DNA from: Favolaschia claudopus
Taxonomy: Eukaryota; Basidiomycota; Agaricomycetes; Agaricales; Mycenaceae
Length of the DNA: 64,000 nucleotides
Direction of reading: 5' to 3'
Assembly: GCA_037176885.1 (NCBI GenBank)
Contig: JAWWNJ010000030.1
Span: 1,922,001 to 1,986,000, forward strand
Shown one piece after another: positions 1-64,000 of this stretch (the stretch's first letter is position 1; the number at the start of each line of letters is the position of its first letter). The position numbers were made by a program, and so were the translations under genes. Under the pieces are notes generated by a model. It was not told the DNA's origin. It made no database searches and saw nothing but the letters and a program-made list of their open reading frames with translations.

Positions 1-768
1 TGTACGCTTGCGGTGCCTGACTCGGTCGTCGGGCATATCGTTGGCTGTGGTGGTAAGGGTCTCCATCAGTCGCACGACATCCCCGGCGCCCAACTTCGAG
101 CCTATACTGATAAGGGTTCCCCCTTGGAGCGCCGTGTATCTATCCGCGGTACCGACCAGCAAATCGGTGAAGCGCTAATTGCGCTTGGGAAGCGTTTCAT
201 GCGTAAGCGTATCCGCTCTAAGAAGAAAGGTCCGTCACGCCTTTCCGGGGACCCTGCCCCTCCCCCTCCTGGCCCGGTGCCGGTTTTGCCGAACGCTTCT
301 GGCGAGGGCTGTCGCCCGCTGAAGAAGCGCGCACACCCCGTCCACCCGTCTCAGCCACCAGCTCTGGTTCCGCCCCCTCCAGCGGCCAGTGCTCAGCCGC
401 ACCCAGGTGCCGCTACACAGCCAAGGAAGTCTGGGGTGCGATTTGCACCACAGGAGTCTTCCTACCCCGCCTCTCACTCTCTACCCCATAACCCTGCCAC
501 CATCTCTATTCCTACGCAGGTAATGGCGTCCCCAATTCCTACTCCCCGCCCCAGCTCTACTCCTTATGCCCCCTCGGTGGCCATGTCCACTGCCGTCCCG
601 TCCCCCTCTCCACGTTCAGTAGCTCCTTCACCTATGGCCATTGATGCTATTCGACCTGAAAGGGGACGTCGACCACAGACGGCACGGCGAGGCGGTGCAG
701 TGTCTGCGTCTGATACGCGGATTGACTCCCAGGGCAACCTACTCTTCCGTGGCGGTCCAGGATTTTGA
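1..768 (+). CDS. KH-domain protein of LTR element X, C-terminal part (partial)
   Basis: The frame is open from base 1, so the start lies outside the window; it stops at 766-768. The first ~60 residues read as a KH-type RNA-binding domain: VVGHIVGCGGKGL contains the G-x-x-G loop, and it is followed by a strand-helix segment (VSIRGTDQQIGEALIALGKR). A basic stretch (RKRIRSKKK) and a Pro/Ser-rich low-complexity tail follow. About 50 bases after the stop a purine tract (819-831) leads directly into an LTR, so this is the 3'-most coding part of an LTR retroelement and not a host gene. The last ~150 codons recur at 15610-16062 in front of a second copy of the same LTR. KH domains are known from RNA-binding proteins; a role in packaging element RNA is inference. 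Confidence 0.7.
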   Translation, partial: CTLAVPDSVVGHIVGCGGKGLHQSHDIPGAQLRAYTDKGSPLERRVSIRGTDQQIGEALIALGKRFMRKRIRSKKKGPSRLSGDPAPPPPGPVPVLPNASGEGCRPLKKRAHPVHPSQPPALVPPPPAASAQPHPGAATQPRKSGVRFAPQESSYPASHSLPHNPATISIPTQVMASPIPTPRPSSTPYAPSVAMSTAVPSPSPRSVAPSPMAIDAIRPERGRRPQTARRGGAVSASDTRIDSQGNLLFRGGPGF

Positions 769-818
769 AAGATCATTCATTCTACTGGGCTTGGGTCTTC
801 GTCGAGGCGACAAATCTT

Positions 819-1004
819 GAAGAGGGGGTGATGTCAGGGGACTCCACAGCTATGACTTGGGCAGAAGTTCTCTGTCTCCAAGACATCATGCTGTGCTCAC
901 TTATGTCATATCTTACGTCACCTCTTGTATATAAGTAGTCCGCTGGGGATCTCTGATCCCCAGGTTTGTTATCGACTTGGCTCCTGGGCCCTTCTCCCCT
1001 TACA
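819..1004 (+). mobile_element. Family X polypurine tract and 3' LTR
   Basis: The purine tract AGAGGGGGTGA is followed at 832 by TGTCAGGGGACTCC and the repeat ends in CCCTTACA at 1004, giving a 173 bp LTR. A TATA-like box (TGTATATAAGTAG) lies near 926-938. The same LTR recurs at 16127-16299, 18236-18418 and 54321-54504. The right flank (1005 onward) is an unrelated gene-like sequence, so the element interrupted it; the partner 5' LTR and TSD lie left of the window. Confidence 0.85.
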
Positions 1005-1990
1005 GTCCTGGTCAAGAACTTTTGTTACCGCCACCCCTTGCGATGGTCGGGTGATTGCTCCGAAGTTTGATGTTGAATTTCTTGCTAACTTCATGTCGCA
1101 CCATTCCCTTTCGCTAATTAAACGCATAGTTGGCGAGCCGCTGGATCAGCCTCTGTACTCTTCCACGTCCGAATACTGCGATGCGAGGAATATCAGTATC
1201 TGGTCAACATTCCCGGCGTCGATGTGAGTGTTCTTTCTATAGTCGACGGAGAGAATGTTCTTATCTTTATCCAGCCAAGCATGATATCTCCTTGCCGCTC
1301 AGAGGCAGAGCATGCAGGGATCTCAGACTGCGTTGTCAGCTTTGCTCAGCTTGGAACTGTTAACATCGAGCACTATCCGGACTACCTTGCGACAGGGGAT
1401 GGTTTCAACGTTGTTGTAGAGGCTTTCGGAGGTCAAGACCGCCCTCATCACGTACTTGAGGTGAGCATTGTGCGCATACTTCATTCCTGTCTCATTTTTC
1501 CGGTGGTTCGCGACACCATGCCAAGAACTTATCAAAGCTGCCTTCGATCGCCAGGTCAAGGCAGCCTCGGATATCTTGAGATTCTTGTTCTTTGAGGAGA
1601 CTAATCCCGCAGACAACCCATGGGGCGATAATCACGAGATGATTGAGCTGATCAGCCGCTTCGTCATTCACTATCTCTTGGAGCCCGGTCATCCTCACCA
1701 TCCAGATCAAGTGATAGGCGCGCTGATCGACGCCGACTCCACGGCCGCTCGGGCTCTGGAGGGTGCGTTATCTATCTACCAAGCCCTACTTACAGTCTCA
1801 AATGTCGTCTCCCTCTCAGACCTTCTCTCCTGAGCAGCAGCTCAACAACACCAACCTCCCTCTTGCTGGATTTCCTCGCGACTTCCAAGGATATTCCTTC
1901 GACACCCACGGATTCGGCGACCAACTCCACTCCGAGCACAGGATGAACGCGAATTTACACGCGCCTCTCAGTCCCTACTTTGCCATTTGA
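1005..1990 (+). pseudogene. Hypothetical multi-exon gene, 5' truncated by element X
   Basis: I do not recognise the family. Protein-like segments follow one another on the plus strand: an exon reading ...FDVEFLANFMSHHSLSLIKR..., then (one frame over) ...VDGENVLIFIQPSM... to ...GGQDRPHHVLE at about 1459. After a GTGAGC...AG intron-like gap comes ELIKAAFDRQVKAASDILRF... to ...STAARALE at about 1760. A further short gap leads to a terminal Ser/Gln/Asn-rich exon ending in SPYFAI and a stop at 1988-1990. The frame change near 1195 is either a missed intron or a disabling indel. The start is missing because the X LTR abuts at 1004. Best read as a host-type gene killed by the retroelement, moderately sure that it is coding, not sure of exon edges. 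Confidence 0.45.
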
Positions 1991-2258
1991 CACGGCTCCT
2001 CCCTTCCTCGACTTGTCGACAAATCGACACATTGGCTATCTCCCGCCCGTTTCCGGTTCCACAGCCAACCCCCGTCCCTGCCCCATTCGTCATACGCGAC
2101 ATGAATGCGTTCCCGGCCCTTCCTGGGTCTGACGCAAGTACAACAACATCCGACACGACACGCCCCATTTAGACAGGTAACATAAGGCATCAAAGCCGGC
2201 ACATCTACATCAAAGCCGACACATCCGCCAAATTTGGACATTTCCGCTGTCAAACACA

Positions 2259-2753
2259 GTCTCCTACCCAGCCTCACTTCCGAGTGTTGGGGAGTCACTG
2301 AGGGCGTAGATTCACTGTGAATTCACTATGTGTAATATCAATTGACAAATTTGATCTTATTACTCCCGAACTTCAAACCCCCAACACTGGAGGCTGGCAT
2401 AAAACAACTGTAAACAACATAGCCACCTGCTTGAACAATTTTTTTCGTTCGCCGGCTCGTCATCTGCCTCGAGAATATAAAAGACCGGGGGAGCCTCCAA
2501 ATGCGTTTCTGAGTGCCTGGAACCTGGCACCTATTTCTGTGAAGTCGCAAAATATCGACAACAAATATTTTTCCGAAATGTGGCTATGTTGTTTACAGTT
2601 GTTTTATGCCAGCCTCCCTGGAGAGTGTTGGGGGTTTGAAGTTCGGGAGTAATAAGATCAAATTTGTCAATTGATATTACACATAGTGAATTCACAGTGA
2701 ATCTACGCCCTCAGTGACTCCCCAACACTCGGAAGTGAGGCTGGGTAGGAGAC
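2259..2753. mobile_element. Long-hairpin MITE / foldback element
   Basis: Two arms of about 165-172 bp are near-perfect inverted repeats. The left arm begins GTCTCCTACCCAGCC at 2259 and runs to about 2426; the right arm begins near 2579 and ends GGCTGGGTAGGAGAC at 2753. The ~150 bp centre has no recognisable coding sequence. I could not identify a convincing target-site duplication, so the superfamily is unassigned. Confidence 0.75.
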
Positions 2754-2954
2754 GTTGAAGGAAGGGAGTATTCGAGGCGGCAGGGGGAGACTGAAAGATA
2801 CGGGTCGCGGGGAATTGAAGTGTGCGAGGCAGAGGGGTGGGGGTAAGCAGCGATGATGAAAGTGCGAGGAGAGTCGGCGGGTCGCGCGTTTGTCCAGAGC
2901 GGTCTTTGATCCCATCACACAGTTATACCAATGTACTCGTTCCACTGCCAGTCC

Positions 2955-3800
2955 GGTGACTCCGGTCTATCTCATGCCTGCTGTACGGCAAAGTGACAAG
3001 TCGCCCCTCTCAAGCATTTCCTGATGAAGAGCTGAAAGCTCCTGCGTGGGCACCGACCAATATCCAGGATCCCGACAAAGACGAGGTTGTTTGGGCACTG
3101 TTCAAGGAACGTGTCGCGGGTTCGTGTCAGTTTTCTGGCATTCCAGGTAAACACAAACAACAGGTTGCGACCTTTCTTCCTCTGAGTCTCTACGGAGGCG
3201 GTTCGGTCTGGCTCACGTGCTGGAACAATGTGATCTGGGTGAGTGCATCGTGTCAAGCAACTTGAACTCGCGCATGGATTTAGGGAATACCTCTGCTCTA
3301 CAACAAACCGCAGGTACGAGGATATATTTTGTTGTAGCGCCTGTTTACAAGAGACTACCTCTGTTCCTGGGAAATTTGACCAGCTTGCGCACTGGAATCT
3401 CCAAAACACGAGAAGCTCCGGCGAGGATTTGACCGCTCCCTCCGCAAATTGGGGGAATCGGGATGCCAACCTATATCTGAACTACCCCGTTCGATTAATG
3501 TCGTGCCGGAGAATGGTCGAGCAACGGAGTGCTTGCAACTGGATCAAAAGGAAACGCTCGACCTGGCTAATAGCATCATCGAATCTGTGTGCTCTTCTGT
3601 TGTGTGTACATATATCCTTAGCATCTTAATTTCAGGCAGATAGCGCGTGGCACTCGGATCATTGACCAAGGCCTTGCCACGCAGGATCTTGCTCAGAGTA
3701 CAGGCTCCGGCACCGGCCTGGTGTCCGATTCGACTCCACCAAAAAGCAGCCTTAGACGGAGTCCTAACCTCTGTGCTGCTCTGTGCGATGATTGAGCCAC
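2955..3800 (+). pseudogene. Hypothetical gene remnant with several exon-like blocks
   Basis: Unknown family. An exon-like block at about 2993-3238 reads ...FPDEELKAPAWAPTNIQ... to ...GGGSVWLTCWNNVIW and ends at a GTGAGT donor. After a ~45 nt gap an AG acceptor at 3284 leads into a block with several cysteines (EDIFCCSACL). A third frame carries ...LGESGCQPISELPRSINVV... and ...QLDQKETLDLANSIIES; it is followed by a possible intron ending TTTCAG at 3636 and a last block ending ...RRSPNLCAALCDD and a stop near 3798. Frames shift between blocks more often than introns explain, so I treat this as a decayed gene. Confidence 0.3.
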
Positions 3801-4013
3801 GACCCAGACACTATCCCAACCGCCTCCGAAGGGCAGAAGATTCCACGACACGGTGGCCTGCCCGGTCAAAATACGACGGAAGCTTCGTAACATGCCTCGT
3901 TTCCGGCGCAAGCGATTAGTATACTCTATATATACCCATGAAGCCATATCGTGGGACAATTGAGTGCGCATGGCATAAGTATGCACACTCGATATTCCAA
4001 CAGGTGCTGCACC

Positions 4014-4161
4014 TGTTGGAATTGTTAGAAGGACTTGAGAAGGACGATATTATTCATATCTCATGTGTCATCCCTACATGTAAGTACTCGGCCCTGTCGT
4101 ACTGGTATATATTGATCCCTTCTTCCCCTTCTACCACCATCTCAACAGGTTATGGGCCTGG
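4014..4161 (+). mobile_element. Copia-type LTR end with primer-binding site (fragment)
   Basis: TGTTGGAATTGTTAG at 4014 to ...CATCTCAACA at 4147 has LTR-like ends and a TATA-like TATATATTGATCCC. It is followed directly by GGTTATGGGCCTGG (4148-4161). That string matches the well-known Copia primer site complementary to the anticodon arm of initiator tRNA-Met, which the other Copia elements here also use. No second copy of this LTR is present, so it is a relic or a truncated 5' end. Confidence 0.55.
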
Positions 4162-4923
4162 CGATTTTTTAATTTTACTCTGCTATTCTTGCTGCGCGCG
4201 ACAGGATTCACTCGAGTGTCCTAAAATGGAATGTATGGGAAAAAGCTTAAGACGACGAATGACTGAGAGTGACTGGGTAGGCTGTACCCTGCTGTAGCTG
4301 GCTGTGCCGTGGCAGTACTTCAGCAATACCCAGACAGCACCGGAACCGACGCGTCTCCTACAACAGATCCAAGTGATATCAAAGTGATATTAATAATATG
4401 CATATGCGTTGAACTGCTCGCGATCAATTTTGATGGCCCGATCAGGCATATAATGATGAAGTCCTTGATCCGTAGATGATGTTCAAAAGTTGTTGGACAA
4501 AATGTGGGCCGGACGTTGAGTTGCTCGAGGAACCTGAAAAGTAACTCAATGGCGACGGCCTCCAGCCAACAGATGTCGATCCCCGGCCGCTTCCAGTCTG
4601 GCGTGAGTTGTAGCGCATACCAATAGGTACCGATAACAACTGCTACACCCCAGGATGTACTCGCATCGACATAGATGCCTAGATCCTGCAGGGGACCCAG
4701 TGGACGAAGCTGGCGGAATGAGGAGACATCGATGAGCTTGGTTTCCCACCAACGCAGAGTGTTGCGCGCGGAATTCGACAAGTAACGGCGAGCAAAGGAG
4801 TTTCCCTTGTACCCGGCCATTAAATTTGAAAAAACCGCGAGGTGGGAAGCGCCATCGGGATAGATGAAGCAGAGGTGACAGAGCGAGCCATGAATCTCCT
4901 GTATATCAAGAAGCTCGTGTTTA

Positions 4924-5469
4924 TGGTGCCCTCCGCTTAGTCGCCGCCAAAAATGTACTAGTCCCAAATCGGCCGAAGGCCGAATTTTTTTTTGTATATA
5001 CCTCTTTTCGCCTGCAGAAAGACACTTTTCTACATCTACACTGTCTATAATACGTCTGCCCGTCTTCCATGGTCCGCAAACGAAAATACTTGTTGAGTGC
5101 GGCAGCCAGAGCGCGTGCTGGTCGACATCCTCGTGCCGAATCATCGTCACCGTCATCCGGCATGGCGACTCAGGATGCTCAATTACACGTCCGCAAGTTT
5201 AGTTCTAAGGTATACAAGTCTCACAGACGTATCCCACAACGTGTCGCAGAGAGTTTTGACTAGTAGGGACATATTCGGAGGGACAGTCCCAATTTGGGGG
5301 GTCAGAAGTTTTATAACTCGCTCAATTTTGTCGCTATAAAAATTCTGTCTTGCCAAAAGATTCCTTGCGTGAAACTGAGTGTTTTCCCAAGAGGAATAAA
5401 AAATCGGTGTTTTCCTGGCCGAGTAGTAACGGTTGTCACAAATTGGTGGTGACTAAGTGGAGGGCACCA
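4924..5469. mobile_element. TA-flanked MITE inside DIRS-1 pol
   Basis: The terminal inver­ted repeats are 27 bp: TGGTGCCCTCCGCTTAGTCG... at 4924-4950 and its complement at 5443-5469. The three mismatches are all G versus A at CpG positions. TA dinucleotides flank both ends (4922-4923 and 5470-5471). Removing the element and one TA joins ...RNMMTKSS to KHELLDIQE, restoring the usual DIRS spacing between the RT and the IHGSLCH block. TA duplication suggests a Tc1/mariner-mobilised MITE. Confidence 0.8.
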
Positions 5470-5976
5470 TAGATGACTTCGTCATCATGTTGCGAACTCG
5501 AGCAAGATACTTGAGGCGCTTCTCATCAGGGAGGGAGACACGTCGGTTGGGCAAGTCCCAAAGAAAGCCGAGATAGATGATCGAGTCGAAGAAGTCAGCA
5601 CCTGTCTTGGTGGGATGCCAAGGTGTGTTCAGAGGAAGAATGGGAGCAAGGATGAATGTACGATTGAAATGGTAAGAGAAGCGGTCTGAGAAAGAAGATG
5701 CTGAGGGGAAACGGACAACGGGAAGGTCGTCCTCATATTTGAGAACGCGACCGTGAATGCCAATCTCTGCCTGCCAATATCAACAAGGGCGTTGCAGATC
5801 TGCCCCGCATTACTGCTAGCCGACGCAAGGCCAAAAGGACAACAGTGATCAAGATAGAATTTTTGGTCGTAGTGCACAACAAGGAATGGTTTATGATGAG
5901 GAAGTACGGGACATGTACGATGAAAGGATTTAATATCGAAAGCACAGGCTTGTGCGCCGGGAGGAGCTGAGGCAAC

Positions 5977-6256
5977 CTGAGAGAGAGAAGTGTGAGGAAC
6001 ATGTAGGAAACATGTTTACAGAGGACGAGGAGAGAAAGATGACAAGCAGATAAGCTTGATAAGATGAAGGACGCCGTCGCGCCAAAGATGAGGATGGACG
6101 CCGTCGCGCCAGAGGTGAGGAGAGGGACGTCGTCACGCCAGATTGATGACCTCCGCCGAAGCTTTGGCATAAAGGTGCGCAAAGCACACGAAGAAAATGG
6201 TGTGGGGGGGGGGGGGGGGGGGGGGGGGGGGGTAAAACATACAACGAGCCACTCAC
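5977..6256 (-). other. 280 bp intron in DIRS-1 pol with a G29 run
   Basis: On the minus strand the coding sequence stops at GCGGAACTG, followed by the donor GTGAGTGG. The acceptor CTCTCTCTCAG is followed by GTTGCCTCAGC, and the joined reading is AEL-VASAPPGAQACAFDIKS in frame. Inside are an uninterrupted run of 29 C (29 G on plus, 6204-6232) and three copies of GGCGCGACGGCGTCC-like sequence (6068-6140). Splice signals and the restored conserved block support an intron rather than an insertion. Confidence 0.6.
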
Positions 6257-6865
6257 CAGTTCCGCCATCTTCGCTGGCATGTCGAATCTCGTCGGAAAAT
6301 CCTCCTTCGCAATGAACGAATTCACCGCAGGATCTTGTCACCCTTTGCAAGGTTCCGGCAAACTCTCTTCTTCGGCGGCAAATCTGGGCCCTCATCGTGA
6401 GAAGCGACGATGAGGGGCGAGGCGTAAAAGGCGCCACGGCAGACCATTTCCATCTCGGACCGCGAGAATGGACTCTCCATGCGTCCGGCTTCCAGCTCGG
6501 TGCGCAGGTACTCCAAGACTGTCTCGCGTTCCGACAAGGCTGAGGGGTGGTTGGGAATGATGACCGTGGAGGAGAGGCGAGGAAGACGACCGAGAGGGAA
6601 GCCATAGCGCAGATTGCGGATGAGGTGGGGATAGGCTGAGGCTGGCTGAGGTGAGATTGTGCTTCGCTAAAAGGGCTTGAAACGTGTCGACATCATACGG
6701 CTGCACCACGCGGTCAAGCAACGAGTACGGTAGCCGAGGAGAAGTCGTTCACGCCGCGCGGGTGCGGACGCAGATGCACTGCCGGGAGCAAGTCAGGATA
6801 TGTGAGAGTAGTAGGTGTAGGATTAGAGATGTGCTCAAGAAAAGAAAGCGGATGAGGCACAAAAT

Positions 6866-9800
6866 CAGGGTATGATGACCCCGTCTCGTACTCTTCGACA
6901 CATGGGATGTCTTGCCAGGGCGGGGTGATCGCCGCCGCAGAGGGAGCAGGCATTATCAGAATATAAACCGAGGTGGCTGGAAGCCGATAGAGCTCGATCG
7001 GAACAAGAGCTGCTGGAGTGCAGGTGCAGGAGCACACGGAGGGGCACAAGAGAGAAAGACTCAGAGGTCAAGATGGGGGTTAAGAGTAAGAGTGATTGAT
7101 TGTAGACCATACTCAACTACGGGAAGTATATAGATGTAGATAGATATCAAGAGATAAGGAACATCCCAACTCGGAATGATGCGAACGAACAAATTCATGT
7201 CCTGACACTCCCACCTTCGCAAAGAACGAGATATAGCCTACAAAGGAATAAAAGCAACAATAACGAATGTGCGAGAGCTCCCACCGAATAGCACATTCAG
7301 AAGACAGAAAGAACTATAGCAGTCATACCAAAAACAACGCCCAGGGCAGCGCAAACTGCAATCGAGACAATGGCTACAGTCCCCGTCACCGAACGGTCGA
7401 AAAGACAGTTGCGCTACAATGGAGAAGTCGGCGAGAACAAGTTTAGTCTCCGCAACCCTGCTATAATTGGTCGCCCAAATGTGCGATCCATGTGGAAGCC
7501 CATGAGCTTTCACCTGGTGATGACCAGATCCTGCGTGCATAGCCATTAGATACCTAGAAAAAATACCAGCGAAAATTGGCTCCAGTATCCAAGTGAACAA
7601 TAAAATCTGGATGTGGTATGCTGTGTGCGCAAGTACAGCACAGCAGGTGGAGCAGCAATGTTGGCTCCCACCTATCCCAAGAGACCGCAGCTTGCAGTGC
7701 AGTGGTTAGGATTGGAAGTTCGTGGTGTGTTCTGCCGAACGGTAAGGGTTGTGATCCTGTGATGGAAAGGAAGAGGTCGGCAGAATGAATATGGAAGCTG
7801 ATGTTGGTAGGAATTGTCGTGCAAGGGGAAGTGAACCGGCATTGGCTGTACACCAGAGGAGCACCGTTGGAATCCGCGGAACAGCAGGACAATTGAGGTA
7901 AATAATAACCTCCTCGAGGGTGAGAATGCTGGGGATGATGGATGGATCATGGAAGGAAACAATTCCTTTACCCAGTGAGGATCCAGAGAGAGGTCGAAGC
8001 GGCACACAGTGTGGGAGAACTGAGCACAGTGTGTGGGAAAGAACTTTCGGAGAGTCATCGGGATGAGCAGGTCATGTGCACGGACACTTGACATCCGTGA
8101 GAGGTCTGTACAGCAGCGTGAGAACCAGTAGATGCTGTAGAGATAAGAGTGTCGAGGCTGCAGTGTAAGGGAGGCTCGAGAGGAAGACCTAGGAAGAACA
8201 GCAAAGAGTCGAGGTGGATGCGAGGATGGCGTAGATCAGGATGAGCAGTGGAATTAACGAGTGGATGGTAAGATTCCGGAGGCACGCTGGAGCAAGCCGC
8301 TCTCGCATCAAGCTCAGGCGCTAGGGCGCGGGGCCCATAACCTATCAGAATATAAACCGAGGTGGCTGGAAGCCGATAGAGCTCGATCGGAACAAGAGCT
8401 GCTGGAGTGCAGGTGCAGGAGCACACGGAGGGGCACAAGAGAGAAAGACTCAGAGGTCAAGATGGGGGTTAAGAGTAAGAGTGATTGATTGTAGACCATA
8501 CTCAACTACGGGAAGTATATAGATGTAGATAGATATCAAGAGATAAGGAACATCCCAACTCGGAATGATGCGAACGAACAAATTCATGTCCTGACAGGCA
8601 TGGACTCGGTCTGCGTCATGGGCAACAGTGCAGGACTTGTTGATGTTGAAGCCGATGCAGAGGGACTTTGAGCCTTGGCCACGAAAAGGTTTGATGGTGC
8701 GAATGTCGCGAGTTTCGACGAGAAGTCGGGAGAAATGATCTGTCCCGTCTTGAAATGTGGCTTTTGTGGAGGAGTGATCTTGTGCCATGTGCGGCCCTGC
8801 GCAGATGAGGCAGCAGGGGGTGCGATCCCGAGCAGCGGATCCCTCGCGGGTGATTGGAGGAGCACCCCGCGGTTCGTCGCCTCGAGTACACCGGGGCTGC
8901 TTGGTGGCAGACGGATTCTGATCGTCATGAAGGGCGCGCTTGGAAGGCGAGGACGCAGGTGTAGCGGGCGGTAGCGACGAGGGGGTCATGCCGAGGGAGC
9001 GTATGTAATCGTGAGTGCTCTGTGCAATACCAATGCGCTGCTCCCAAAGACGGTGGTCAAAAATGCCGTCTCGGAACAGCTCATAGCGGAGCTTTCGCTC
9101 GACAGGGCTCCAGATCGACATGGACTCCTCAAAACAATCAAGGTTGGCGAAGAACAGTACGTGTTTCTCGAATTCCGAGGCGTGAGTGTACTTCGGGCCG
9201 GAGGGGTTAGCGGGGTCTAGCGGCGGGCACAGGAGCTTGAACGAATTGAGGAGGTTGCGAGCGGATTGGCGCCAGAGTCCAGGCGTAAGTTGAGCTTCAT
9301 CTTCTTCACCCAGTTCTCTGAGCGCCTTGGCGACGTTTACGACCATGACGGATGGCGGAGCTATCAGGGAGGAGGTTTGGACGGCAGTGATGGTGGTGGT
9401 TGGGATGGAATGAGGATAGTCGAAGGCTTGTCTAAGTATCTTGTCGCTCCACCAGTGGAGAGGAAAATAAATCTTGTGGTGTAGAGAAACGTGGAAGATG
9501 TCGGGGATGGGAGTCTCACCGGTTGCGACAGCGGAAACGATGCGTGGGTTGACCATGAGCTGCGTTCCGAATATAGGACGGGCAGCCTTGGCTTTCTCGG
9601 CCTCTCTGGCGGCACGTTCAGCCTCGCGCTTTGCCTTCTCATCCATATCAGCCCGGGCAGCCTTCATGCGCTCGGTAGCGATGAAGATCGTCATATACAC
9701 AGGAAGAGGTCCCGTGGATTCAACAACATCCTTCGATGCGACGAGAAGAGACTTTTCTTCGTCGGTGTAAGTGAAATGAGAAAGGAGGGGAGCGCCAACA

Positions 9801-10024
9801 TCAAGAGTGCCGACACCAGCAGTGGAGGCAGCGGCGTCTTGGTAAGCGCGAGTCAGTGCAAGACTAGTCTCATTACTGCGTTCGATAACCAGATTTCGAG
9901 CGTTCTTAGGCGCGAGATTCATCCCAACTGGCGCAGGAACTTCTGGTGGTGTCGTCATATAGGCGGCGAAGTCAAAAGTGGACGGGAGAGGAAGTGGGAG
10001 GCCGCAAAGAGATGTGGTGGTCAT
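6866..10024 (-). pseudogene. DIRS-1 gag-like ORF1, split by element F
   Basis: It starts at an ATG at 10024 (MTTTSLCGLPLPLPSTFDF...) and runs to 8602, is interrupted by F, and resumes at 6953 to a stop at 6866. The uninterrupted product would be about 500 residues. It shows a charged helical stretch (EKAKREAERAAREAEKAK), a middle region typical of gag-like proteins (...SPVERKLRYELFRDGIFDHRLW...) and a C-terminal Cys/His pattern (CCLICAGPHMAQDH, then VHACSLCGGDHPALARHPMC). ORF1 with such knuckles upstream of a DIRS RT is usual in basidiomycetes. The end overlaps the beginning of the pol frame. The function as a nucleic-acid-binding structural protein is inferred from position and motifs. Confidence 0.7.
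6954..8596 (-). mobile_element. Copia-like LTR element F, complete ends, non-autonomous
   Basis: Two 254 bp LTRs (6954-7207 and 8343-8596) appear identical by eye. On the minus strand they start TGTCAGGACATG and end TTCTGATA. The 5 bp TSD GGCAT is at 6949-6953 and 8597-8601. The primer site GGTTATGGGCCCCGC lies just inside the 5' LTR (8342 downward), and the polypurine tract GGTGGGAG abuts the 3' LTR (7208-7215). The 1.1 kb interior has no convincing ORF; a DTGA-like motif near 7590 may be a relic of a Copia protease. It sits in the DIRS-1 gag-like ORF: deleting it restores HDADRVHA-CSLCGGDHPAL. Identical LTRs imply a recent insertion. Confidence 0.9.
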
Positions 10025-10689
10025 GCTTGAGAGCAGACGCGACGATGAGCGGAGGTGATCAGGAGATCAGTGGCTATGTCGGCAGGCCCGGCACGATCCG
10101 CCGTGCTCTTGCCGTACACTCAGCCAGGCTCGCAAGCTCGCCTTTGGCTGAGCTCCCACGTACCTCCAGGTTGACCACCATTATGCACATGGCAATTTGG
10201 TGCTTGGTTCTTTGGTTTTTCTGTAGACTTTCCAATACTTTTTACTGTACGTACGTATACTATTTCGACCCTAACTTCAACAAACATCACTGATCACCGT
10301 GACCCATGTGTCACGCCATCCCTGCCGCGGAAATTGAACCGCGACCACCGTAATGCGCGGCCAGCGAAATGTTCAGCGAGTTGGTTGGTGAAGGGAGTAA
10401 CACCAGAATGTTGAATAGTAACGGCGTTGAGAGGTTCGAGCCTTTTATATCGCTCACCCCTTGCTCTACTGCAGAGTATTTATGCCTTATGTAAGGCAGT
10501 GACGACTAGTATTTACGGGAATCGCAGTAGTTATCCTCGAATACTCTGCAAACCTTGTTGCAGACATTCTTTCCACTTGATTGGAAAAAGCTGCTTCCCC
10601 AAATATATACAGGAACCTTCTTGAAATGTGTTTTACAATCGAGGAAAGTAGGCCTTTGCCGCGACGTGCTCTAAATTTTGAGTATAATA
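10025..10689. other. Intergenic stretch between DIRS-1 and the GTPase gene
   Basis: No coding sequence is supported. At about 10315-10385 (minus) there is a T-arm-like GCGGTTCAATTTCCGC, but no acceptable tRNA fold. The rest is probably the 3' flank of the GTPase gene. Confidence 0.5.
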
Positions 10690-13600
10690 TCACTGCACTC
10701 GGGCCTTCAGGGAGTCCATCATTTCAAAAATAGATTCCTCTTTGTCGGCGCGAACTTTGGCGAGAAAGGACGGACATTTGTCATCAGCTTCAGATGAGCA
10801 ATTATTTAGCAAACACGTAGATGCACCGCATGACGTGCCATACCAGTAATCACCGTCACATCCCGCACAATGACTCGAACTCGATGTTGAAGTTCAGCTT
10901 GAACCAGTTCGACGCATTCAGCTAATGCCCCTTTGATACCTGCTTTCAATGCCTCAAATATGGGAACAGCCGAGCCTTCAATGAAGCTTTCATTTGACTG
11001 AAAAATATCATTGTTCGGTATCATGCAGGGAAGGGTGCACTTGCCTCCTGTGTGAGGTGAGCAATGGCAGAGGTTGTTGATCTTGAAGCAACTCACTTTC
11101 ATTCTGGCAAATCGATTCCGCCCTGGAGTTATTGCTGCAACTGAAGCATATTGAGGAGACAATCGTGTTTTCATCAACGGTGCCCAAATGCGTCTCGCTT
11201 GCCGCTGCTGAATGGTAATCCCCTTAGTAATCGTAGAAGACAGGTCCTGCACCGAGGTTTCAATTGAATGGAGAGATTTGTCCACCGATCTGTGCCGCAG
11301 GTTCGAAACACTGCTGCTAATGGCAGTATGAATACTCTATCCAGATATTCAGAAAGCCAGGTTAAAACACATGGAATGGCACCACCTTCATGCAGTGGAG
11401 GACGGTACGTGGAATATCTTCATTGAACACAACATGCCATAGCCTCTGCAGAGACTCGGAATCGGCGATTGGGGAAGTAAGGAGCGCATTAAGGTTTGTG
11501 GAGCCGAATTCTCCTTGACGCCGCATGAGTGCAAGGTATTGATTCCATTTGTGCGTCTCCGCGACAGCTTGAAAGACATGAAGACTTTGTTGCTTGGCCT
11601 TAAAATGCGTATGGGATGTGACCTCCGATGAGAAAGGCGGAAGGCTTACCGCATCAATAAGTGGGCTGGATTCATCTACGATCATTGCAAACATCTTCTC
11701 GATGGATTGGACCAAGGAGGCAACCTCTTGTTCGCACTCCTGCGATGTTAACAGTGAGCAGAGGAAGCACGACAAGAACAGGTTAGCACCTTCTCCAATC
11801 GTATCTCGCTCCCCTCATCATCACCCTCTACAGTGATGGAACTTTGATTGAGCAGTTGATAGGTAAGAAACAGCAAATGAATAGCGTCTGAAACACCCTG
11901 ACGCTCCCCTATATGCATTGTATGTGTGTACAGTGCAGGTATACCAGTCTGGCGGAACAGTGAATATTGGACTGGTTAGTGCCAGAAAACTAACTTCGCT
12001 TTTCGATGAAAATATTGCGGTCTTAGTTGGGCTGTGATCATGTAGAATACTGGATGGGGACTGAGTGTCCAGTGGAACTGAGAGTACAAGAGCCGCACAG
12101 GTAATCCGAACTGCCGACACAGAAAATAGGGATTGGTCGAGGTGGTGCAGACGCCCCGGAGACATTGGCGTAGATACTTTGATACTTGTGTTGCAATGCG
12201 GATATCACGGCAAGACATCGACCTTGCTGGACAGATATCCCTATTAAGCGCTGTTGGCCCTCAAATAGCCACGTACCGCCAATTCTTTCTGTCTCTGGCA
12301 CATAGCTAGCTATGCCGAGACTTGCCCTGAGTTTCCGTGTTTCGGGAAGTCGGGAATGTTTCGAGTCCTTTGGCTGCTTTTTTTGACTTTTGTGGGTCTT
12401 GAGCTGATTGGTAAGCTCTTCAATCTCCTACAGAGGTGGATTCAGTGAAGGCGATTTCCTGTGAACTCAAATTTACAGCGTCTTTGCTGGAAGCAGTGTC
12501 AGCATTACTTCCGATGACCTGATAAGGAACATCAGCGAAATTGACGAAAGATGTTGGTCAGCGGGGCTCACATCATGCTGGGTAAGTACCAAAACAACTG
12601 AATCTTCCGCAATTCTGCCGTCGATGATGCTCTGCGAAATGCTAGACGCACATCAGAATTTCCATCGGAGCAACAAAGTGGCACACACTGCTTCTTCAAG
12701 TAATTCTGTACACCCTGGGCCAATTGTAAGTAAACCACTTGACTGAATAATCAATCGGAGCCTCTCACCTCATCATCAATTGCCCTGTTGATCGGGGCGA
12801 CTGACGAGCAGTGATGGTGAGTGAAGAGAAGAGAAGAGTGAGTATTCCGCTCTTGACTAACCCAGAAATATTGTGTTGGCGTCCTGCATATACTGGTCCG
12901 CGACTTTGTTGCGAACTTTAACACAAGAACCAGCAAAATATAATCAGGGCAAGGATAGTTCGAACACGGTCGTCTGGATTGAAACACACCAATATCAGCG
13001 TCTCCATGGCCTGGAAGGTCGGCGAGAACAATTCCGGAGGAGAGCACGGGGAAAGGTCCACGTATGTTCACCCTATAAAAAGCTAAGTGAAGAGGCGAAG
13101 TTCACGATTCACTCTAATTTCACCTCGCTATGAGGGGCCAAGTCGCAGCGCCCCAGAAAGGTTTTAACTGGATACCGTCAGCGGGCTATCGATGCGTAGG
13201 GCCTACATATGCCGACATACCTTTTCCCTGATGTCTTTCGGAGTACCGGAAACAGTAGAGGCGTTGCCCAACTTGTCCTTAACAGCAGGATCGTCGAGCA
13301 AGTTGTCGATAAGGGAAGATTCCAGCTCTTTTGATTGTTCGGGTAGCATCTCCTGCTTTTCTACTGTCCCCATCTTTTTCAGATCCTGCCGGCTACCTGT
13401 TTTTGAGTTTGAATAAGCTGGAAGATAGTGGCGACCGACTCGGGATAGATCTTGAAAAAATTAGGAGCGGTAGCAGTAAATTGATGGACCGATGACAAAC
13501 ATTAGCCAATTTTCCAAGAGAGTCGGGATTGTTCGCGTCGTGACTGATGGGCGGGGTGAGTTACCACCCTTGCAACCAGGTGAGTCTCATACACATCAGT

Positions 13601-14350
13601 TACAAGATGCCTCAGTTCCTGAAATAAAAGTAAGCCTCAAGAACGTCAGGAACGGCGATGACGATTCTGGCTGACCGTTTCCCATTGCTGACGAGTCTTA
13701 AACAAGACCGTGGCGACCGCTTCTGAACCCTCTTGATACGATATCTCGGTCACAACAGAGGTACAAGCGCCACCCTGAGAAAGGGTCAGTCACATCTTTA
13801 GATCTTGAAGATAAACAAATCAACCATATCAGCGGCAGAAAGCACGGAGCATCCTAGCAACGCGTTCAGGAGAGTGGACTTGCCGCTCTAAGGAAAGAAA
13901 GATTAGAGAAAAGCAGCTGAAAAGACATTCCTGCGAACCCCTGGGGCTCCTATCAGTACAAAAAGAGGAGGCAGAAGACGAAGACCGCCACCTGTTCTTC
14001 CTACCACAGCAACTTTATGATTGGGACGGTAGGCGCCGCCGACGAGAAGCTTCTCGATTTTTTCCATCTCAATTTGCGCTTCGGAAGGGAGGGAGATACT
14101 TCCACCAGGCAAACTTAAATCTCGAACGACGCCAGAGACGAGATCTAAGCAGTTCAGCGTGAACGCGATGAAAGCAATAGAGAAAAACGAGATTCACGGT
14201 ACACGTTTTCCAAGTCAACGTCCTTCGTTAGCTCGGGTGTATCATCGGTCTGCAGTAAAATACTGTTTAAGTGGCCCTCTCGGAGATCAACTATTACAAA
14301 CCAAGGAGGAAAGGCTACTCGCAGGACTGAGAGCCATCGGTCCACACAAA
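10690..14350 (-). CDS. SLIP-GC-like large GTPase (dynamin-type), multi-exon host gene
   Basis: The coding blocks on the minus strand are in family order. An N-terminal helix (DDTPELTKDVDLENV, about 14250) and LPGGSISLPSEAQIEMEKIE precede the G1 loop VAVVGRTGGG plus GKSTLLNALLG, split by an intron (about 14015 and 13887). ACTSVVTEISYQ is at about 13755. G3 DLPGHGD is near 13015 and the G4-like VLTQHD near 12580. A charged coiled stretch (EIEELTNQLKTHK, about 12425) follows, then HKWNQYLALMRRQGEF...LNALL near 11540 and the C-terminal RRIWAPL...RMK helix block near 11180-11100. The last exon ends SLKARVQ with a TGA at 10690-10692. Introns of 50-65 nt separate the blocks. Vertebrate SLIP-GC is a nuclear replication-associated GTPase; the fungal role is unknown. 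The exact start was not resolved. I saw no certain disabling mutation. Confidence 0.75.
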
Positions 14351-14398
14351 GGACTTGGATGGGATGCAGACGTTGTTAGTCACGTGGTGCCCCAGTAA

Positions 14399-15535
14399 CC
14401 AGCTATGCGACCCGTGCCTTCGCCACTCCGGCTACCGCACTCGGCACCTTTCTGACTGATGTTCCTCTGACTACATCTACCCCTGCTGTGACGTCTCCGA
14501 CTACTTCTACGCCTTTGACGACTGCTTCTACCCCTCCCTCTGCTTCCCCAACTTCGACTAGCTCTGCTTCTACGCCTCCAACTGTGTCGGCACCCTCATC
14601 TGTTTCTTCTTCAAACAACAATGCTCCAGTCGTGCTTGGAGCGACTCCCGCCTCTAACTCCACTGTCGTAAGCCATCAAGCTTTCTCGTCCTTGGCTGAC
14701 TCCGCTTCGGGTTTAGGTCGCTGAAAAACTCGTGATTCCGCTGGTCAATCCTTTGTAAGTAAATCTCACGTCGACTTGAAGAACACTTCATCAAGACATT
14801 GTATTCGGCGCCGCGGTGGGTCCTCCCGCTAGGAGTGAAGGGCTCAAAGGTCAGTGATTGTTTTTTATATAATTGAGGTTGCTCCTGGAATATTATCCAG
14901 CGGTGACGACGCCGGTAGCGGGTCCGTCGACAGCGAAGAAGGGCAAGAAGCGGGTTAATAGGGATTCTTTGAGCCCAGCGTACGTTCCAATTCCAGGCAA
15001 CTTATCTCTGATTTTACATTCAGATCACTATTCTATCAAGATTACTTGAAGACTCACGACGCAGTCCCCTCGTCAGGAAAAAGGGATCTGATCCATAGCT
15101 GCCGCTTAGATCCCAGAGCCGCTGTAGATGTGGTAGCAGTCCGCGGCGCTTGATAGCGATTGATAGTCTACATATCCTTGGCACCGGACCTGGTAGTGCC
15201 GATATCCATGGCATGCGGATCAGTAGCCGCCCATAGGCGATGATAATCACTGTGATATCACCTCATCGGAAACTGCTCCACATGAAGCTCAGAACATCCA
15301 TGCACCAAAGAAAGTCTGCCTGTATTCAAGTTCAATCAGTATTGAGTCCAAAACTGTGAGTTGCTTCAAGGGAAGAACCTGCAAGGAACTTGATGAAAAT
15401 TGCTAAGTCCACGCGGCACGTGGATCAATGAGGCTCTCAAGAATTCGACAAGATCTTTGCGGATTTATCTGAGGAAGATCGCCTGGTTTGTACACCTCTT
15501 CCTCGTCCCTTTCTGACTGTCTAATATATCGCAAG
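14399..15535 (+). other. Ser/Thr-rich exon cluster of unknown gene (possible 5' part of an X element)
   Basis: A Ser/Thr/Pro-rich open stretch (SPTTSTPLTTASTPPSASPT..., 14402-14724) is followed by short exon-like blocks: VAEKLVIPLVNPL before a GTAAGT donor at 14756, DIVFGAAVGPPARSEGLK near 14800-14850, VTTPVAGPSTAKKGKKRVNRDS near 14905-14970 before a GTACGT donor, and FDKIFADLSEEDR near 15445. Introns of 45-60 nt fit between most of them. Blocks between 15030 and 15420 have no convincing coding potential. No domain was recognised. Position directly upstream of the X-type tail at 15536 suggests, but does not prove, that it is the gag part of that element. Confidence 0.3.
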
Positions 15536-16063
15536 AAATGGACCCGTCTCAGTACTGAACGTAACAAAGCCAAGAAGGCCGCAAAACAGTCAGCGGCTGG
15601 CGCCGCGACCCCGCTGAAGAAGCGCGCACACCCCGTCCACCCGCCTCAGCCACCAGCTCCGGTTCCGCCCCCTCCAGCGGCCAGTGCTCAGCCGCACCCA
15701 GGTGCCGCTACACAGCCAAGGAAGTCTGGGGTGCGATTTGCACCACAGGAGTCTTCCTACCCCGCCTCTCACTCCCTACCCCATAACCCTGCCACCATCT
15801 CTATTCCTACGCAGGTAATGGCGTCCCCAATTCCTACTCCCCGCCCCAGCTCTACTCCTTATGCCCCCTCGGTGGCCATGTCCACTGCCGTCCCGTCCCC
15901 CTCTCCACGTTCAGTAGCTCCTTCGCCTATGGCCATTGATGCTATTCGACCTGAAAGGGGACGTCGACAACAGACGGCACGGCGAGGCGGTGCAGTGTCT
16001 GCGTCTGATACGCGGATTGACTCCCAGGGCAACCTACTCTTCCGTGGCGATCCAGGATTTTGA
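15536..16063 (+). pseudogene. Second X-element C-terminal coding tail (KH part absent)
   Basis: The open frame begins without a clear start (KWTRLSTERNKAKKAAKQS) and joins the X tail at about 15610 (KKRAHPVHPPQPPAPVPP...). From there it matches 317-768 nearly base for base up to the stop at 16061-16063. The KH domain seen at the window start is not present; a different lysine-rich segment stands in its place. It lies 60 bp upstream of an X polypurine tract and LTR, so it is the 3' end of another, rearranged X copy. Confidence 0.6.
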
Positions 16064-16113
16064 AAGATCGTTCATTCTACTGGGCTTTGGTCTTCGTCGA
16101 GGCGACGAATCTT

Positions 16114-16299
16114 GAAGAGGGGGTGATGTCAGGGGACTCCACAGCTATGACTTGGGCAGAAGTTCTCTGTCTCCAAGACATCATGCTGTGCTCACTTATG
16201 TCATATCTTATGTCACCTCTTGTATATAAGTAGTCCGCTGGGGATCTCTGATCCCCAGGTTTGTTATCGACTTGGCTCCTGGGCCCTTCTCCCCTTACA
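16114..16299 (+). mobile_element. Family X polypurine tract and LTR, second copy
   Basis: AGAGGGGGTGA is followed by TGTCAGGGGACTCC at 16127 and ends CCCTTACA at 16299 (173 bp, same length as 832-1004). The right flank is minus-strand DIRS sequence, so this element end is inserted into or recombined with a DIRS copy. Confidence 0.85.
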
Positions 16300-16744
16300 A
16301 CGACCCGGCGCTGCTCATGAACGGGGAGGGAGTCGACACGGCGAAGCTCACCCAGAGAAAAGTTTGCCAGAATATCTGCAGTGGTTGCAGCGTGCTCGGA
16401 CGGTGTGGCAGGCAGATTCCGTGAGAAGGCGCGGCCCACTCGGGGGCTGGTGTACATATCCAATTGACGCACCATAGGTACAGATATTATGTAGGTGTTG
16501 TACGAAGGAGGGATCAGGATAATCCTGAAGTAAGAAAGATAGCATAGCGGGATTAAGGGAGCTAGTAACACGAGGACCGGGGGTAGGGGCAACTGGGAAT
16601 GTGATGTGTGTATTAGGACGGGCAGGGGGAGGAGGCATTAGATGGGCAGAGAGATGAGCAGTATGCAAGAGGGGTGATAGAGAGGGTGGGGTGCGAGGAG
16701 CCAGTGGACGAAGGAACCGAAGGGTTGGTCGGAGTGGGGCAGAG
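16300..16744 (-). pseudogene. DIRS-like pol N-terminal fragment
   Basis: The minus-strand text contains LSFLLQDYPDPSFVQHLHNICTYGASIGY and, one frame over, SRNLPATPSEHAATTADILANFSLGELR. This matches the region just upstream of the RT in basidiomycete DIRS elements. It has an internal frameshift, is cut on one side by the X LTR (16299) and on the other by the Y 3' LTR (16745). It is probably part of the same DIRS-2 family as 51263-52465. Confidence 0.55.
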
Positions 16745-17106
16745 TGTAAGGGCAACCTTTAGGACCCGAGATGTCTCGAGGGTCTTGCGAGGGAGAATCC
16801 AAAGTTAATTAAAGACGCTACTAGGAATACATTACAGCGCACCTAGCGAGGGAGAATCCAAAGAGAAGAAAGGCTAAGGATTCCCACGATAGGTTAACTA
16901 ACTAATTCCCACAAGGCCGGGTCAACCGGCAATAGTCCCTGGCCCGATCACATGCTAAGTCCCGCCTTGATGACGTAGTTGGACTGGGATCTTGTGTACC
17001 CAAAAGTAGAACTCTGTCATAGTTTGATGGAGCTCCACAGGAATAATGTAATGGGACTTGGGCAGCCCTTTGCGTCATGCTGCGCAGAACAGGGGTTCCC
17101 CTGACA
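16745..17106 (-). repeat. Y 3' LTR
   Basis: 362 bp. On the minus strand it starts TGTCAGGGGAACCCC (17106) and ends GGTTGCCCTTACA (16745). It is preceded by the polypurine tract AAGGGGGGGGTGA (17107-17119). The same LTR occurs at 17456-17840 (plus orientation) and 46334-46705. Its terminal bases resemble family X (TGTCAGGGG...CCCTTACA). Confidence 0.9.
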
Positions 17107-17145
17107 TCACCCCCCCCTTGGAATGCAGCGCCTCGACGCATAGAT

Positions 17146-17455
17146 CACACCTGAGCTGGAGTCGACGAGCGGTCACGGAAGGGAAGGGAATCGAAGGCAG
17201 CGACAGCAATGGAGCGAGGTTTGGAAGGGTATTTGCGGTAGAAAGCAGCGACAGCGTCCGGGGCAAAGACATTAGAGTGCTTTACCCATTGATCATGGGA
17301 CGGGTCATAACCCTTCCAGCGAACAAAGTACCATAGACTCCCATAGCGGATCTTGGCATCCAATATCTCCTCGACCTCCCATTGCTTATCGCCAGGAACG
17401 TCAAGGACTGGTGGCGGCTCTTCGTGTCTGGGGCGAGTGGGGAATGGATCGGCTT
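17146..17455 (-). pseudogene. Y integrase C-terminus with chromodomain
   Basis: The minus-strand reading is ADPFPTRPRHEEPPPVLDV, then a chromodomain core (EVEEILDAKIRYGSLWYFVRWKGY) with the conserved aromatic cage positions Y/W/W, ending STPAQV and a stop at about 17149. Chromodomains at the integrase C-terminus define chromoviruses and are thought to steer insertion to marked chromatin. This is the piece downstream of the Y solo LTR insertion. Confidence 0.85.
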
Positions 17456-17840
17456 TGTCAGGGGAACCCCTGTTCTGCGCAGCATGACGCAAAGGGACTT
17501 GGGCACTTCTGCCCAAGTCCCATTACATCATTCCTGTGGAGCTCCATCAAACTATGACAGAGTTCTATTTTTGGGTACACAAGATCCCAGTCCAACTACG
17601 TCATCAAGGTGGGACTTAGCATGTGATCGAGCCAGGGACTATTGCCGGTTGACCCGGCCTTGTGGGAATTAGTTAGTATATGTTTGCCACACCTAGCGTG
17701 GGAATCCTTAGCCTTTCTTCTCTTTGGATTCTCCCTCGCTAGGTGCGCTGTAATGTATTCCTAGTAGCGTCTTTAATTAACTTTGGATTCTCCCTCGCTA
17801 GACCCTCGAGACATCTCGGGTCCTAAAGGTTGCCCTTACA
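17456..17840 (+). mobile_element. Solo Y LTR inserted in opposite orientation into the Y element
   Basis: 385 bp, TGTCAGGGGAACCCC...GGTTGCCCTTACA. It is flanked by a perfect 5 bp TSD GGCTT (17451-17455 and 17841-17845). Removing LTR plus one TSD joins the Y pol reading KLELVEA to DPFPTRP in frame. It is therefore an independent insertion of a sibling element that later lost its body by LTR-LTR recombination. Confidence 0.9.
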
Positions 17841-17957
17841 GGCTTCCACAAGCTCAAGTTTCACGACAGGGAAGACAGGGTGGAGGGCAGAGTACTGGGG
17901 GGGCAGCTCCAGTTTGAAGGCACCATTACCAACGACCTTCAGAACCTTGAAGGGTGA
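17841..17957 (-). pseudogene. Y integrase C-terminal segment
   Basis: The minus-strand reading FKVLKVVGNGAFKLELPP and YSALHPVFPVVKLELVEA is the domain between integrase core and chromodomain. It is bounded by the solo LTR on one side and by the Copia/X fragment on the other. About 12 bp of the expected RLGP connection are missing at 17957/18419. Confidence 0.75.
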
Positions 17958-18418
17958 GTCCTCAGTTCTCACCGTTGACTTCAGGCAAGTATTTACTTCA
18001 CATTGCTAGAGTTCTCACTGTTGACTTCAGACCTCTGTGCTTGCCTGTTCAACAGGTTATGGGCCCCGGCCTTTGAACATCTCCTGAGTTTATCATCCTG
18101 AAATCTCATCCCTCTGCGCTCTTCACTCTCTTTGCCCTTATAGTGTGTGTGTTTAAGTCTTGTAGTTAGGAACACCAACTGTTAGGACAAATCCTCTTTG
18201 AGAGGTAGTCTTTGATCCACCAGAAAACAAATGGTTGTCAGGGGACTCCACAGCTATGACGTCTTCTGACTTGGGCAGAAGTTCTCTGTCTCCAAGACAT
18301 CATGCTGTGCTCACTTATGTCATATCTTACGTCACCTCTTGTATATAAGTAGTCCGCTGGGGATCTCTGATCCCCAGGTTTGTTATCGACTTGGCTCCTG
18401 GGCCCTTCTCCCCTTACA
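17958..18418 (+). mobile_element. Chimeric insert: Copia-A LTR end and leader plus X LTR
   Basis: 17958-18054 is the 3' part of the Copia-A LTR (ends CTGTTCAACA). 18055 onward is its primer site GGTTATGGGCCCCGG and untranslated leader, nearly identical to 54131-54320. 18236-18418 is an X LTR (TGTCAGGGG...CCCTTACA). The left flank of the X LTR is ATGGT, the same target as at 54.3 kb, but the right flank is Y integrase instead of a second ATGGT. Confidence 0.75.
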
Positions 18419-19313
18419 GGTGGGAGAACTTCACCGAAGGGCGGGTGGTGCGGATATCTGAAGCATCAACCCACACCCGGTCACCAACCTTGATATCTGG
18501 AGCTGGCGTCCGTCGGCGGTCATAGTACTGCTTGTACTCTGCCTTGGCCTTGACTAGCGCGGCCTTCGCCTCAGAAACCCCTGACGCGATCCGGTCGTGG
18601 AACTCGTTTACAGCCTCCAACCTAGAACGTGCAGCGTGGGGCTCAAAGCCCATCCGTGGAAGGCGACCAGTGTCCGTCATGAACGGTACCTGCTGCGTGG
18701 AGGAGTGCATGTGGTTGTTGTACGCAAACTCCGCTGCAGGCAGCAGCTCATCCCAGTCGTCCTGCTTGTGATTGGTGAAGAGCCTGACGTACTGCTCGAG
18801 TTCCTGGTTAACGCGCTCCGTTTGGCCGTCGGTCTGCGGATGGTAGGCCGTAGAGGTGGCTGGAGTAACCCCAACAAGGCGCCAAAGCTCGCGCGTGAAC
18901 TCTGCGATGAACTGGGTGCCACGATCCGAGATGTACTTCTCCGGCAGGCCATGGTGGCGCCAGACATTCTGGTAGTACAGACGAGCAGCACCGACTGTGT
19001 CAATGGTGGTGTGACACTCCATGAAGTGCGCTCTCTTCCCAAGGGCACAGACAACGACCATGACTGCATCGTATCCATGGGCCTCGGGAAGCTCGACGAT
19101 AAAGTCGACTGAGACAGTGTGCCAGCGCTCTTCCGGGACCTCGGTGGGGTGGAGCTCACCAATTGGAAGTCGACGAAGGGCCTTGGTGCGACAGCACAAG
19201 TCACAAGTTGCGACATACCGACACCGACGTGGCGAGACAGTTGGGGCCACCAGTAGTTCCGAGACACGAGCTCCAGGGTCTTGAAACGACTGGCATGTCC
19301 TGCAACGCGCGTT
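18419..19313 (-). pseudogene. Y integrase core
   Basis: The frame reads [16 protein letters not shown] (zinc-binding CxxC half), [19 protein letters not shown] (first D), [13 protein letters not shown] (second D), [17 protein letters not shown] (E), and [18 protein letters not shown], then breaks at 18419. The N-terminal part before CDLCC is in another frame ([20 protein letters not shown]), so a frameshift lies near 19210. DDE residues are present. The upper end (19313/19314) is fused to a TRIM LTR in the middle of its tRNA-like arm. Confidence 0.8.
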
Positions 19314-20277
<964 letters not shown>

Positions 20278-20321
20278 CGACAATCTTCCCCCGGAAGTAA
20301 AGGAGTCCACCTTCAACACCC
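20278..20321 (-). pseudogene. Y pol sliver between TRIM array and giant element
   Basis: Forty-four bases whose minus-strand reading VEGGLLYFRGKIVV is the usual start of the pre-integrase region in Ty3 elements. Joined across the giant element to 40846 it gives SSEWR-VEGGLLYF, showing that the 20.5 kb element was inserted into Y. Confidence 0.7.
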
Positions 20322-22158
20322 TGAAACGCTGCACTTGAATATATCGATATGAGATGCAAAGTGCGCAATGGACTAATCCACTACAAAACACACAAACAAC
20401 TCAACCAACACACACAACACTCCAACACTTATATATGTCTCAACAAGATACACCAAGTGCTTCCTATTGAGTTCGTGGGGTCCAATCCGAAATCCAGATG
20501 TAGTTCAACTTCGTCTACTGGTCTGAACTGACGCAAAACAGGTTCTTTACTGACTATAGTTTAGAGGAAATCCGTCCGCGGACTTTCCAATGAACAAGGT
20601 ATATCGGTTTTTAGGATACAAGACTGGGAGGAACTCCAACAGTCAGGGCGAATTGAATATATTAGACACCAGCCAATTGCTAGAAATGCCTCGTACACAC
20701 ACTTCTTACAGTGCCACTGCGACTGTAGACCTGAACTTCCAAGCTCTCAGGTACGTTTGACACTCCTTTATATAGCACAAGCTCCAAGGCACTAATCGTA
20801 TCCCGTCAGGTTACGTGCAGGCAAGTCTGAACACGATGCGTCCGCGGATAGATCGTCTACTCTCTTCAACTTGGGGAGATACTAGATCACTCTTAAGCAC
20901 ACTTTCACTTCAACTGATTCTGAGTAGTCCGCGGGTTAAGTGGACCAGTCAAACGCAACGCTGGTAAATGGGGGCGAGCAATGCTCAAACGGGCCAAGTC
21001 CTTGGAAGGTTACTGGGTTGGCTATGCCACGACAAAACTCCACAGTCCAAAGTTTCCGCGGGTGAACGCTTCTAGAAACTTAAGTCTTAATTCACACTTG
21101 TCTGAACTTCAACAAATCGTTCCTAATGAAGACAAAAACTAGCAAGCAGATAACTCCAATTTAAATGCCTCTACGTCCCTGCCTGAGTACACCAACGCCG
21201 TCAATGACCTGCGCGCGATGAACTAGACAAACGACGAGAAATACATGGTCTTTTATACTAATGCCAAGAAAATACATGATGTAAACAAATCTGAGTCAAG
21301 ATACAGAAACAATTGAGTTGGGATTGGGTATACGTAGGTCTAGCAGCCGTCTGCCGCTCTGAATCGTCACGATCCGTCCATGAAAAGTCATCTATTCTGA
21401 CCATCTCACGGTTGAATCACTATCTTGGTCATCCGCGGATGTGTATCACTGTTCCGCTCCGACGTGTCTCCCCGGCATCCATGTAGATCCTCTAAATCAT
21501 ATGGTTGCTCCACTCCGTCTAGACCTTTCTAGATCTCTAGTTCTGTTTCCAGACCATCAGATCACCGTCTAAGACATTCCTATGCTTCAGTGTCAAACTA
21601 TCTCATCAGCGGCATACAGGAAAGTGCTTCCGTGATGTACATGCCGAGTCCGCGGAGTATTCTCCGTGACATGATGGATGTCCGCAATCACTGTTCCAGA
21701 TCTGAGGCATTACCCTGCCGTTGATCCAACGTCCGGCACCCTTATGTTCAAGGTACATTGGTGCGGCAACTTGTCTGTAAGTCTTCGGCAGGTCCGCGGC
21801 GTCTATGTATCTCATAGACCTTTCGTTTGGATACTCCGCGGGCCTTCCTCCGACATTCCGTCTTGCTTTACTACAAGTCCAGACTGCACTTCAACTCAGT
21901 CTTCATCTGTTACTCTTGCAACACTCAAAACCTTGGGTTACTCCTTGTGCCGCGGGCCTCTATGATTATCTCCAGTAACGTTACGACCAGCAGCTCGGAG
22001 CTCACTCTGATCCTCCTTCAAGTCACCATAAACAGGAGTACTGACTTCCTATTGATAGTCGAGTAAAGCTCTTAGTGCCATGCAGCTAATATGGGTATTT
22101 GTGCCACAAGTTACTACAAAAGCTAGATAAATACGCGCAAAATTGACCACGCGTATCA
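20322..22158 (-). repeat. Giant element 3' LTR (1,837 bp)
   Basis: Near-identical to 39009-40845. Differences noticed: 21942 T/G, 22026 A/G, 22031 A/G. No coding sequence is supported; the short ORFs differ in no useful way from noise. It holds about nine CCGCGG palindromes. On the minus strand it starts TGATACGCG at 22158 and is preceded by the polypurine tract. Confidence 0.95.
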
Positions 22159-22988
22159 TCTCCCCTTCACTAAATCTAGACCGTCCTCGGTCTACCATTT
22201 GTAGCCCTCAGTGTACTAGATATTGAGTGGTCCGCGGACTGACTGCGTCCAGCTAGACGTTCTAATTTTATAGCGCCTACACACATGCACACTTTTTCAC
22301 CGTCTACTGGTTTTGAATCTGCAAGCAGAATTCAACCAAGTCCGTTGGTCTCAACTTGCGCTCAGCAAAATCTATTTTTAGACAATTGCCTCCGCGGACG
22401 TCGATCATTACGTAATTGACACTTTCTGTCTGACTTTTATCAGGACAGGGGTGTACACTCTGTCTGCACTCCTCCGCTCATTTCTCGGTAGAGTCCCAAT
22501 TTTTCTTTGGCTAACCCTAACCCTACGCTTGCGATTACTCGCTTGGACCACTCGCTGACCCTCAAAACCCTCAACCCTAGGTCTGGGCCTCCATTTAATC
22601 GGTTTTTACCGACGCAATATAATTGATTTCTTCTATCAAAAACAAAGTTTTTCAAGGTTCACTGCGGAGAACCTCTTCTAAACCTTGCTAAAAATAGCGG
22701 GCTTCTAGGTTCCCTTATCGAGACTCCGATAAGATCTCAATATATTCGTGGCCGCGGCGTCCAGGACTTCCAGGAAATTTTCCTAAGTCCGCTTCGTCAT
22801 ATATACCTGCGGGGTGCTCCTTGGCGCCCACTTTCTCTTTCCCTCTTACTACCACCACCCACATTTAGTGCTTTGCACTGTGTGGCCTTCCTGCTTTTTG
22901 GTTTCCTGCGCTTCCAATTGTCCGACGCGTACGTCGTTCAACCTTCGACGCTCATCACTGCTCTCCCTGGCGCTCGTCGTCGGTGGAG
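22159..22988. other. 3' untranslated interior of the giant element / upstream region of gene A
   Basis: It contains the purine tract (minus, 22159-22171) and three CCGCGG sites (about 22230, 22390, 22752). A TATATACC at about 22799 and a pyrimidine-rich stretch (22830-22860) precede the gene A start. I see no other gene. Confidence 0.5.
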
Positions 22989-25900
22989 ATGCCGCCGTCG
23001 TCTCCCAAGAAGACCGTTCGCAATCGTCCCGGACCTCCCCCGCCATATTCGTCTCCCGCACCCCAAGCGCCGCCACCAGCGCCGCCCCCAGCGCCGCCCC
23101 CAGCGCCGCCGCCAGCTCCAGTCCCGGTTGATACTCGCATGAATCCTCTATTGTCACCGGCTGGTCTGCGCTTGACTGCTATGCCTTCGTCGTTAGCTGC
23201 CTCCGATCCCCGTGCTCCTTTCTGGGCACCATTTGACAACAAACGCTCTCGTGCTTTCCTCGAACTCGAGTACCTGGACCCGGAGCCCTCTCTCGAAATT
23301 CAGCTGAAGCGAGCCAAAAAGTTTGCTCCCATCTTGGTATGTTTCCTTCTGTTCTCTTTTCCATATTTTGATTAACAATGTTGTATTTCTACAGCAAGGT
23401 TACCGTGAACGCGAAGAAATCCCCGACGAGGTCGAACTCTTTCTTTGGACAACCGCTCGCCTCCTCAAGTGCCTTCACGAAGGGCTCGTCTCCTCCAAAA
23501 TGGAAGCTCCTGAGCTCCTCCTCGACGCTTATCGTGCCGGCCGCCCCGCCCTCGCCTTCCGTAAGAAGTACAATATCGACCAAGGCGCGGACATCGTTTC
23601 GCCGGATTTTCGCCTTCCTCAAATTCTCAAAGCGCCCGCTCGTGCTAAATTCGTCGCGGACTCCGATGTTGAAGCTGACCCAGGCGCGTCAGTTTCCGTC
23701 GTCGAGTCAACCCTGCCCCAGAAACGTCGTCGTGTTGAGGTGGCTTCCCCTCCGCGCGTCGTGTCTGCTGCACCGGATCCTCGCGTCATCGAGGTGTCGT
23801 CCCGTGGTGAAGTCACCGCTGCCTTGTACTCAATTCCCGAGGCGGGCGCGCCGACTCCCGCGCTGATGCGCATCCCGCATCATTACGTCACGGACGCTCT
23901 TAATCCGCCGTTGTACATGTGAAAAGTAGGAGGAGAGGGAAGGGGAGAGACCAGTATGCTGGCTCGACTCAGACACAGATGGACGCAGCGGACAAGAAGC
24001 GACGAGTATATTGATACGTGATAGTACATCAATACCAAAGCACGCCGAAACAAACTACGTATTCTCACACTCCCACCTGATGAGACGTGCGAGACGAGGA
24101 AGAGCAAAAGGCGAAAAACAACTCCCACCGGAACCAAAGTCCATCAAATCCGAAGCGGGATCTGAACATTTCCACCATCTTCATCGTCACTGTATGCATC
24201 ACCCCACATATGCACCTCCACCTCAGGAGCGTGCGCATGCGCCGCAGACTCAGTGCGGTTCCGAGGGGCGTTCCCCATGACCCAATCCTTGATGTGCTGG
24301 GGCATGTCGTGGATGCAGCGCGCAGCAATATGACCCGAGCGACCGCAACGATGACAATGGCTCTCGTTAGTGGGGTCGCACCAACGGTAACCGTGATCGT
24401 CAACACCGTCTCGACTAGCCGAACCAGATCCTCCACCGCCACCACCTCTCCTCCCACCCGAACCGATGCTCAAATGACGTGCCGCCATCGCAAGATTCAG
24501 GTCATCATCCTCCTTAACGGGGGGTTTGACCCTAGCACTACGTAGAGTTGCAACAACGTCTTTGAGCGTCAGTTTGTGGGGTGTGGCAGTGATGGCAGTA
24601 CGGACGGTGTCCCAGGAAGAATGGAGGTTGAGAAGCAAGACGTCAATGGTCTCTGTGTCGCTGGGATTACGATCCAAGCCTTCAAGAGCTTTGCGCGCGC
24701 GGTTCACCTTGCTGATGAAGATGTCGATGGGAGCGTGGGGGTCGTGTTGCGCTTTTTGGAAATTGGCGGTGGCAATGAGACGGCTACCCACATTGGATTC
24801 TTGGAAGCGGTCCTTGAGCTCTGTCCAAGCAGCAAGAGCAGACTTTTTATCCCGGATGTAGCCTTTGTAGTCACGGCCAACGTGGGAATAAATGTGCCAG
24901 ACGAGCTCCCGGTCGATGTCGGCTTTATCTGTGGGGACTTTGTCGACGTCAAGAGTCATGTATTCGGCTCCGCAGCCTAGAAAGAACATGGCGAAGGTAT
25001 CGCTCCAGTCTCCCCAATTATCCTCCTTCAGATCCTCGACGCCGTTTAGACCATGGAGAACGGCGGTAGGAATAGGCATGGTGGGGAATCGGGAGCGTGG
25101 GAAGAAAGTTTCCGCAGTGACGTGGCGAAAAAGGAAGTGGCGAGAATGGTGCGAGAGAGAAGAAGAAAGCTGGGAGGAGCAGAGAGCACTCGGAGGCCCA
25201 GAACCTGTGAAAAGTAGGAGGAGAGGGAAGGGGAGAGACCAGTATGCTGGCTCGACTCAGACACAGATGGACGCAGCGGACAAGAAGCGACGAGTATATT
25301 GATACGTGATAGTACATCAATACCAAAGCACGCCGAAACAAACTACGTATTCTCACAGTACAACCCCGAGGCACTTCCTTGCACGGAATGTGCCTTCAAC
25401 TTTCTCACTTGTCCGGGCATCGACCGTTCCACTCGCTCTTCTTCCTGCGTTCGCTGCGCAACTCGCAAGGAGAAGTGCTCATTTAATTGGACTCCCGCCG
25501 ACCTGATGAAATTCTTCGAACACATCCGTCCGTATCACAACGTCGCGCCCCACTCCATAGCTTCATTCCTGCAACGACTGTACCAGACGACGGTGGACTC
25601 GGAGTACACCGCGCTCCTTCACGCTCGCGCTCTCAGCGCCCAACGCCTGGCTGCTCAGGACGTCGCCGTGGCTATTCGCAACTCTGATTCTGCAATGGTG
25701 GACGCCGCTTTCGATAGTATGTTTGAAGATTCCGCGGATGGGGACCGCATGCGTCAGATTGCCGATAGTTTCCTCAAGAACGTCTTAGAGCAGTCCGCTG
25801 TTGATGATTTGGTGGCGGACCACCCGACGTCCTCGGTGAACCCTCCTTCTGACGACGCACCCCCTGGAACTCGAGGCACCTACGCCCCTTTGCTGTCCAG

Positions 25901-26225
25901 CCGCATCGTCCCTGCACCATCGTTTGGTCAGGTAGACTCTTCCTTGGCGCCAGGTACCCTTTCCCGTCCTTTGGCAAATCCCGACTTTCAGCTGTCGTCG
26001 TCGGTCGATTTTTCAAAGGTTGGATCTGCAAGTGCTCCCTTGTCGCAAGATGCAGCGGCGGTCTTTGCGTCCGCTCCGCCTGCCAAACCTTCGTTTGGTC
26101 CAGCCGGGGTGGCCAAAGCACCTGATAAGGGCAAGCTCCCCATGTTCGTTGAAGGGTCCAGCACTGGTGGAACGCAGCTGCGCCGCTCCACGCGCCATCA
26201 AGAGTCCGACTCCGACTCGTCGTAA
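22989..26225 (+). CDS. Cargo gene A: Zn2Cys6-type cysteine-cluster protein, split by element E
   Basis: Start ATG at 22989 (MPPSSPKKTVRN). Exon 1 is 22989-23336; the intron 23337-23394 has GTATGT...TACAG. Exon 2 is 23395-23917 and 25363-26225 with element E removed, giving about 577 residues. The N-terminus is Pro/Ala repeats (PPAPPPAPPP). A conserved-looking globular part follows (SRAFLELEYLDPEPSLEIQL..., ...LFLWTTARLLKCLHEGL). After the E insertion comes CTECAFNFLTC, 11 residues, then CVRCATRKEKC, which is exactly C-x2-C-x6-C-x11-C-x2-C-x6-C, the fungal binuclear zinc cluster spacing. A long helical and Ser/Pro tail ends SDSDSS. It lies antisense to gag-pol inside the giant element. With E present, translation stops right at the insertion (23919). 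A DNA-binding role is inferred from the cysteine spacing. Confidence 0.75.
23918..25357 (-). mobile_element. Copia-like gag-only LTR element E
   Basis: 1,440 bp with 152 bp LTRs (23918-24069, 25206-25357) that look identical, and a perfect 5 bp TSD GTACA (23913-23917, 25358-25362). On the minus strand the primer site GGTTCTGGGCCTCCG abuts the 5' LTR (25205 downward) and the polypurine tract GGTGGGAG abuts the 3' LTR (24070-24077). A second GGTGGGAG lies 52 bp upstream (24122-24129). Only a gag ORF is present, no pol. Removing E restores gene A (LY-NPEALPC). A recent, non-autonomous insertion. Confidence 0.95.
24144..25079 (-). CDS. Element E Gag (UBN2-type, zinc knuckle)
   Basis: 311 residues, intact, ATG at 25079. 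The N-terminal part (LNGVEDLKEDNWGDWSDTF) and WTELKDRFQESN...ATANFQ match Copia-type gag. A Gly/Ser-rich linker precedes the CCHC knuckle CHRCGRSGHIAARC, and an acidic C-terminus ends at 24144. It forms the capsid-like particle and binds RNA in Copia elements. With no protease, integrase or RT, this element must use enzymes of relatives. An intact frame and identical LTRs suggest recent mobilisation in trans. Confidence 0.85.
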   Translation of the reverse strand: MPIPTAVLHGLNGVEDLKEDNWGDWSDTFAMFFLGCGAEYMTLDVDKVPTDKADIDRELVWHIYSHVGRDYKGYIRDKKSALAAWTELKDRFQESNVGSRLIATANFQKAQHDPHAPIDIFISKVNRARKALEGLDRNPSDTETIDVLLLNLHSSWDTVRTAITATPHKLTLKDVVATLRSARVKPPVKEDDDLNLAMAARHLSIGSGGRRGGGGGGSGSASRDGVDDHGYRWCDPTNESHCHRCGRSGHIAARCIHDMPQHIKDWVMGNAPRNRTESAAHAHAPEVEVHMWGDAYSDDEDGGNVQIPLRI

Positions 26226-27263
26226 TTGCGGACTGTTAGTTACATTTATATACGCAATCTCTGTTCTCCGCGCTGTAGGCTGCAGCTTAGAAAGCCAAAA
26301 ACTGTATATAATTTGTAGTCCCCGGCTATTTACATAGTTTACCGCTTAGGTAGATACTTTTTGTAAACATGTAAATAGCCCCAACAATCAAGTCAGCGCC
26401 CAAGGCGCTAAATTGTCGTTTCTGATTCAACCGTGTGAACCTTCTTCCTTATGAGAGATACCTTAGCGCCCACTTTTAGCGCCCACGTTAGCGCCTGTTT
26501 CAGCGCCTGTGTCTCTCGGATTCCGGTAACTCTTTCCTACCGGCCGATCAACGGATCCATCAACATGATCCGATCACGGTGATTTCCGCCACTCAACTTT
26601 TCCAACCAAGTGCGAATTTCACCAAGTCTCAACTGCTCTTATAATCCAAATTGAGTCATCATATGTCGATCCTCAATTCAAATTACTGGTTTCATAGCCG
26701 AACACCTCACTTCTCAACTCTTTGTAGGATCCTGCGCCGCGGAGTTTCAACTTCAACTTTTTGTTCAAGTAATGAAGTCTCATTGAATCTTCAGTTTCCT
26801 GCTAGCTCTCGCCACCTCATTTTCCTGGTGAACTCCGGGGACTTGCCGTCTGACGCGTCTCCGCGGCTCTCCATCAATCAGTGTCGCAAGTCACTGCGTG
26901 TAGAAACCGATCATCAATATCCTCCCAATCAGGATTCCATGACTTCCGATTTTGAAAACATCGGCCTCAATCGCCTATTCTTGGTGAAACAAATTTCTCC
27001 AAGCCTAGATATGGTAACAGACGCATGGACGCGCGGACGGCACACCGCCCACTCCGTGTCTTGGCTCCCTCTCTCCCCCCAACTAAAATAAAACATGCGT
27101 CCTCGCATGCAGTTATATCAGCGAAAGAATTGAGTTGCCATGCGTCTTGGCGTGTTCCAACGATTTGCGCCTTTGTAACCCAGTTATCGTAACTCCCCGG
27201 ACCTTTTGCACATAAAAGCCAGAGGTCCGCTCCGCTAAACTTCGTCTCGTTCTGACCACTCCC
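26226..27263 (+). other. Cargo intergenic region A-B with reiterated AGCGCC motif
   Basis: No coding sequence is supported. Between 26395 and 26516 the hexamer AGCGCC or its complement occurs about seven times. CCGCGG sites lie at about 26738 and 26863. A TATA-like CATAAAAG is at 27211-27218, 51 bp upstream of the gene B start. Confidence 0.5.
27211..27218 (+). promoter_or_regulatory. TATA-like box of cargo gene B
   Basis: CATAAAAG, 51 bp upstream of the ATG at 27269, in an otherwise GC-balanced stretch. Position suits a core promoter; not otherwise tested. Confidence 0.35.
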
Positions 27264-27268
27264 ATGCA

Positions 27269-28970
27269 ATGGCGCCTGACCGCCACCCTCCGCCTGCACT
27301 CCAGACAGCAATCCAAGGCATTCAAGCAGCTCACAATGAATATCGTGGTCTCCGAAAGGCGAAATTCTCGGATGCGATCTGCAACAGAGCGCTCGACACG
27401 GTGCTCGACCGCGTCGTACGTCCGCTACACTCCGCTTACTCACTACTATGCTGACCCGCGGGGTTTCTTCCAGACCGGATTTCTCCCAATGGCCTCCGCG
27501 CTCCAGCATCCCCAGAATGCTACCGTCACCCAGATCATTCTAGGACTCCCTGACCAGCTTCAACTCGCTGTCAACGAGCACGGCTTCCGCATTCCTAGCA
27601 GCCACAACGTTACGCTCAACCAGTTGATCAACCGCTACCACAATGCTAAGAAGAAAAAGAAGAAGGACGAAAAGGCCAAGGTGTGCCCTCGTTATTTTAT
27701 CCCTCTTTCTTAGCTTCTCTACTGACTTATCCCTTTCAGCACAAGTCCAAGGAGGCTGCCGAGGATACCGACGGTGACGACTCCGCGGATGAGGCGTCTG
27801 TCGCTGACCAGGTATTCTCTAGGCGTTCTCCACCTTACGATTCACTTTAATCGTCTACAGATGGACATTGACAAGGAGGAAGGTATGAATATTACTCCCT
27901 ACTTGCTTGCCGCGTACGGGGCCAATTACCGTGCAGGTTCTGGCTCGGTCCCCGGAGGTCTTTCGTTCAACAAGACCAACGGTGGCAAGAACAACAAGAA
28001 GAATAACTCCCGCGGAACGGTGCGCTCCGCTTTTATTCCTTCTTTTCTTGTCCGTCCATCTAATTTCTCGAGCAGATCAACGTGTGTGGGTCTTGCTCGT
28101 CGACTCAACACGGTATTGACGCCTGCCCCGTCAAACCCAAGGACTCCAAAATCTCCGAGGGTAAGGCGCACAAGAAACGCGATGCGTCAGTTGAAATCGT
28201 TGACGATCCGATTCCAGAGGAGATGTTCCAAAACGTTTGTCGCACTGTTGTACGCTCCATCTCCATGCACCCTACTCACTGAAAATTTCTTTTCCTCAGC
28301 GCAAGCTCAGAGCTCAGGCCGCTCAAGAGGAACAAGCCTTTCTCGACCAGGACGACTCAATGGTACGTAATCAACTTCTCACGGTTGAACCCCTCTAATA
28401 CGCAAGTCGTACTAGGTGGAACCTCCCGCGGGCCTTCAGGCGAGTCCAATTTTTCGTTGTACGACTCCCTTTCACTGATTTCGTCCCCAGCCTCCCGCGG
28501 AGATCGCTGATCCTGATGATGCCGCTCGTGGTCGCAAGCGTACTCGTCTGGCGGACGCGGCAGTCGATATGCTCCACGAACCCACTTTCCCGAGTACGTT
28601 TCAACGTCCCATACTCCGTTATTCACCTCATTATTCAATAGATCTTCATCATGATCTCATTGTCATCACAGACCCTGCGATCATGGACAAAGCGGTTCAT
28701 AACGCCAATGTCCATGCTGAAGAAATGGATCCCCACGACTTTCGCACTCAGTCGGAGTTTCTTCGCCACAGCATGCGCTCCGCGGCCTTCAAGTTTCGCT
28801 TCTGGTTGTCGGAATACAATAAGTACGACGACCATCTCGAGAAGCTTACACTGGACTTCTACCAGAAGTATCCTGATGACAGGCCTATCCGTCGTCCGCA
28901 CAGCGCGCATGGTGTACGCAAATTCTTCTTTGCGCACTGGTCTGAGTTTAACGCGCCCTCGCAGCCTTAA
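27269..28970 (+). CDS. Cargo gene B: nine-exon protein with CCHC zinc knuckle
   Basis: Exons: 27269-27415, 27474-27680, 27740-27811, 27861-28019, 28076-28249, 28300-28362, 28416-28439, 28491-28593, 28642-28970. Introns are 46-60 nt; all but one are GT-AG (28440-28490 begins GC). Nearly all junctions are phase 0, and the product is about 425 residues. The N-terminus is helical (LQTAIQGIQAAHNEYRGLRK); a lysine run (AKKKKKKDEKAK) follows. VCGSCSSTQHGIDACP fits C-x2-C-x4-H-x4-C, the retroviral-type knuckle. A nuclear-localisation-like RGRKRTRLAD precedes a C-terminal helical domain (...FLRHSMRSAAFKFRFWLSEYN..., RKFFFAHWSEF). It lies antisense to gag-pol between pol and the 3' LTR. The knuckle suggests RNA or ssDNA binding; no known family recognised. 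An alternative ATG at 27264 opens another frame and does not splice well. Confidence 0.75.
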
Positions 28971-29645
28971 ATCCCTTGCTAGGATTATTTAGCTACAAGT
29001 TTCCGTTTTTATATTCGTGTCTTCAACAGACACATGTGTCTTCAACAGACACACTTCCGCTGCTCAACCAGCAACCACAGTCTCTATCAGCCCGGGCGTA
29101 TCGTATTTCAGTAGTGCTTGCAATACAATTGTTTTGTCAAGCCAATCCTGTGTGATTTCCCTTGCTTTCTTCAATTCTGAGAGTGAAACTCCGCTCCGCG
29201 GGGCGCCAAATCTACGTCTCTGACTTTGAACAACCTCTCATTTCTTCGTCAAAAGAGCCGCGGGAGCCTTAGCGTCTTAGCCTTCAATTGCTTACGCTGG
29301 TTGATTCCCTACATACTCCACTTCGGAATTAATGATGGCCATATCATCGACTTCAACTGACACTCCGTTCCAGGCTTATCTGTTTCCTTCTCCGCAACGC
29401 TTGTCATTCGTAGTGAGGGGTCCGCGGGCCTCAATTTTTCTACAAATTGGGTTTCTTTCCGCTGGATACCATTCAAAACGCTCCGACGGCACTGCGTTGA
29501 ACCATTTAAGCTGTGATTGCTCAGTCAACCGATCGCAACTACACTCCTGAGTGTCCAAAGTGCTGGGTAATGTCTCAGCAGCCCTGCCTGACTTAAAGAC
29601 AGCTGCGGGGAGCTTCCAAATCCCAAATACCCCTTCCGCTCTTTT
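28971..29645 (+). other. Cargo intergenic region B-C with tandem hairpins
   Basis: Forty-six bases after the gene B stop lie two copies (29017-29033, 29036-29052) of GTGTCTTCAACAGACAC, each a 6 bp stem with a 5 nt loop. CCGCGG sites lie near 29205, 29259 and 29420. I see no gene; the open stretch 29332-29550 lacks support. Confidence 0.45.
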
Positions 29646-30503
29646 ATGTGCTGCGACCCATACGACGAGGAGAATTTACCACCTGACTACGGCGACTACT
29701 ACTACTCCACTCCTTCGCCTCATCCTGAGTGGGACGCTCCTTTCTTCCCCATGGACGAGATAGGCGCTCTTCGTAGCGTTTTTGGCTACAATTACGATGC
29801 ATCCACCACTAGGGAGCCCAAGATTCTGGAGGTCCGTGAACGTCTCCGCTATACTCTTGCGTTCCTTGCGGATAACAAGGTGCGCTTCTGTTCTTCTCCA
29901 AATCTCGCTCCTTACTCAGGGGAATTCTTCCAGCCTACTGCTGCTTGTTCTTGCTGCGAAGCGGAGCACGGTTCTATGACTTGTAATCCTCAGGCGTGGG
30001 GCGCTCCTTGCGATACTTGCCTCCGCAAGTTTCGCACTTGCCCTTTTACTGAGCAGAACAATATGTTCACCGTTTTCCACGAGCGCGGTGGCCCTGGTAC
30101 GTTTCCAAAAATCTCCGCGGGGTTTTATTCATTGCTGAATTTCCCCCCCAGTTATCATGTTTGGCAACGACAAGTTCCACTTTGGTGAGCTCGCAGAAGA
30201 GTTCGACCTCGCTTTCTACTTCCTTCAGCGGGGCATCCGGTATCGTAAGGAAGGCTTCGTTCAAGCTCTTTCTCAGATCACAGATGTTCACGAACTCGCC
30301 TACCTCCGCAAAGAACTCGACATCAACATGTACGACGACTCTGCTAAGGAGCTCGTCTTAGCTCGCATTACTGAACTCATTCCTCCTGGGATCCATCCCA
30401 AGTCCGTGGAATCTCCCGACAAGTACGTCTTCGTTCCATATTTTCCAAGAAATATACTCATGATTATTTGTTCGGTAGGGGCAAATATGGCCACAACCTT
30501 TAA
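29646..30503 (+). CDS. Cargo gene C: cysteine-cluster protein
   Basis: Exons 29646-30096, 30152-30422, 30479-30503; introns GTACGT...CCCCAG and GTACGT...GGTAG. The product is about 248 residues. The acidic, Tyr/Pro-rich N-terminus (DYGDYYYSTPSPHPEWD) is followed by VRERLRYTLAFLADNK, then CSCCEAEHGSMTC and CDTCLRKFRTC: C-x2-C-x8-C-x8-C-x2-C-x6-C, reminiscent of a Zn2Cys6 cluster with a longer first loop. A helical C-terminus (FGELAEEFDLAFYFLQRGIRYRK, ...ELAYLRKELDINMY) ends GKYGHNL. The stop (30501-30503) directly abuts the stop of pol on the other strand (30504-30506). The overall plan parallels gene A, so A and C may be diverged duplicates. The start is uncertain; an upstream exon is possible. 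Confidence 0.65.
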
Positions 30504-33500
30504 TCACTTTCTATTTCTCCTGGACCTCCGCGGGCCCACTCGTTCCTGTTCATCATCTAGTCCAAACGACTCTTCCTCCTCGCTTTCAGATTCAGATTGA
30601 GAAGATTCTGTATCCTCGAAGTCCTGGGGCGATACCCTGATGTTGACTTTGTCGAAGGCAATATCACTTAACTTCTTAGACCTTTTATTCTTCTCTTCTG
30701 TACCCTCCGCGGGCTCGTCGTTTACTAGTTTTTCCAACGCCTCCGTAGAGATATCAATGAACTTTTGAATGTTCTTCGGAATTTGGATTCGTTCCCTCGC
30801 TAAGTAAGGGACTACCCTTCCTGCAGCGATTCTGTCTTGGAATAAAGACCCATCCATCTCCGCAAGGATATACGCTCCTCCCTTGGTGCGTCTTATCACA
30901 ACCATAGGTTCCGAGGTACCTTCCTTTCTTTTCCATTTTCGAGTTCAATGATTTTTCTACCTCCGTGTGTCGCACCAGAACTAAGTCTCCCGGCTTAAAG
31001 TCGTAGCCTTTGATCGCATGCTTATGGTTCCGTTCAAATTTCTGAACTGCCAATCGTTTTGCATGGTCAACACGCTCTCTCATATATTCAACATGGGAGA
31101 CATGCTTGGCTAGAGCTTGTGCACGGTATCCAATAAGCTCCGCGGTGGTCAACACTCGGTCTGGCAACTCCACTAACCACGTTGCTTCCTCAACATCCAA
31201 AGGTAAAATTGGATGCGCTCCTGTTACCACAAAATATGGTGAACACCCCAGACCCTTTCTCACTGTGACTCTGTCGGACCAAAGCATCACATGGAAGAAC
31301 CAGAACCATTTGGCGGGGTTCCCTCCAGTCGCCTTGAACAACGCTTGTCTCATTTGAAAGTGCCCAGACTCAATTTTGCCATTAGCTTGCGAATTATAAG
31401 GCGAAATTTGAACATTGGCTATTCCATATTTCTGCCTCAACCACTCCACGGCTTTCTTGAACTGCCCCGCGTTGTCCGTTACAATCCGCTTTGGGCAACC
31501 CCAACGGCAGATAATATCTTCAAACAGGAACATTCCAATTGCCTGAGCGGAATCCCTTACTAACGGTCTTCCCTCCAACCAGGAACTCAACGAGTCCCTT
31601 GCATCAACCACAAGTCCGCATTTATTTGAGACTTGTCCCATCACCATCACGTCGGTATGGATTACTTGGAAAAGACTTGGAGTATCCGTTACCACAGGCG
31701 GGACTTTGATCAAGGTGTGCTGCCTATTTTGGCATGGTAGGCAAGTCGCCACATACCAATAAACGTCACACTCCAATCCTGGCCACCAGAATCTCAATGA
31801 AATTAACTCCGTAGTGGCATAACTTCCGCGATGCCCCAGGCTATCATGAGCAGCCTTCATCATAAACATACGGTGTTCCTTGTCAACTACTAATTGATGA
31901 GCCATTCCAATCGCTTTTTTATACATCCTCCCCCCTTTCAAAAAGAAATGTGAGGCAGAGCGGACAAAAGCTCGATATTCTTGGTCGTCATTCATCCCCG
32001 CGGGCCTTATTAAAGGGTCCGCTAACCATTCCTTAATTAATGGTAACTTTGCGTCTCTCTTTTTCATCCACTCCGTGCGATGCTCTTCATCATACGGTTC
32101 ACGCTTATCTTTGTTCCACTTCAATTCTAAGTCAGGAATTAATGGTTCCATCATTAGAATATACTCTGGAACTGATTTTCCATCCGTTTCATAGGCCGCT
32201 TGCCTTGCCTTTGCGATGTCTGCCTCCGCGGACGCAGCGAGCATACACTCCTCCGCGAAATCTTCCACACTCAACGCTTCAGGCTCCATCAGAAGGTAAT
32301 CACCCCTTTTATCAATAAGGTGCTTAAACTCTTCAAATTCCAAGGGCTGTTGCCCGTCCGTTACAACATCTTCATGGTCCTCGGGAGGCTCATTCTGATC
32401 ATAGCCCTCCTCGGAGTTTTTGAACTGTTCATCCCCGGGGAAAGGATCTCTCCTTGACAATCCATCGGGGGCGAACCTTTCGCCAGGAACATGCTTTAAC
32501 TTAAAATGGAACATGAGAATTTTCTCAATCCAACGGTTTATTGTAGCATTTGGACCCATTCCAGGATTTTTCAACATGCCCTTGATATACAACGCATCGG
32601 TTTCAACCACAAGCTTCCTTGCTCCGAAAATCCAGTAGTACATGGCTTCAAGAGCTCTCATCATCCCATACAATTCACGTTTGGGTTGTGAGTAGTTTGC
32701 CTCGGTTTTCCCCAGCGTTATACTCGCAAACCGCGCATAGTACTTCTTCTTAGGGTCGTCTGGATCAAGCTGGTAGATAATTATACCAATAGCTCGCCAA
32801 GACGTATCCACTTGTAATACTATATCTGAAAGCCAATCGTATCTCAAAGGCTTGAGCGCGGGGCAATCCTTCAACCTCTGCCTAATCCTTGCCTGCGCTT
32901 CATCACACTCCGCGGACCACTTAAAGACGATGTCTTTCTTGGTAAGATCATTGATAGGTGCGACTATGTCACCGTACCCTTCAATAAAACTCCTCAAGAC
33001 TCCAACAGTACCCAAGTATGCCTTTACTTGCGTAAAAGTATCGCAGGGGCCCCAATTGTTTATCACATCAATCCTTTTGGGATCCGGCAGACGTCCTCGG
33101 TACGAACATAAATGTCCTACCACCTCAAACTCATCAGCGCAGAGCACCAACTTCTTCCCTGAGAACGTTCCACCAGCATAATTCATGCGAGTAACAATAC
33201 GGTTCAAATTTTGAACATGTTCCCACACAAATCGGCGAATGCCGGAGTTTTCTGGAATCCGTTCCCAATCTCCATCTCCCGTCTCATACCTCGTTGGACC
33301 TCCGCGGACCGGTACGTCGTCTATGTAAGGTATTGTAACATGTGGAATCTCATCTCTCAAGACGTAGGTAACATCATCATGAAATATAGGAACAGAATTT
33401 GTCCAACCCATGGGTAATTTAACTAGCCTCAGTGCACCAAACGGTGTCTGGAACGTAGTATAATCCCCGGAGGATTCTGCGAGATCCCTGTTATCATATC

Positions 33501-34675
33501 CAACGAACATGTCCAATGCAGCACCACAAGCTCTGCCAGCAAAATGTTCTGCCAGTTTCTCAGTACCCGGGGGCACTCCAGAGTGTTGAATGGTTACTTC
33601 ATTGAGCCTCTCCAACGAATGTACAATCCGTAAAGATTTTCCATCCTTCTTGATGACAGCAAAAATCGGCGATCTGTAAGACGAGTTCGAAGGTTCATAC
33701 ACGCCGGCATCAATCTTAGCCTTAATGATGCGACAGAACTCATCGAAATGTCCGGGGGGAATTGGAATTTGCGAGCATACCCAAGGCGTATGAGGCGCCA
33801 CAGGCATGTCCACGGGCGGAAAGAATTCATGTTTGAATTGTCCGCGCTCGTCTTCCTCCCAAGCAAAATGCTGATTATGCTCCATCATGAAGTGGTTCAA
33901 CAATTTCATTTCTTCTGGCAATAAGAAGCCATTGTCATGAGTCTTGTCGAACACTTCCTTCCGCTCCGCGGTATATCTCCCAGTAGGTGCAAACTCTGGA
34001 GGATGCGGACTGATCGTCGGCATGTCCTTCAGCGGATCACCAGTGATATTCCGCACTATCCTAAACTTCTCATCAACCCGACCTAAAATGGGCCTCACTT
34101 TGTCTGCCACGGGCTTATACTTGTTAGCAAACACCCGCTCTGGTTCAGGCTTGGGGTCAAGCTGCTCCATTACGAACTGCTGCCTGGGTGTATCAGGTAC
34201 AGGCAAATCTAAGTGAACCACATTTTTAGGCGGTAGTCCGCGGACCGGATCAATCGGCTCCTCGGCACCACCTACTACAACATTGGTTGACTCCGCCGTC
34301 AGAAGAGCCGCCTCCGCGCGCTTAGCCTTACGTTTGGCATTCTTCTTCTTTCCACGGTTCAACTTTTTCGACCGCTTCTTTGGCTTACTCGGCGGACCGT
34401 CCTCTTTAAACAAGAAAATATCCATCCCCTTGTCTTTTTCCATTGTTCCAGCGTACTGGTTCAACAGAACGGAGGCGTCCTTATCTCCACTAAAACTCTG
34501 CTGAGAGGCCATCAAATACGCCATTTGACGGTCTGCCTGCGTCACAACATCACCCGACTTAGGAAATCCATAACCAATGCAAATCAACTGCCCCTGCTCA
34601 TCCAACTCAAACGCTACAGTGGCTTCTCCCCCCTCTACGAGTTCCTCGAAGACCTCTGAAAATCCTGTTTGGCTT
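30504..34675 (-). pseudogene. Giant element pol: RT, RNase H, integrase
   Basis: An almost unbroken reading frame of about 1,360 codons. RT begins near 33700 (YRSPIFAVIKKDGKSLRIVH), with the active site IPYIDDVPV near 33335. RNase H: LQVDTSWRAIGI, SQPKRELYGM, VETDALYIKG. Integrase zinc finger: HDSLGHRG...CLPCQNRQ near 31840-31730; catalytic D, D, E at HTDVMVMG, VTDNAGQF and ANGKIESGHF (about 31660, 31480, 31390). The tail is acidic (SQSESESEEEES) with no chromodomain. One extra base near 30915 shifts the C-terminus into another frame (MVVIRRTKGGAYILAE). The N-terminus (TGFSEVFEELVEGG) is out of frame with protease. All catalytic motifs survive, so inactivation is by few indels. Confidence 0.85.
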
Positions 34676-35979
34676 TAGCAGGTTCAGGTGGTTCAGATTT
34701 TCCAGTGTCTCGATTAAATTTACGTCCGCGGGGCACTGTAGGAAAAGTACTAGTGCGCCCTGTATACGGATCTGTAATTGTAACCTCGACTTCGCCGGAC
34801 TTTTTGCTTGCGAAAACTGTCTCCGCCAAAATTTCAAAAGGCCTCCCTAGAAGTACCTCATAGGGAACGCTTGGTAATATGTGCACTTGTAGGTACATCA
34901 CAATCCCATTGAAATTGAACGGTACATTTTTCGCCAACCCCATGGTTGTCTGAGTTTGGTTGTTGGCGGCCACCATATCACAAACGATTTTAGGATCCCA
35001 TTTCAGACCAAGCTCTTCTGCAAGAGTGGCGTTCATGGACACAATTTGTGACCCACTATCTGTAATGGCTTCCACATATTTTCCTTGGGCGAACACACCG
35101 GAGTCCTCCAGAATTCACCGCGGAAGGCACTGAAGGAACCTTCACCTTCCTAGGCTCTTTTCCAGCTGGTAACGACTCAAAGTACTGCAATACTGGGTCA
35201 CCACAGATCACACTTCCTTGCGGAAGGTCCCCGTCCCCGGAGGTAACTAACTCTGGGTAGGTGTCAAAGTATAATACTGAGACAGTCGCTCCTGACTCGT
35301 CAACCGTCACACAAGACGTTTCTTCTTCCCGCACATTATCTTCTAGTCCTTCATCTTCGTCCGCGGAGCTCTCCTCAGATTCCTCAGAGACTCGTTGAAC
35401 CATAAAATTCTGGACCCTAGCTGGAATAATCTCGCCTGAAGTTGTTTTCAAGAACCGACTCCTATTTTTCCTCTTGCTACCGCCGTCTAGTGTACGACGA
35501 AGGTTGTCATTACTATCCAAGAGAGCTCCCAACTTCACCGGAATTACAGTGTCACGAATGCTCTTGACAATTTCTGCCGTAGCTGCATCTTTACGCTGCG
35601 TTTCCCGCGGCGCTCGAGGCTTTCGCTCAACTGGTCCTGGCTTAGCAGGTTGCTCATCATTGGGTTTCCTGGGTAGTGCAGGGCGAGGCGTGGGGTCAGA
35701 TAGAGGCTTAACATCTTTGAAGGGAAGTTCCTTCTCTGACGCCTTTTTCTTATCCGCTGACTCGTCCTCGGAGTCGCTGACCTCCTCCACAGTAACTCTA
35801 GGTCTCCGCGGGGGATTCTTTCTCTCCATTACAACTTCAACTCGATTCTCGATCTCAGGCTTCTTGGACTTCTTCCCACTCGAACGCTCGTCTGACTGTT
35901 TTTTTGTATTTTTATCGTTTTCTTCACGGTCTTTCGTCTTTGGTTCCTCAGGAGCCTTCCGTGATCGGGTCTCCCTCAC
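34635..35979 (-). pseudogene. Giant element linker and aspartic protease
   Basis: The first part (35979-35100) is a charged, low-complexity linker (RSRKAPEEPKTKDREENDKN...) whose frame overlaps the gag stop by a few bases, consistent with frameshift or reinitiation. The second part carries the protease motif EAITDSGSQIVSMNA (D-S-G) near 35065 and the flap-like region to ILPSVPYEVLLGRPFEI. One indel near 35098 separates linker and protease frames; another near 34670 separates protease and pol. Confidence 0.75.
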
Positions 35980-38472
35980 CGGGTAAAATCCCGTCCTCCT
36001 TGAAGAATTAGTTGCCTAAGTTCCCCAAGGTTGTTTTCGAGCCTAGCAATTTGTTCATCCTGCGCGGACTTTCCCGTGTTCCCAGGAGACTCCCGCGGAG
36101 TTGAACTTTGCTCTGCGTCTGCTGAGGTAGAACCAGCCGACGTAAAGAAAACAGCAAAATGATCCTCATGCAGGAAGCTATTATTTCGGTGACTGTAATA
36201 GTCGCGCGCCTTGGTCATCGGACTTTTGTTGCGTGGTTCAATAGGAATATTTTTCCCGTCGAAGGTCTGAAGTTTTCCATCCTTGGAGAGGGAAAGAACT
36301 CCACCCGCTAGGTCCGTCGCACGCTCCTTGCAGTTCCCAATATAATGATATAGCTCCCAACAGTAATAACACTCATCCCTCCTAGGACGCTTGTCACCAG
36401 TGTTATGACTTCTATAATCAGATCTATCGCCAGACCTCCCCGGATTGTTGGACGTGCCTTTCTCCAAAGCCTCATGCATTTTGGACATAATCTGTTTCTG
36501 GTCCGCGGTGAACTTATCCAGATGTCCAGCAAGTGCTTGTTCGACATTATCCTTCACATCCTTGGAGATGCGCTCTTGACTCGCCTGAGTCTCTTTCTCC
36601 AGTCTATCAAGACGAGCTTTCAACTTCTCGCCTTCATCCTCTTCTGCGCCATACAACACTGTCGCTTTCCGTCTTCCGTCGGATGTGTCTCCAAAGAATA
36701 TTGAGTCGTTATTCTTCATAAGAGTCGTCAAAATATCCTCGAAGTCCGTCCACTCGTACAAATCATCCTGGTGTGTTTGTGGTGCTTTAAACACCTTGCC
36801 TGGATTTGCAGTCTCAAACTCCTTTTTAGCACGCTGGTAGGAACCCAACTCCGTGGGAGACTTGGTTATGATAATTGAACGGAGATCATCTCTGAACGTA
36901 GGGTGAATACCCTCCAGAAAATCTCTCGCCAACTCTCTCTGAGATAACCATTCCCTATCTTGGTTCATGGTTCCTGCGCGTCCGCGGAACTCGCGAATAA
37001 AAGTCGACAACTTATTTTCTTCGCCAAGTCTCACAGGACGATTCCTCCAGCCCTTAAGCCAGGAGGCCCATCCCGCGCGGGAGCCTTTCTCAACTGCTCG
37101 TACTTCTGGATACGAATTGATCACATCCGTCTTCCAATCCTCATAAGTTCCAGTTTTATAGGACGACAACGCAGTCCACTCTTTCTGGATCTTACTGTTC
37201 GCATAGTGTTGCGCTAGCCACTTTTTGGCTGTATCACTAATGTTCCCCTGCTTTTCAAACAGATCCTCAATCCCTGACAAGTACTTGGGCAAATCCCCGG
37301 AGTCATCTTCAAACTTCAGGTTACTATTTTCTACTGGGTAGTCGGCCACCCCCAGGTAGTCGGCCACTTGGGATTTACGGAAGCTATGGATGTTTTTCTG
37401 TAAAGTTCAGTGTTCGAGGATGGAATAGGGAGTAGACCGCTTGTTCAGGACAAGTTTGGACAGAAAGTGACAGGTGGATCAAGAGTTATGGCATTTCGAT
37501 CACCGTCCAGAGACGTGGGAACCCGAAATCCTTGTCATCAAACAGCCACTCGGATTTGTGCAGCCTCGTTCTCCTCCAGTTCTCCGCCGTTTCGCAAGTT
37601 TCTGGGCTCTTTCTGGGCCGGCTTATCCACTCCTTCCCTCCAATATGGTCTTGAGCTCAGGATTTGGCAGGAACGATCGTCAAACTGGTGCCATGGACAC
37701 CCCTCTACGTCTGGCTCTTCGTTGGCGGCCACGCTCATCTTGCTGGATACTTGAGCACCAGAAGCCTGTCGATTTGGGAGAGCGCTCTAAAACACTATAC
37801 CTGTTACTGGAGGGTACGTCCTATTTTCTGCTTTTGTATCTGAGATGCACTGGCGCGCATGAGCTAAAAGCAGCGAATTTCTTCGGCTCGGACCCCCGGA
37901 TTCTTTTCGAGCAATGGTGGACGGTCAGCGGGGCTGGGAATGCTTATTTAGCTTTCTGAGTGTCCGAGTGAGAGGTCTGAATCGTATTCTGCGGCGCGGT
38001 GTCAGTGTATCTCTGTATCAGCATGAATCTTTGGGAAGGGTTGATTTTGGGGGTTGATCTGCCTTTACTTCGATTATTTCAGTTAGGCAAGAACACTTCC
38101 CTGTTGCTGTAAACTGTATTTACTACATCCTATTGCATTGCTGTGAACGTTACAACATTTTGAATCATCAAAATCGCGCAGAAACTCAAGGAAATAGCGG
38201 GTGGCCGACTACCGCATCAATTACGTCTCACGGACATGCCGGAAAGAAAAATTCACTGTGAGCTCAATTCTGCCGGTATCCTCGCAGTACTTGGCTCAAA
38301 TTAAAGGCAACACTCTCTACCATACCATAGTTCAGTACCAGTTGTGGGTGCGGTCATTTGGGCACGCACTATGCGGCTCATGTCTTAGGTGGCCGAGTAC
38401 CCAGTGAAAAATAGTATGTCTCCCAAACAAGTCAGGAATCTTGGTCTTATCTAGTTCGACGTGCTGGGCCAT
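35976..38472 (-). pseudogene. Giant element Gag, interrupted by a MITE
   Basis: The first ATG is at 38472 (MAQHVELDKTKIPDLFGRH). The frame continues to 38417, is interrupted by a 1,091 bp MITE, and resumes at 37321 (NLKFEDDSGDLPKYLSG...) to the stop at 35976, about 467 residues. The capsid-like region has W-rich helices (ALSSYKTGTYEDWKTDV, RAGWASWLKGWRN) and IHPTFRDDLRSIII. A coiled segment (LKARLDRLEKETQASQERI) precedes the knuckle CYYCWELYHYIGNC, exactly C-x2-C-x4-H-x4-C. Removing the MITE and one TA restores the frame. Function: Gag of a Ty3-type particle. Confidence 0.8.
37324..38414. mobile_element. TA-flanked non-autonomous DNA transposon in gag
   Basis: The inverted ends are CTATTTTCTACTGGGTAGTC (left) and CTATTTTTCACTGGGTACTC (complement of the right), continuing CGGCCACC. 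TA is duplicated at 37322-37323 and 38415-38416. The 1,091 bp interior has no transposase. Excision of element and one TA gives ...DLFGRH-NLKFEDD in frame. Further GTCGGCCAC copies occur at about 37365 and 38208 inside. Tc1/mariner-type mobilisation is inferred from the TA target. Confidence 0.85.
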
Positions 38473-38943
38473 AGTGTTTTGTTGTAGGGGGTTTTGATTG
38501 GCTACTGAGTTCGAAATAGCCTCAAGGTTCTGATCCAAATGATCAGACTGCTCGCCGTCCGAAGGGATAGCCTGTCCTTGGAAAGGAAACGCTTCTGTCA
38601 AGTCTAATTCCTCCGCGGAACTCGCTCTTCTTCTTCTGCGAACAGGAGATGAACTATACGACCGTCCGGTACTGGAGTTTTTGGTCGTACGGGGTTTTCT
38701 GCCAGACGCCGAGGATCCCCAATTTACTGTCTCTGGTATAAGACTGCTCCTTGAAGTCGACGCTTGAGCGGGTTCTTGTAATGAAACCCTGGCTTGCTCT
38801 AGCAAACTCCTTGAACCTGCTCCGGTATAATGGAGACGGGCTACGCTGGTGTTTGCTCTTCCCCGAACTCTTTCGTTTTCGAGGGGCGGAAATGTTGACT
38901 GGTTCAACTTTCCCCGGAAAGTCCCTCTTCTAGACTCTCCCAA
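38473..38943 (-). other. Upstream open frame in phase with gag, without AUG
   Basis: From a stop near 38970 the gag frame is open for about 157 codons before the first ATG, with protein-like text (SSSPVRRRRRASSAEELDLTEAFPFQG...). The window holds no AUG in it. It may be translated from a non-AUG codon, joined by splicing, or be the relic of a longer Gag whose start is mutated. Confidence 0.45.
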
Positions 38944-39008
38944 ACTATAGCAACTTGTTTTGCTTCAACAACCAAGAGACAAATGGACCCCTCGCGGTGG
39001 GCTCCAGA

Positions 39009-40845
39009 TGAAACGCTGCACTTGAATATATCGATATGAGATGCAAAGTGCGCAATGGACTAATCCACTACAAAACACACAAACAACTCAACCAACACAC
39101 ACAACACTCCAACACTTATATATGTCTCAACAAGATACACCAAGTGCTTCCTATTGAGTTCGTGGGGTCCAATCCGAAATCCAGATGTAGTTCAACTTCG
39201 TCTACTGGTCTGAACTGACGCAAAACAGGTTCTTTACTGACTATAGTTTAGAGGAAATCCGTCCGCGGACTTTCCAATGAACAAGGTATATCGGTTTTTA
39301 GGATACAAGACTGGGAGGAACTCCAACAGTCAGGGCGAATTGAATATATTAGACACCAGCCAATTGCTAGAAATGCCTCGTACACACACTTCTTACAGTG
39401 CCACTGCGACTGTAGACCTGAACTTCCAAGCTCTCAGGTACGTTTGACACTCCTTTATATAGCACAAGCTCCAAGGCACTAATCGTATCCCGTCAGGTTA
39501 CGTGCAGGCAAGTCTGAACACGATGCGTCCGCGGATAGATCGTCTACTCTCTTCAACTTGGGGAGATACTAGATCACTCTTAAGCACACTTTCACTTCAA
39601 CTGATTCTGAGTAGTCCGCGGGTTAAGTGGACCAGTCAAACGCAACGCTGGTAAATGGGGGCGAGCAATGCTCAAACGGGCCAAGTCCTTGGAAGGTTAC
39701 TGGGTTGGCTATGCCACGACAAAACTCCACAGTCCAAAGTTTCCGCGGGTGAACGCTTCTAGAAACTTAAGTCTTAATTCACACTTGTCTGAACTTCAAC
39801 AAATCGTTCCTAATGAAGACAAAAACTAGCAAGCAGATAACTCCAATTTAAATGCCTCTACGTCCCTGCCTGAGTACACCAACGCCGTCAATGACCTGCG
39901 CGCGATGAACTAGACAAACGACGAGAAATACATGGTCTTTTATACTAATGCCAAGAAAATACATGATGTAAACAAATCTGAGTCAAGATACAGAAACAAT
40001 TGAGTTGGGATTGGGTATACGTAGGTCTAGCAGCCGTCTGCCGCTCTGAATCGTCACGATCCGTCCATGAAAAGTCATCTATTCTGACCATCTCACGGTT
40101 GAATCACTATCTTGGTCATCCGCGGATGTGTATCACTGTTCCGCTCCGACGTGTCTCCCCGGCATCCATGTAGATCCTCTAAATCATATGGTTGCTCCAC
40201 TCCGTCTAGACCTTTCTAGATCTCTAGTTCTGTTTCCAGACCATCAGATCACCGTCTAAGACATTCCTATGCTTCAGTGTCAAACTATCTCATCAGCGGC
40301 ATACAGGAAAGTGCTTCCGTGATGTACATGCCGAGTCCGCGGAGTATTCTCCGTGACATGATGGATGTCCGCAATCACTGTTCCAGATCTGAGGCATTAC
40401 CCTGCCGTTGATCCAACGTCCGGCACCCTTATGTTCAAGGTACATTGGTGCGGCAACTTGTCTGTAAGTCTTCGGCAGGTCCGCGGCGTCTATGTATCTC
40501 ATAGACCTTTCGTTTGGATACTCCGCGGGCCTTCCTCCGACATTCCGTCTTGCTTTACTACAAGTCCAGACTGCACTTCAACTCAGTCTTCATCTGTTAC
40601 TCTTGCAACACTCAAAACCTTGGGTTACTCCGTGTGCCGCGGGCCTCTATGATTATCTCCAGTAACGTTACGACCAGCAGCTCGGAGCTCACTCTGATCC
40701 TCCTTCAAGTCGCCATGAACAGGAGTACTGACTTCCTATTGATAGTCGAGTAAAGCTCTTAGTGCCATGCAGCTAATATGGGTATTTGTGCCACAAGTTA
40801 CTACAAAAGCTAGATAAATACGCGCAAAATTGACCACGCGTATCA
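39009..40845 (-). repeat. Giant element 5' LTR (1,837 bp)
   Basis: Direct repeat partner of 20322-22158. It begins TGATACGCGTGG on the minus strand at 40845 and ends GCGTTTCA at 39009. It is followed inward by TCTGGAGCCCACCGCGAGGG, a likely tRNA primer site starting two bases from the LTR. It contains about nine CCGCGG palindromes. Confidence 0.95.
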
Positions 40846-41485
40846 ACGCCATTCCGAAGAGCGGGCAGACCGGACGCCCCGGGCCTTGAGGAGTTCCTTG
40901 GCAGTCAAGGCAATGGGCTCCTCAAGGTCAGGTTCCCCAGCCAGCGCATCACGAATGTCGCGCAGGAGGGGAGCCTCAGGGCCAGTGATAACCAGGGCTT
41001 CAGTGGCCCGAACGTGGAACAGCTCGGGTCGAAGCAGGGTAACGTCCTGGTTATTGTCCTGCACTCCATGGTCCGGTCTCCGAGAAAGCGCATCGGGGCG
41101 ACCCATGAGGCAACCCGGTTGGTGGTGCAACGAGAAGTCGAAACGGGAGAGGTAGAGAGACCACCGAGCTTGGCGACGGTTGAGCTTCTGGGCCTTCCGG
41201 AAATATTCCAGATTTTTGTGGTCCGTCCAGATCTCAACCGGGTGCTGCGCGCCCTCAAGAAAGTGGCGCCACTCCTCAAGGCTCAAACTCTCGAGCCCAT
41301 TTGGGAACGTCCGAGCGCGCCGGGGCTGAGTTTTTGGCGTATGCCTCAGCCAGGCGCTGGGAGACGGTGCTTCCAGCACGGATATCCTCAGAAGGCAGGA
41401 ACTGGGTGTAGAACACCCGGTCTCCCGGCTCAAGGGGGTCATCCACTTCATCCGCATCATCCACTTCATCCACATCATCCTCGTA
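40846..41485 (-). pseudogene. Y RNase H and pre-RT remnants, RT deleted
   Basis: The minus strand from 41485: [16 protein letters not shown], then [20 protein letters not shown] and ...[10 protein letters not shown], the segment preceding the RT. It jumps at about 41275 straight into the RNase H C-terminal part ([55 protein letters not shown]). The RT itself is missing, probably deleted by recombination. It ends SSEWR at 40846, where the giant element begins. Confidence 0.8.
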
Positions 41486-43062
41486 CACTGACTCGGAAAA
41501 AGTATGGGATCACCTGGTTTTCAAACTTTCGGCTTGAACTGCGGCGCGAGTGAGCAAATTTTGGGGGTGATATATAGTGCTTCGTATACCTCTAGGACTA
41601 CCCTTTCTACATGTATTAACTCGACGTCCGATGTGCGCGCGTTGTCGTCAGAGAGCGTGATTATCGCGTACACGTGATCCAATACTTTTTCCGCATTTGG
41701 CAAGCCCAAGACTTTTCACTCTGAATCACCACAACGACGCGCTCGATTTACCCCAGACCTGTTGTAACTCATTCTTCACATCATGTTCAACACCACTGCC
41801 GTAAACAAGGCCGCCATAGACGCCCTTAAGAAGGCAGGCATCTCAAATAGAGATGTAGCCTAAAAAGAGAATGTTGCGCCCTCTACGGTCTCCCAAATCA
41901 ATGCCCGCTATGGTCCAACACACGGCTTCGATGAGAAAGCACCTAGGCCGAGTCGCTCACGCCAAATGAGCGAGAGAAACATCCGTAGAGCCCTCCAATT
42001 GCTCTCTTCTGGCAAAGCCAAGAATGCATCAGACCTGCAGCGGAAATATTTCCCGCATTTGCACGTCGATACGGTCCGGTCTGCGCTACGAGAGCGTGAA
42101 CTAGGGGTCTATGTATGCCAATCCAAGTCTCTGTTGAAGCCAGAGCACCGGAGGAAGCGAAAAGAGTGGGGGGAACTTCATTGTTACCGGACTGCAGAGA
42201 ATTGGCGGGCCGTTATATTTTCAGATGAGTCAAAATTCAACATCATTGGTTCGGGTGGCCGACAGTGGTGCTGAAGGGAACCAGGGAAGGCGTATGACTC
42301 CAGATATAGGTCCAACTCGGCGGCGGGAGTGTTATGGTCTGGGGCTGTCTCACCCGACACGGTGTCGGTCAACTTCATCGGACCGAAGGGATCATGGATC
42401 GCTTCGTTTACACTGACATCCTCTCGAAATCCCTCCTCAACATTCTGGACCAGCGTAATTTGGACCGCTCGACTATTTATTTCCAGCAAGACGGCGACTC
42501 AAAGCATAAATCCAAGCACGCGCAGGGGTGGCTTAATCTCGAGGGCTTTGATGTTCTTCCCTGGTGCCCGTACTCGCTCAATATGAGCATCATAGAGAAT
42601 CTTTGGGATCATTTGGAGCGTATGGTACGCGCTCGGGACTCTCTGCCGAAGAACCAGGATCACTTTGAAGGAGGAGTGGGAGAAAATAGATCAGACATAT
42701 ACTGACAAGTTATACGGCAGTATGCCCAACAGGGTGCGCAAAGTGTTGAAAGAAAAGGGAGGCCCCACTCACTATTAATGTTCTGTGAGCTTTTCTTGTC
42801 CGTTTTTCTTCTCAAACTCATTTTCTGACTTGTATTTCCTAAAGCGGCAAAAAGCAGATATATAATTGGATCACCCATCACCAATAAATTCATTGCACAG
42901 CTCTCACTTTTGGACGCAGCCTCCCGATATCTTACAGGCACATACTACACATAGTGTACTCCATAATGAGTCACAAAAGTTACCAGTCTATCCCCGCGAT
43001 CTTGCGCAACACGAGCATCTTTCTCACAGATGCCGTGATCCCATACTTTTTCCCAGTCAGTG
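41486..43062 (+). mobile_element. Tc1-like DNA transposon with 28 bp inverted repeats
   Basis: The ends CACTGACTCGGAAAAAGTAT... (41486) and the complement (ending 43062) match at 27 of 28 positions; TA is duplicated at 41484-41485 and 43063-43064. 1,577 bp. It splits the Y protease region (...LPELFPDY / YEDDVDE...). It carries one decayed transposase. Confidence 0.9.
41783..42778 (+). pseudogene. Tc1 family transposase, disabled
   Basis: ATG at 41783 (MFNTTAVNKAAIDALKKAGI). Helix-turn-helix-like N-terminus; catalytic D in AVIFSDESKF (about 42225), second D in IYFQQDGDSKH (about 42485), E in SIIENLWDHL (about 42595), in Tc1 (DD34E) order. The end VRKVLKEKGGPTHY and stop are at 42776-42778. 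A stop codon at about 41861, a frameshift at about 42270 and another near 42660 make it inactive. Confidence 0.85.
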
Positions 43063-43796
43063 TAGTCCGGGAACAGCTCTGGCAGGTCATCGTATTCATC
43101 TTCGCCTAAGTCTATGGCACAGATAGATGGAAGGGGACCAAGTCGGAGCTGCCGGAGGATCTCAGCGGCCAGGCGGGACTCTCGGCGTGCAGCACGAGCC
43201 TCCAGGCGAACCTCGGTGCGGCACGTAGAGCACTCGCTGGGGCATCTGCTCATCTTGACCTCTCGGGTGTCCCAGTCGATCTCCGGGTTATGCTTCCGGA
43301 GCCAGGAGTAGCCGAGGATGAGCTTCTGCTTCCCAAGACGGGTAACAGCGAGCTGCATGCGCTCAGAGTGACCACGATACTGCAGCACGACGTCAGCCAC
43401 CTCGCGGATCGCACCAGCCTCATTTGGCGAGCCATCCACATTGAAAACTGGAATGGGCTGTGCAAGGCGGCGGAGGGGGAGGCCGGACTTAGCTGCGAAC
43501 TCAGAGTCAATGAAGTCTGAGGTGGCACCACAGTCAACGAGACCTTCGAGAGAAAGCTTGGTGGCGTCCTGGACTGCCTGAATCTCAAGGGGGAGATGCA
43601 GGGAGTTGGCACCGGGTGCAGCAGCAACAGTATAGCGCTGAGGAAGTCTACGTTCCCAAGGCTTTCGCCGGATGCGCGGGGAACGGAGGGGAGCAGGGGG
43701 TACGTCTTTCATCTCGGCAGGTTCAACAGATGTAACATTGGCAAACTCATCATACAAACATGTGAAACGATTAGGAGACGCGAGCGTACCACTCAC
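43063..43796 (-). pseudogene. Y aspartic protease
   Basis: The frame starts at 43796 (MSGTLASPNRFTC). The protease motif SLEGLVDCGATSDFIDSEFA is near 43535, then LAVTRLGKQKLILGYSWLRK...NPEIDW. Cysteine-rich SRCPSECSTCRTEV follows, and the frame reaches DDLPELFPDY, where Tc1 is inserted at a TA (43063). The D-C-G-A active site is that of Ty3 proteases. It overlaps the end of gag by four bases (ATGA type). Confidence 0.8.
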
Positions 43797-44782
43797 TCGT
43801 CGCGTGGGAGAAAACCCTGCTCTTCCTCGGCGGCTACAGACTCCGGCTCAGGCAGCGAGTTGGTGGTGGCAACCCGAGCCACCAGTTTGGACAGGAGCTC
43901 GGACCCAAGCTGACAAATGACCTCGTCAAGGACATCAGCGGCTCGGACGTCAGCCGGGGTGGGGCAATCCCGGGCCATGTGTGGACCACCGCATCGGTAG
44001 CAGCCACGGGGAGGTCCTCTCCCGGAGCGCGTGCGATCAACGTCCATGGGGACTACCTGCGGAGGAGCAGGAGCTGGCATGGCCCGAGGAGGAGGCGCAG
44101 GGACAACAGGGAAGACACCTGCTGGACGTGAGCGAGAGGCTGGCGGAGCTGAGGGGGCTTTCGGGAGAAGCCCAGCAGCACGAGCCCGCACGTGCGATTC
44201 GTTCTGGCGGTACGCTCGGGTCCGCCAAGCCATGTAGTCGCGGAGGTCTGGGGGGTCGCTGGACGAGGTGATGGCCGCATTGATGGCAGGGTCAAGGCCA
44301 GAGCGAAACTTGGTGACCTTGACCAACGCGTCAGCAAACCCAGCGAGGTCGAAGAGGTCTTCAAAGTCATCAGTGTACTTGAAGACATCCCGGGAGCCCA
44401 TATAGTATGCCCTAGACTCGAGTTTGTGTAGGGCATGGTCCTGCTCGTTCTCCTCGACAAAGCGTGAGCAGAACTCCTTGGTGAAGGCGTCCCAGGTGAG
44501 GAAGGGGAAAGGGGTTTTGATGGACATCCGCTCAGCCCATTTTTGCGCAGAGTCTTTGGACATAAAGGACATGGTGAAACGCACTGCCTTTTCCTTAGAC
44601 ATCTCGCCGCCTTCGACAAATGCCTCCGGAACCAGTCGGATGTAAGTCCGATCTGAGTGAAGGAAGGCCCGGCCAGCCGAGCGGTCGCCGTCAAAGACAA
44701 AAGGGGGGTTCGGTCGGAGGACCGTTTTTGCTGCCGGCGATAGACCCGGTATTGGGCCAGGACTGAATTTATTCATTTTCAG
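43793..44782 (-). pseudogene. Y Gag, main part
   Basis: The capsid region PFVFDGDRSAGRAFLHSDRT, ...RFVEENEQDHALHKLESRAY, ...DFEDLFDLAGFAD is typical of chromovirus Gag. An Ala/Pro linker precedes the knuckle CYRCGGPHMARDC near 43985. The stop at 43793 overlaps the protease start. The N-terminus is separated by the 1.2 kb insert; KFSPGPIPGLSPAA is the first Y-specific text (about 44778). The same region recurs at 62721-63480. Confidence 0.8.
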
Positions 44783-45990
44783 TTCAAGTGCTATTGTATT
44801 AAAAGAGTAATACATTAAATACCAAGGGAATACGCTCGTATGAGGACTGGTGTTTGCCTGAGCGGCCAGTTAAAGGATTATACACTAGTGGGAGGTCTGG
44901 CACTGTATATGACTGCGCTGGTATAGCGTGGAAGTTATAATATTCCAGAACAGACCTATCACGATAGGTCTCTAACCATCCGGAATAGGATTGGGAGTCA
45001 CCCTGTGTTCCGACCAAAGGCAGAATGAGTAGGATATTACTTGGGACTTATAAGAACCTGCCGAAAGGCCAGAAGGAGTGTTTCCTGGAGGCAAGAGGCT
45101 TTCACGAATAATTCTATAAATCAATTGCGAGGGATTTGCGGACGTAGAATATTCCTACAAGGAACTACATGTCATGCCGAGGTGGCTGCCGCCGTATTAC
45201 GATCAAGGAGCACGGTCCGAGGAGGGACACCCATGTCATAACATAATGATCGGGATAAGGGAGTGGAACTCAATGCACTTTTGATCCATTTCCTGTTCTG
45301 GCAACCAAGGATAGGGCGAGGGCATAGCGGGCCCTAGGTTTCTCTCACCATATACCCGTTTGTCAATTGTTCGGTCTCTTATTATTTATTAGTGAAAGGT
45401 ATAAAAGGCATCGTTTCCTGTACTGGTACTCTAGTGGATTCCCTCCATTCGTTGTGAGCGTCAAGCCAGTGTTGGCTTCGTGAACAACTAGAAGTTGGAC
45501 TCCATTCGAGATAAACTCCAGAAGCTTATTTGTTTCTTTGGTTTGTTTCGTCAATATATACTGTCTGTTGGATCATCTCTTGAATTGTACGCGTGGAATA
45601 TTGGAAATTTTGGGAACTTACGCGTGGAATTATAAGAACTTTTGACCTACGGGACGCGTGAAACAGTTATCGGACATCTTTCGCGAGTGATATATTGGCT
45701 TAACAAGCAACTTAAACACCTAAACCTCTTGAGAAGAGTTACATCTCAAAAACCCACACTTCCTGTGTCAACATAGGACTCGTATAGACGTTCTCTGTAC
45801 AAAGTCAGCAATCGCGAAAGCTTAAGTTTAGTATATTTTGAGTATTAGGATAGTTGGATTGCCACAGTCTATACTGGACTGGAACCCCGAACCTCGCACG
45901 TCGATGTTATAGTGGTTTAGGATTATATTTGGGATTTGATCAGGGATTTAATTCCTTTCATTTCTTGGGTGTTTTCCACAGTTGCCCTAT
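44783..45990. mobile_element. Unclassified 1.2 kb insert in Y gag
   Basis: Removing it joins LTPVK to FSPGPIPG in the Y gag frame. The insert has no supported ORF. Ends on plus are ATTCATTTTCAG (left) and CTATAGTCAGCG (right), with TTT on both sides; I see no inverted repeats or LTR ends. Its first 517 bp are present again at 63484-64000 as part of a duplicated block. Confidence 0.5.
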
Positions 45991-46190
45991 AGTCAGCGTT
46001 TCACCGGTGTGAGGTTGGCAAAGAGTCCTGGACTCTCGGCCGGAGGCTCTGGAGGAGCGGCAGGGGTCGGAGCAGTAGTAGTGGGAGGATTGGCAGCGGT
46101 TTGAAAAAGCTCGACCGGACGGTCAACAGTCCTCTCGAGCCTATCCATCCGCTCGGCGGCGGCTGCAGCAGCGGCGGCAGAGTCGGTCAT
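45991..46190 (-). pseudogene. Y Gag N-terminus
   Basis: ATG at 46190: MTDSAAAAAAAAERMDRLER, then TVDRPVELFQTAANPPTTTA and a Pro-rich stretch to LFANLTPVK. It is cut by the 1.2 kb insert. It lies 144 bp inside the 5' LTR, the right place for a Ty3 gag start. Confidence 0.7.
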
Positions 46191-46333
46191 GGTGGGTTCT
46201 AGAGAGGGGGAGGAGGGGGCAAGATTCGCGGTTTGCGCGTCCGAGACAGCAGAGGAGGAGTCCGACGAAGCGTCTGAAAAATCGCCAAAGCGCGCAATCT
46301 TGACCAGTTAATCCCTTGAAGGCTTTCTTCTGC

Positions 46334-46705
46334 TGTAAGGGCAACCTTTAGGACCCGAGATGTCTCGAGGGTCTAGCGAGGGAGAATCCAAAGTTAATTA
46401 AAGACGCTACTAGGAATACATTACAGCGCACCTAGCGAGGGAGAATCCAAAGAGAAGAAAGGCTAAGGATTCCCACGCTAGGTGTGGCAAACATATACTA
46501 ACTAGTTCCCACAGGGCCGGGTCAACCGGCAATAGTCTCTGGCCCGGTCACAAGCTAAGTCCCAGCTTGATGACGTGTTTGATGGAGCTCTAGAACTATG
46601 ATGTAATTGGCCTTGGGCCAAGGCAATTTGCATCATGCTGTGCAGATCAGGGGAATGATGTAATGGGACTTGGGCAGAAGTGCCTAAGTCCCTTTGCGTC
46701 ATGCT
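46334..46705 (-). repeat. Y 5' LTR, outer end lost
   Basis: On the minus strand it ends GGTTGCCCTTACA at 46334. It matches 16745-17106 but carries an extra ~60 bp internal duplication (two GCATGA..CAAA / ATTACATCAT blocks) and stops at CAGCATGACGC, about 25 bp short of the expected TGTCAGGGG end. The adjoining plus sequence at 46706 is a coding exon. Confidence 0.8.
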
Positions 46706-48085
46706 GGCGAGAGAGTCTTCTTTCCCCCGCTCTCTTCGAGAAGTTGAAGCTCAATCGCTTCTCTGAACCGCTTGCTGGTTTTAGTGTCACCCAGACTCCT
46801 CTTTACAACCTAGGCTGCTTGCTCGACGAGCGCTGGATCCTCGACGATATTATGAAAGCTCGGGCCGAGTTCATCTATTTCCAACGAGCTGCTATGTTCC
46901 CAGGCGTCGAACCTTCATTCATCTTTCTGCCCACCAGCTTCGTCGAAAATGCGCGCGAGCTCCGGAAGGTCTTCGAAGGGATCGACAACGACGCCAATCT
47001 ACATCGCGAAATTGTCTCTCCATATAGCCCTGAAATTATCGCCATCCGAGAGCGCATTCGCAGCGGTCAGGTTGACTTGATTGGTTTTGTGTCGTGGATG
47101 AACGATCATTACTCTGCGACTTGTAAAGTCTTATCCAATCCCTACGAGTTTGGCGACTCGCTCAATCGCTGTGATGCCCCGGATCTCCTTCCCATTCTCC
47201 GTTGGGCATTTTCTGGGCTCAATCGTTTTGCCCCTCCACTCCAGCAGCAATCAATCCAGTCTGGGCTCATGGATGTGCAGGGTACATACATCGCCGCAAC
47301 GAATTTCGTCGAGCTTCGAGCGGGTCTACCTATTCCTCGCTGGCAGGCTGAGCAATTGTCTCTATTTCGTGACTTGATTCTTCAAGATCTCCTCCTTTAC
47401 CATCTTATTGCGCGCGGAAAAACCACAGTACGTATTCTTTCTTTCATTCTCGGTGCGAGACCTGACTGTTGTATCTCTAGACTTATTCTGATTGGGTGGT
47501 GCCGTGCACTCACAATGGTGAGGTATCGCTGTTTACCGATGTTGCTGTCGGATATAATGACTTCAACCTCAATCAACTCGCGCCCAACGTATGTACCCAG
47601 ACTTTCATCCGTTTTTTGGATGTCTTACACTCTTGTCTTAGTCATAGCATCCTATCTTCGATTGGATTCAATCTACCGCACAGCAGCCGGCCGCTTTCGG
47701 CCCTCACACAGATGTTTTTGCGTCTGAGCCCGAACGTTCCCTTGCCGTTAACCCAAAAGCCTGCTCGAACTCGAACTCCTCCTCCACCACCGATCAATCA
47801 GCTAACTCGCATGTCCCTCTCCCCCAACACGATCTTCCCATTCGAAATCAGTGAGCGAGTGGCCGCTCCCCCAAAAAGTCGTACCCCTGTTCCGCAATCG
47901 CCAGCGTCGGTCATTATTCTCGATTTGCCGAGGACTCCGCCTCCCCGCCCAAAACAGGAAGCAGTGGTCGACCTGTGTAGCCTTGATGTTATCGATCTCT
48001 GCACTCCTGAGGGGACACCAATCCGCGCTCCACCCAGCCGAGTTCCATTGATCTCGTCTCCCCACTCCGCCGCCGCACTAAGTTA
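46706..48085 (+). CDS. Hypothetical protein with SUMO-interaction-like motifs (5' truncated)
   Basis: Unknown family. Exon 1 (open at the Y LTR border) reads RESLLSPALFEKLKLNRFSE... to ...LLLYHLIARGKTT at about 47427. The intron GTACGT...CTCTAG ends at 47481; exon 2 is TYSDWVVPCTHNGEVSLFTD to LNQLAPN (about 47589). A second intron GTATGT...CATAG follows. The last part has two possible frames: one Pro-rich frame ends with SVIILDLPRTPPP, EAVVDLCSLDVIDLCTPEG and a stop at about 48084-48086. V-I-I-L-D-L, V-V-D-L and V-I-D-L-C beside acidic residues resemble SUMO-interacting motifs. The start is missing. It could be host or cargo of a lost element. Confidence 0.5.
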
Positions 48086-48605
48086 GAGGCAAAAACAGAA
48101 GATTTTCCTCCTCCTCTCCGCCTGCTTCCCCTTGGCTCGAATCTGGTGTACACCTTCCAACATGATATGTGATGGGGTTCATGTTGGAATGTGGGTTTTG
48201 CCTCTGACATCTCTCACTCTCAAGAGTGTCACCACTTTGATCCTTTATGATCCTATCATCAATATCTGATCCTACTGATCCTATGCATCCCTTTGATCCT
48301 TTACGATCCTATCACTGATACCTGATCCTACTGATCCTATGTTGGAAGGTGTACACCAGATGGAAGCCGAAAAGGCAAAAAGAGCACCAGATGGGAGGCG
48401 AAAAGCCAAGTCACATTGTCACAAAGTGCCTAAATACGTGACAATGTACGAAAAAGGAAAGCGACACGTCTGTACCAAACCACACCAAGCACCACATTCA
48501 ACACTCCCACCTGGGACAGACGAAAGCGAACACAACCAAAGAACAAATACTCCCACCGAATCCAATAATCCAACTCCCACCAAATCCAACACTCCATCTC
48601 CCACC

Positions 48606-50091
48606 AAATCCAGCTAAGTCCGATGAGGGGGCAGATCAGAGAACGTTCTCCAACGTGGATGCCCCAGAGCTCGAGAAACACCTCGGGATCGATGCCGGCA
48701 TCGAGAGCGGACGCGAATGCAGCCTTGTGCGACTGAGGATTGCGAAGATTGGAATTGATCCAATCCTTGACGAAGGCGGGCATGGTATGCATGCATTTGT
48801 GAGCGATATGGCCAACACGACCGCAGCGATGACAGTTGGAGTTAGTGGGATCGCACCACCGAGAGTCCTGAGGAAAACCGTCCGAAGAAATGCTGCCGGT
48901 CAAGGGGGAAGAAGAGGTGGCAGCGAGGGCGGAGCGACGGGGAACGGGAGCGGCGCGAGCAATGAATGCGAGGGGACTGAGACCATCATCCTCCTGCTTG
49001 ATCCCAGGATCAGCTAGTCTTATGGTTACCGCGCCCTTGCAACCGCGTCAGAATGTTATTAGCTAATATCATGTAAGCAGATTTCACGTCGCGTATATCT
49101 CGCTCAAAAATTGTGTTTTCTCATAACCTTTTTGCACCAAAGCCAATATAATATGTCAAGCTACCTTTCTATCAGTTCAGAATCTTCATAATGCGATGGT
49201 GTGTCTCAGCAAAAGCTACCGCGTTTTCATCACGTGTATTTCGGACCTCTCGGCCGAGCGGCGAAAATGAGTTGCATTTTGCACTCAGACTGCTTCAGAA
49301 AATCCAGAGAGTATGCAGGGATAGAGGAGCCTTTGTATAAAGTGCTCTGGGACTGTATTCAGCATAGAAACACGCCAAAGGAAGGAGGGAAAGAGAAACC
49401 GGCGAATCCGGACTTATATAATATTAGCTAATAACATTCTGACGCGGTCCGAGGGGCGCGGTAACTAACAGACTCTATATAGCGAGGGCACCGAGCTGGT
49501 ATATATAGAGCGTCTGTCTACGAGAGACTAAGGATCAGCAGCAGACGCCGTGAGGAGATCGGTGACGTCTTTAAGCGTGGGCTCCGCAGCGCGTGTGAGA
49601 AGGACAGTGCGGACGGAGCTATAGGAGGGATGGAGGTTGATAAGGAGAAGATCCTTATGATACGTCTCGTCAATGGTGACCCCCATGGCAGTGAGCTTCT
49701 TGACAGCATCAGCCATAGCACGGGTGTAGACGGAGATATCCTTGGAAGGATCATGGCGGACAGCGTTAAGCTCCGCGCGACCTACAATACGATTGGTCAT
49801 ATTCGATTTCTCGAAGTGACCCTTGAGAGACTTAAACGCCGCAGTAGCCGAGACCTGATCCTCAACAAGATACTGATAGTCCTCGTGGACATGGGAGTAG
49901 AGGTGGGGGATGATCATACGATCAAGGGAAAGATTGTCGGCTTCAGTACCAGGACCTCCATCTACAACCCAGAGAGCGTCGAGACCGAGAAGGAAGACCT
50001 TGAAATTCTTCACGAACTTGGCCCAATTGGACCCATCAAGGATGACAGTGAGGACATTAGTCAGAGCTGTGGTGATAGGGGGTGGAGCCAT
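48606..50091 (-). pseudogene. Element B Gag, split by a MITE
   Basis: ATG at 50091 (MAPPPITTALTNVLTVILDG, then SNWAKFVKNFKVFLLGLDAL). The UBN2-like core has FKSLKGHFEKSNMTN and LLLINLHPSYSSVRTVLL. Before the MITE the frame reads LLTASAADP; after it GIKQEDDGLSPLAFIARAAP, and the knuckle CHRCGRVGHIAHKC near 48835. The stop was not pinned down, because the 3' end runs into the repeated polypurine region. Related to element E Gag in layout (knuckle, CDPTN box, MPAFVKDW versus MPQHIKDW). Confidence 0.75.
49015..49530. mobile_element. Foldback MITE with 9 bp target duplication
   Basis: TAGTCT...AGACTA ends; 9 bp direct repeat AGGATCAGC at 49006-49014 and 49531-49539. Internal perfect inverted arms of 27 bp (49043-49069, 49421-49447), preceded by GGTTACCGCGCCC / GGGGCGCGGTAAC. 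Removing 516 bp plus one repeat restores the gag frame of element B. A 9 bp duplication points to Mutator-like mobilisation (8 bp hAT is the alternative). Confidence 0.75.
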
Positions 50092-50668
50092 GTGATCACG
50101 GGAAAGTGTGACGCAGGATGTGTGACGTGACAGAAAAGCGCAGACAGGAAAAGGGTATCCAGAGAGCTAGAGGTGAATCCAGCTCAAAAGAAGAGATTTC
50201 GGAGTGAAAAGTGGCAGAGGAAGAGGTAATGAGGTATAGAGTGGTTCAAGGCAGGGCCCAATAACCTGTTGGAAGGTGTACACCAGATGGAAGCCGAAAA
50301 GGCAAAAAGAGCACCAGATGGGAGGCGAAAAGCCAAGTCACATTGTCACAAAGTGCCTAAATACGTGACAATGTACGAAAAAGGAAAGCGACACGTCTGT
50401 ACCAAACCACACCAAGCACCACATTCAACATCCTATGTCCTTTGTTCTCTTTATGGTAATCCCCTTGTTCCCAATTAGGTAGTTCCTTTGTCTTCCCTTT
50501 GTCTACCATATGTAGCATTCCCTTTGTTCCTGTACCTATATATACAGCCTAGCTAGTGCCTTGAGTCCTCAGTTCTCACTGTTGACTTCAGGCAAGTATT
50601 TACTTCACATTGCAACCTACTAGAGTTCTCACTGTTGACTTCAGACCTCTGTGCTTGCCTGTTCAACA

Positions 50669-51189
50669 TCATTGTGCAGTTTGAAGTTGATGCCTTCTTG
50701 CGCGCAGGCTGCTTGCCCTTGCCCTTGCGTTTGCACTTACGATCATCTTCGTCCGGTGATAGGTACTCTAGAAACTTGCTTCAATGAAGGAGTTATGATC
50801 GGAAGGCATCATCTCACCATCATCCGATGCATCACCACCGCGAAGACGAGAGGCAGGAGCATAGCGGACTAGAAAACAAGATTATCTGAATCTTCGGCCC
50901 GAAGATTCCGAGAAAACAAAACTGACCGCAATTTAGGACTGCTCAGAAAAAGCTGGAAGTGCTGAGGATTATATGTAGGTGTATACAACACATTCTGCGA
51001 TCTTACTAAGGGTGTAGGGTCATTAAGGGCGCGGTTAATGTTAATGGACGGGGAGGCATAGTGTGACGTGACAACGGTACCAAATGCCCAAGACGTTCTG
51101 AGAGCACTTCCGCACATCAAATTTACCCGAACTCGCGTGGTCCGGATCAATTGCGGACCGCAGGTCCGCTGTGCTCTCAGAACGTCCGA
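50669..51189. other. Non-coding stretch with a 16 bp inverted repeat
   Basis: No gene supported. GACGTTCTGAGAGCAC (51092-51107) and its complement (51171-51186) bracket a 63 nt spacer. A weak minus-strand open stretch near 50670-50880 is rich in Lys/Asp but unassignable. Confidence 0.4.
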
Positions 51190-51262
51190 GACAGTCCACC
51201 ACTCAGCAGCAGGTTTGTGTTCAGTGGTTTGACCATGGTAACGCCGACGTGCAGCGATTCCT
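51190..51262 (-). pseudogene. Copia pol sliver
   Basis: The minus-strand reading GIAARRRYHGQTTEHKPAAEW is identical to a segment of the Copia-A polyprotein at about 57488-57553. A 70 bp orphan fragment fused to DIRS-2. Confidence 0.75.
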
Positions 51263-52465
51263 TCTGCACTTGTGTTTCCCGAGACAGTGAATAAAGACAT
51301 TGCTCACGAGATTTCTCTGGGGCGTATTGTCGATATCACGGACTCTGCTGTAAAGCCTGTCCTGTCTCCGCTGGGCTCTGTACCCAAGAAATATAGTGAG
51401 AAGCGTCGTCGTATCCATCATCTCTCGTACCCTCCTGGCTCATCCGTCAACGACGCTATCCCAGCGGAGTTTGGCCATCTGGTGTATGAGGCTGTCATGG
51501 GGGCGATTGAGCGCATCCGGCAGGCTGGCGAACGGTCTTTCCTCTACAAGGCAGACCTTGAGGCGGTTAGGCATATTCCCATTCACCCTGATCATATACA
51601 CCTGATGGGCTTTGAGTGGTTGAAGCGTCTATTCCTCGACATCTTCCTGCCCTTTGGGGTTTGTACGGGACCCCGCAACCTAGATGATTGGCTCATTGTC
51701 ACCCCCGCTTCCAGGGGGTATGCTCGTCATGGTCGTGCTGTCTTCCGGGCGGTTGCGGCTTCTCAATCTCCAGCGACAAGGCGGAGGATCCGACCCACTG
51801 CCTTGAGTTCAATTGCTATGCAGGCTCGTCTGCCCAAAGATAAGCTTGCTCGCCTCCTTGTCTTTCTGGATGGGTGCCTGTCTCGTCGGACTGCCAGCTA
51901 CCATGACCTAGAGAAACTCTGTGGCCATCTCGTCTTTGCTCAGTCAGTGATTCCCGTTGGACGATTCTTCACCCGCCGTATCCGGGACTTCATGCGCCGC
52001 CTTTCACTTCTCCCCCGTCACCAGCGCCGCCGTCTCCCTTCCTCTGCTCGACTCGATATTGCGTGGTGGAACACCTTCCTCCCGTCTTTCAATGGCATTT
52101 TTGCCATTGGACCCCCGCGTCCCACCATTGAGATCTTCACGGATGCTAGTGGTAAGCTGGGTTTGGGCGGTTACTGGGGAGGTGGTGACCTTTTCTTCAC
52201 TGAACCTGTCCCGGTGAAGTATGAACGCCATCCAATTCATTGGAAGGAGATGCGTGCTGTGCTACGGGCAGCGGAGGTCTGGGGTCACTGTTGGGCTGGG
52301 TTGGAGGTTATCTTTCGTATTGATAACGAGGCCATCTCTACCTGTCTGCAGTCTGGCTCTATTGATCATCCTCCTACCCAAGCGCTTTTTCGCCAGTTCG
52401 CTCTCCTCTCCCCCTCAGTATCTACTCCCTGGATCCTGCTCCTATGCAGTCCTTTGCTCGCATGA
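51263..52465 (+). pseudogene. DIRS-2 reverse transcriptase / RNase H, internally deleted
   Basis: Open frame of about 400 codons without a proper start. RT N-terminal blocks RIHHLSYPPGSSVNDAIP, FLYKADLEAVRHIPIHPDHI, FLPFGVCTGPRNL. The palm with the catalytic motif is deleted: the text jumps to DDWLIVTPASRGYARHGRAV. Then DLEKLCGHLVFAQSVIPVGR and the RNase H part (IEIFTDASGKLGLGGYWGG; IDNEAISTCLQSGS). It ends in altered sequence at 52465. The closest relatives are the DIRS RTs whose N-terminus is seen at 16300-16744. Confidence 0.75.
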
Positions 52466-52683
52466 TTTCTCCTGAATACGGCTCTGATGAAATTCCTTAT
52501 TGTTGTAATCTATTCGAGTCACTCCTGACTCACTTATCGACCCATTACTCAAGTCACAGCCAGGTACAGCCAAGCACTGCTTCCCGAGTCATTTCCACTG
52601 GAGTCATTCTGTTCTGACTCATTCTAGTTCTATAAATACATTCTCTGTACAGTATAACTTGAGCCCCCATAATACACCTCATT
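52466..52683. other. DIRS-2 3' flank, non-coding
   Basis: The motif GACTCA/GAGTCA recurs about seven times between 52517 and 52640 (ACTCCTGACTCACTT, CGAGTCATTTCC, GACTCATTCTAG). No ORF. It may be a DIRS-2 terminal region or a repeat of another element. Confidence 0.35.
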
Positions 52684-53729
52684 CTAGTAGATTGCAATGT
52701 GAAGGAACTACTTGCCTGAAGTCAACAGTGAGAACTGAGGACTCCAGGCACTATCTAGGGCCTTTATATATGTAGAGACTACTACTACTAATATGTGCTG
52801 AGTAAAGCACTTAGTAATGCTGAGTAACCAGCTGAGTAATGCTGAGTAACTAGCTGAGTAATGCTGAGTAATGGTAACTAAGCTAATGGTAACTAAGAGT
52901 AATACAGAATGAGTCAGATCAGAATCAGATGGAATCAGTGATAGGAACATGAGGAACAGATATCAGTGATAGGATCAAGTAGGACCACATTGATGATGTT
53001 CCCACACTCAATGAGTGAGAGATGTTAGAGGCAAAACCCACACTTCAACACTCCCCCGTGACGAGACAAGTCTCGCTCATCTCCCCCGTAATCCTATCAG
53101 ACCACGCAACTTTTCCACAATTGCAAGTTGATCTCCAGTAGGCACATAGTGCACAGAGATGAACCGTTTAGCAACTTGATCTCTGAGCCAATAAAAGGCC
53201 AAATCCAAGTGCTTCATACTTCCATGGTGCTCAGGATTTTTAGCAACCTGGATTGCAGACTGGTTGTCCATGAGGAGAAGGGAAGGGCCAGACACTCCAT
53301 AGCCCAGTTCATGGAGCAGATTGCGCACCCACTTGATCTCCTTTCCAGCTTCCAAGGCAGCAAGATATTCTGCCTCAGTAGTAGAAAGAGAGACAGTGGA
53401 TTGCAACTTGCTCCTCCAGCTCACTGGTCCACCACACATCACTGGCCAGGCCGTCCCTGAGGAAACCCTTCTGGTTGAGTCATATAGACATCTTCTTCCA
53501 GGTGACCGTTCAGGTAGGCAGTGGAGAAGTCAATGGAACGAAGTTTGAGGTCGTGCTGTGCAGCCAGTGCAAGGACAATGCGGAGTGTAGCAGGTTTTAC
53601 AGTAGGGGAGAAAACCTCGTTGTAGTCAATGCCATATTTTTGGCTGCGACCATCTGCAACGAGTCTCGCCTTGTAACGCTCTATGGAGCCATCAGACTTG
53701 TGCTTTATAACAAACACCCATTGGGAACG
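52684..53729 (-). mobile_element. Truncated Copia-A relative: RT start, RNase H end, 3' LTR
   Basis: On the minus strand: SQWVFVIKHKSDGSIERYKA to FPQGRPGQ (53725-53445); a deletion removes the rest of RT; then MMCGGPVSWRSKLQSTVSL to RGLIGLRGR (53442-53077), itself lacking about 10 residues after TGDQLA. The polypurine tract ACGGGGGAG (53051-53059) and a 3' LTR starting TGTTGAAGTGTGGG at 53050 follow; the LTR breaks off near 52684. It abuts Copia-A at 53729/53730. Confidence 0.8.
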
Positions 53730-54130
53730 TGTTGGAATGTGGGTTTTGCCTCTGACATCTCTCACTCTCATGAGTGTCACCACTTTGATCCTTTGATCCT
53801 ATCATCAATATCTGATCCTATTGATCCTATGCATCCCTCTGATCCTTTATGACCCTATCATTGATACCGGATCCTGCTGATCCTATGTCCCTTGTTCTCT
53901 TTATGGTAATCCCCTTGTTCCCAATTAGGTAGTTCCTTTGTGCCCAATTAGGTCTTCCCTTTGTCTACCATATGTAGCATTCCCTTTGTTCCTGTACCTA
54001 TATATACAGCCTAGCTAGTGCCTTGAGTCCTCAGTTCTCACTGTTGACTTCAGGCAAGTATTTACTTCACATTGCAATCTACCTGAGTTCTCACTGTTGA
54101 CTTCAGACCTCTGTGCTTGCCTGTTCAACA
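53730..54130 (+). repeat. Copia-A 5' LTR
   Basis: 401 bp. U3 carries about nine GATCCT repeats (53788-53883). TATA-like CTATATATACAGCC at about 53998. The box GTTCTCACTGTTGACTTCAG occurs twice downstream. It differs from the 3' LTR by several indels, so it is not a fresh insertion. Confidence 0.9.
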
Positions 54131-54320
54131 GGTTATGGGCCCCGGCCTTTGAACATCTCCTGAGTTTATCATCCTGAGATCTCATCCCTCTGCGCTCTTC
54201 ACTCTCTTTGCCCTTATAGTGTGTGTGTTTAAGTCCCTTTAAGTCTTGTAGTTAGGAACACCAACTGTTGGGACAAATCCTCTTTGAGAGGTAGTCTTTG
54301 ATCCACCAGAAAACAAATGG

Positions 54321-54509
54321 TCAGGGGACTCCACAGCTATGACGTCTTCTGACTTGGGCAGAAGTTCTCTGTCTCCAAGACATCATCATGCTGTGCTCAC
54401 TTATGTCATATCTTACGTCACCTCTTGTATATAAGTAGTCCGCTGGGGATCTCTGATCCCCAGGTTTGTTATCGACTTGGCTCCTGGGCCCTTCTCCCCT
54501 TACAATGGT
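54321..54509 (+). mobile_element. X solo LTR in Copia-A leader
   Basis: TCAGGGGACTCC...CCCTTACA at 54321-54504, with ATGG(T) before and ATGGT after (54505-54509). The first bases TG of the LTR are lost in a three-base deletion; the copy at 18236 keeps them. A 10 bp duplication GTCTTCTGAC sets this LTR and the 18.2 kb one apart from the 832 and 16127 copies. Confidence 0.85.
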
Positions 54510-55737
54510 AGTCAATCCTGTTGATTCTGGGGTTAGGGCCTAAGTGCCTTACAACTGGGTGTTCTTCAGCATCAGTTACATACACATACCTACTGTAGTT
54601 TCCTCTCCACACACACACTCCTGAGGGCGCCATCTGTTTGTGCAGGTGGTTCTAGCTTATCATCCATCTTTCCTGCGCATTTTCCATTCCCTATATCCCC
54701 CTATATTCTCTCTCTGCCATGACTCATGATGAGAGGCTTCCCATCCTTACCAAGGAGTCTATATTCTCCAACTGGTCCAGTGACTCCAAGGCTAAACTCA
54801 AAGCCAAGGGTGTCTGGTCTTATTGTCTGCCTGCAGCTTCTGATGCAGAAATCAACACAGAGGCTAGAGACAGATGCTCTGGTCTCTTGTGGCAGATGTT
54901 GGGTGATGATGTCAAGCCTCTTGTCAAGGAACATGAGGATGATCCTTGCTCTCTTTGGACTGCTTTAGAACAGCGCTTTTCCCCTAGAAAGGCAGGCGCT
55001 CGTTTCACTGCCTACCGCACTCTCACCTCTATTCGTCTTGGTGAGGGTGAGAGCTTAATCTCTCTGGTTGGTCGCACTGCTACTGCCATGAGAGCGCTCA
55101 AAGAGTCTCGCACCAAGGACTTCACTCTGGACAATGCAGATGCAGAGTTGCATGCCATGGTCCTCCTTATGGCTCTCCCTGATGAAGGGCGCTTTGCTAT
55201 CCTTAAGGCGCCCTTTGAGCAATCCCCTGATGATCTGGATGCCACTAAAGTCGAACTTGCCTATACCAATGACCGCCTGAGGCATTCAGATCTGCTAATC
55301 AGGGAGATGCCAACCAGAATCCTCTCTCTGGTCTGGCCATGGTTGCATCTACCTCTGCTCCTGCTGCCCCCTCATCTCCTGCTGTTGCTCTTGCTGCTGC
55401 ACCACCTCCTGCACCTGCTGCGACTTCGGTCTGCCCAGGGTGTGGGAAACCAGGCCACTATCTCAATCGCTGCTTCAAGTTCCTTGAACTTATTGGAAAG
55501 AAGCAACCTGGTGGTGGTCCAAATGCAACGTCCCAAGTGGCCTCTAATGCAAGTCTTCTAACTACCTCCACTTCATCTTTTGCTGATAAACGATGGAACT
55601 CAGACTCAGGCGCCACATCGCACATGACCCATCAACGTGGGCTTCTGCTGAACGCCGTTCCGCACAGGGTTCCCATCCAAGTCGCAAATGGAGTTGTAGT
55701 GTGTTGAAGTCTGGGGTTTAGTCCCGTTCGCACTATC

Positions 55738-55822
55738 GGCAGAATAGCTCAGTTGGATACCTTCGGGTTAGAGCATCTCACATGACATGAGAAGGTCGCA
55801 GGTTCGAATCCTGCTTCAGCCA
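55738..55822 (+). tRNA. tRNA-like gene in TRIM 5' LTR
   Basis: GGCAGAA pairs with TTCAGCC (one mismatch) as acceptor stem. Box A TAGCTCAGTTGG and box B GGTTCGAATCC are perfect. Anticodon stem TCTCA/TGAGA with 7 nt loop CATGACA; by position the anticodon is TGA, but base 33 is A, not T. The T stem GCAGG/CCTGC is perfect. The D loop is enlarged by about ten bases (ATACCTTCGG). It is probably a tRNA-derived pol III promoter rather than a working tRNA. Confidence 0.55.
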
Positions 55823-55987
55823 TCTTCCCAACATGGTAGCAGCAACTACCAGATGTAATTCTCCTCGTGAGTTTTCTGGAGTGCCTTGTGGGATTAATGG
55901 TGCCCCCCTTTGTGAGTTCTGGAAGCCAATAGTGCTTCGGTTCCGGGGGAGTGTTGAAGTCTGGGGTTTAGTCCCGTTCGCACTATC

Positions 55988-56072
55988 GGCAGAATAGCTC
56001 AGTTGGATACCTTCGGGTTAGAGCATCTCACATGACATGAGAAGGTCGCAGGTTCGAATCCTGCTTCAGCCA
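55988..56072 (+). tRNA. tRNA-like gene in TRIM 3' LTR
   Basis: Identical to 55738-55822 by eye, displaced by 250 bp in the second LTR. Confidence 0.55.
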
Positions 56073-57060
56073 TTTTCCCAACATAGTGTACTCTGAATTA
56101 AAAGGAGAGATCTTGCTTAAGCCACTTATACACGGACGTAGTAGCACGCATGTAATTCTCACAAATGTCTTGTATGTTCCCAATCTATCTCATAACCTCG
56201 TCTCTACCACCTATCTATCTCGTGTTCATGGCTACTCTATTCTCATGGAGCAGAACACAATCTGTTTTGTCAAGGATGGTGAAACATTCTTTGAAGCGGA
56301 TATTGACGAGGGGAACCAAGCATTTGTGAGAGAAGTGCCTTCTGATTCTGTTTCAGCTTTGGCTGCAGATGGGACTTTGCCTCTTGATCTGGAACTGTTG
56401 CATCGTCGACTTGGGCATCACAATGACACCCAGAAGATCTTGAGCAAGAATCTGGTTACTGGTGCGAAGCTTACTTCAAATCAGAAGCCAGATCCCATCT
56501 GTGAGCCCTGCCTTGCTGGCAAGCTGAATGCGGCTCCATTTCCTTCCACTGGACACCGTGCATCTGCACCTCTTGAATTAATACACTCTGGGGTGGAGAC
56601 ATCGTATTGTCTTTGTTGATGATCACACAAGCTTCAAAGTGTGCATGCACATGAAGCGCAAGAGTGGTGCGCTCAATGCATTCAAGGTGTTCAAAGCTTA
56701 TGCTGAGAACCACTTTGGTTGCAAAATCAAAGAGTTTCAAGAGGTGGGGAGTACATGTCTGAGGATTTCCTTACCTCTTGTGGCATTATGCGCCGTCATT
56801 CGACAAGGAATAGACCGCAGCAGAACGGGACAGCAGAGCGTGCTAATCGCACGATAGATGAGCACACTACGGCTATGCTACATGAAGCAAATCTGCCGCC
56901 TTCTTTTAAAGCGCTTGCAGTTGCGGCATAAGTTATGTTCATGTTAGCAATATGCATCCCTCAGCTCATATCCCTGGAGATACTACTCCGTTTGAGCTGT
57001 GGTACAAGCGTAAGCCTGATGTGTCACACCTTAGGGTGTGGGGTTGTCTTGCCTATCTTT

Positions 57061-59329
57061 AGATAAACGGGACGTTTCCGGCATCCACTTTCAAAAGTGC
57101 GTCTTTGTGGGATATCCCACACAACACAAGGGATGGCTCTTCTACAATCCAGAGACACGCAAAACCGTTGTCTCTGAGCGCGCAGTCTTTGACGAGCGCT
57201 ATTACCCTGGGAACAAACCAACTCTTCTTAAACTCTGTCCTAATAGTCCATCCTCTGAATTTGTTGATCTTCCTCCAGTTGTGCAGGATTTGCGCAATTA
57301 TGGGGGAGACGATGATGAGGATGATGACTTTGGTGTTTATCATGCACCACCTCCTGCTCCACCTCCCAATCCCCCAAATCCAAATTCCAATCACAGTTCT
57401 CGTTTGCCTTCACCTCCACCTCCTCATGACAATCCACCTCCTCCCAATGAACCTCCTCAGCAGCAATCACCACCTCCTTCTCCTATTGGAATTGCTGCAC
57501 GTCGGCGTTACCATGGTCAAACCACTGAACACAAGCCTGCTGCTGAGTGGTGGAAAGTCAACCAACCTCCTGGGCCAGTTGAGCCCGCTCCTGCTGATCC
57601 GCCTGTTGCGCCAGCAGAGCCGGCTCCTGCTCAAGAGGATGAGGAGAGTGATGATGAGTTGCTTCTCAAAGCGCTTATCATTGCTCATGAAGGCGATCCT
57701 TTGAGCCCTTATCTCCAAGCGCTTAATGCTGCTCATGTGCATTCTGCAGAGTCTGCTCTGCATGCTGGCGAGCCGCGCTCTTACCATGAAGCGCTTAAGC
57801 GTGAGGATGCTCATTTGTGGAAGGAAGCTGCTCTTGCTGAGATTCATGCTCTGCTTGAGAACTGCACCTGGGAAGTTGTGGATGCACCCCCTGGCGTTAA
57901 GCCAGTTCGTTCCCAATGGGTCTTTGTTATAAAGCACAAGTCTGATGGCTCCATTGAGCGTTACAAGGCGAGACTCGTTGCAGATGGTCGCACCCAGAAA
58001 TATGGTGTTGACTACAACGAGATTTTCTCCCCTACTGTAAAACCTGCCACACTCCGCATTGTCCTTGCACTGGCTGCACAGCACGACCTCAAACTTCGTT
58101 CCATTGACTTCTCATCTGCCTACCTGAATGGTCACTTGGAGGAGGACGTCTATATGACTCAGCCACCAGGTTTTCCTCAGGGACGGCATGACCAGCTCCT
58201 TAAGCTTCATCGCACCATTTATGGTCTGAGGCAAGCTGGCCGTGAATGGTACAAGGTCCTGTGTGCAAAGCTGGTTAAGATGGGCTTCACATGTCTCCAG
58301 TCTGACCGCTCTTGCTTCGTCTTTGCTAGAGGCTTGACGCGTGTCATCATTCCTATCTATGTTGATGACAGCACCATCGCTGCTAAAGACGATGCTGAAA
58401 TTGACAAGGTCATTGGAGAGCTCTCTAAAGAGTTCAAGCTCAAAGATCTTGGTCCCACAGAGTGGTTGTTGGGTATCAAGATTGAGCGTGACCCTCAGAC
58501 TGGAGCCATTACCCTATCTCAGCGCCAGTATGTTCTGGACATGCTTGAGGACTTCAACATGTCGGACTGTCATCCTGTTTCGACGCCAATGCTCCCTGGT
58601 CTAGTTTTGACCAAGGAGATGGGTGCCAAGTCAGATGAGGAAGCCAAGAAGTACCATGGCATCTACATCTCTGCCGTTGGTCGCCTCATCTATTTGGCTA
58701 CTCAAACACGTCCTGACTTGTCCTATGTTGTTGGACTTCTTGCACGGTTCAATTCCAATCCTGGTGAACTCCACTGGAAGGCTGTCAAGCATGTGTTCCG
58801 TTACATCAAAGGGACACTTGATCATGGCATTACCTATACAAAATCACCTCAGCCCGTGCCTCCCATCACTTATGCTGATGCCAATCATGGCGGTTGTCCA
58901 GACACTGGCAAAAGCACTGGAGGTTACGTGGTAATGATGTGTGGTGGACCAGTGAGCTGGAGGAGCAAGTTGCAATCCACTGTCTCTCTTTCTACTACTG
59001 AGGCAGAATATCTTGCTGCCTTGGAAGCTGGAAAGGAGATCAAGTGGGTGCGCAATCTGCTCCATGAACTGGGCTATGGAGTGTCTGGCCCTTCCCTTCT
59101 CCTCATGGACAACCAGTCTGCAATCCAGGTTGCTAAAAATCCTGAGCACCATGGACGTATGAAGCACTTGGACTTGGCCTTTTATTGGCTCAGAGATCAA
59201 GTTGCCAAACGGTTCATCTCTGTGGACTATATTCCCACTGGAGATCAACTTGCAGATATCCTAACTAAGGCCCTTGCACGTCCTCTTGTGGAAAAGTTGC
59301 GTGGTCTGATAGGATTACGGGGGAGATGA
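57061..59329 (+). CDS. Copia-A reverse transcriptase / RNase H
   Basis: A long intact frame ending RGLIGLRGR at 59327-59329. A Pro-rich linker (PPPAPPPNPPNPN) precedes the RT: SQWVFVIKHKSDGSIERYKA, RSIDFSSAYLNGHLEEDVYM, YGLRQAGREWY and the active site IPIYVDDSTIA near 58360. RNase H: TYADANHGGCPDTGKSTGGY, LSTTEAEYLA, LLMDNQSAIQV, DQLADILTKAL. All catalytic residues are visible, so this half may still be functional although the integrase is damaged. The start is arbitrary, because it is part of a polyprotein. Confidence 0.9.
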
Positions 59330-59355
59330 GCGAGACTTGTCTCGTCACGGGGGAG

Positions 59356-59736
59356 TGTTGGAATGTGGGTTTTGCCTCTGACATCTCTCACTCTATGAGT
59401 GTCACCACTTTGATCCTTTATGATCCTCTCATCAATATCTGATCCTACTGATCCTATGCACCCTCTGATCCTTTATGATCCCCTATCATTGATACTTGAT
59501 CCTATTGATCCTATGTCCCTTGTTCCCAATTAGGTAGTTCCCTTGTGCCCAATTAGGTCTTCCCTTTATCTTACCATATGTAGCATTCCCTTTGTTCCTG
59601 TACATATATATACAGCCTAGCTAGTGCCTTGAGTCCTCAGTTCTCACTGTTGACTTCAGGCAAGTATCTACTTCACATTGCAATCTACTAGAGTTCTCAC
59701 TGTTGACTTCAGACCTCTGTGCTTGCCTGTTCAACA
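59356..59736 (+). repeat. Copia-A 3' LTR
   Basis: 381 bp, TGTTGGAATGTGGG...TTGCCTGTTCAACA, directly after the polypurine tract ACGGGGGAG. Confidence 0.9.
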
Positions 59737-60105
59737 AAATCTCATCTTCTGCCGTTTACGATGTTGAAATGCCTGGGGAAATTTGTTGCCATCCAAGCAT
59801 CATCTCCCGTCGTTGTTCCTCAGCATAAACGCCTTGCCGAACCTCATCCTTGTTGAACAGGCAAGCACAGAGGTCTGAAGTTCTACCACCCACATCGCGA
59901 TTTCAACTATAGGTTATTGGCTCCCGCCGTAACTGAATCCTCCCGAATCCCTTTCGCACATCACTATCGCCAAGCCTTACTAGCTCAAACAAGTATCTTA
60001 GCGACGAGCTCGCATTCCTGAGGATACTACTCCTTATGAGCTGTGGTATAAGCATAAGCCGGATGCGTCACACCTTAGGGTGTGGGGTGTTGAACAGGCA
60101 AGCAC
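59737..60105. other. Mosaic junction of small element fragments
   Basis: 59851-59880 is the inverted terminal 30 bp of the Copia-A LTR (TGTTGAACAGGCAAGCACAG...). About 60014-60089 is a Copia pol fragment (TTPYELWYKHKPDASHLRVW). A second inverted LTR tip (TGTTGAACAGGCAAGCA) is at about 60089-60104. The remaining ~200 bp are unassigned. Confidence 0.6.
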
Positions 60106-60233
60106 TGTTGAAGTCTGGGGTTTAGTCCCGTTCGCACTATCGGCAGAATAGCTCAGTTGGATACCTTCGGGTTAGAGCATCTCACATGACATGAGAAGGT
60201 CGCAGGTTCGATTCTTGCTTCAGCCATTTTCCC
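60106..60233 (+). repeat. TRIM LTR with tRNA-like gene, 3' tip lost
   Basis: TGTTGAAGTCTGGGG at 60106 to CATTTTCCCA at 60233. The tRNA-like part runs about 60142-60225, with box B altered to GGTTCGATTCT. Instead of ending CCCAACA it runs into an inverted copy of its own tRNA arm. Confidence 0.8.
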
Positions 60234-60283
60234 AGAATCGAACCTGCGACCTTCTCATGTCATGTGAGATGCTCTAACCCGAA
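60166..60283. repeat. Perfect 50 bp inverted repeat of the tRNA-like arm
   Basis: 60166-60215 and 60234-60283 are exact complements (50 of 50), separated by 18 nt. The arms span the D-loop end, anticodon arm, variable loop and T arm of the tRNA-like sequence. Confidence 0.95.
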
Positions 60284-62302
60284 TGTTGAAACGATATGTT
60301 ACCACTGCTCCTGCGCTCATCAATCTGGACTATACCGCCGATCTTGATATTTACCTCGCCGTGGATTCAAGTTTTCGAGGCACCGGATTTGTTCTATCAC
60401 AGGAAGACGAACGCGGCCGCCGCAGACCTGCGCGATATGGCTCGATCCCTTTCAATGAACGCGAGTCTCGATACTCCCAGCCGAAGCTCGAACTCTACGG
60501 GTTATATCGAGCTTTGCGACACTGGCGACTCTATCTTTTCGGAATCAAACGGTTGAACATCGAAACTGATGCAAAATATATCAAAGGAATGCTCAATTCC
60601 CCCGATCTTCAGCCAAATGCTACTATCAACAGATGGATTCAGGGTATACTACTCTTCGATTTCAATCTGATTCACGTCCCTGGCAAAGAGTTCCACGCTC
60701 CTGATGCGCTTTCCCGCCGCGAACTCGGCGAAGGCGAGATCGTCGAAGAGCACGATGACTCGTGGCTCGACGATATTGTCCTTCACGCGGCTTCCTTCAA
60801 TTTGCCATCCGAAATCACACACTCCTTCTATCTCTCTCATTCTCAACCAACGCCTTCTCCCTCTATCTTTCCTTCGGCCTCTGTCTATATCTCTCACGCA
60901 AATCCGACTCTCTCTCCCTTTGATGCCACTCTATTCGATATCCGCCATTTTCTCATCACTCTCCAACTCCCAAACTTCCCCCAAAGCGATCGTCAGCGCC
61001 GTATGCAGGCCAAGCGCCGGTTTCTGAAGAAAACAGCGGAATATTTCATGAAAAATGGTCAAATGTTCAAGCACGCCGGCGAAAATAAAATGCCGCTTCT
61101 GGTCATTTTTGATCCCGAAAAGCGTAAAGGAATTCTCACTCAAGCCCATGAAATGCTCGGACACCGTGGCGAATTTCCCACTCTCGAGACAATTCAGCTC
61201 CGCTTTTTCTGGCCGCACATGCGTACGCAGGTCATTAAACATGTTCGCAGCTGCCATGAATGTCAATTACGTACCCGGATAGCGATTCAGGTTCCTCTGA
61301 CTATCTCTGCTCCTGTCACCATGTTCGCAAAAGTGTACATCGACATCATGTACATGCCCAAGGCTCGAGGATTTCGCTACATCGTTGCTGCCAAAGACGA
61401 CCTTTCTGGAGTCTCAGAAGCTCGTGCACTTTGCAAAGCCAATGCCCGCTCCCTCGCTAAATTCTTCTGGGAAGAATTATACTGTCGGTATGGCGTTGTT
61501 CTTCAAGTCACAACAGACAATGGTCCCGAATGCAAGGAAGCTTTTGCGCTTCTCATGGACACCCTGAATATTCCACAAGTCACCATCTCTCCCTATAACT
61601 CTCGTGCAAACGGTGTCGTTGAGCGCGGCCATTATATTCTTCGCGAATCGCTAGTGAAAGCTTGCGAAGGCAACATAAATCTATGGCCACTGAAGCTTCA
61701 TGCCGCCAAGTTTGCAGATCGTGTTACATTTCGAAGAGCTACCCGTTCTTCACCCTCCATGGTTTTCACCCTATTCTTCCTTTTGACCTCGCCGAATGCA
61801 CATCCTTGTTGAAGGCTGGACTTCAAACATGTCTGCAGTTGATCTTCTTGCTCTCCGAACCCGCCAAATCGAACGACGCCCAGATGATTTGAAGGCAGCA
61901 GCGGAACGGTTACTCGCCAGTCGGATACGCTCCAAGACCGAATTTGAACGAAGATATGCCGCACGATTTTACCGCGAAATCTATCATCCCAATGAGCTCG
62001 TTATGGTTCGCAACGCACGCCTCGCAACTGATCTGGGACGGAAATGGAAAAATAAATGGCTCGGCCCTTACGCTGTAGTTCGACGAACAACGGGCGGATC
62101 TTACGTTCTCCGAGAGTTGTCTGGAGCGATTAGCACTCAAGGCATCGCCGCAACACGCCTGCTCCCTTATATCTCGCGAGATGACCCTCGTCTCGTTGAA
62201 CTCGCTGACGGGTTTCCTCTTGATGATGGCATGGAAAGCCCACCGAATGCAGAAGAATCCGACGATGATAATCCCGAGTCATCTGACGAGGATGATATTT
62301 GA
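60284..62302 (+). pseudogene. Ty3-C pol: RNase H and integrase
   Basis: Begins inside pol (LKRYVTTAPALINLDYTADL), RT missing. RNase H: YLAVDSSFRGTGFVLSQEDE, SQPKLELYGLYRAL, IETDAKYIKGMLN. Integrase: HEMLGHRGEFPT...CHECQLRT zinc finger (about 61150-61265), catalytic D (VYIDIMYM), D (TTDNGPECKE), E (ANGVVERGHY). A frameshift near 61760 moves the C-terminus into another frame (61796-62302), which ends in an acidic tail (SDDDNPESSDEDDI). Motif wording closely follows the giant element pol (KYIKGML, PNATINRW), so the two belong to one Ty3 clade. Confidence 0.85.
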
Positions 62303-62720
62303 AGACCATGTATACCCCTTCCCTTGACTTGTTTTTGTCTCCCTTCGATCTCGTTCTACTCCCTCTCCCCTCGACGCAACCGAGGACGGTTGATTTTTCG
62401 CGTGCCCCGCGGATGTGACACAGCTTCGCTGTTTACATTGAAAACAACCCAAACTCACATACCAACCTCCCAGTTTCATTCACCCATTTAATTCTATATA
62501 CCCTACACTCTCTATCCTTCAACTTTCACCTCTTTTGCTCCACCGACACCACCGACACAAACCAGTTGAACCGTGGGAATCTCATATGATCGCATCATTT
62601 CGTCTCACCTTGACTTTTGAACATTCGTTCCTGGCTCCTGCCTCCGGTGGAAATCGATTTCAGGGTCCAGACTCGTCCATATGGTCAAGAATCACCTCGA
62701 GGCAACAATCTCAACTGCTT
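62303..62720 (+). repeat. Ty3-C 3' non-coding region and probable LTR
   Basis: After the pol stop, TGTGACACAGCTTCG (62415) to ...CTCGAGGCAACA (62707) has TG..CA ends and could be the 3' LTR. There is no second copy in the window. It joins the duplicated Y gag block at 62721. Confidence 0.45.
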
Positions 62721-63516
62721 TCCCGGAGCGCGTGCGATCAACGTCCATGGGGACTACCTGCGGAGGAGCAGGAGCTGGCATGGCCCGAGGAGGAGGCGCA
62801 GGGACAACAGGGAAGACACCTGCTGGACGTGAGCGAGAGGCTGGCGGAGCTGAGGGGGCTTTCGGGAGAAGCCCAGCAGCACGAGCCCGCACGTGCGATT
62901 CGTTCTGGCGGTACGCTCGGGTCCGCCAAGCCATGTAGTCGCGGAGGTCTGGGGGGTCGCTGGACGAGGTGATGGCCGCATTGATGGCAGGGTCAAGGCC
63001 AGAGCGAAACTTGGTGACCTTGACCAACGCGTCAGCAAACCCAGCGAGGTCGAAGAGGTCTTCAAAGTCATCAGTGTACTTGAAGACATCCCGGGAGCCC
63101 ATATAGTATGCCCTAGACTCGAGTTTGTGTAGGGCATGGTCCTGCTCGTTCTCCTCGACAAAGCGTGAGCAGAACTCCTTGGTGAAGGCGTCCCAGGTGA
63201 GGAAGGGGAAAGGGGTTTTGATGGACATCCGCTCAGCCCATTTTTGCGCAGAGTCTTTGGACATAAAGGACATGGTGAAATGCACTGCCTTTTCCTTAGA
63301 CATCTCGCCGCCTTCGACAAATGCCTCCGGAACCAGTCGGATGTAAGTCCGATCTGAGTGAAGGAAGGCCCGGCCAGCCGAGCGGTCGCCGTCAAAGACA
63401 AAAGGGGGGTTCGGTCGGAGGACCGTTTCTGCTGCCGGCGATAGACCCGGTATTGGGCCAGGACTGAATTTATTCATTTTCAGTTCAAGTGCTATTGTAT
63501 TAAAAGAGTAATACAT
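62721..63516 (-). pseudogene. Second Y gag copy, 3' truncated
   Basis: Matches 44020-44815 with a few transitions (for example Lys/Glu near 63427 and Arg/His near 63280). It lacks the knuckle and everything downstream. The first ATG-initiated frame in the track of this copy begins in the insert (63516); genuine Y sequence starts at about 63480. Confidence 0.75.
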
Positions 63517-64000
63517 TAAATACCAAGGGAATACGCTCGTATGAGGACTGGCGTTTGCCTGAGCGGCCAGTTAAAGGATTATACACTAGTGGGAGGTCTG
63601 GCACTGTATACGACTGCGCTGGTATAGCGTGGAAGTTATAATATTCCAGAACAGACCTATCACGATAGGTCTCTAACCATCCGGAATAGGATTGGGAGTC
63701 ACCCTGTGTTCCGACCAAAGGCAGAATGAGTAGGATATTACTTGGGACTTATAAGAACCTGCCGAAAGGCCAGAAGGAGTGTTTCCTGGAGGCAAGAGGC
63801 TTTCACGAATAATTCTATAAATCAATTGCGAGGGATTTGCGGACGTAGAATATTCCTACAAGGAACTACATGTCATGCCGAGGTGGCTGCCGCCGTATTA
63901 CGATCAAGGAGCACGGTCCGAGGAGGGACACCCATGTCATAACATAATGATCGGGATAAGGGAGTGGAACTCAATGCACTTTTGATCCATTTCCTGTTCT
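63484..64000. repeat. Duplicate of the unclassified insert
   Basis: Same sequence as 44783-45299, at the same site in gag, and continuing beyond the window end. It has no supported gene. Confidence 0.7.

Follow-up and report, generated by a model that had tools for sequence, protein, structure and literature searches.

The window analysed here, a 64,000-nucleotide stretch of Favolaschia claudopus contig JAWWNJ010000030.1, contains an LTR retrotransposon at positions 20322–40845, which reads on the minus strand. Its two LTRs of 1,837 bp (3' LTR, 20322–22158; 5' LTR, 39009–40845) differ at 3 positions and both have TG...CA ends. Between them lie, on the minus strand, gag with a CCHC motif (35976–38964, assigned from its position and the CCHC only), a protease (PR) ORF (34635–36015), and pol encoding reverse transcriptase (RT), RNase H and integrase (30504–34674). 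Pfam matches on this strand were above cut-off for PR, RNase H and the integrase zinc domain, and below cut-off for RT (E 6.9e-5). The domain order gag-PR-RT-RNaseH-integrase, together with the LTRs, their TG..CA ends and a target duplication, is that of Ty3/gypsy elements. The C-terminal integrase chromodomain typical of chromoviruses was absent at E 0.1 from the complete pol (1389 codons) of copy C61. The sequence TGGAGCCCACCGCGAGG follows the 5' LTR, where a tRNA primer binding site would be expected; ARAGORN found no tRNA in the fetched DNA for comparison, and a search for an LTR self-primer of 8–14 nt found none. Three plus-strand genes, A, B and C, sit between pol and the 3' LTR, supported by conservation among copies and by splice signals. 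The layout given in an earlier note on this DNA (1,837-bp direct repeats, minus-strand gag-PR-pol and three plus-strand genes before the 3' LTR) was confirmed in the sequence.

The window copy owes its length of 20.5 kb solely to two foreign inserts, the eight other independent full copies being about 18 kb long. The first insert, at 23918–25358, is a gag-only Copia-type element on the minus strand, with LTRs of about 155 bp, a Retrotran_gag_2 match (E 8.9e-14), its own CCHC and a 5-bp target duplication. The second, a 1.09-kb insert at 37324–38414, has terminal inverted repeats of about 27 bp and a TA duplication. Both are missing from all eight independent full copies: every one of these aligns straight across the site of the 1.09-kb insert, and three align straight across that of the Copia-type element, the other five having a diverged but open gene A exon there. 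The window copy is defective, with gene A and gag interrupted by the inserts, PR and pol each split between two frames, and an imperfect target duplication. In other copies PR occupies a single frame, and pol is one 1389-codon frame in the six copies where it is seen whole. A near-identical copy on contig C264 agrees with the window copy in flanking sequence over the 100 bp examined to either side; it probably represents the allele of the window copy in the other nucleus rather than an independent insertion. For the F. claudopus assembly, 86.8% of BUSCO genes are reported as duplicated (PMC10905254).

The earlier note had proposed an expanded lineage; independent copies support a giant lineage of Ty3 type in which the antisense genes are conserved. 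All eight independent LTR-paired copies are full length, carry the cargo genes in the same order, and have exact 4-bp target duplications, all of the form xCGx, within different flanks. Their LTR pairs differ at no position in six cases, at one in the seventh and at four in the eighth. Given these 0–4 differences and the 8/8 exact target duplications, the family is young and was recently active. The gene C region gave 42 matches at about 39 places, with the window copy and its probable allele counted, 40 of 41 candidates scored, and some of the counted loci possibly alleles of one insertion. Sampling of 20 further loci of the family recovered gene A at 19, the exception being C188. A copy of a sister family, L029, read as far as its LTR, keeps B and C and is without A, an absence resting on this single copy; in two other copies, L030 and L031, unrelated sequence cuts the element short, and they are uninformative about A in their families. 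Apart from these exceptions (L029, and one further locus in 20), the cargo is neither restricted to this locus nor missing from copies of the family. Chance capture of host genes at this one site has a close to negligible probability as the origin of the cargo: we found no point in its favour, and it is refuted for the family by the eight LTR-paired copies with independent target duplications, by gene A at nearly all further loci sampled, and by the sharing of B and C with the sister family.

Gene A (22989–26225, plus strand) consists of exon 1 at 22989–23336 and a second exon from 23395, the latter interrupted by the nested element in the window copy. Its single intron matches the public gene models P0001, which belongs to another copy, and P0002. 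Zn2Cys6 zinc clusters follow the rule C-x2-C-x6-C-x5..12-C-x2-C-x6..8-C, and the six cysteines of gene A, spaced C-x2-C-x6-C-x11..12-C-x2-C-x6-C, fit it. All six are kept in the 11 aligned members, and the spacing is kept in every aligned type. The best Pfam Zn_clus score for A was 10.2 bits (E 0.89), below the cut-off of 21. The TRP28 domain gave no match at E 10 to A (4 proteins), C or partial B, and protein searches that scored only candidates sharing short words returned no relatives of gene A in other species. An AlphaFold model built from 11 sequences had a mean pLDDT of 37 and was useless. Gag was compared with gene A as a possible relative and rejected.

Gene B (27269–28970, plus strand) has many exons, which were read by eye, so that its ends are approximate; it contains a CCHC knuckle, C-x2-C-x4-H-x4-C, at 28085–28126, in a region common to L029. 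Gene C (29646–30503, plus strand) has four exons, at 29646–29879, 29934–30096, 30152–30422 and 30479–30503, and lies tail to tail with pol, the stop codons of the two adjoining. Its exons 2 and 3 are recognised with the same ends in L029 and L030; dN/dS of exon 3 against L029 was left unscored owing to differing lengths. The six cysteines of gene C, C-x2-C-x8-C-x8-C-x2-C-x6-C, depart from the Zn2Cys6 spacing, and the gene has no Pfam Zn_clus match. A protein search with spliced gene C at E 0.01 returned no match, not even its own copy, and says little. Both B and C are constant within the family and shared with the sister family. The origin of A and C by duplication, suggested in the earlier note, was not supported: profile comparison gave a probability of 12% (E 0.0025), the alignment pairs the second half of the C cluster with the first half of the A cluster, and the cysteine spacings of the two genes differ.

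Gene A is hypervariable, occurring as at least four types with about 47–65% protein identity in backbones that are 98–99% identical. The types are discrete on clustering, from which C109, C105a, C48b and C42 were excluded for their broken A frames. Between the three types compared, dS is 1.2–2.9 and dN/dS 0.16–0.30, while dN/dS inside a type does not exceed about 0.07; by this measure gene A is under strong purifying selection. For comparison, dS in pol is 0.009–0.079 across 36 pairs of 9 copies. Copies C198 and C69 differ at 14 of 1837 positions in the LTR, 64 of 7417 in leader-gag-pol and 27 of 2997 in the B–C block, but at 727 of 1697 in gene A. The copy nearest to C198 in the B–C block is C119 (12/3010 differences), yet it has a different A type (577/1735); C28, which shares the A type of C198 and has only part of the gene C region, differs from it at 56/2985 positions in the B–C block and 74/1780 in A. 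Identities in A and C are not significantly correlated (rho 0.18, Mantel P 0.12; 55 pairs from 11 of the 13 copies with the gene C region, the window copy and C105a being excluded for their broken A). At the level of sequence, these comparisons demonstrate that gene A and the region upstream of it form an exchangeable cassette, which has moved between near-identical backbones. The cassette extends over approximately 22359–26800, with graded rather than sharp edges. Gene A is kept by strong purifying selection and groups differently from the backbone around it; we infer from this that it is swapped as a cassette through recombination, for which a switch of template between RNAs packaged together is the simplest route.

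A mutation hotspot confined to gene A, or an error-prone step there, would also concentrate divergence in A and its flanks, as is seen in the compared pairs of different types. We consider this very improbable, since the divergence of A does not track that of the backbone, as the pairs C198–C119 and C198–C28 illustrate, and the A types are discrete; the absence of a correlation between A and C identities also argues against it. A more serious competitor, though one that we still rate as rather unlikely, is that several old lineages, each with its own A, met within a single population, and that a fit backbone then spread among them by recombination. Gene A would then encode an ordinary, conserved accessory protein and its diversity would be functionless. 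The strong purifying selection within A types, the graded cassette edges and the conflicting relationships of A and the B–C block are all in keeping with such mixing, and old lineages that mixed, with later homogenisation of their backbones, would yield the same A pattern as balancing selection. It leaves unexplained, however, why only A and its upstream region stayed diverse, with at least four types, while the LTR, gag, pol, B and C are about 98–99% alike.

The hexamer CCGCGG occurs 52 times in the window element (order-2 Markov mean 5.9, maximum 12 in 100), 7 times in the 43.5 kb of flanks (expected about 8), and nowhere in the two inserts (expected about 0.5). The sites are dispersed over the LTRs, B, C, pol and gag, with a mean gap of 369 nt, and are densest in the LTR, at 4.9 per kb (9 sites in the 3' LTR). 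Each of eight other copies has 53–57, with 120-bp flanks included, and an 8.0-kb stretch of the sister family has 24 (null 1.9, maximum 5 in 200). In codon-preserving shuffles, observed and mean shuffled counts were 10 and 0.79 for pol, 5 and 0.51 for PR and 5 and 0.65 for gag of copy C61, 9 and 0.63 for sister pol, and 7 and 0.68 for window pol; none of 1000 shuffles reached the observed count in any of these genes. The excess of CCGCGG therefore goes beyond what the proteins and codon use of the element explain. Everted CCG/CGG with spacer 0 is the one outlier (43 versus 4.6) in a set of 27 half-site arrangements, none of the others exceeding roughly twofold enrichment. The flanks show a symmetric preference, T before and A after the hexamer: 19 of the 52 sites are exactly TCCGCGGA, and 35 read TCCGCGGR on one strand. 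In yeast, TCCGCGGA is an element bound by the zinc-cluster proteins Pdr1 and Pdr3 (PMC11111045). Within the B–C block, CCGCGG sites are no more invariant than other two-CpG hexamers (7/10 versus 63/85). Inside gene A, density is at background in three of the four types tested. Counts are about equal (53–57) in copies of three A types, so the diversity of A is not a diversity of this motif.

The hexamer might instead act in RNA, helping a genomic RNA of unusual length to fold, dimerise or be packaged. Its spread over the whole transcript, coding parts included, at a mean gap of a few hundred nucleotides, and its enrichment beyond codon use would suit such a role, but the symmetric T/A flanks and strict zero spacer resemble a dimeric DNA-binding site, and density is highest in the LTR; we regard action in RNA as unlikely. 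Of the element's own regulatory or packaging proteins proposed in the earlier note, a regulatory role has become likelier given the motif, while a packaging role is unsupported.

Function, for the cargo as for the CCGCGG site, we infer from sequence. The reading that we tentatively favour, giving it somewhat short of an even chance, is that the window copy, defective and broken up by two inserts, belongs to a young, giant family of Ty3 type that is autonomous and has its own regulatory apparatus, comprising a dispersed zinc-cluster-type site and an exchangeable gene for self-control or evasion. In this model, placing the regulatory genes antisense to gag-pol would separate their expression from that of the genomic RNA. 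A zinc-cluster protein, encoded by the element or by the host, would bind the dispersed TCCGCGGR palindromes; of the element's own products, that of gene C is the likeliest candidate, since the gene occurs in both families that have the CCGCGG motif. Binding might keep the element expressed or unsilenced, as VANC proteins do for Arabidopsis transposons. The product of gene A would act in trans, in control or in evasion, and its diversity may be maintained because control directed at the common types misses a rare one, a scheme modelled on the divergent Ty1 gag types that escape yeast copy number control. A single analogy of this kind does not establish balancing selection on A. Counting against the model are the sub-threshold Zn_clus score of A, the missing Zn_clus match and deviating cysteine spacing of C, the background density of the motif inside most A types, and the ordinary degree of invariance of its sites in the B–C block. 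A stronger version, which we think improbable, likens the system to phage immunity: the A types, at least four, would be self-recognition types swapped by recombination under negative frequency-dependent selection, and a constant zinc-cluster protein encoded by the element would read the palindromic word every ~370 bases, coding sequence included, marking DNA as that of the element.

Parts of this arrangement have parallels in the published descriptions available to us. The plant Ty3/gypsy elements Tat/Retand, Grande and RIRE2 are described as having a large region between pol and the 3' LTR, with antisense genes in most copies, and the antisense proteins of Tat/Retand-type elements are likewise suspected DNA binders with few or no recognisable relatives (PMC7264820, PMC11963269). 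The Favolaschia element shares this placement of antisense ORFs. Unlike Tat/Retand, it gave no TRP28 match, its three genes are spliced and encode cysteine clusters or a knuckle, and it has very divergent exchanged A types, a dispersed palindromic word and a fungal host. Boty of Botrytis, likened here by its description, is a fungal LTR element that also has an antisense ORF between pol and the 3' LTR (PMC7264820). In the yeast Ty1' subfamily, a divergent coding module was likewise recombined onto a different backbone, as gene A has been, and restriction by Ty1 copy number control depends on the module type (PMC7055915). The Ty1 module is gag and has two main types (PMC7055915), whereas Favolaschia exchanges a gene distinct from gag, on the antisense strand, of which at least four types exist. 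The Arabidopsis VANDAL elements are highly enriched in a single short word that is scarce elsewhere, and its reader, VANC, is encoded by the element (PMC5735166). The Favolaschia element has a word of this kind, rare in the window flanks and the few fetched stretches, and an element-encoded candidate reader. The VANDAL motif is mainly non-coding and arrayed, with binding shown (PMC5735166), while the Favolaschia word occurs also in the coding sequence of an LTR element and its binding is putative. The titles and abstract openings searched, with most subscription papers outside their scope, named neither the family nor CCGCGG in an element.

The first reading of this DNA had included neither the nested inserts nor the fact that gene A is exchanged, nor the CCGCGG motif. 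The function of the antisense genes of plant LTR retrotransposons is called unknown in the published accounts seen (PMC7264820, PMC11963269); the family described here provides a candidate DNA site directly testable with purified protein, and the natural exchange of A between near-identical backbones separates the effect of gene A from everything else. Should the A types prove to serve self-control or evasion, a mushroom whose genome spans 265 Mb would provide a case of immunity typing among retrotransposons. CGG-n-CCG sites are near background in the LTR and upstream of A; just downstream of A, 3–4 are found against an expected 0.7–0.8 in each of three types.

The element at 20322-40845 on the minus strand of the window, which is part of contig C30 from the Mycenaceae wood-decay mushroom Favolaschia claudopus CIRM-BRFM 2984 (assembly 264.6 Mb; published as 265 Mb, PMC10905254), is an LTR retrotransposon whose 1,837-bp LTRs differ at three sites. 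The LTR pair and Pfam domains agree with the terminal repeats and minus-strand gag-PR-pol described in the earlier note: PR, RNase H and the integrase zinc domain passed their Pfam cut-offs, RT fell under its own, and no chromodomain was found in full-length pol from another copy. The window copy is atypical of its family. PR and pol are each split, gene A is broken by a gag-only Copia-type mini LTR element with ~155-bp LTRs, a 5-bp duplication and its own CCHC (23918-25358), and gag is interrupted by a 1.09-kb element with ~27-bp terminal inverted repeats and a TA duplication (37324-38414).

Nine other LTR-paired copies were compared with the window. The copy on contig C264 was set apart, since it is ~99.9% alike even in its flanks and is thus probably an allele from the other nucleus; the other eight were taken as independent. 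These are 17,967-18,261 bp long and carry neither insert. Several full-length copies with independent target duplications had been proposed as support for an expanded lineage, and they were found, with exact 4-bp duplications in differing flanks in 8/8. LTR-LTR differences were 0 in six copies, 1 in another and 4 in the last; together with the exact duplications, these low counts indicate very recent activity of the family. Gag, PR and pol form three ORFs of ~620-632, 449-462 and 1389 codons, pol being whole in six copies and cut by the end of the stretch compared in two. A 37-nt overlap at both junctions in 6/8 copies (for example L011, 2036-9374) suggests two programmed frameshifts; in the C198 copy, gag and PR do not overlap.

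The predicted plus-strand cargo, three multi-exon genes of which two have six-cysteine clusters and one a CCHC knuckle, was also recovered. A single intron splits gene A, whose six-cysteine cluster is spaced as in Zn2Cys6 proteins (scoring far under the Pfam Zn_clus cut-off); gene B has many exons and the knuckle, and gene C has four exons, a six-cysteine cluster unlike that of A, and a stop codon abutting that of pol. Exon 2 of gene A is open in all eight independent copies. Gene A was present at 19 of 20 further loci, with exon 2 complete in 15, some of these loci being alleles of a single insertion because both nuclei are assembled. Public protein records matching gene A were from F. claudopus (P0001 on C28, P0003 on C61).

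Clustering at 80% protein identity gave three A types with 9, 6 and 7 members (n = 22), and the C192 copy carries a fourth, whose DNA was compared with ten others and is 55-62% identical to them. Between the three types, protein identity is 47-65%, dS 1.2-2.9 and dN/dS 0.16-0.30; members of one type reach a dN/dS of no more than ~0.07, even where dS exceeds 1 (C69-C131). Among copies whose A was compared, pol dS is only 0.009-0.079 (36 pairs). The C198 and C69 copies differ at 14/1837 LTR positions, 64/7417 in leader-gag-pol and 27/2997 in B-C, as against 727/1697 in A. The relationships of A and the B-C block conflict: in B-C, C198 is nearest to C119 (12/3010 differences) though their A differs, and is more distant from C28 (56/2985) although these two share an A type. 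Around A, divergence declines gradually both in the LTR direction and ahead of gene B. From this contrast, the conflicting relationships and the graded edges, we take it that repeated recombination shuttles old, functional A alleles among young backbones. Plant Tat/Retand elements and Boty likewise carry antisense genes in the interval from pol to the 3' LTR, with function reported as unknown (PMC7264820, PMC11963269). Among the titles and abstract openings listed by our literature searches, none described hypervariable antisense cassette exchange or the dispersed palindrome.

The sister family, represented by L029, is separated from the main family by a dS of 2.19 in pol RT-RNase H, with 91% protein identity. 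L029 retains gene B with its knuckle, and exons 2 and 3 of gene C with unchanged ends; gene A gave no tblastn match, and in this one copy the B-to-LTR gap is too short to hold it. Gene C is under purifying selection (dN/dS 0.11-0.32, three comparisons). C-like cysteine clusters with 36-47% identity gave at least 78 further matches among the 150 of 190 candidates scored, often in 215-codon frames; of these places, L029 was read to the LTR and L056 in part.

CCGCGG is the most over-represented hexamer in both the element and the sister-family stretch. The element holds 52 sites against a Markov mean of 5.9 (maximum 12 in 100 simulations), the surrounding 43.5 kb holds 7 against ~8 expected, and the two window inserts hold none; the eight other copies have 53-57 apiece, and 6.5 kb of the truncated relative L030 outside the family, including a Copia element, has none. 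The core is preceded by T or followed by A in 44/52 sites, with TCCGCGGR on one strand in 35/52 and exact TCCGCGGA in 19/52. Among 27 half-site arrangements, the everted one with spacer 0 is the sole outlier (43 vs 4.6). Coding parts were compared with 1000 codon-preserving shuffles per gene. Observed counts against shuffle means were 10 vs 0.79 (pol), 5 vs 0.51 (PR) and 5 vs 0.65 (gag) in the C61 copy; for pol of the sister family they were 9 vs 0.63, and for window pol 7 vs 0.68. Seven other CG-rich words occurred 0-2 times each in these genes. As 0/1000 shuffles reached the observed count in gag, PR or either family's pol, the proteins and codon use do not account for the excess. Five pol sites lie in columns common to both families (8 and 9 in all), even though synonymous sites are saturated. 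Between copies, 3/10 CCGCGG sites in the B-C block vary, similar to 22/85 for other two-CpG words; this speaks against selection acting site by site. Gene A departs from the general excess, with 1, 1 and 0 sites in three types (0.90, 0.93 and 1.20 expected) and 4 in the fourth (1.40 expected, P 0.04). Upstream of the truncated relative L031, positions 1-5600 lie outside recognised family parts and contain six CCGCGG in 5.6 kb.

TCCGCGGA is described as the classical element for the yeast zinc-cluster regulators Pdr1 and Pdr3 (PMC11111045), making a zinc-cluster dimer the natural candidate to read the dispersed CCGCGG. In the copies read, gene C occurs in both motif-bearing families and A in only one, which makes C or a host protein a better candidate reader than A; motif counts do not differ between A types, and A diversity is thus unrelated to this motif. 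Two precedents may be combined here. VANC, a transposon protein of Arabidopsis, binds a word packed in its own element and removes silencing (PMC5735166); the present element is likewise packed with a word, whose reader might act similarly against silencing. In Ty1, a divergent module has been recombined onto another backbone, and restriction depends on module type (PMC7055915); here too a divergent module has moved between backbones, and control could by analogy be type-specific. On this reading, the word dispersed over the element would have an invariant reader, and gene A would encode a control or evasion protein that is specific to its type and can be exchanged. Element anatomy, A exchange and the motif are shown by the comparisons above; the reader, its action against silencing and type-specific control are inferred.

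Integration sites are CG-centred. The 4-bp duplications read xCGx in 8/8 copies (chance ~8e-11 at the window CpG rate), ACGC borders the solo LTR L005 on either side, and xCGx also fits the outer flanks of L006, L007, L008 and L028; L007 and L008 have one flank in common and are probably alleles. L028, on C223, contains two family LTRs in opposite orientation 33 bp apart, the first flanked by ACGC and CCGC, unequal yet both xCGx. Directly adjoining the left LTR of the window copy, a 438-bp unit is present in three head-to-tail copies (19121-20296); the initial 1.45 kb past the element's opposite end contains no match to it. Further left, at 16735-17850, lie near-perfect inverted repeats of 160 and 169 nt (96-98%).
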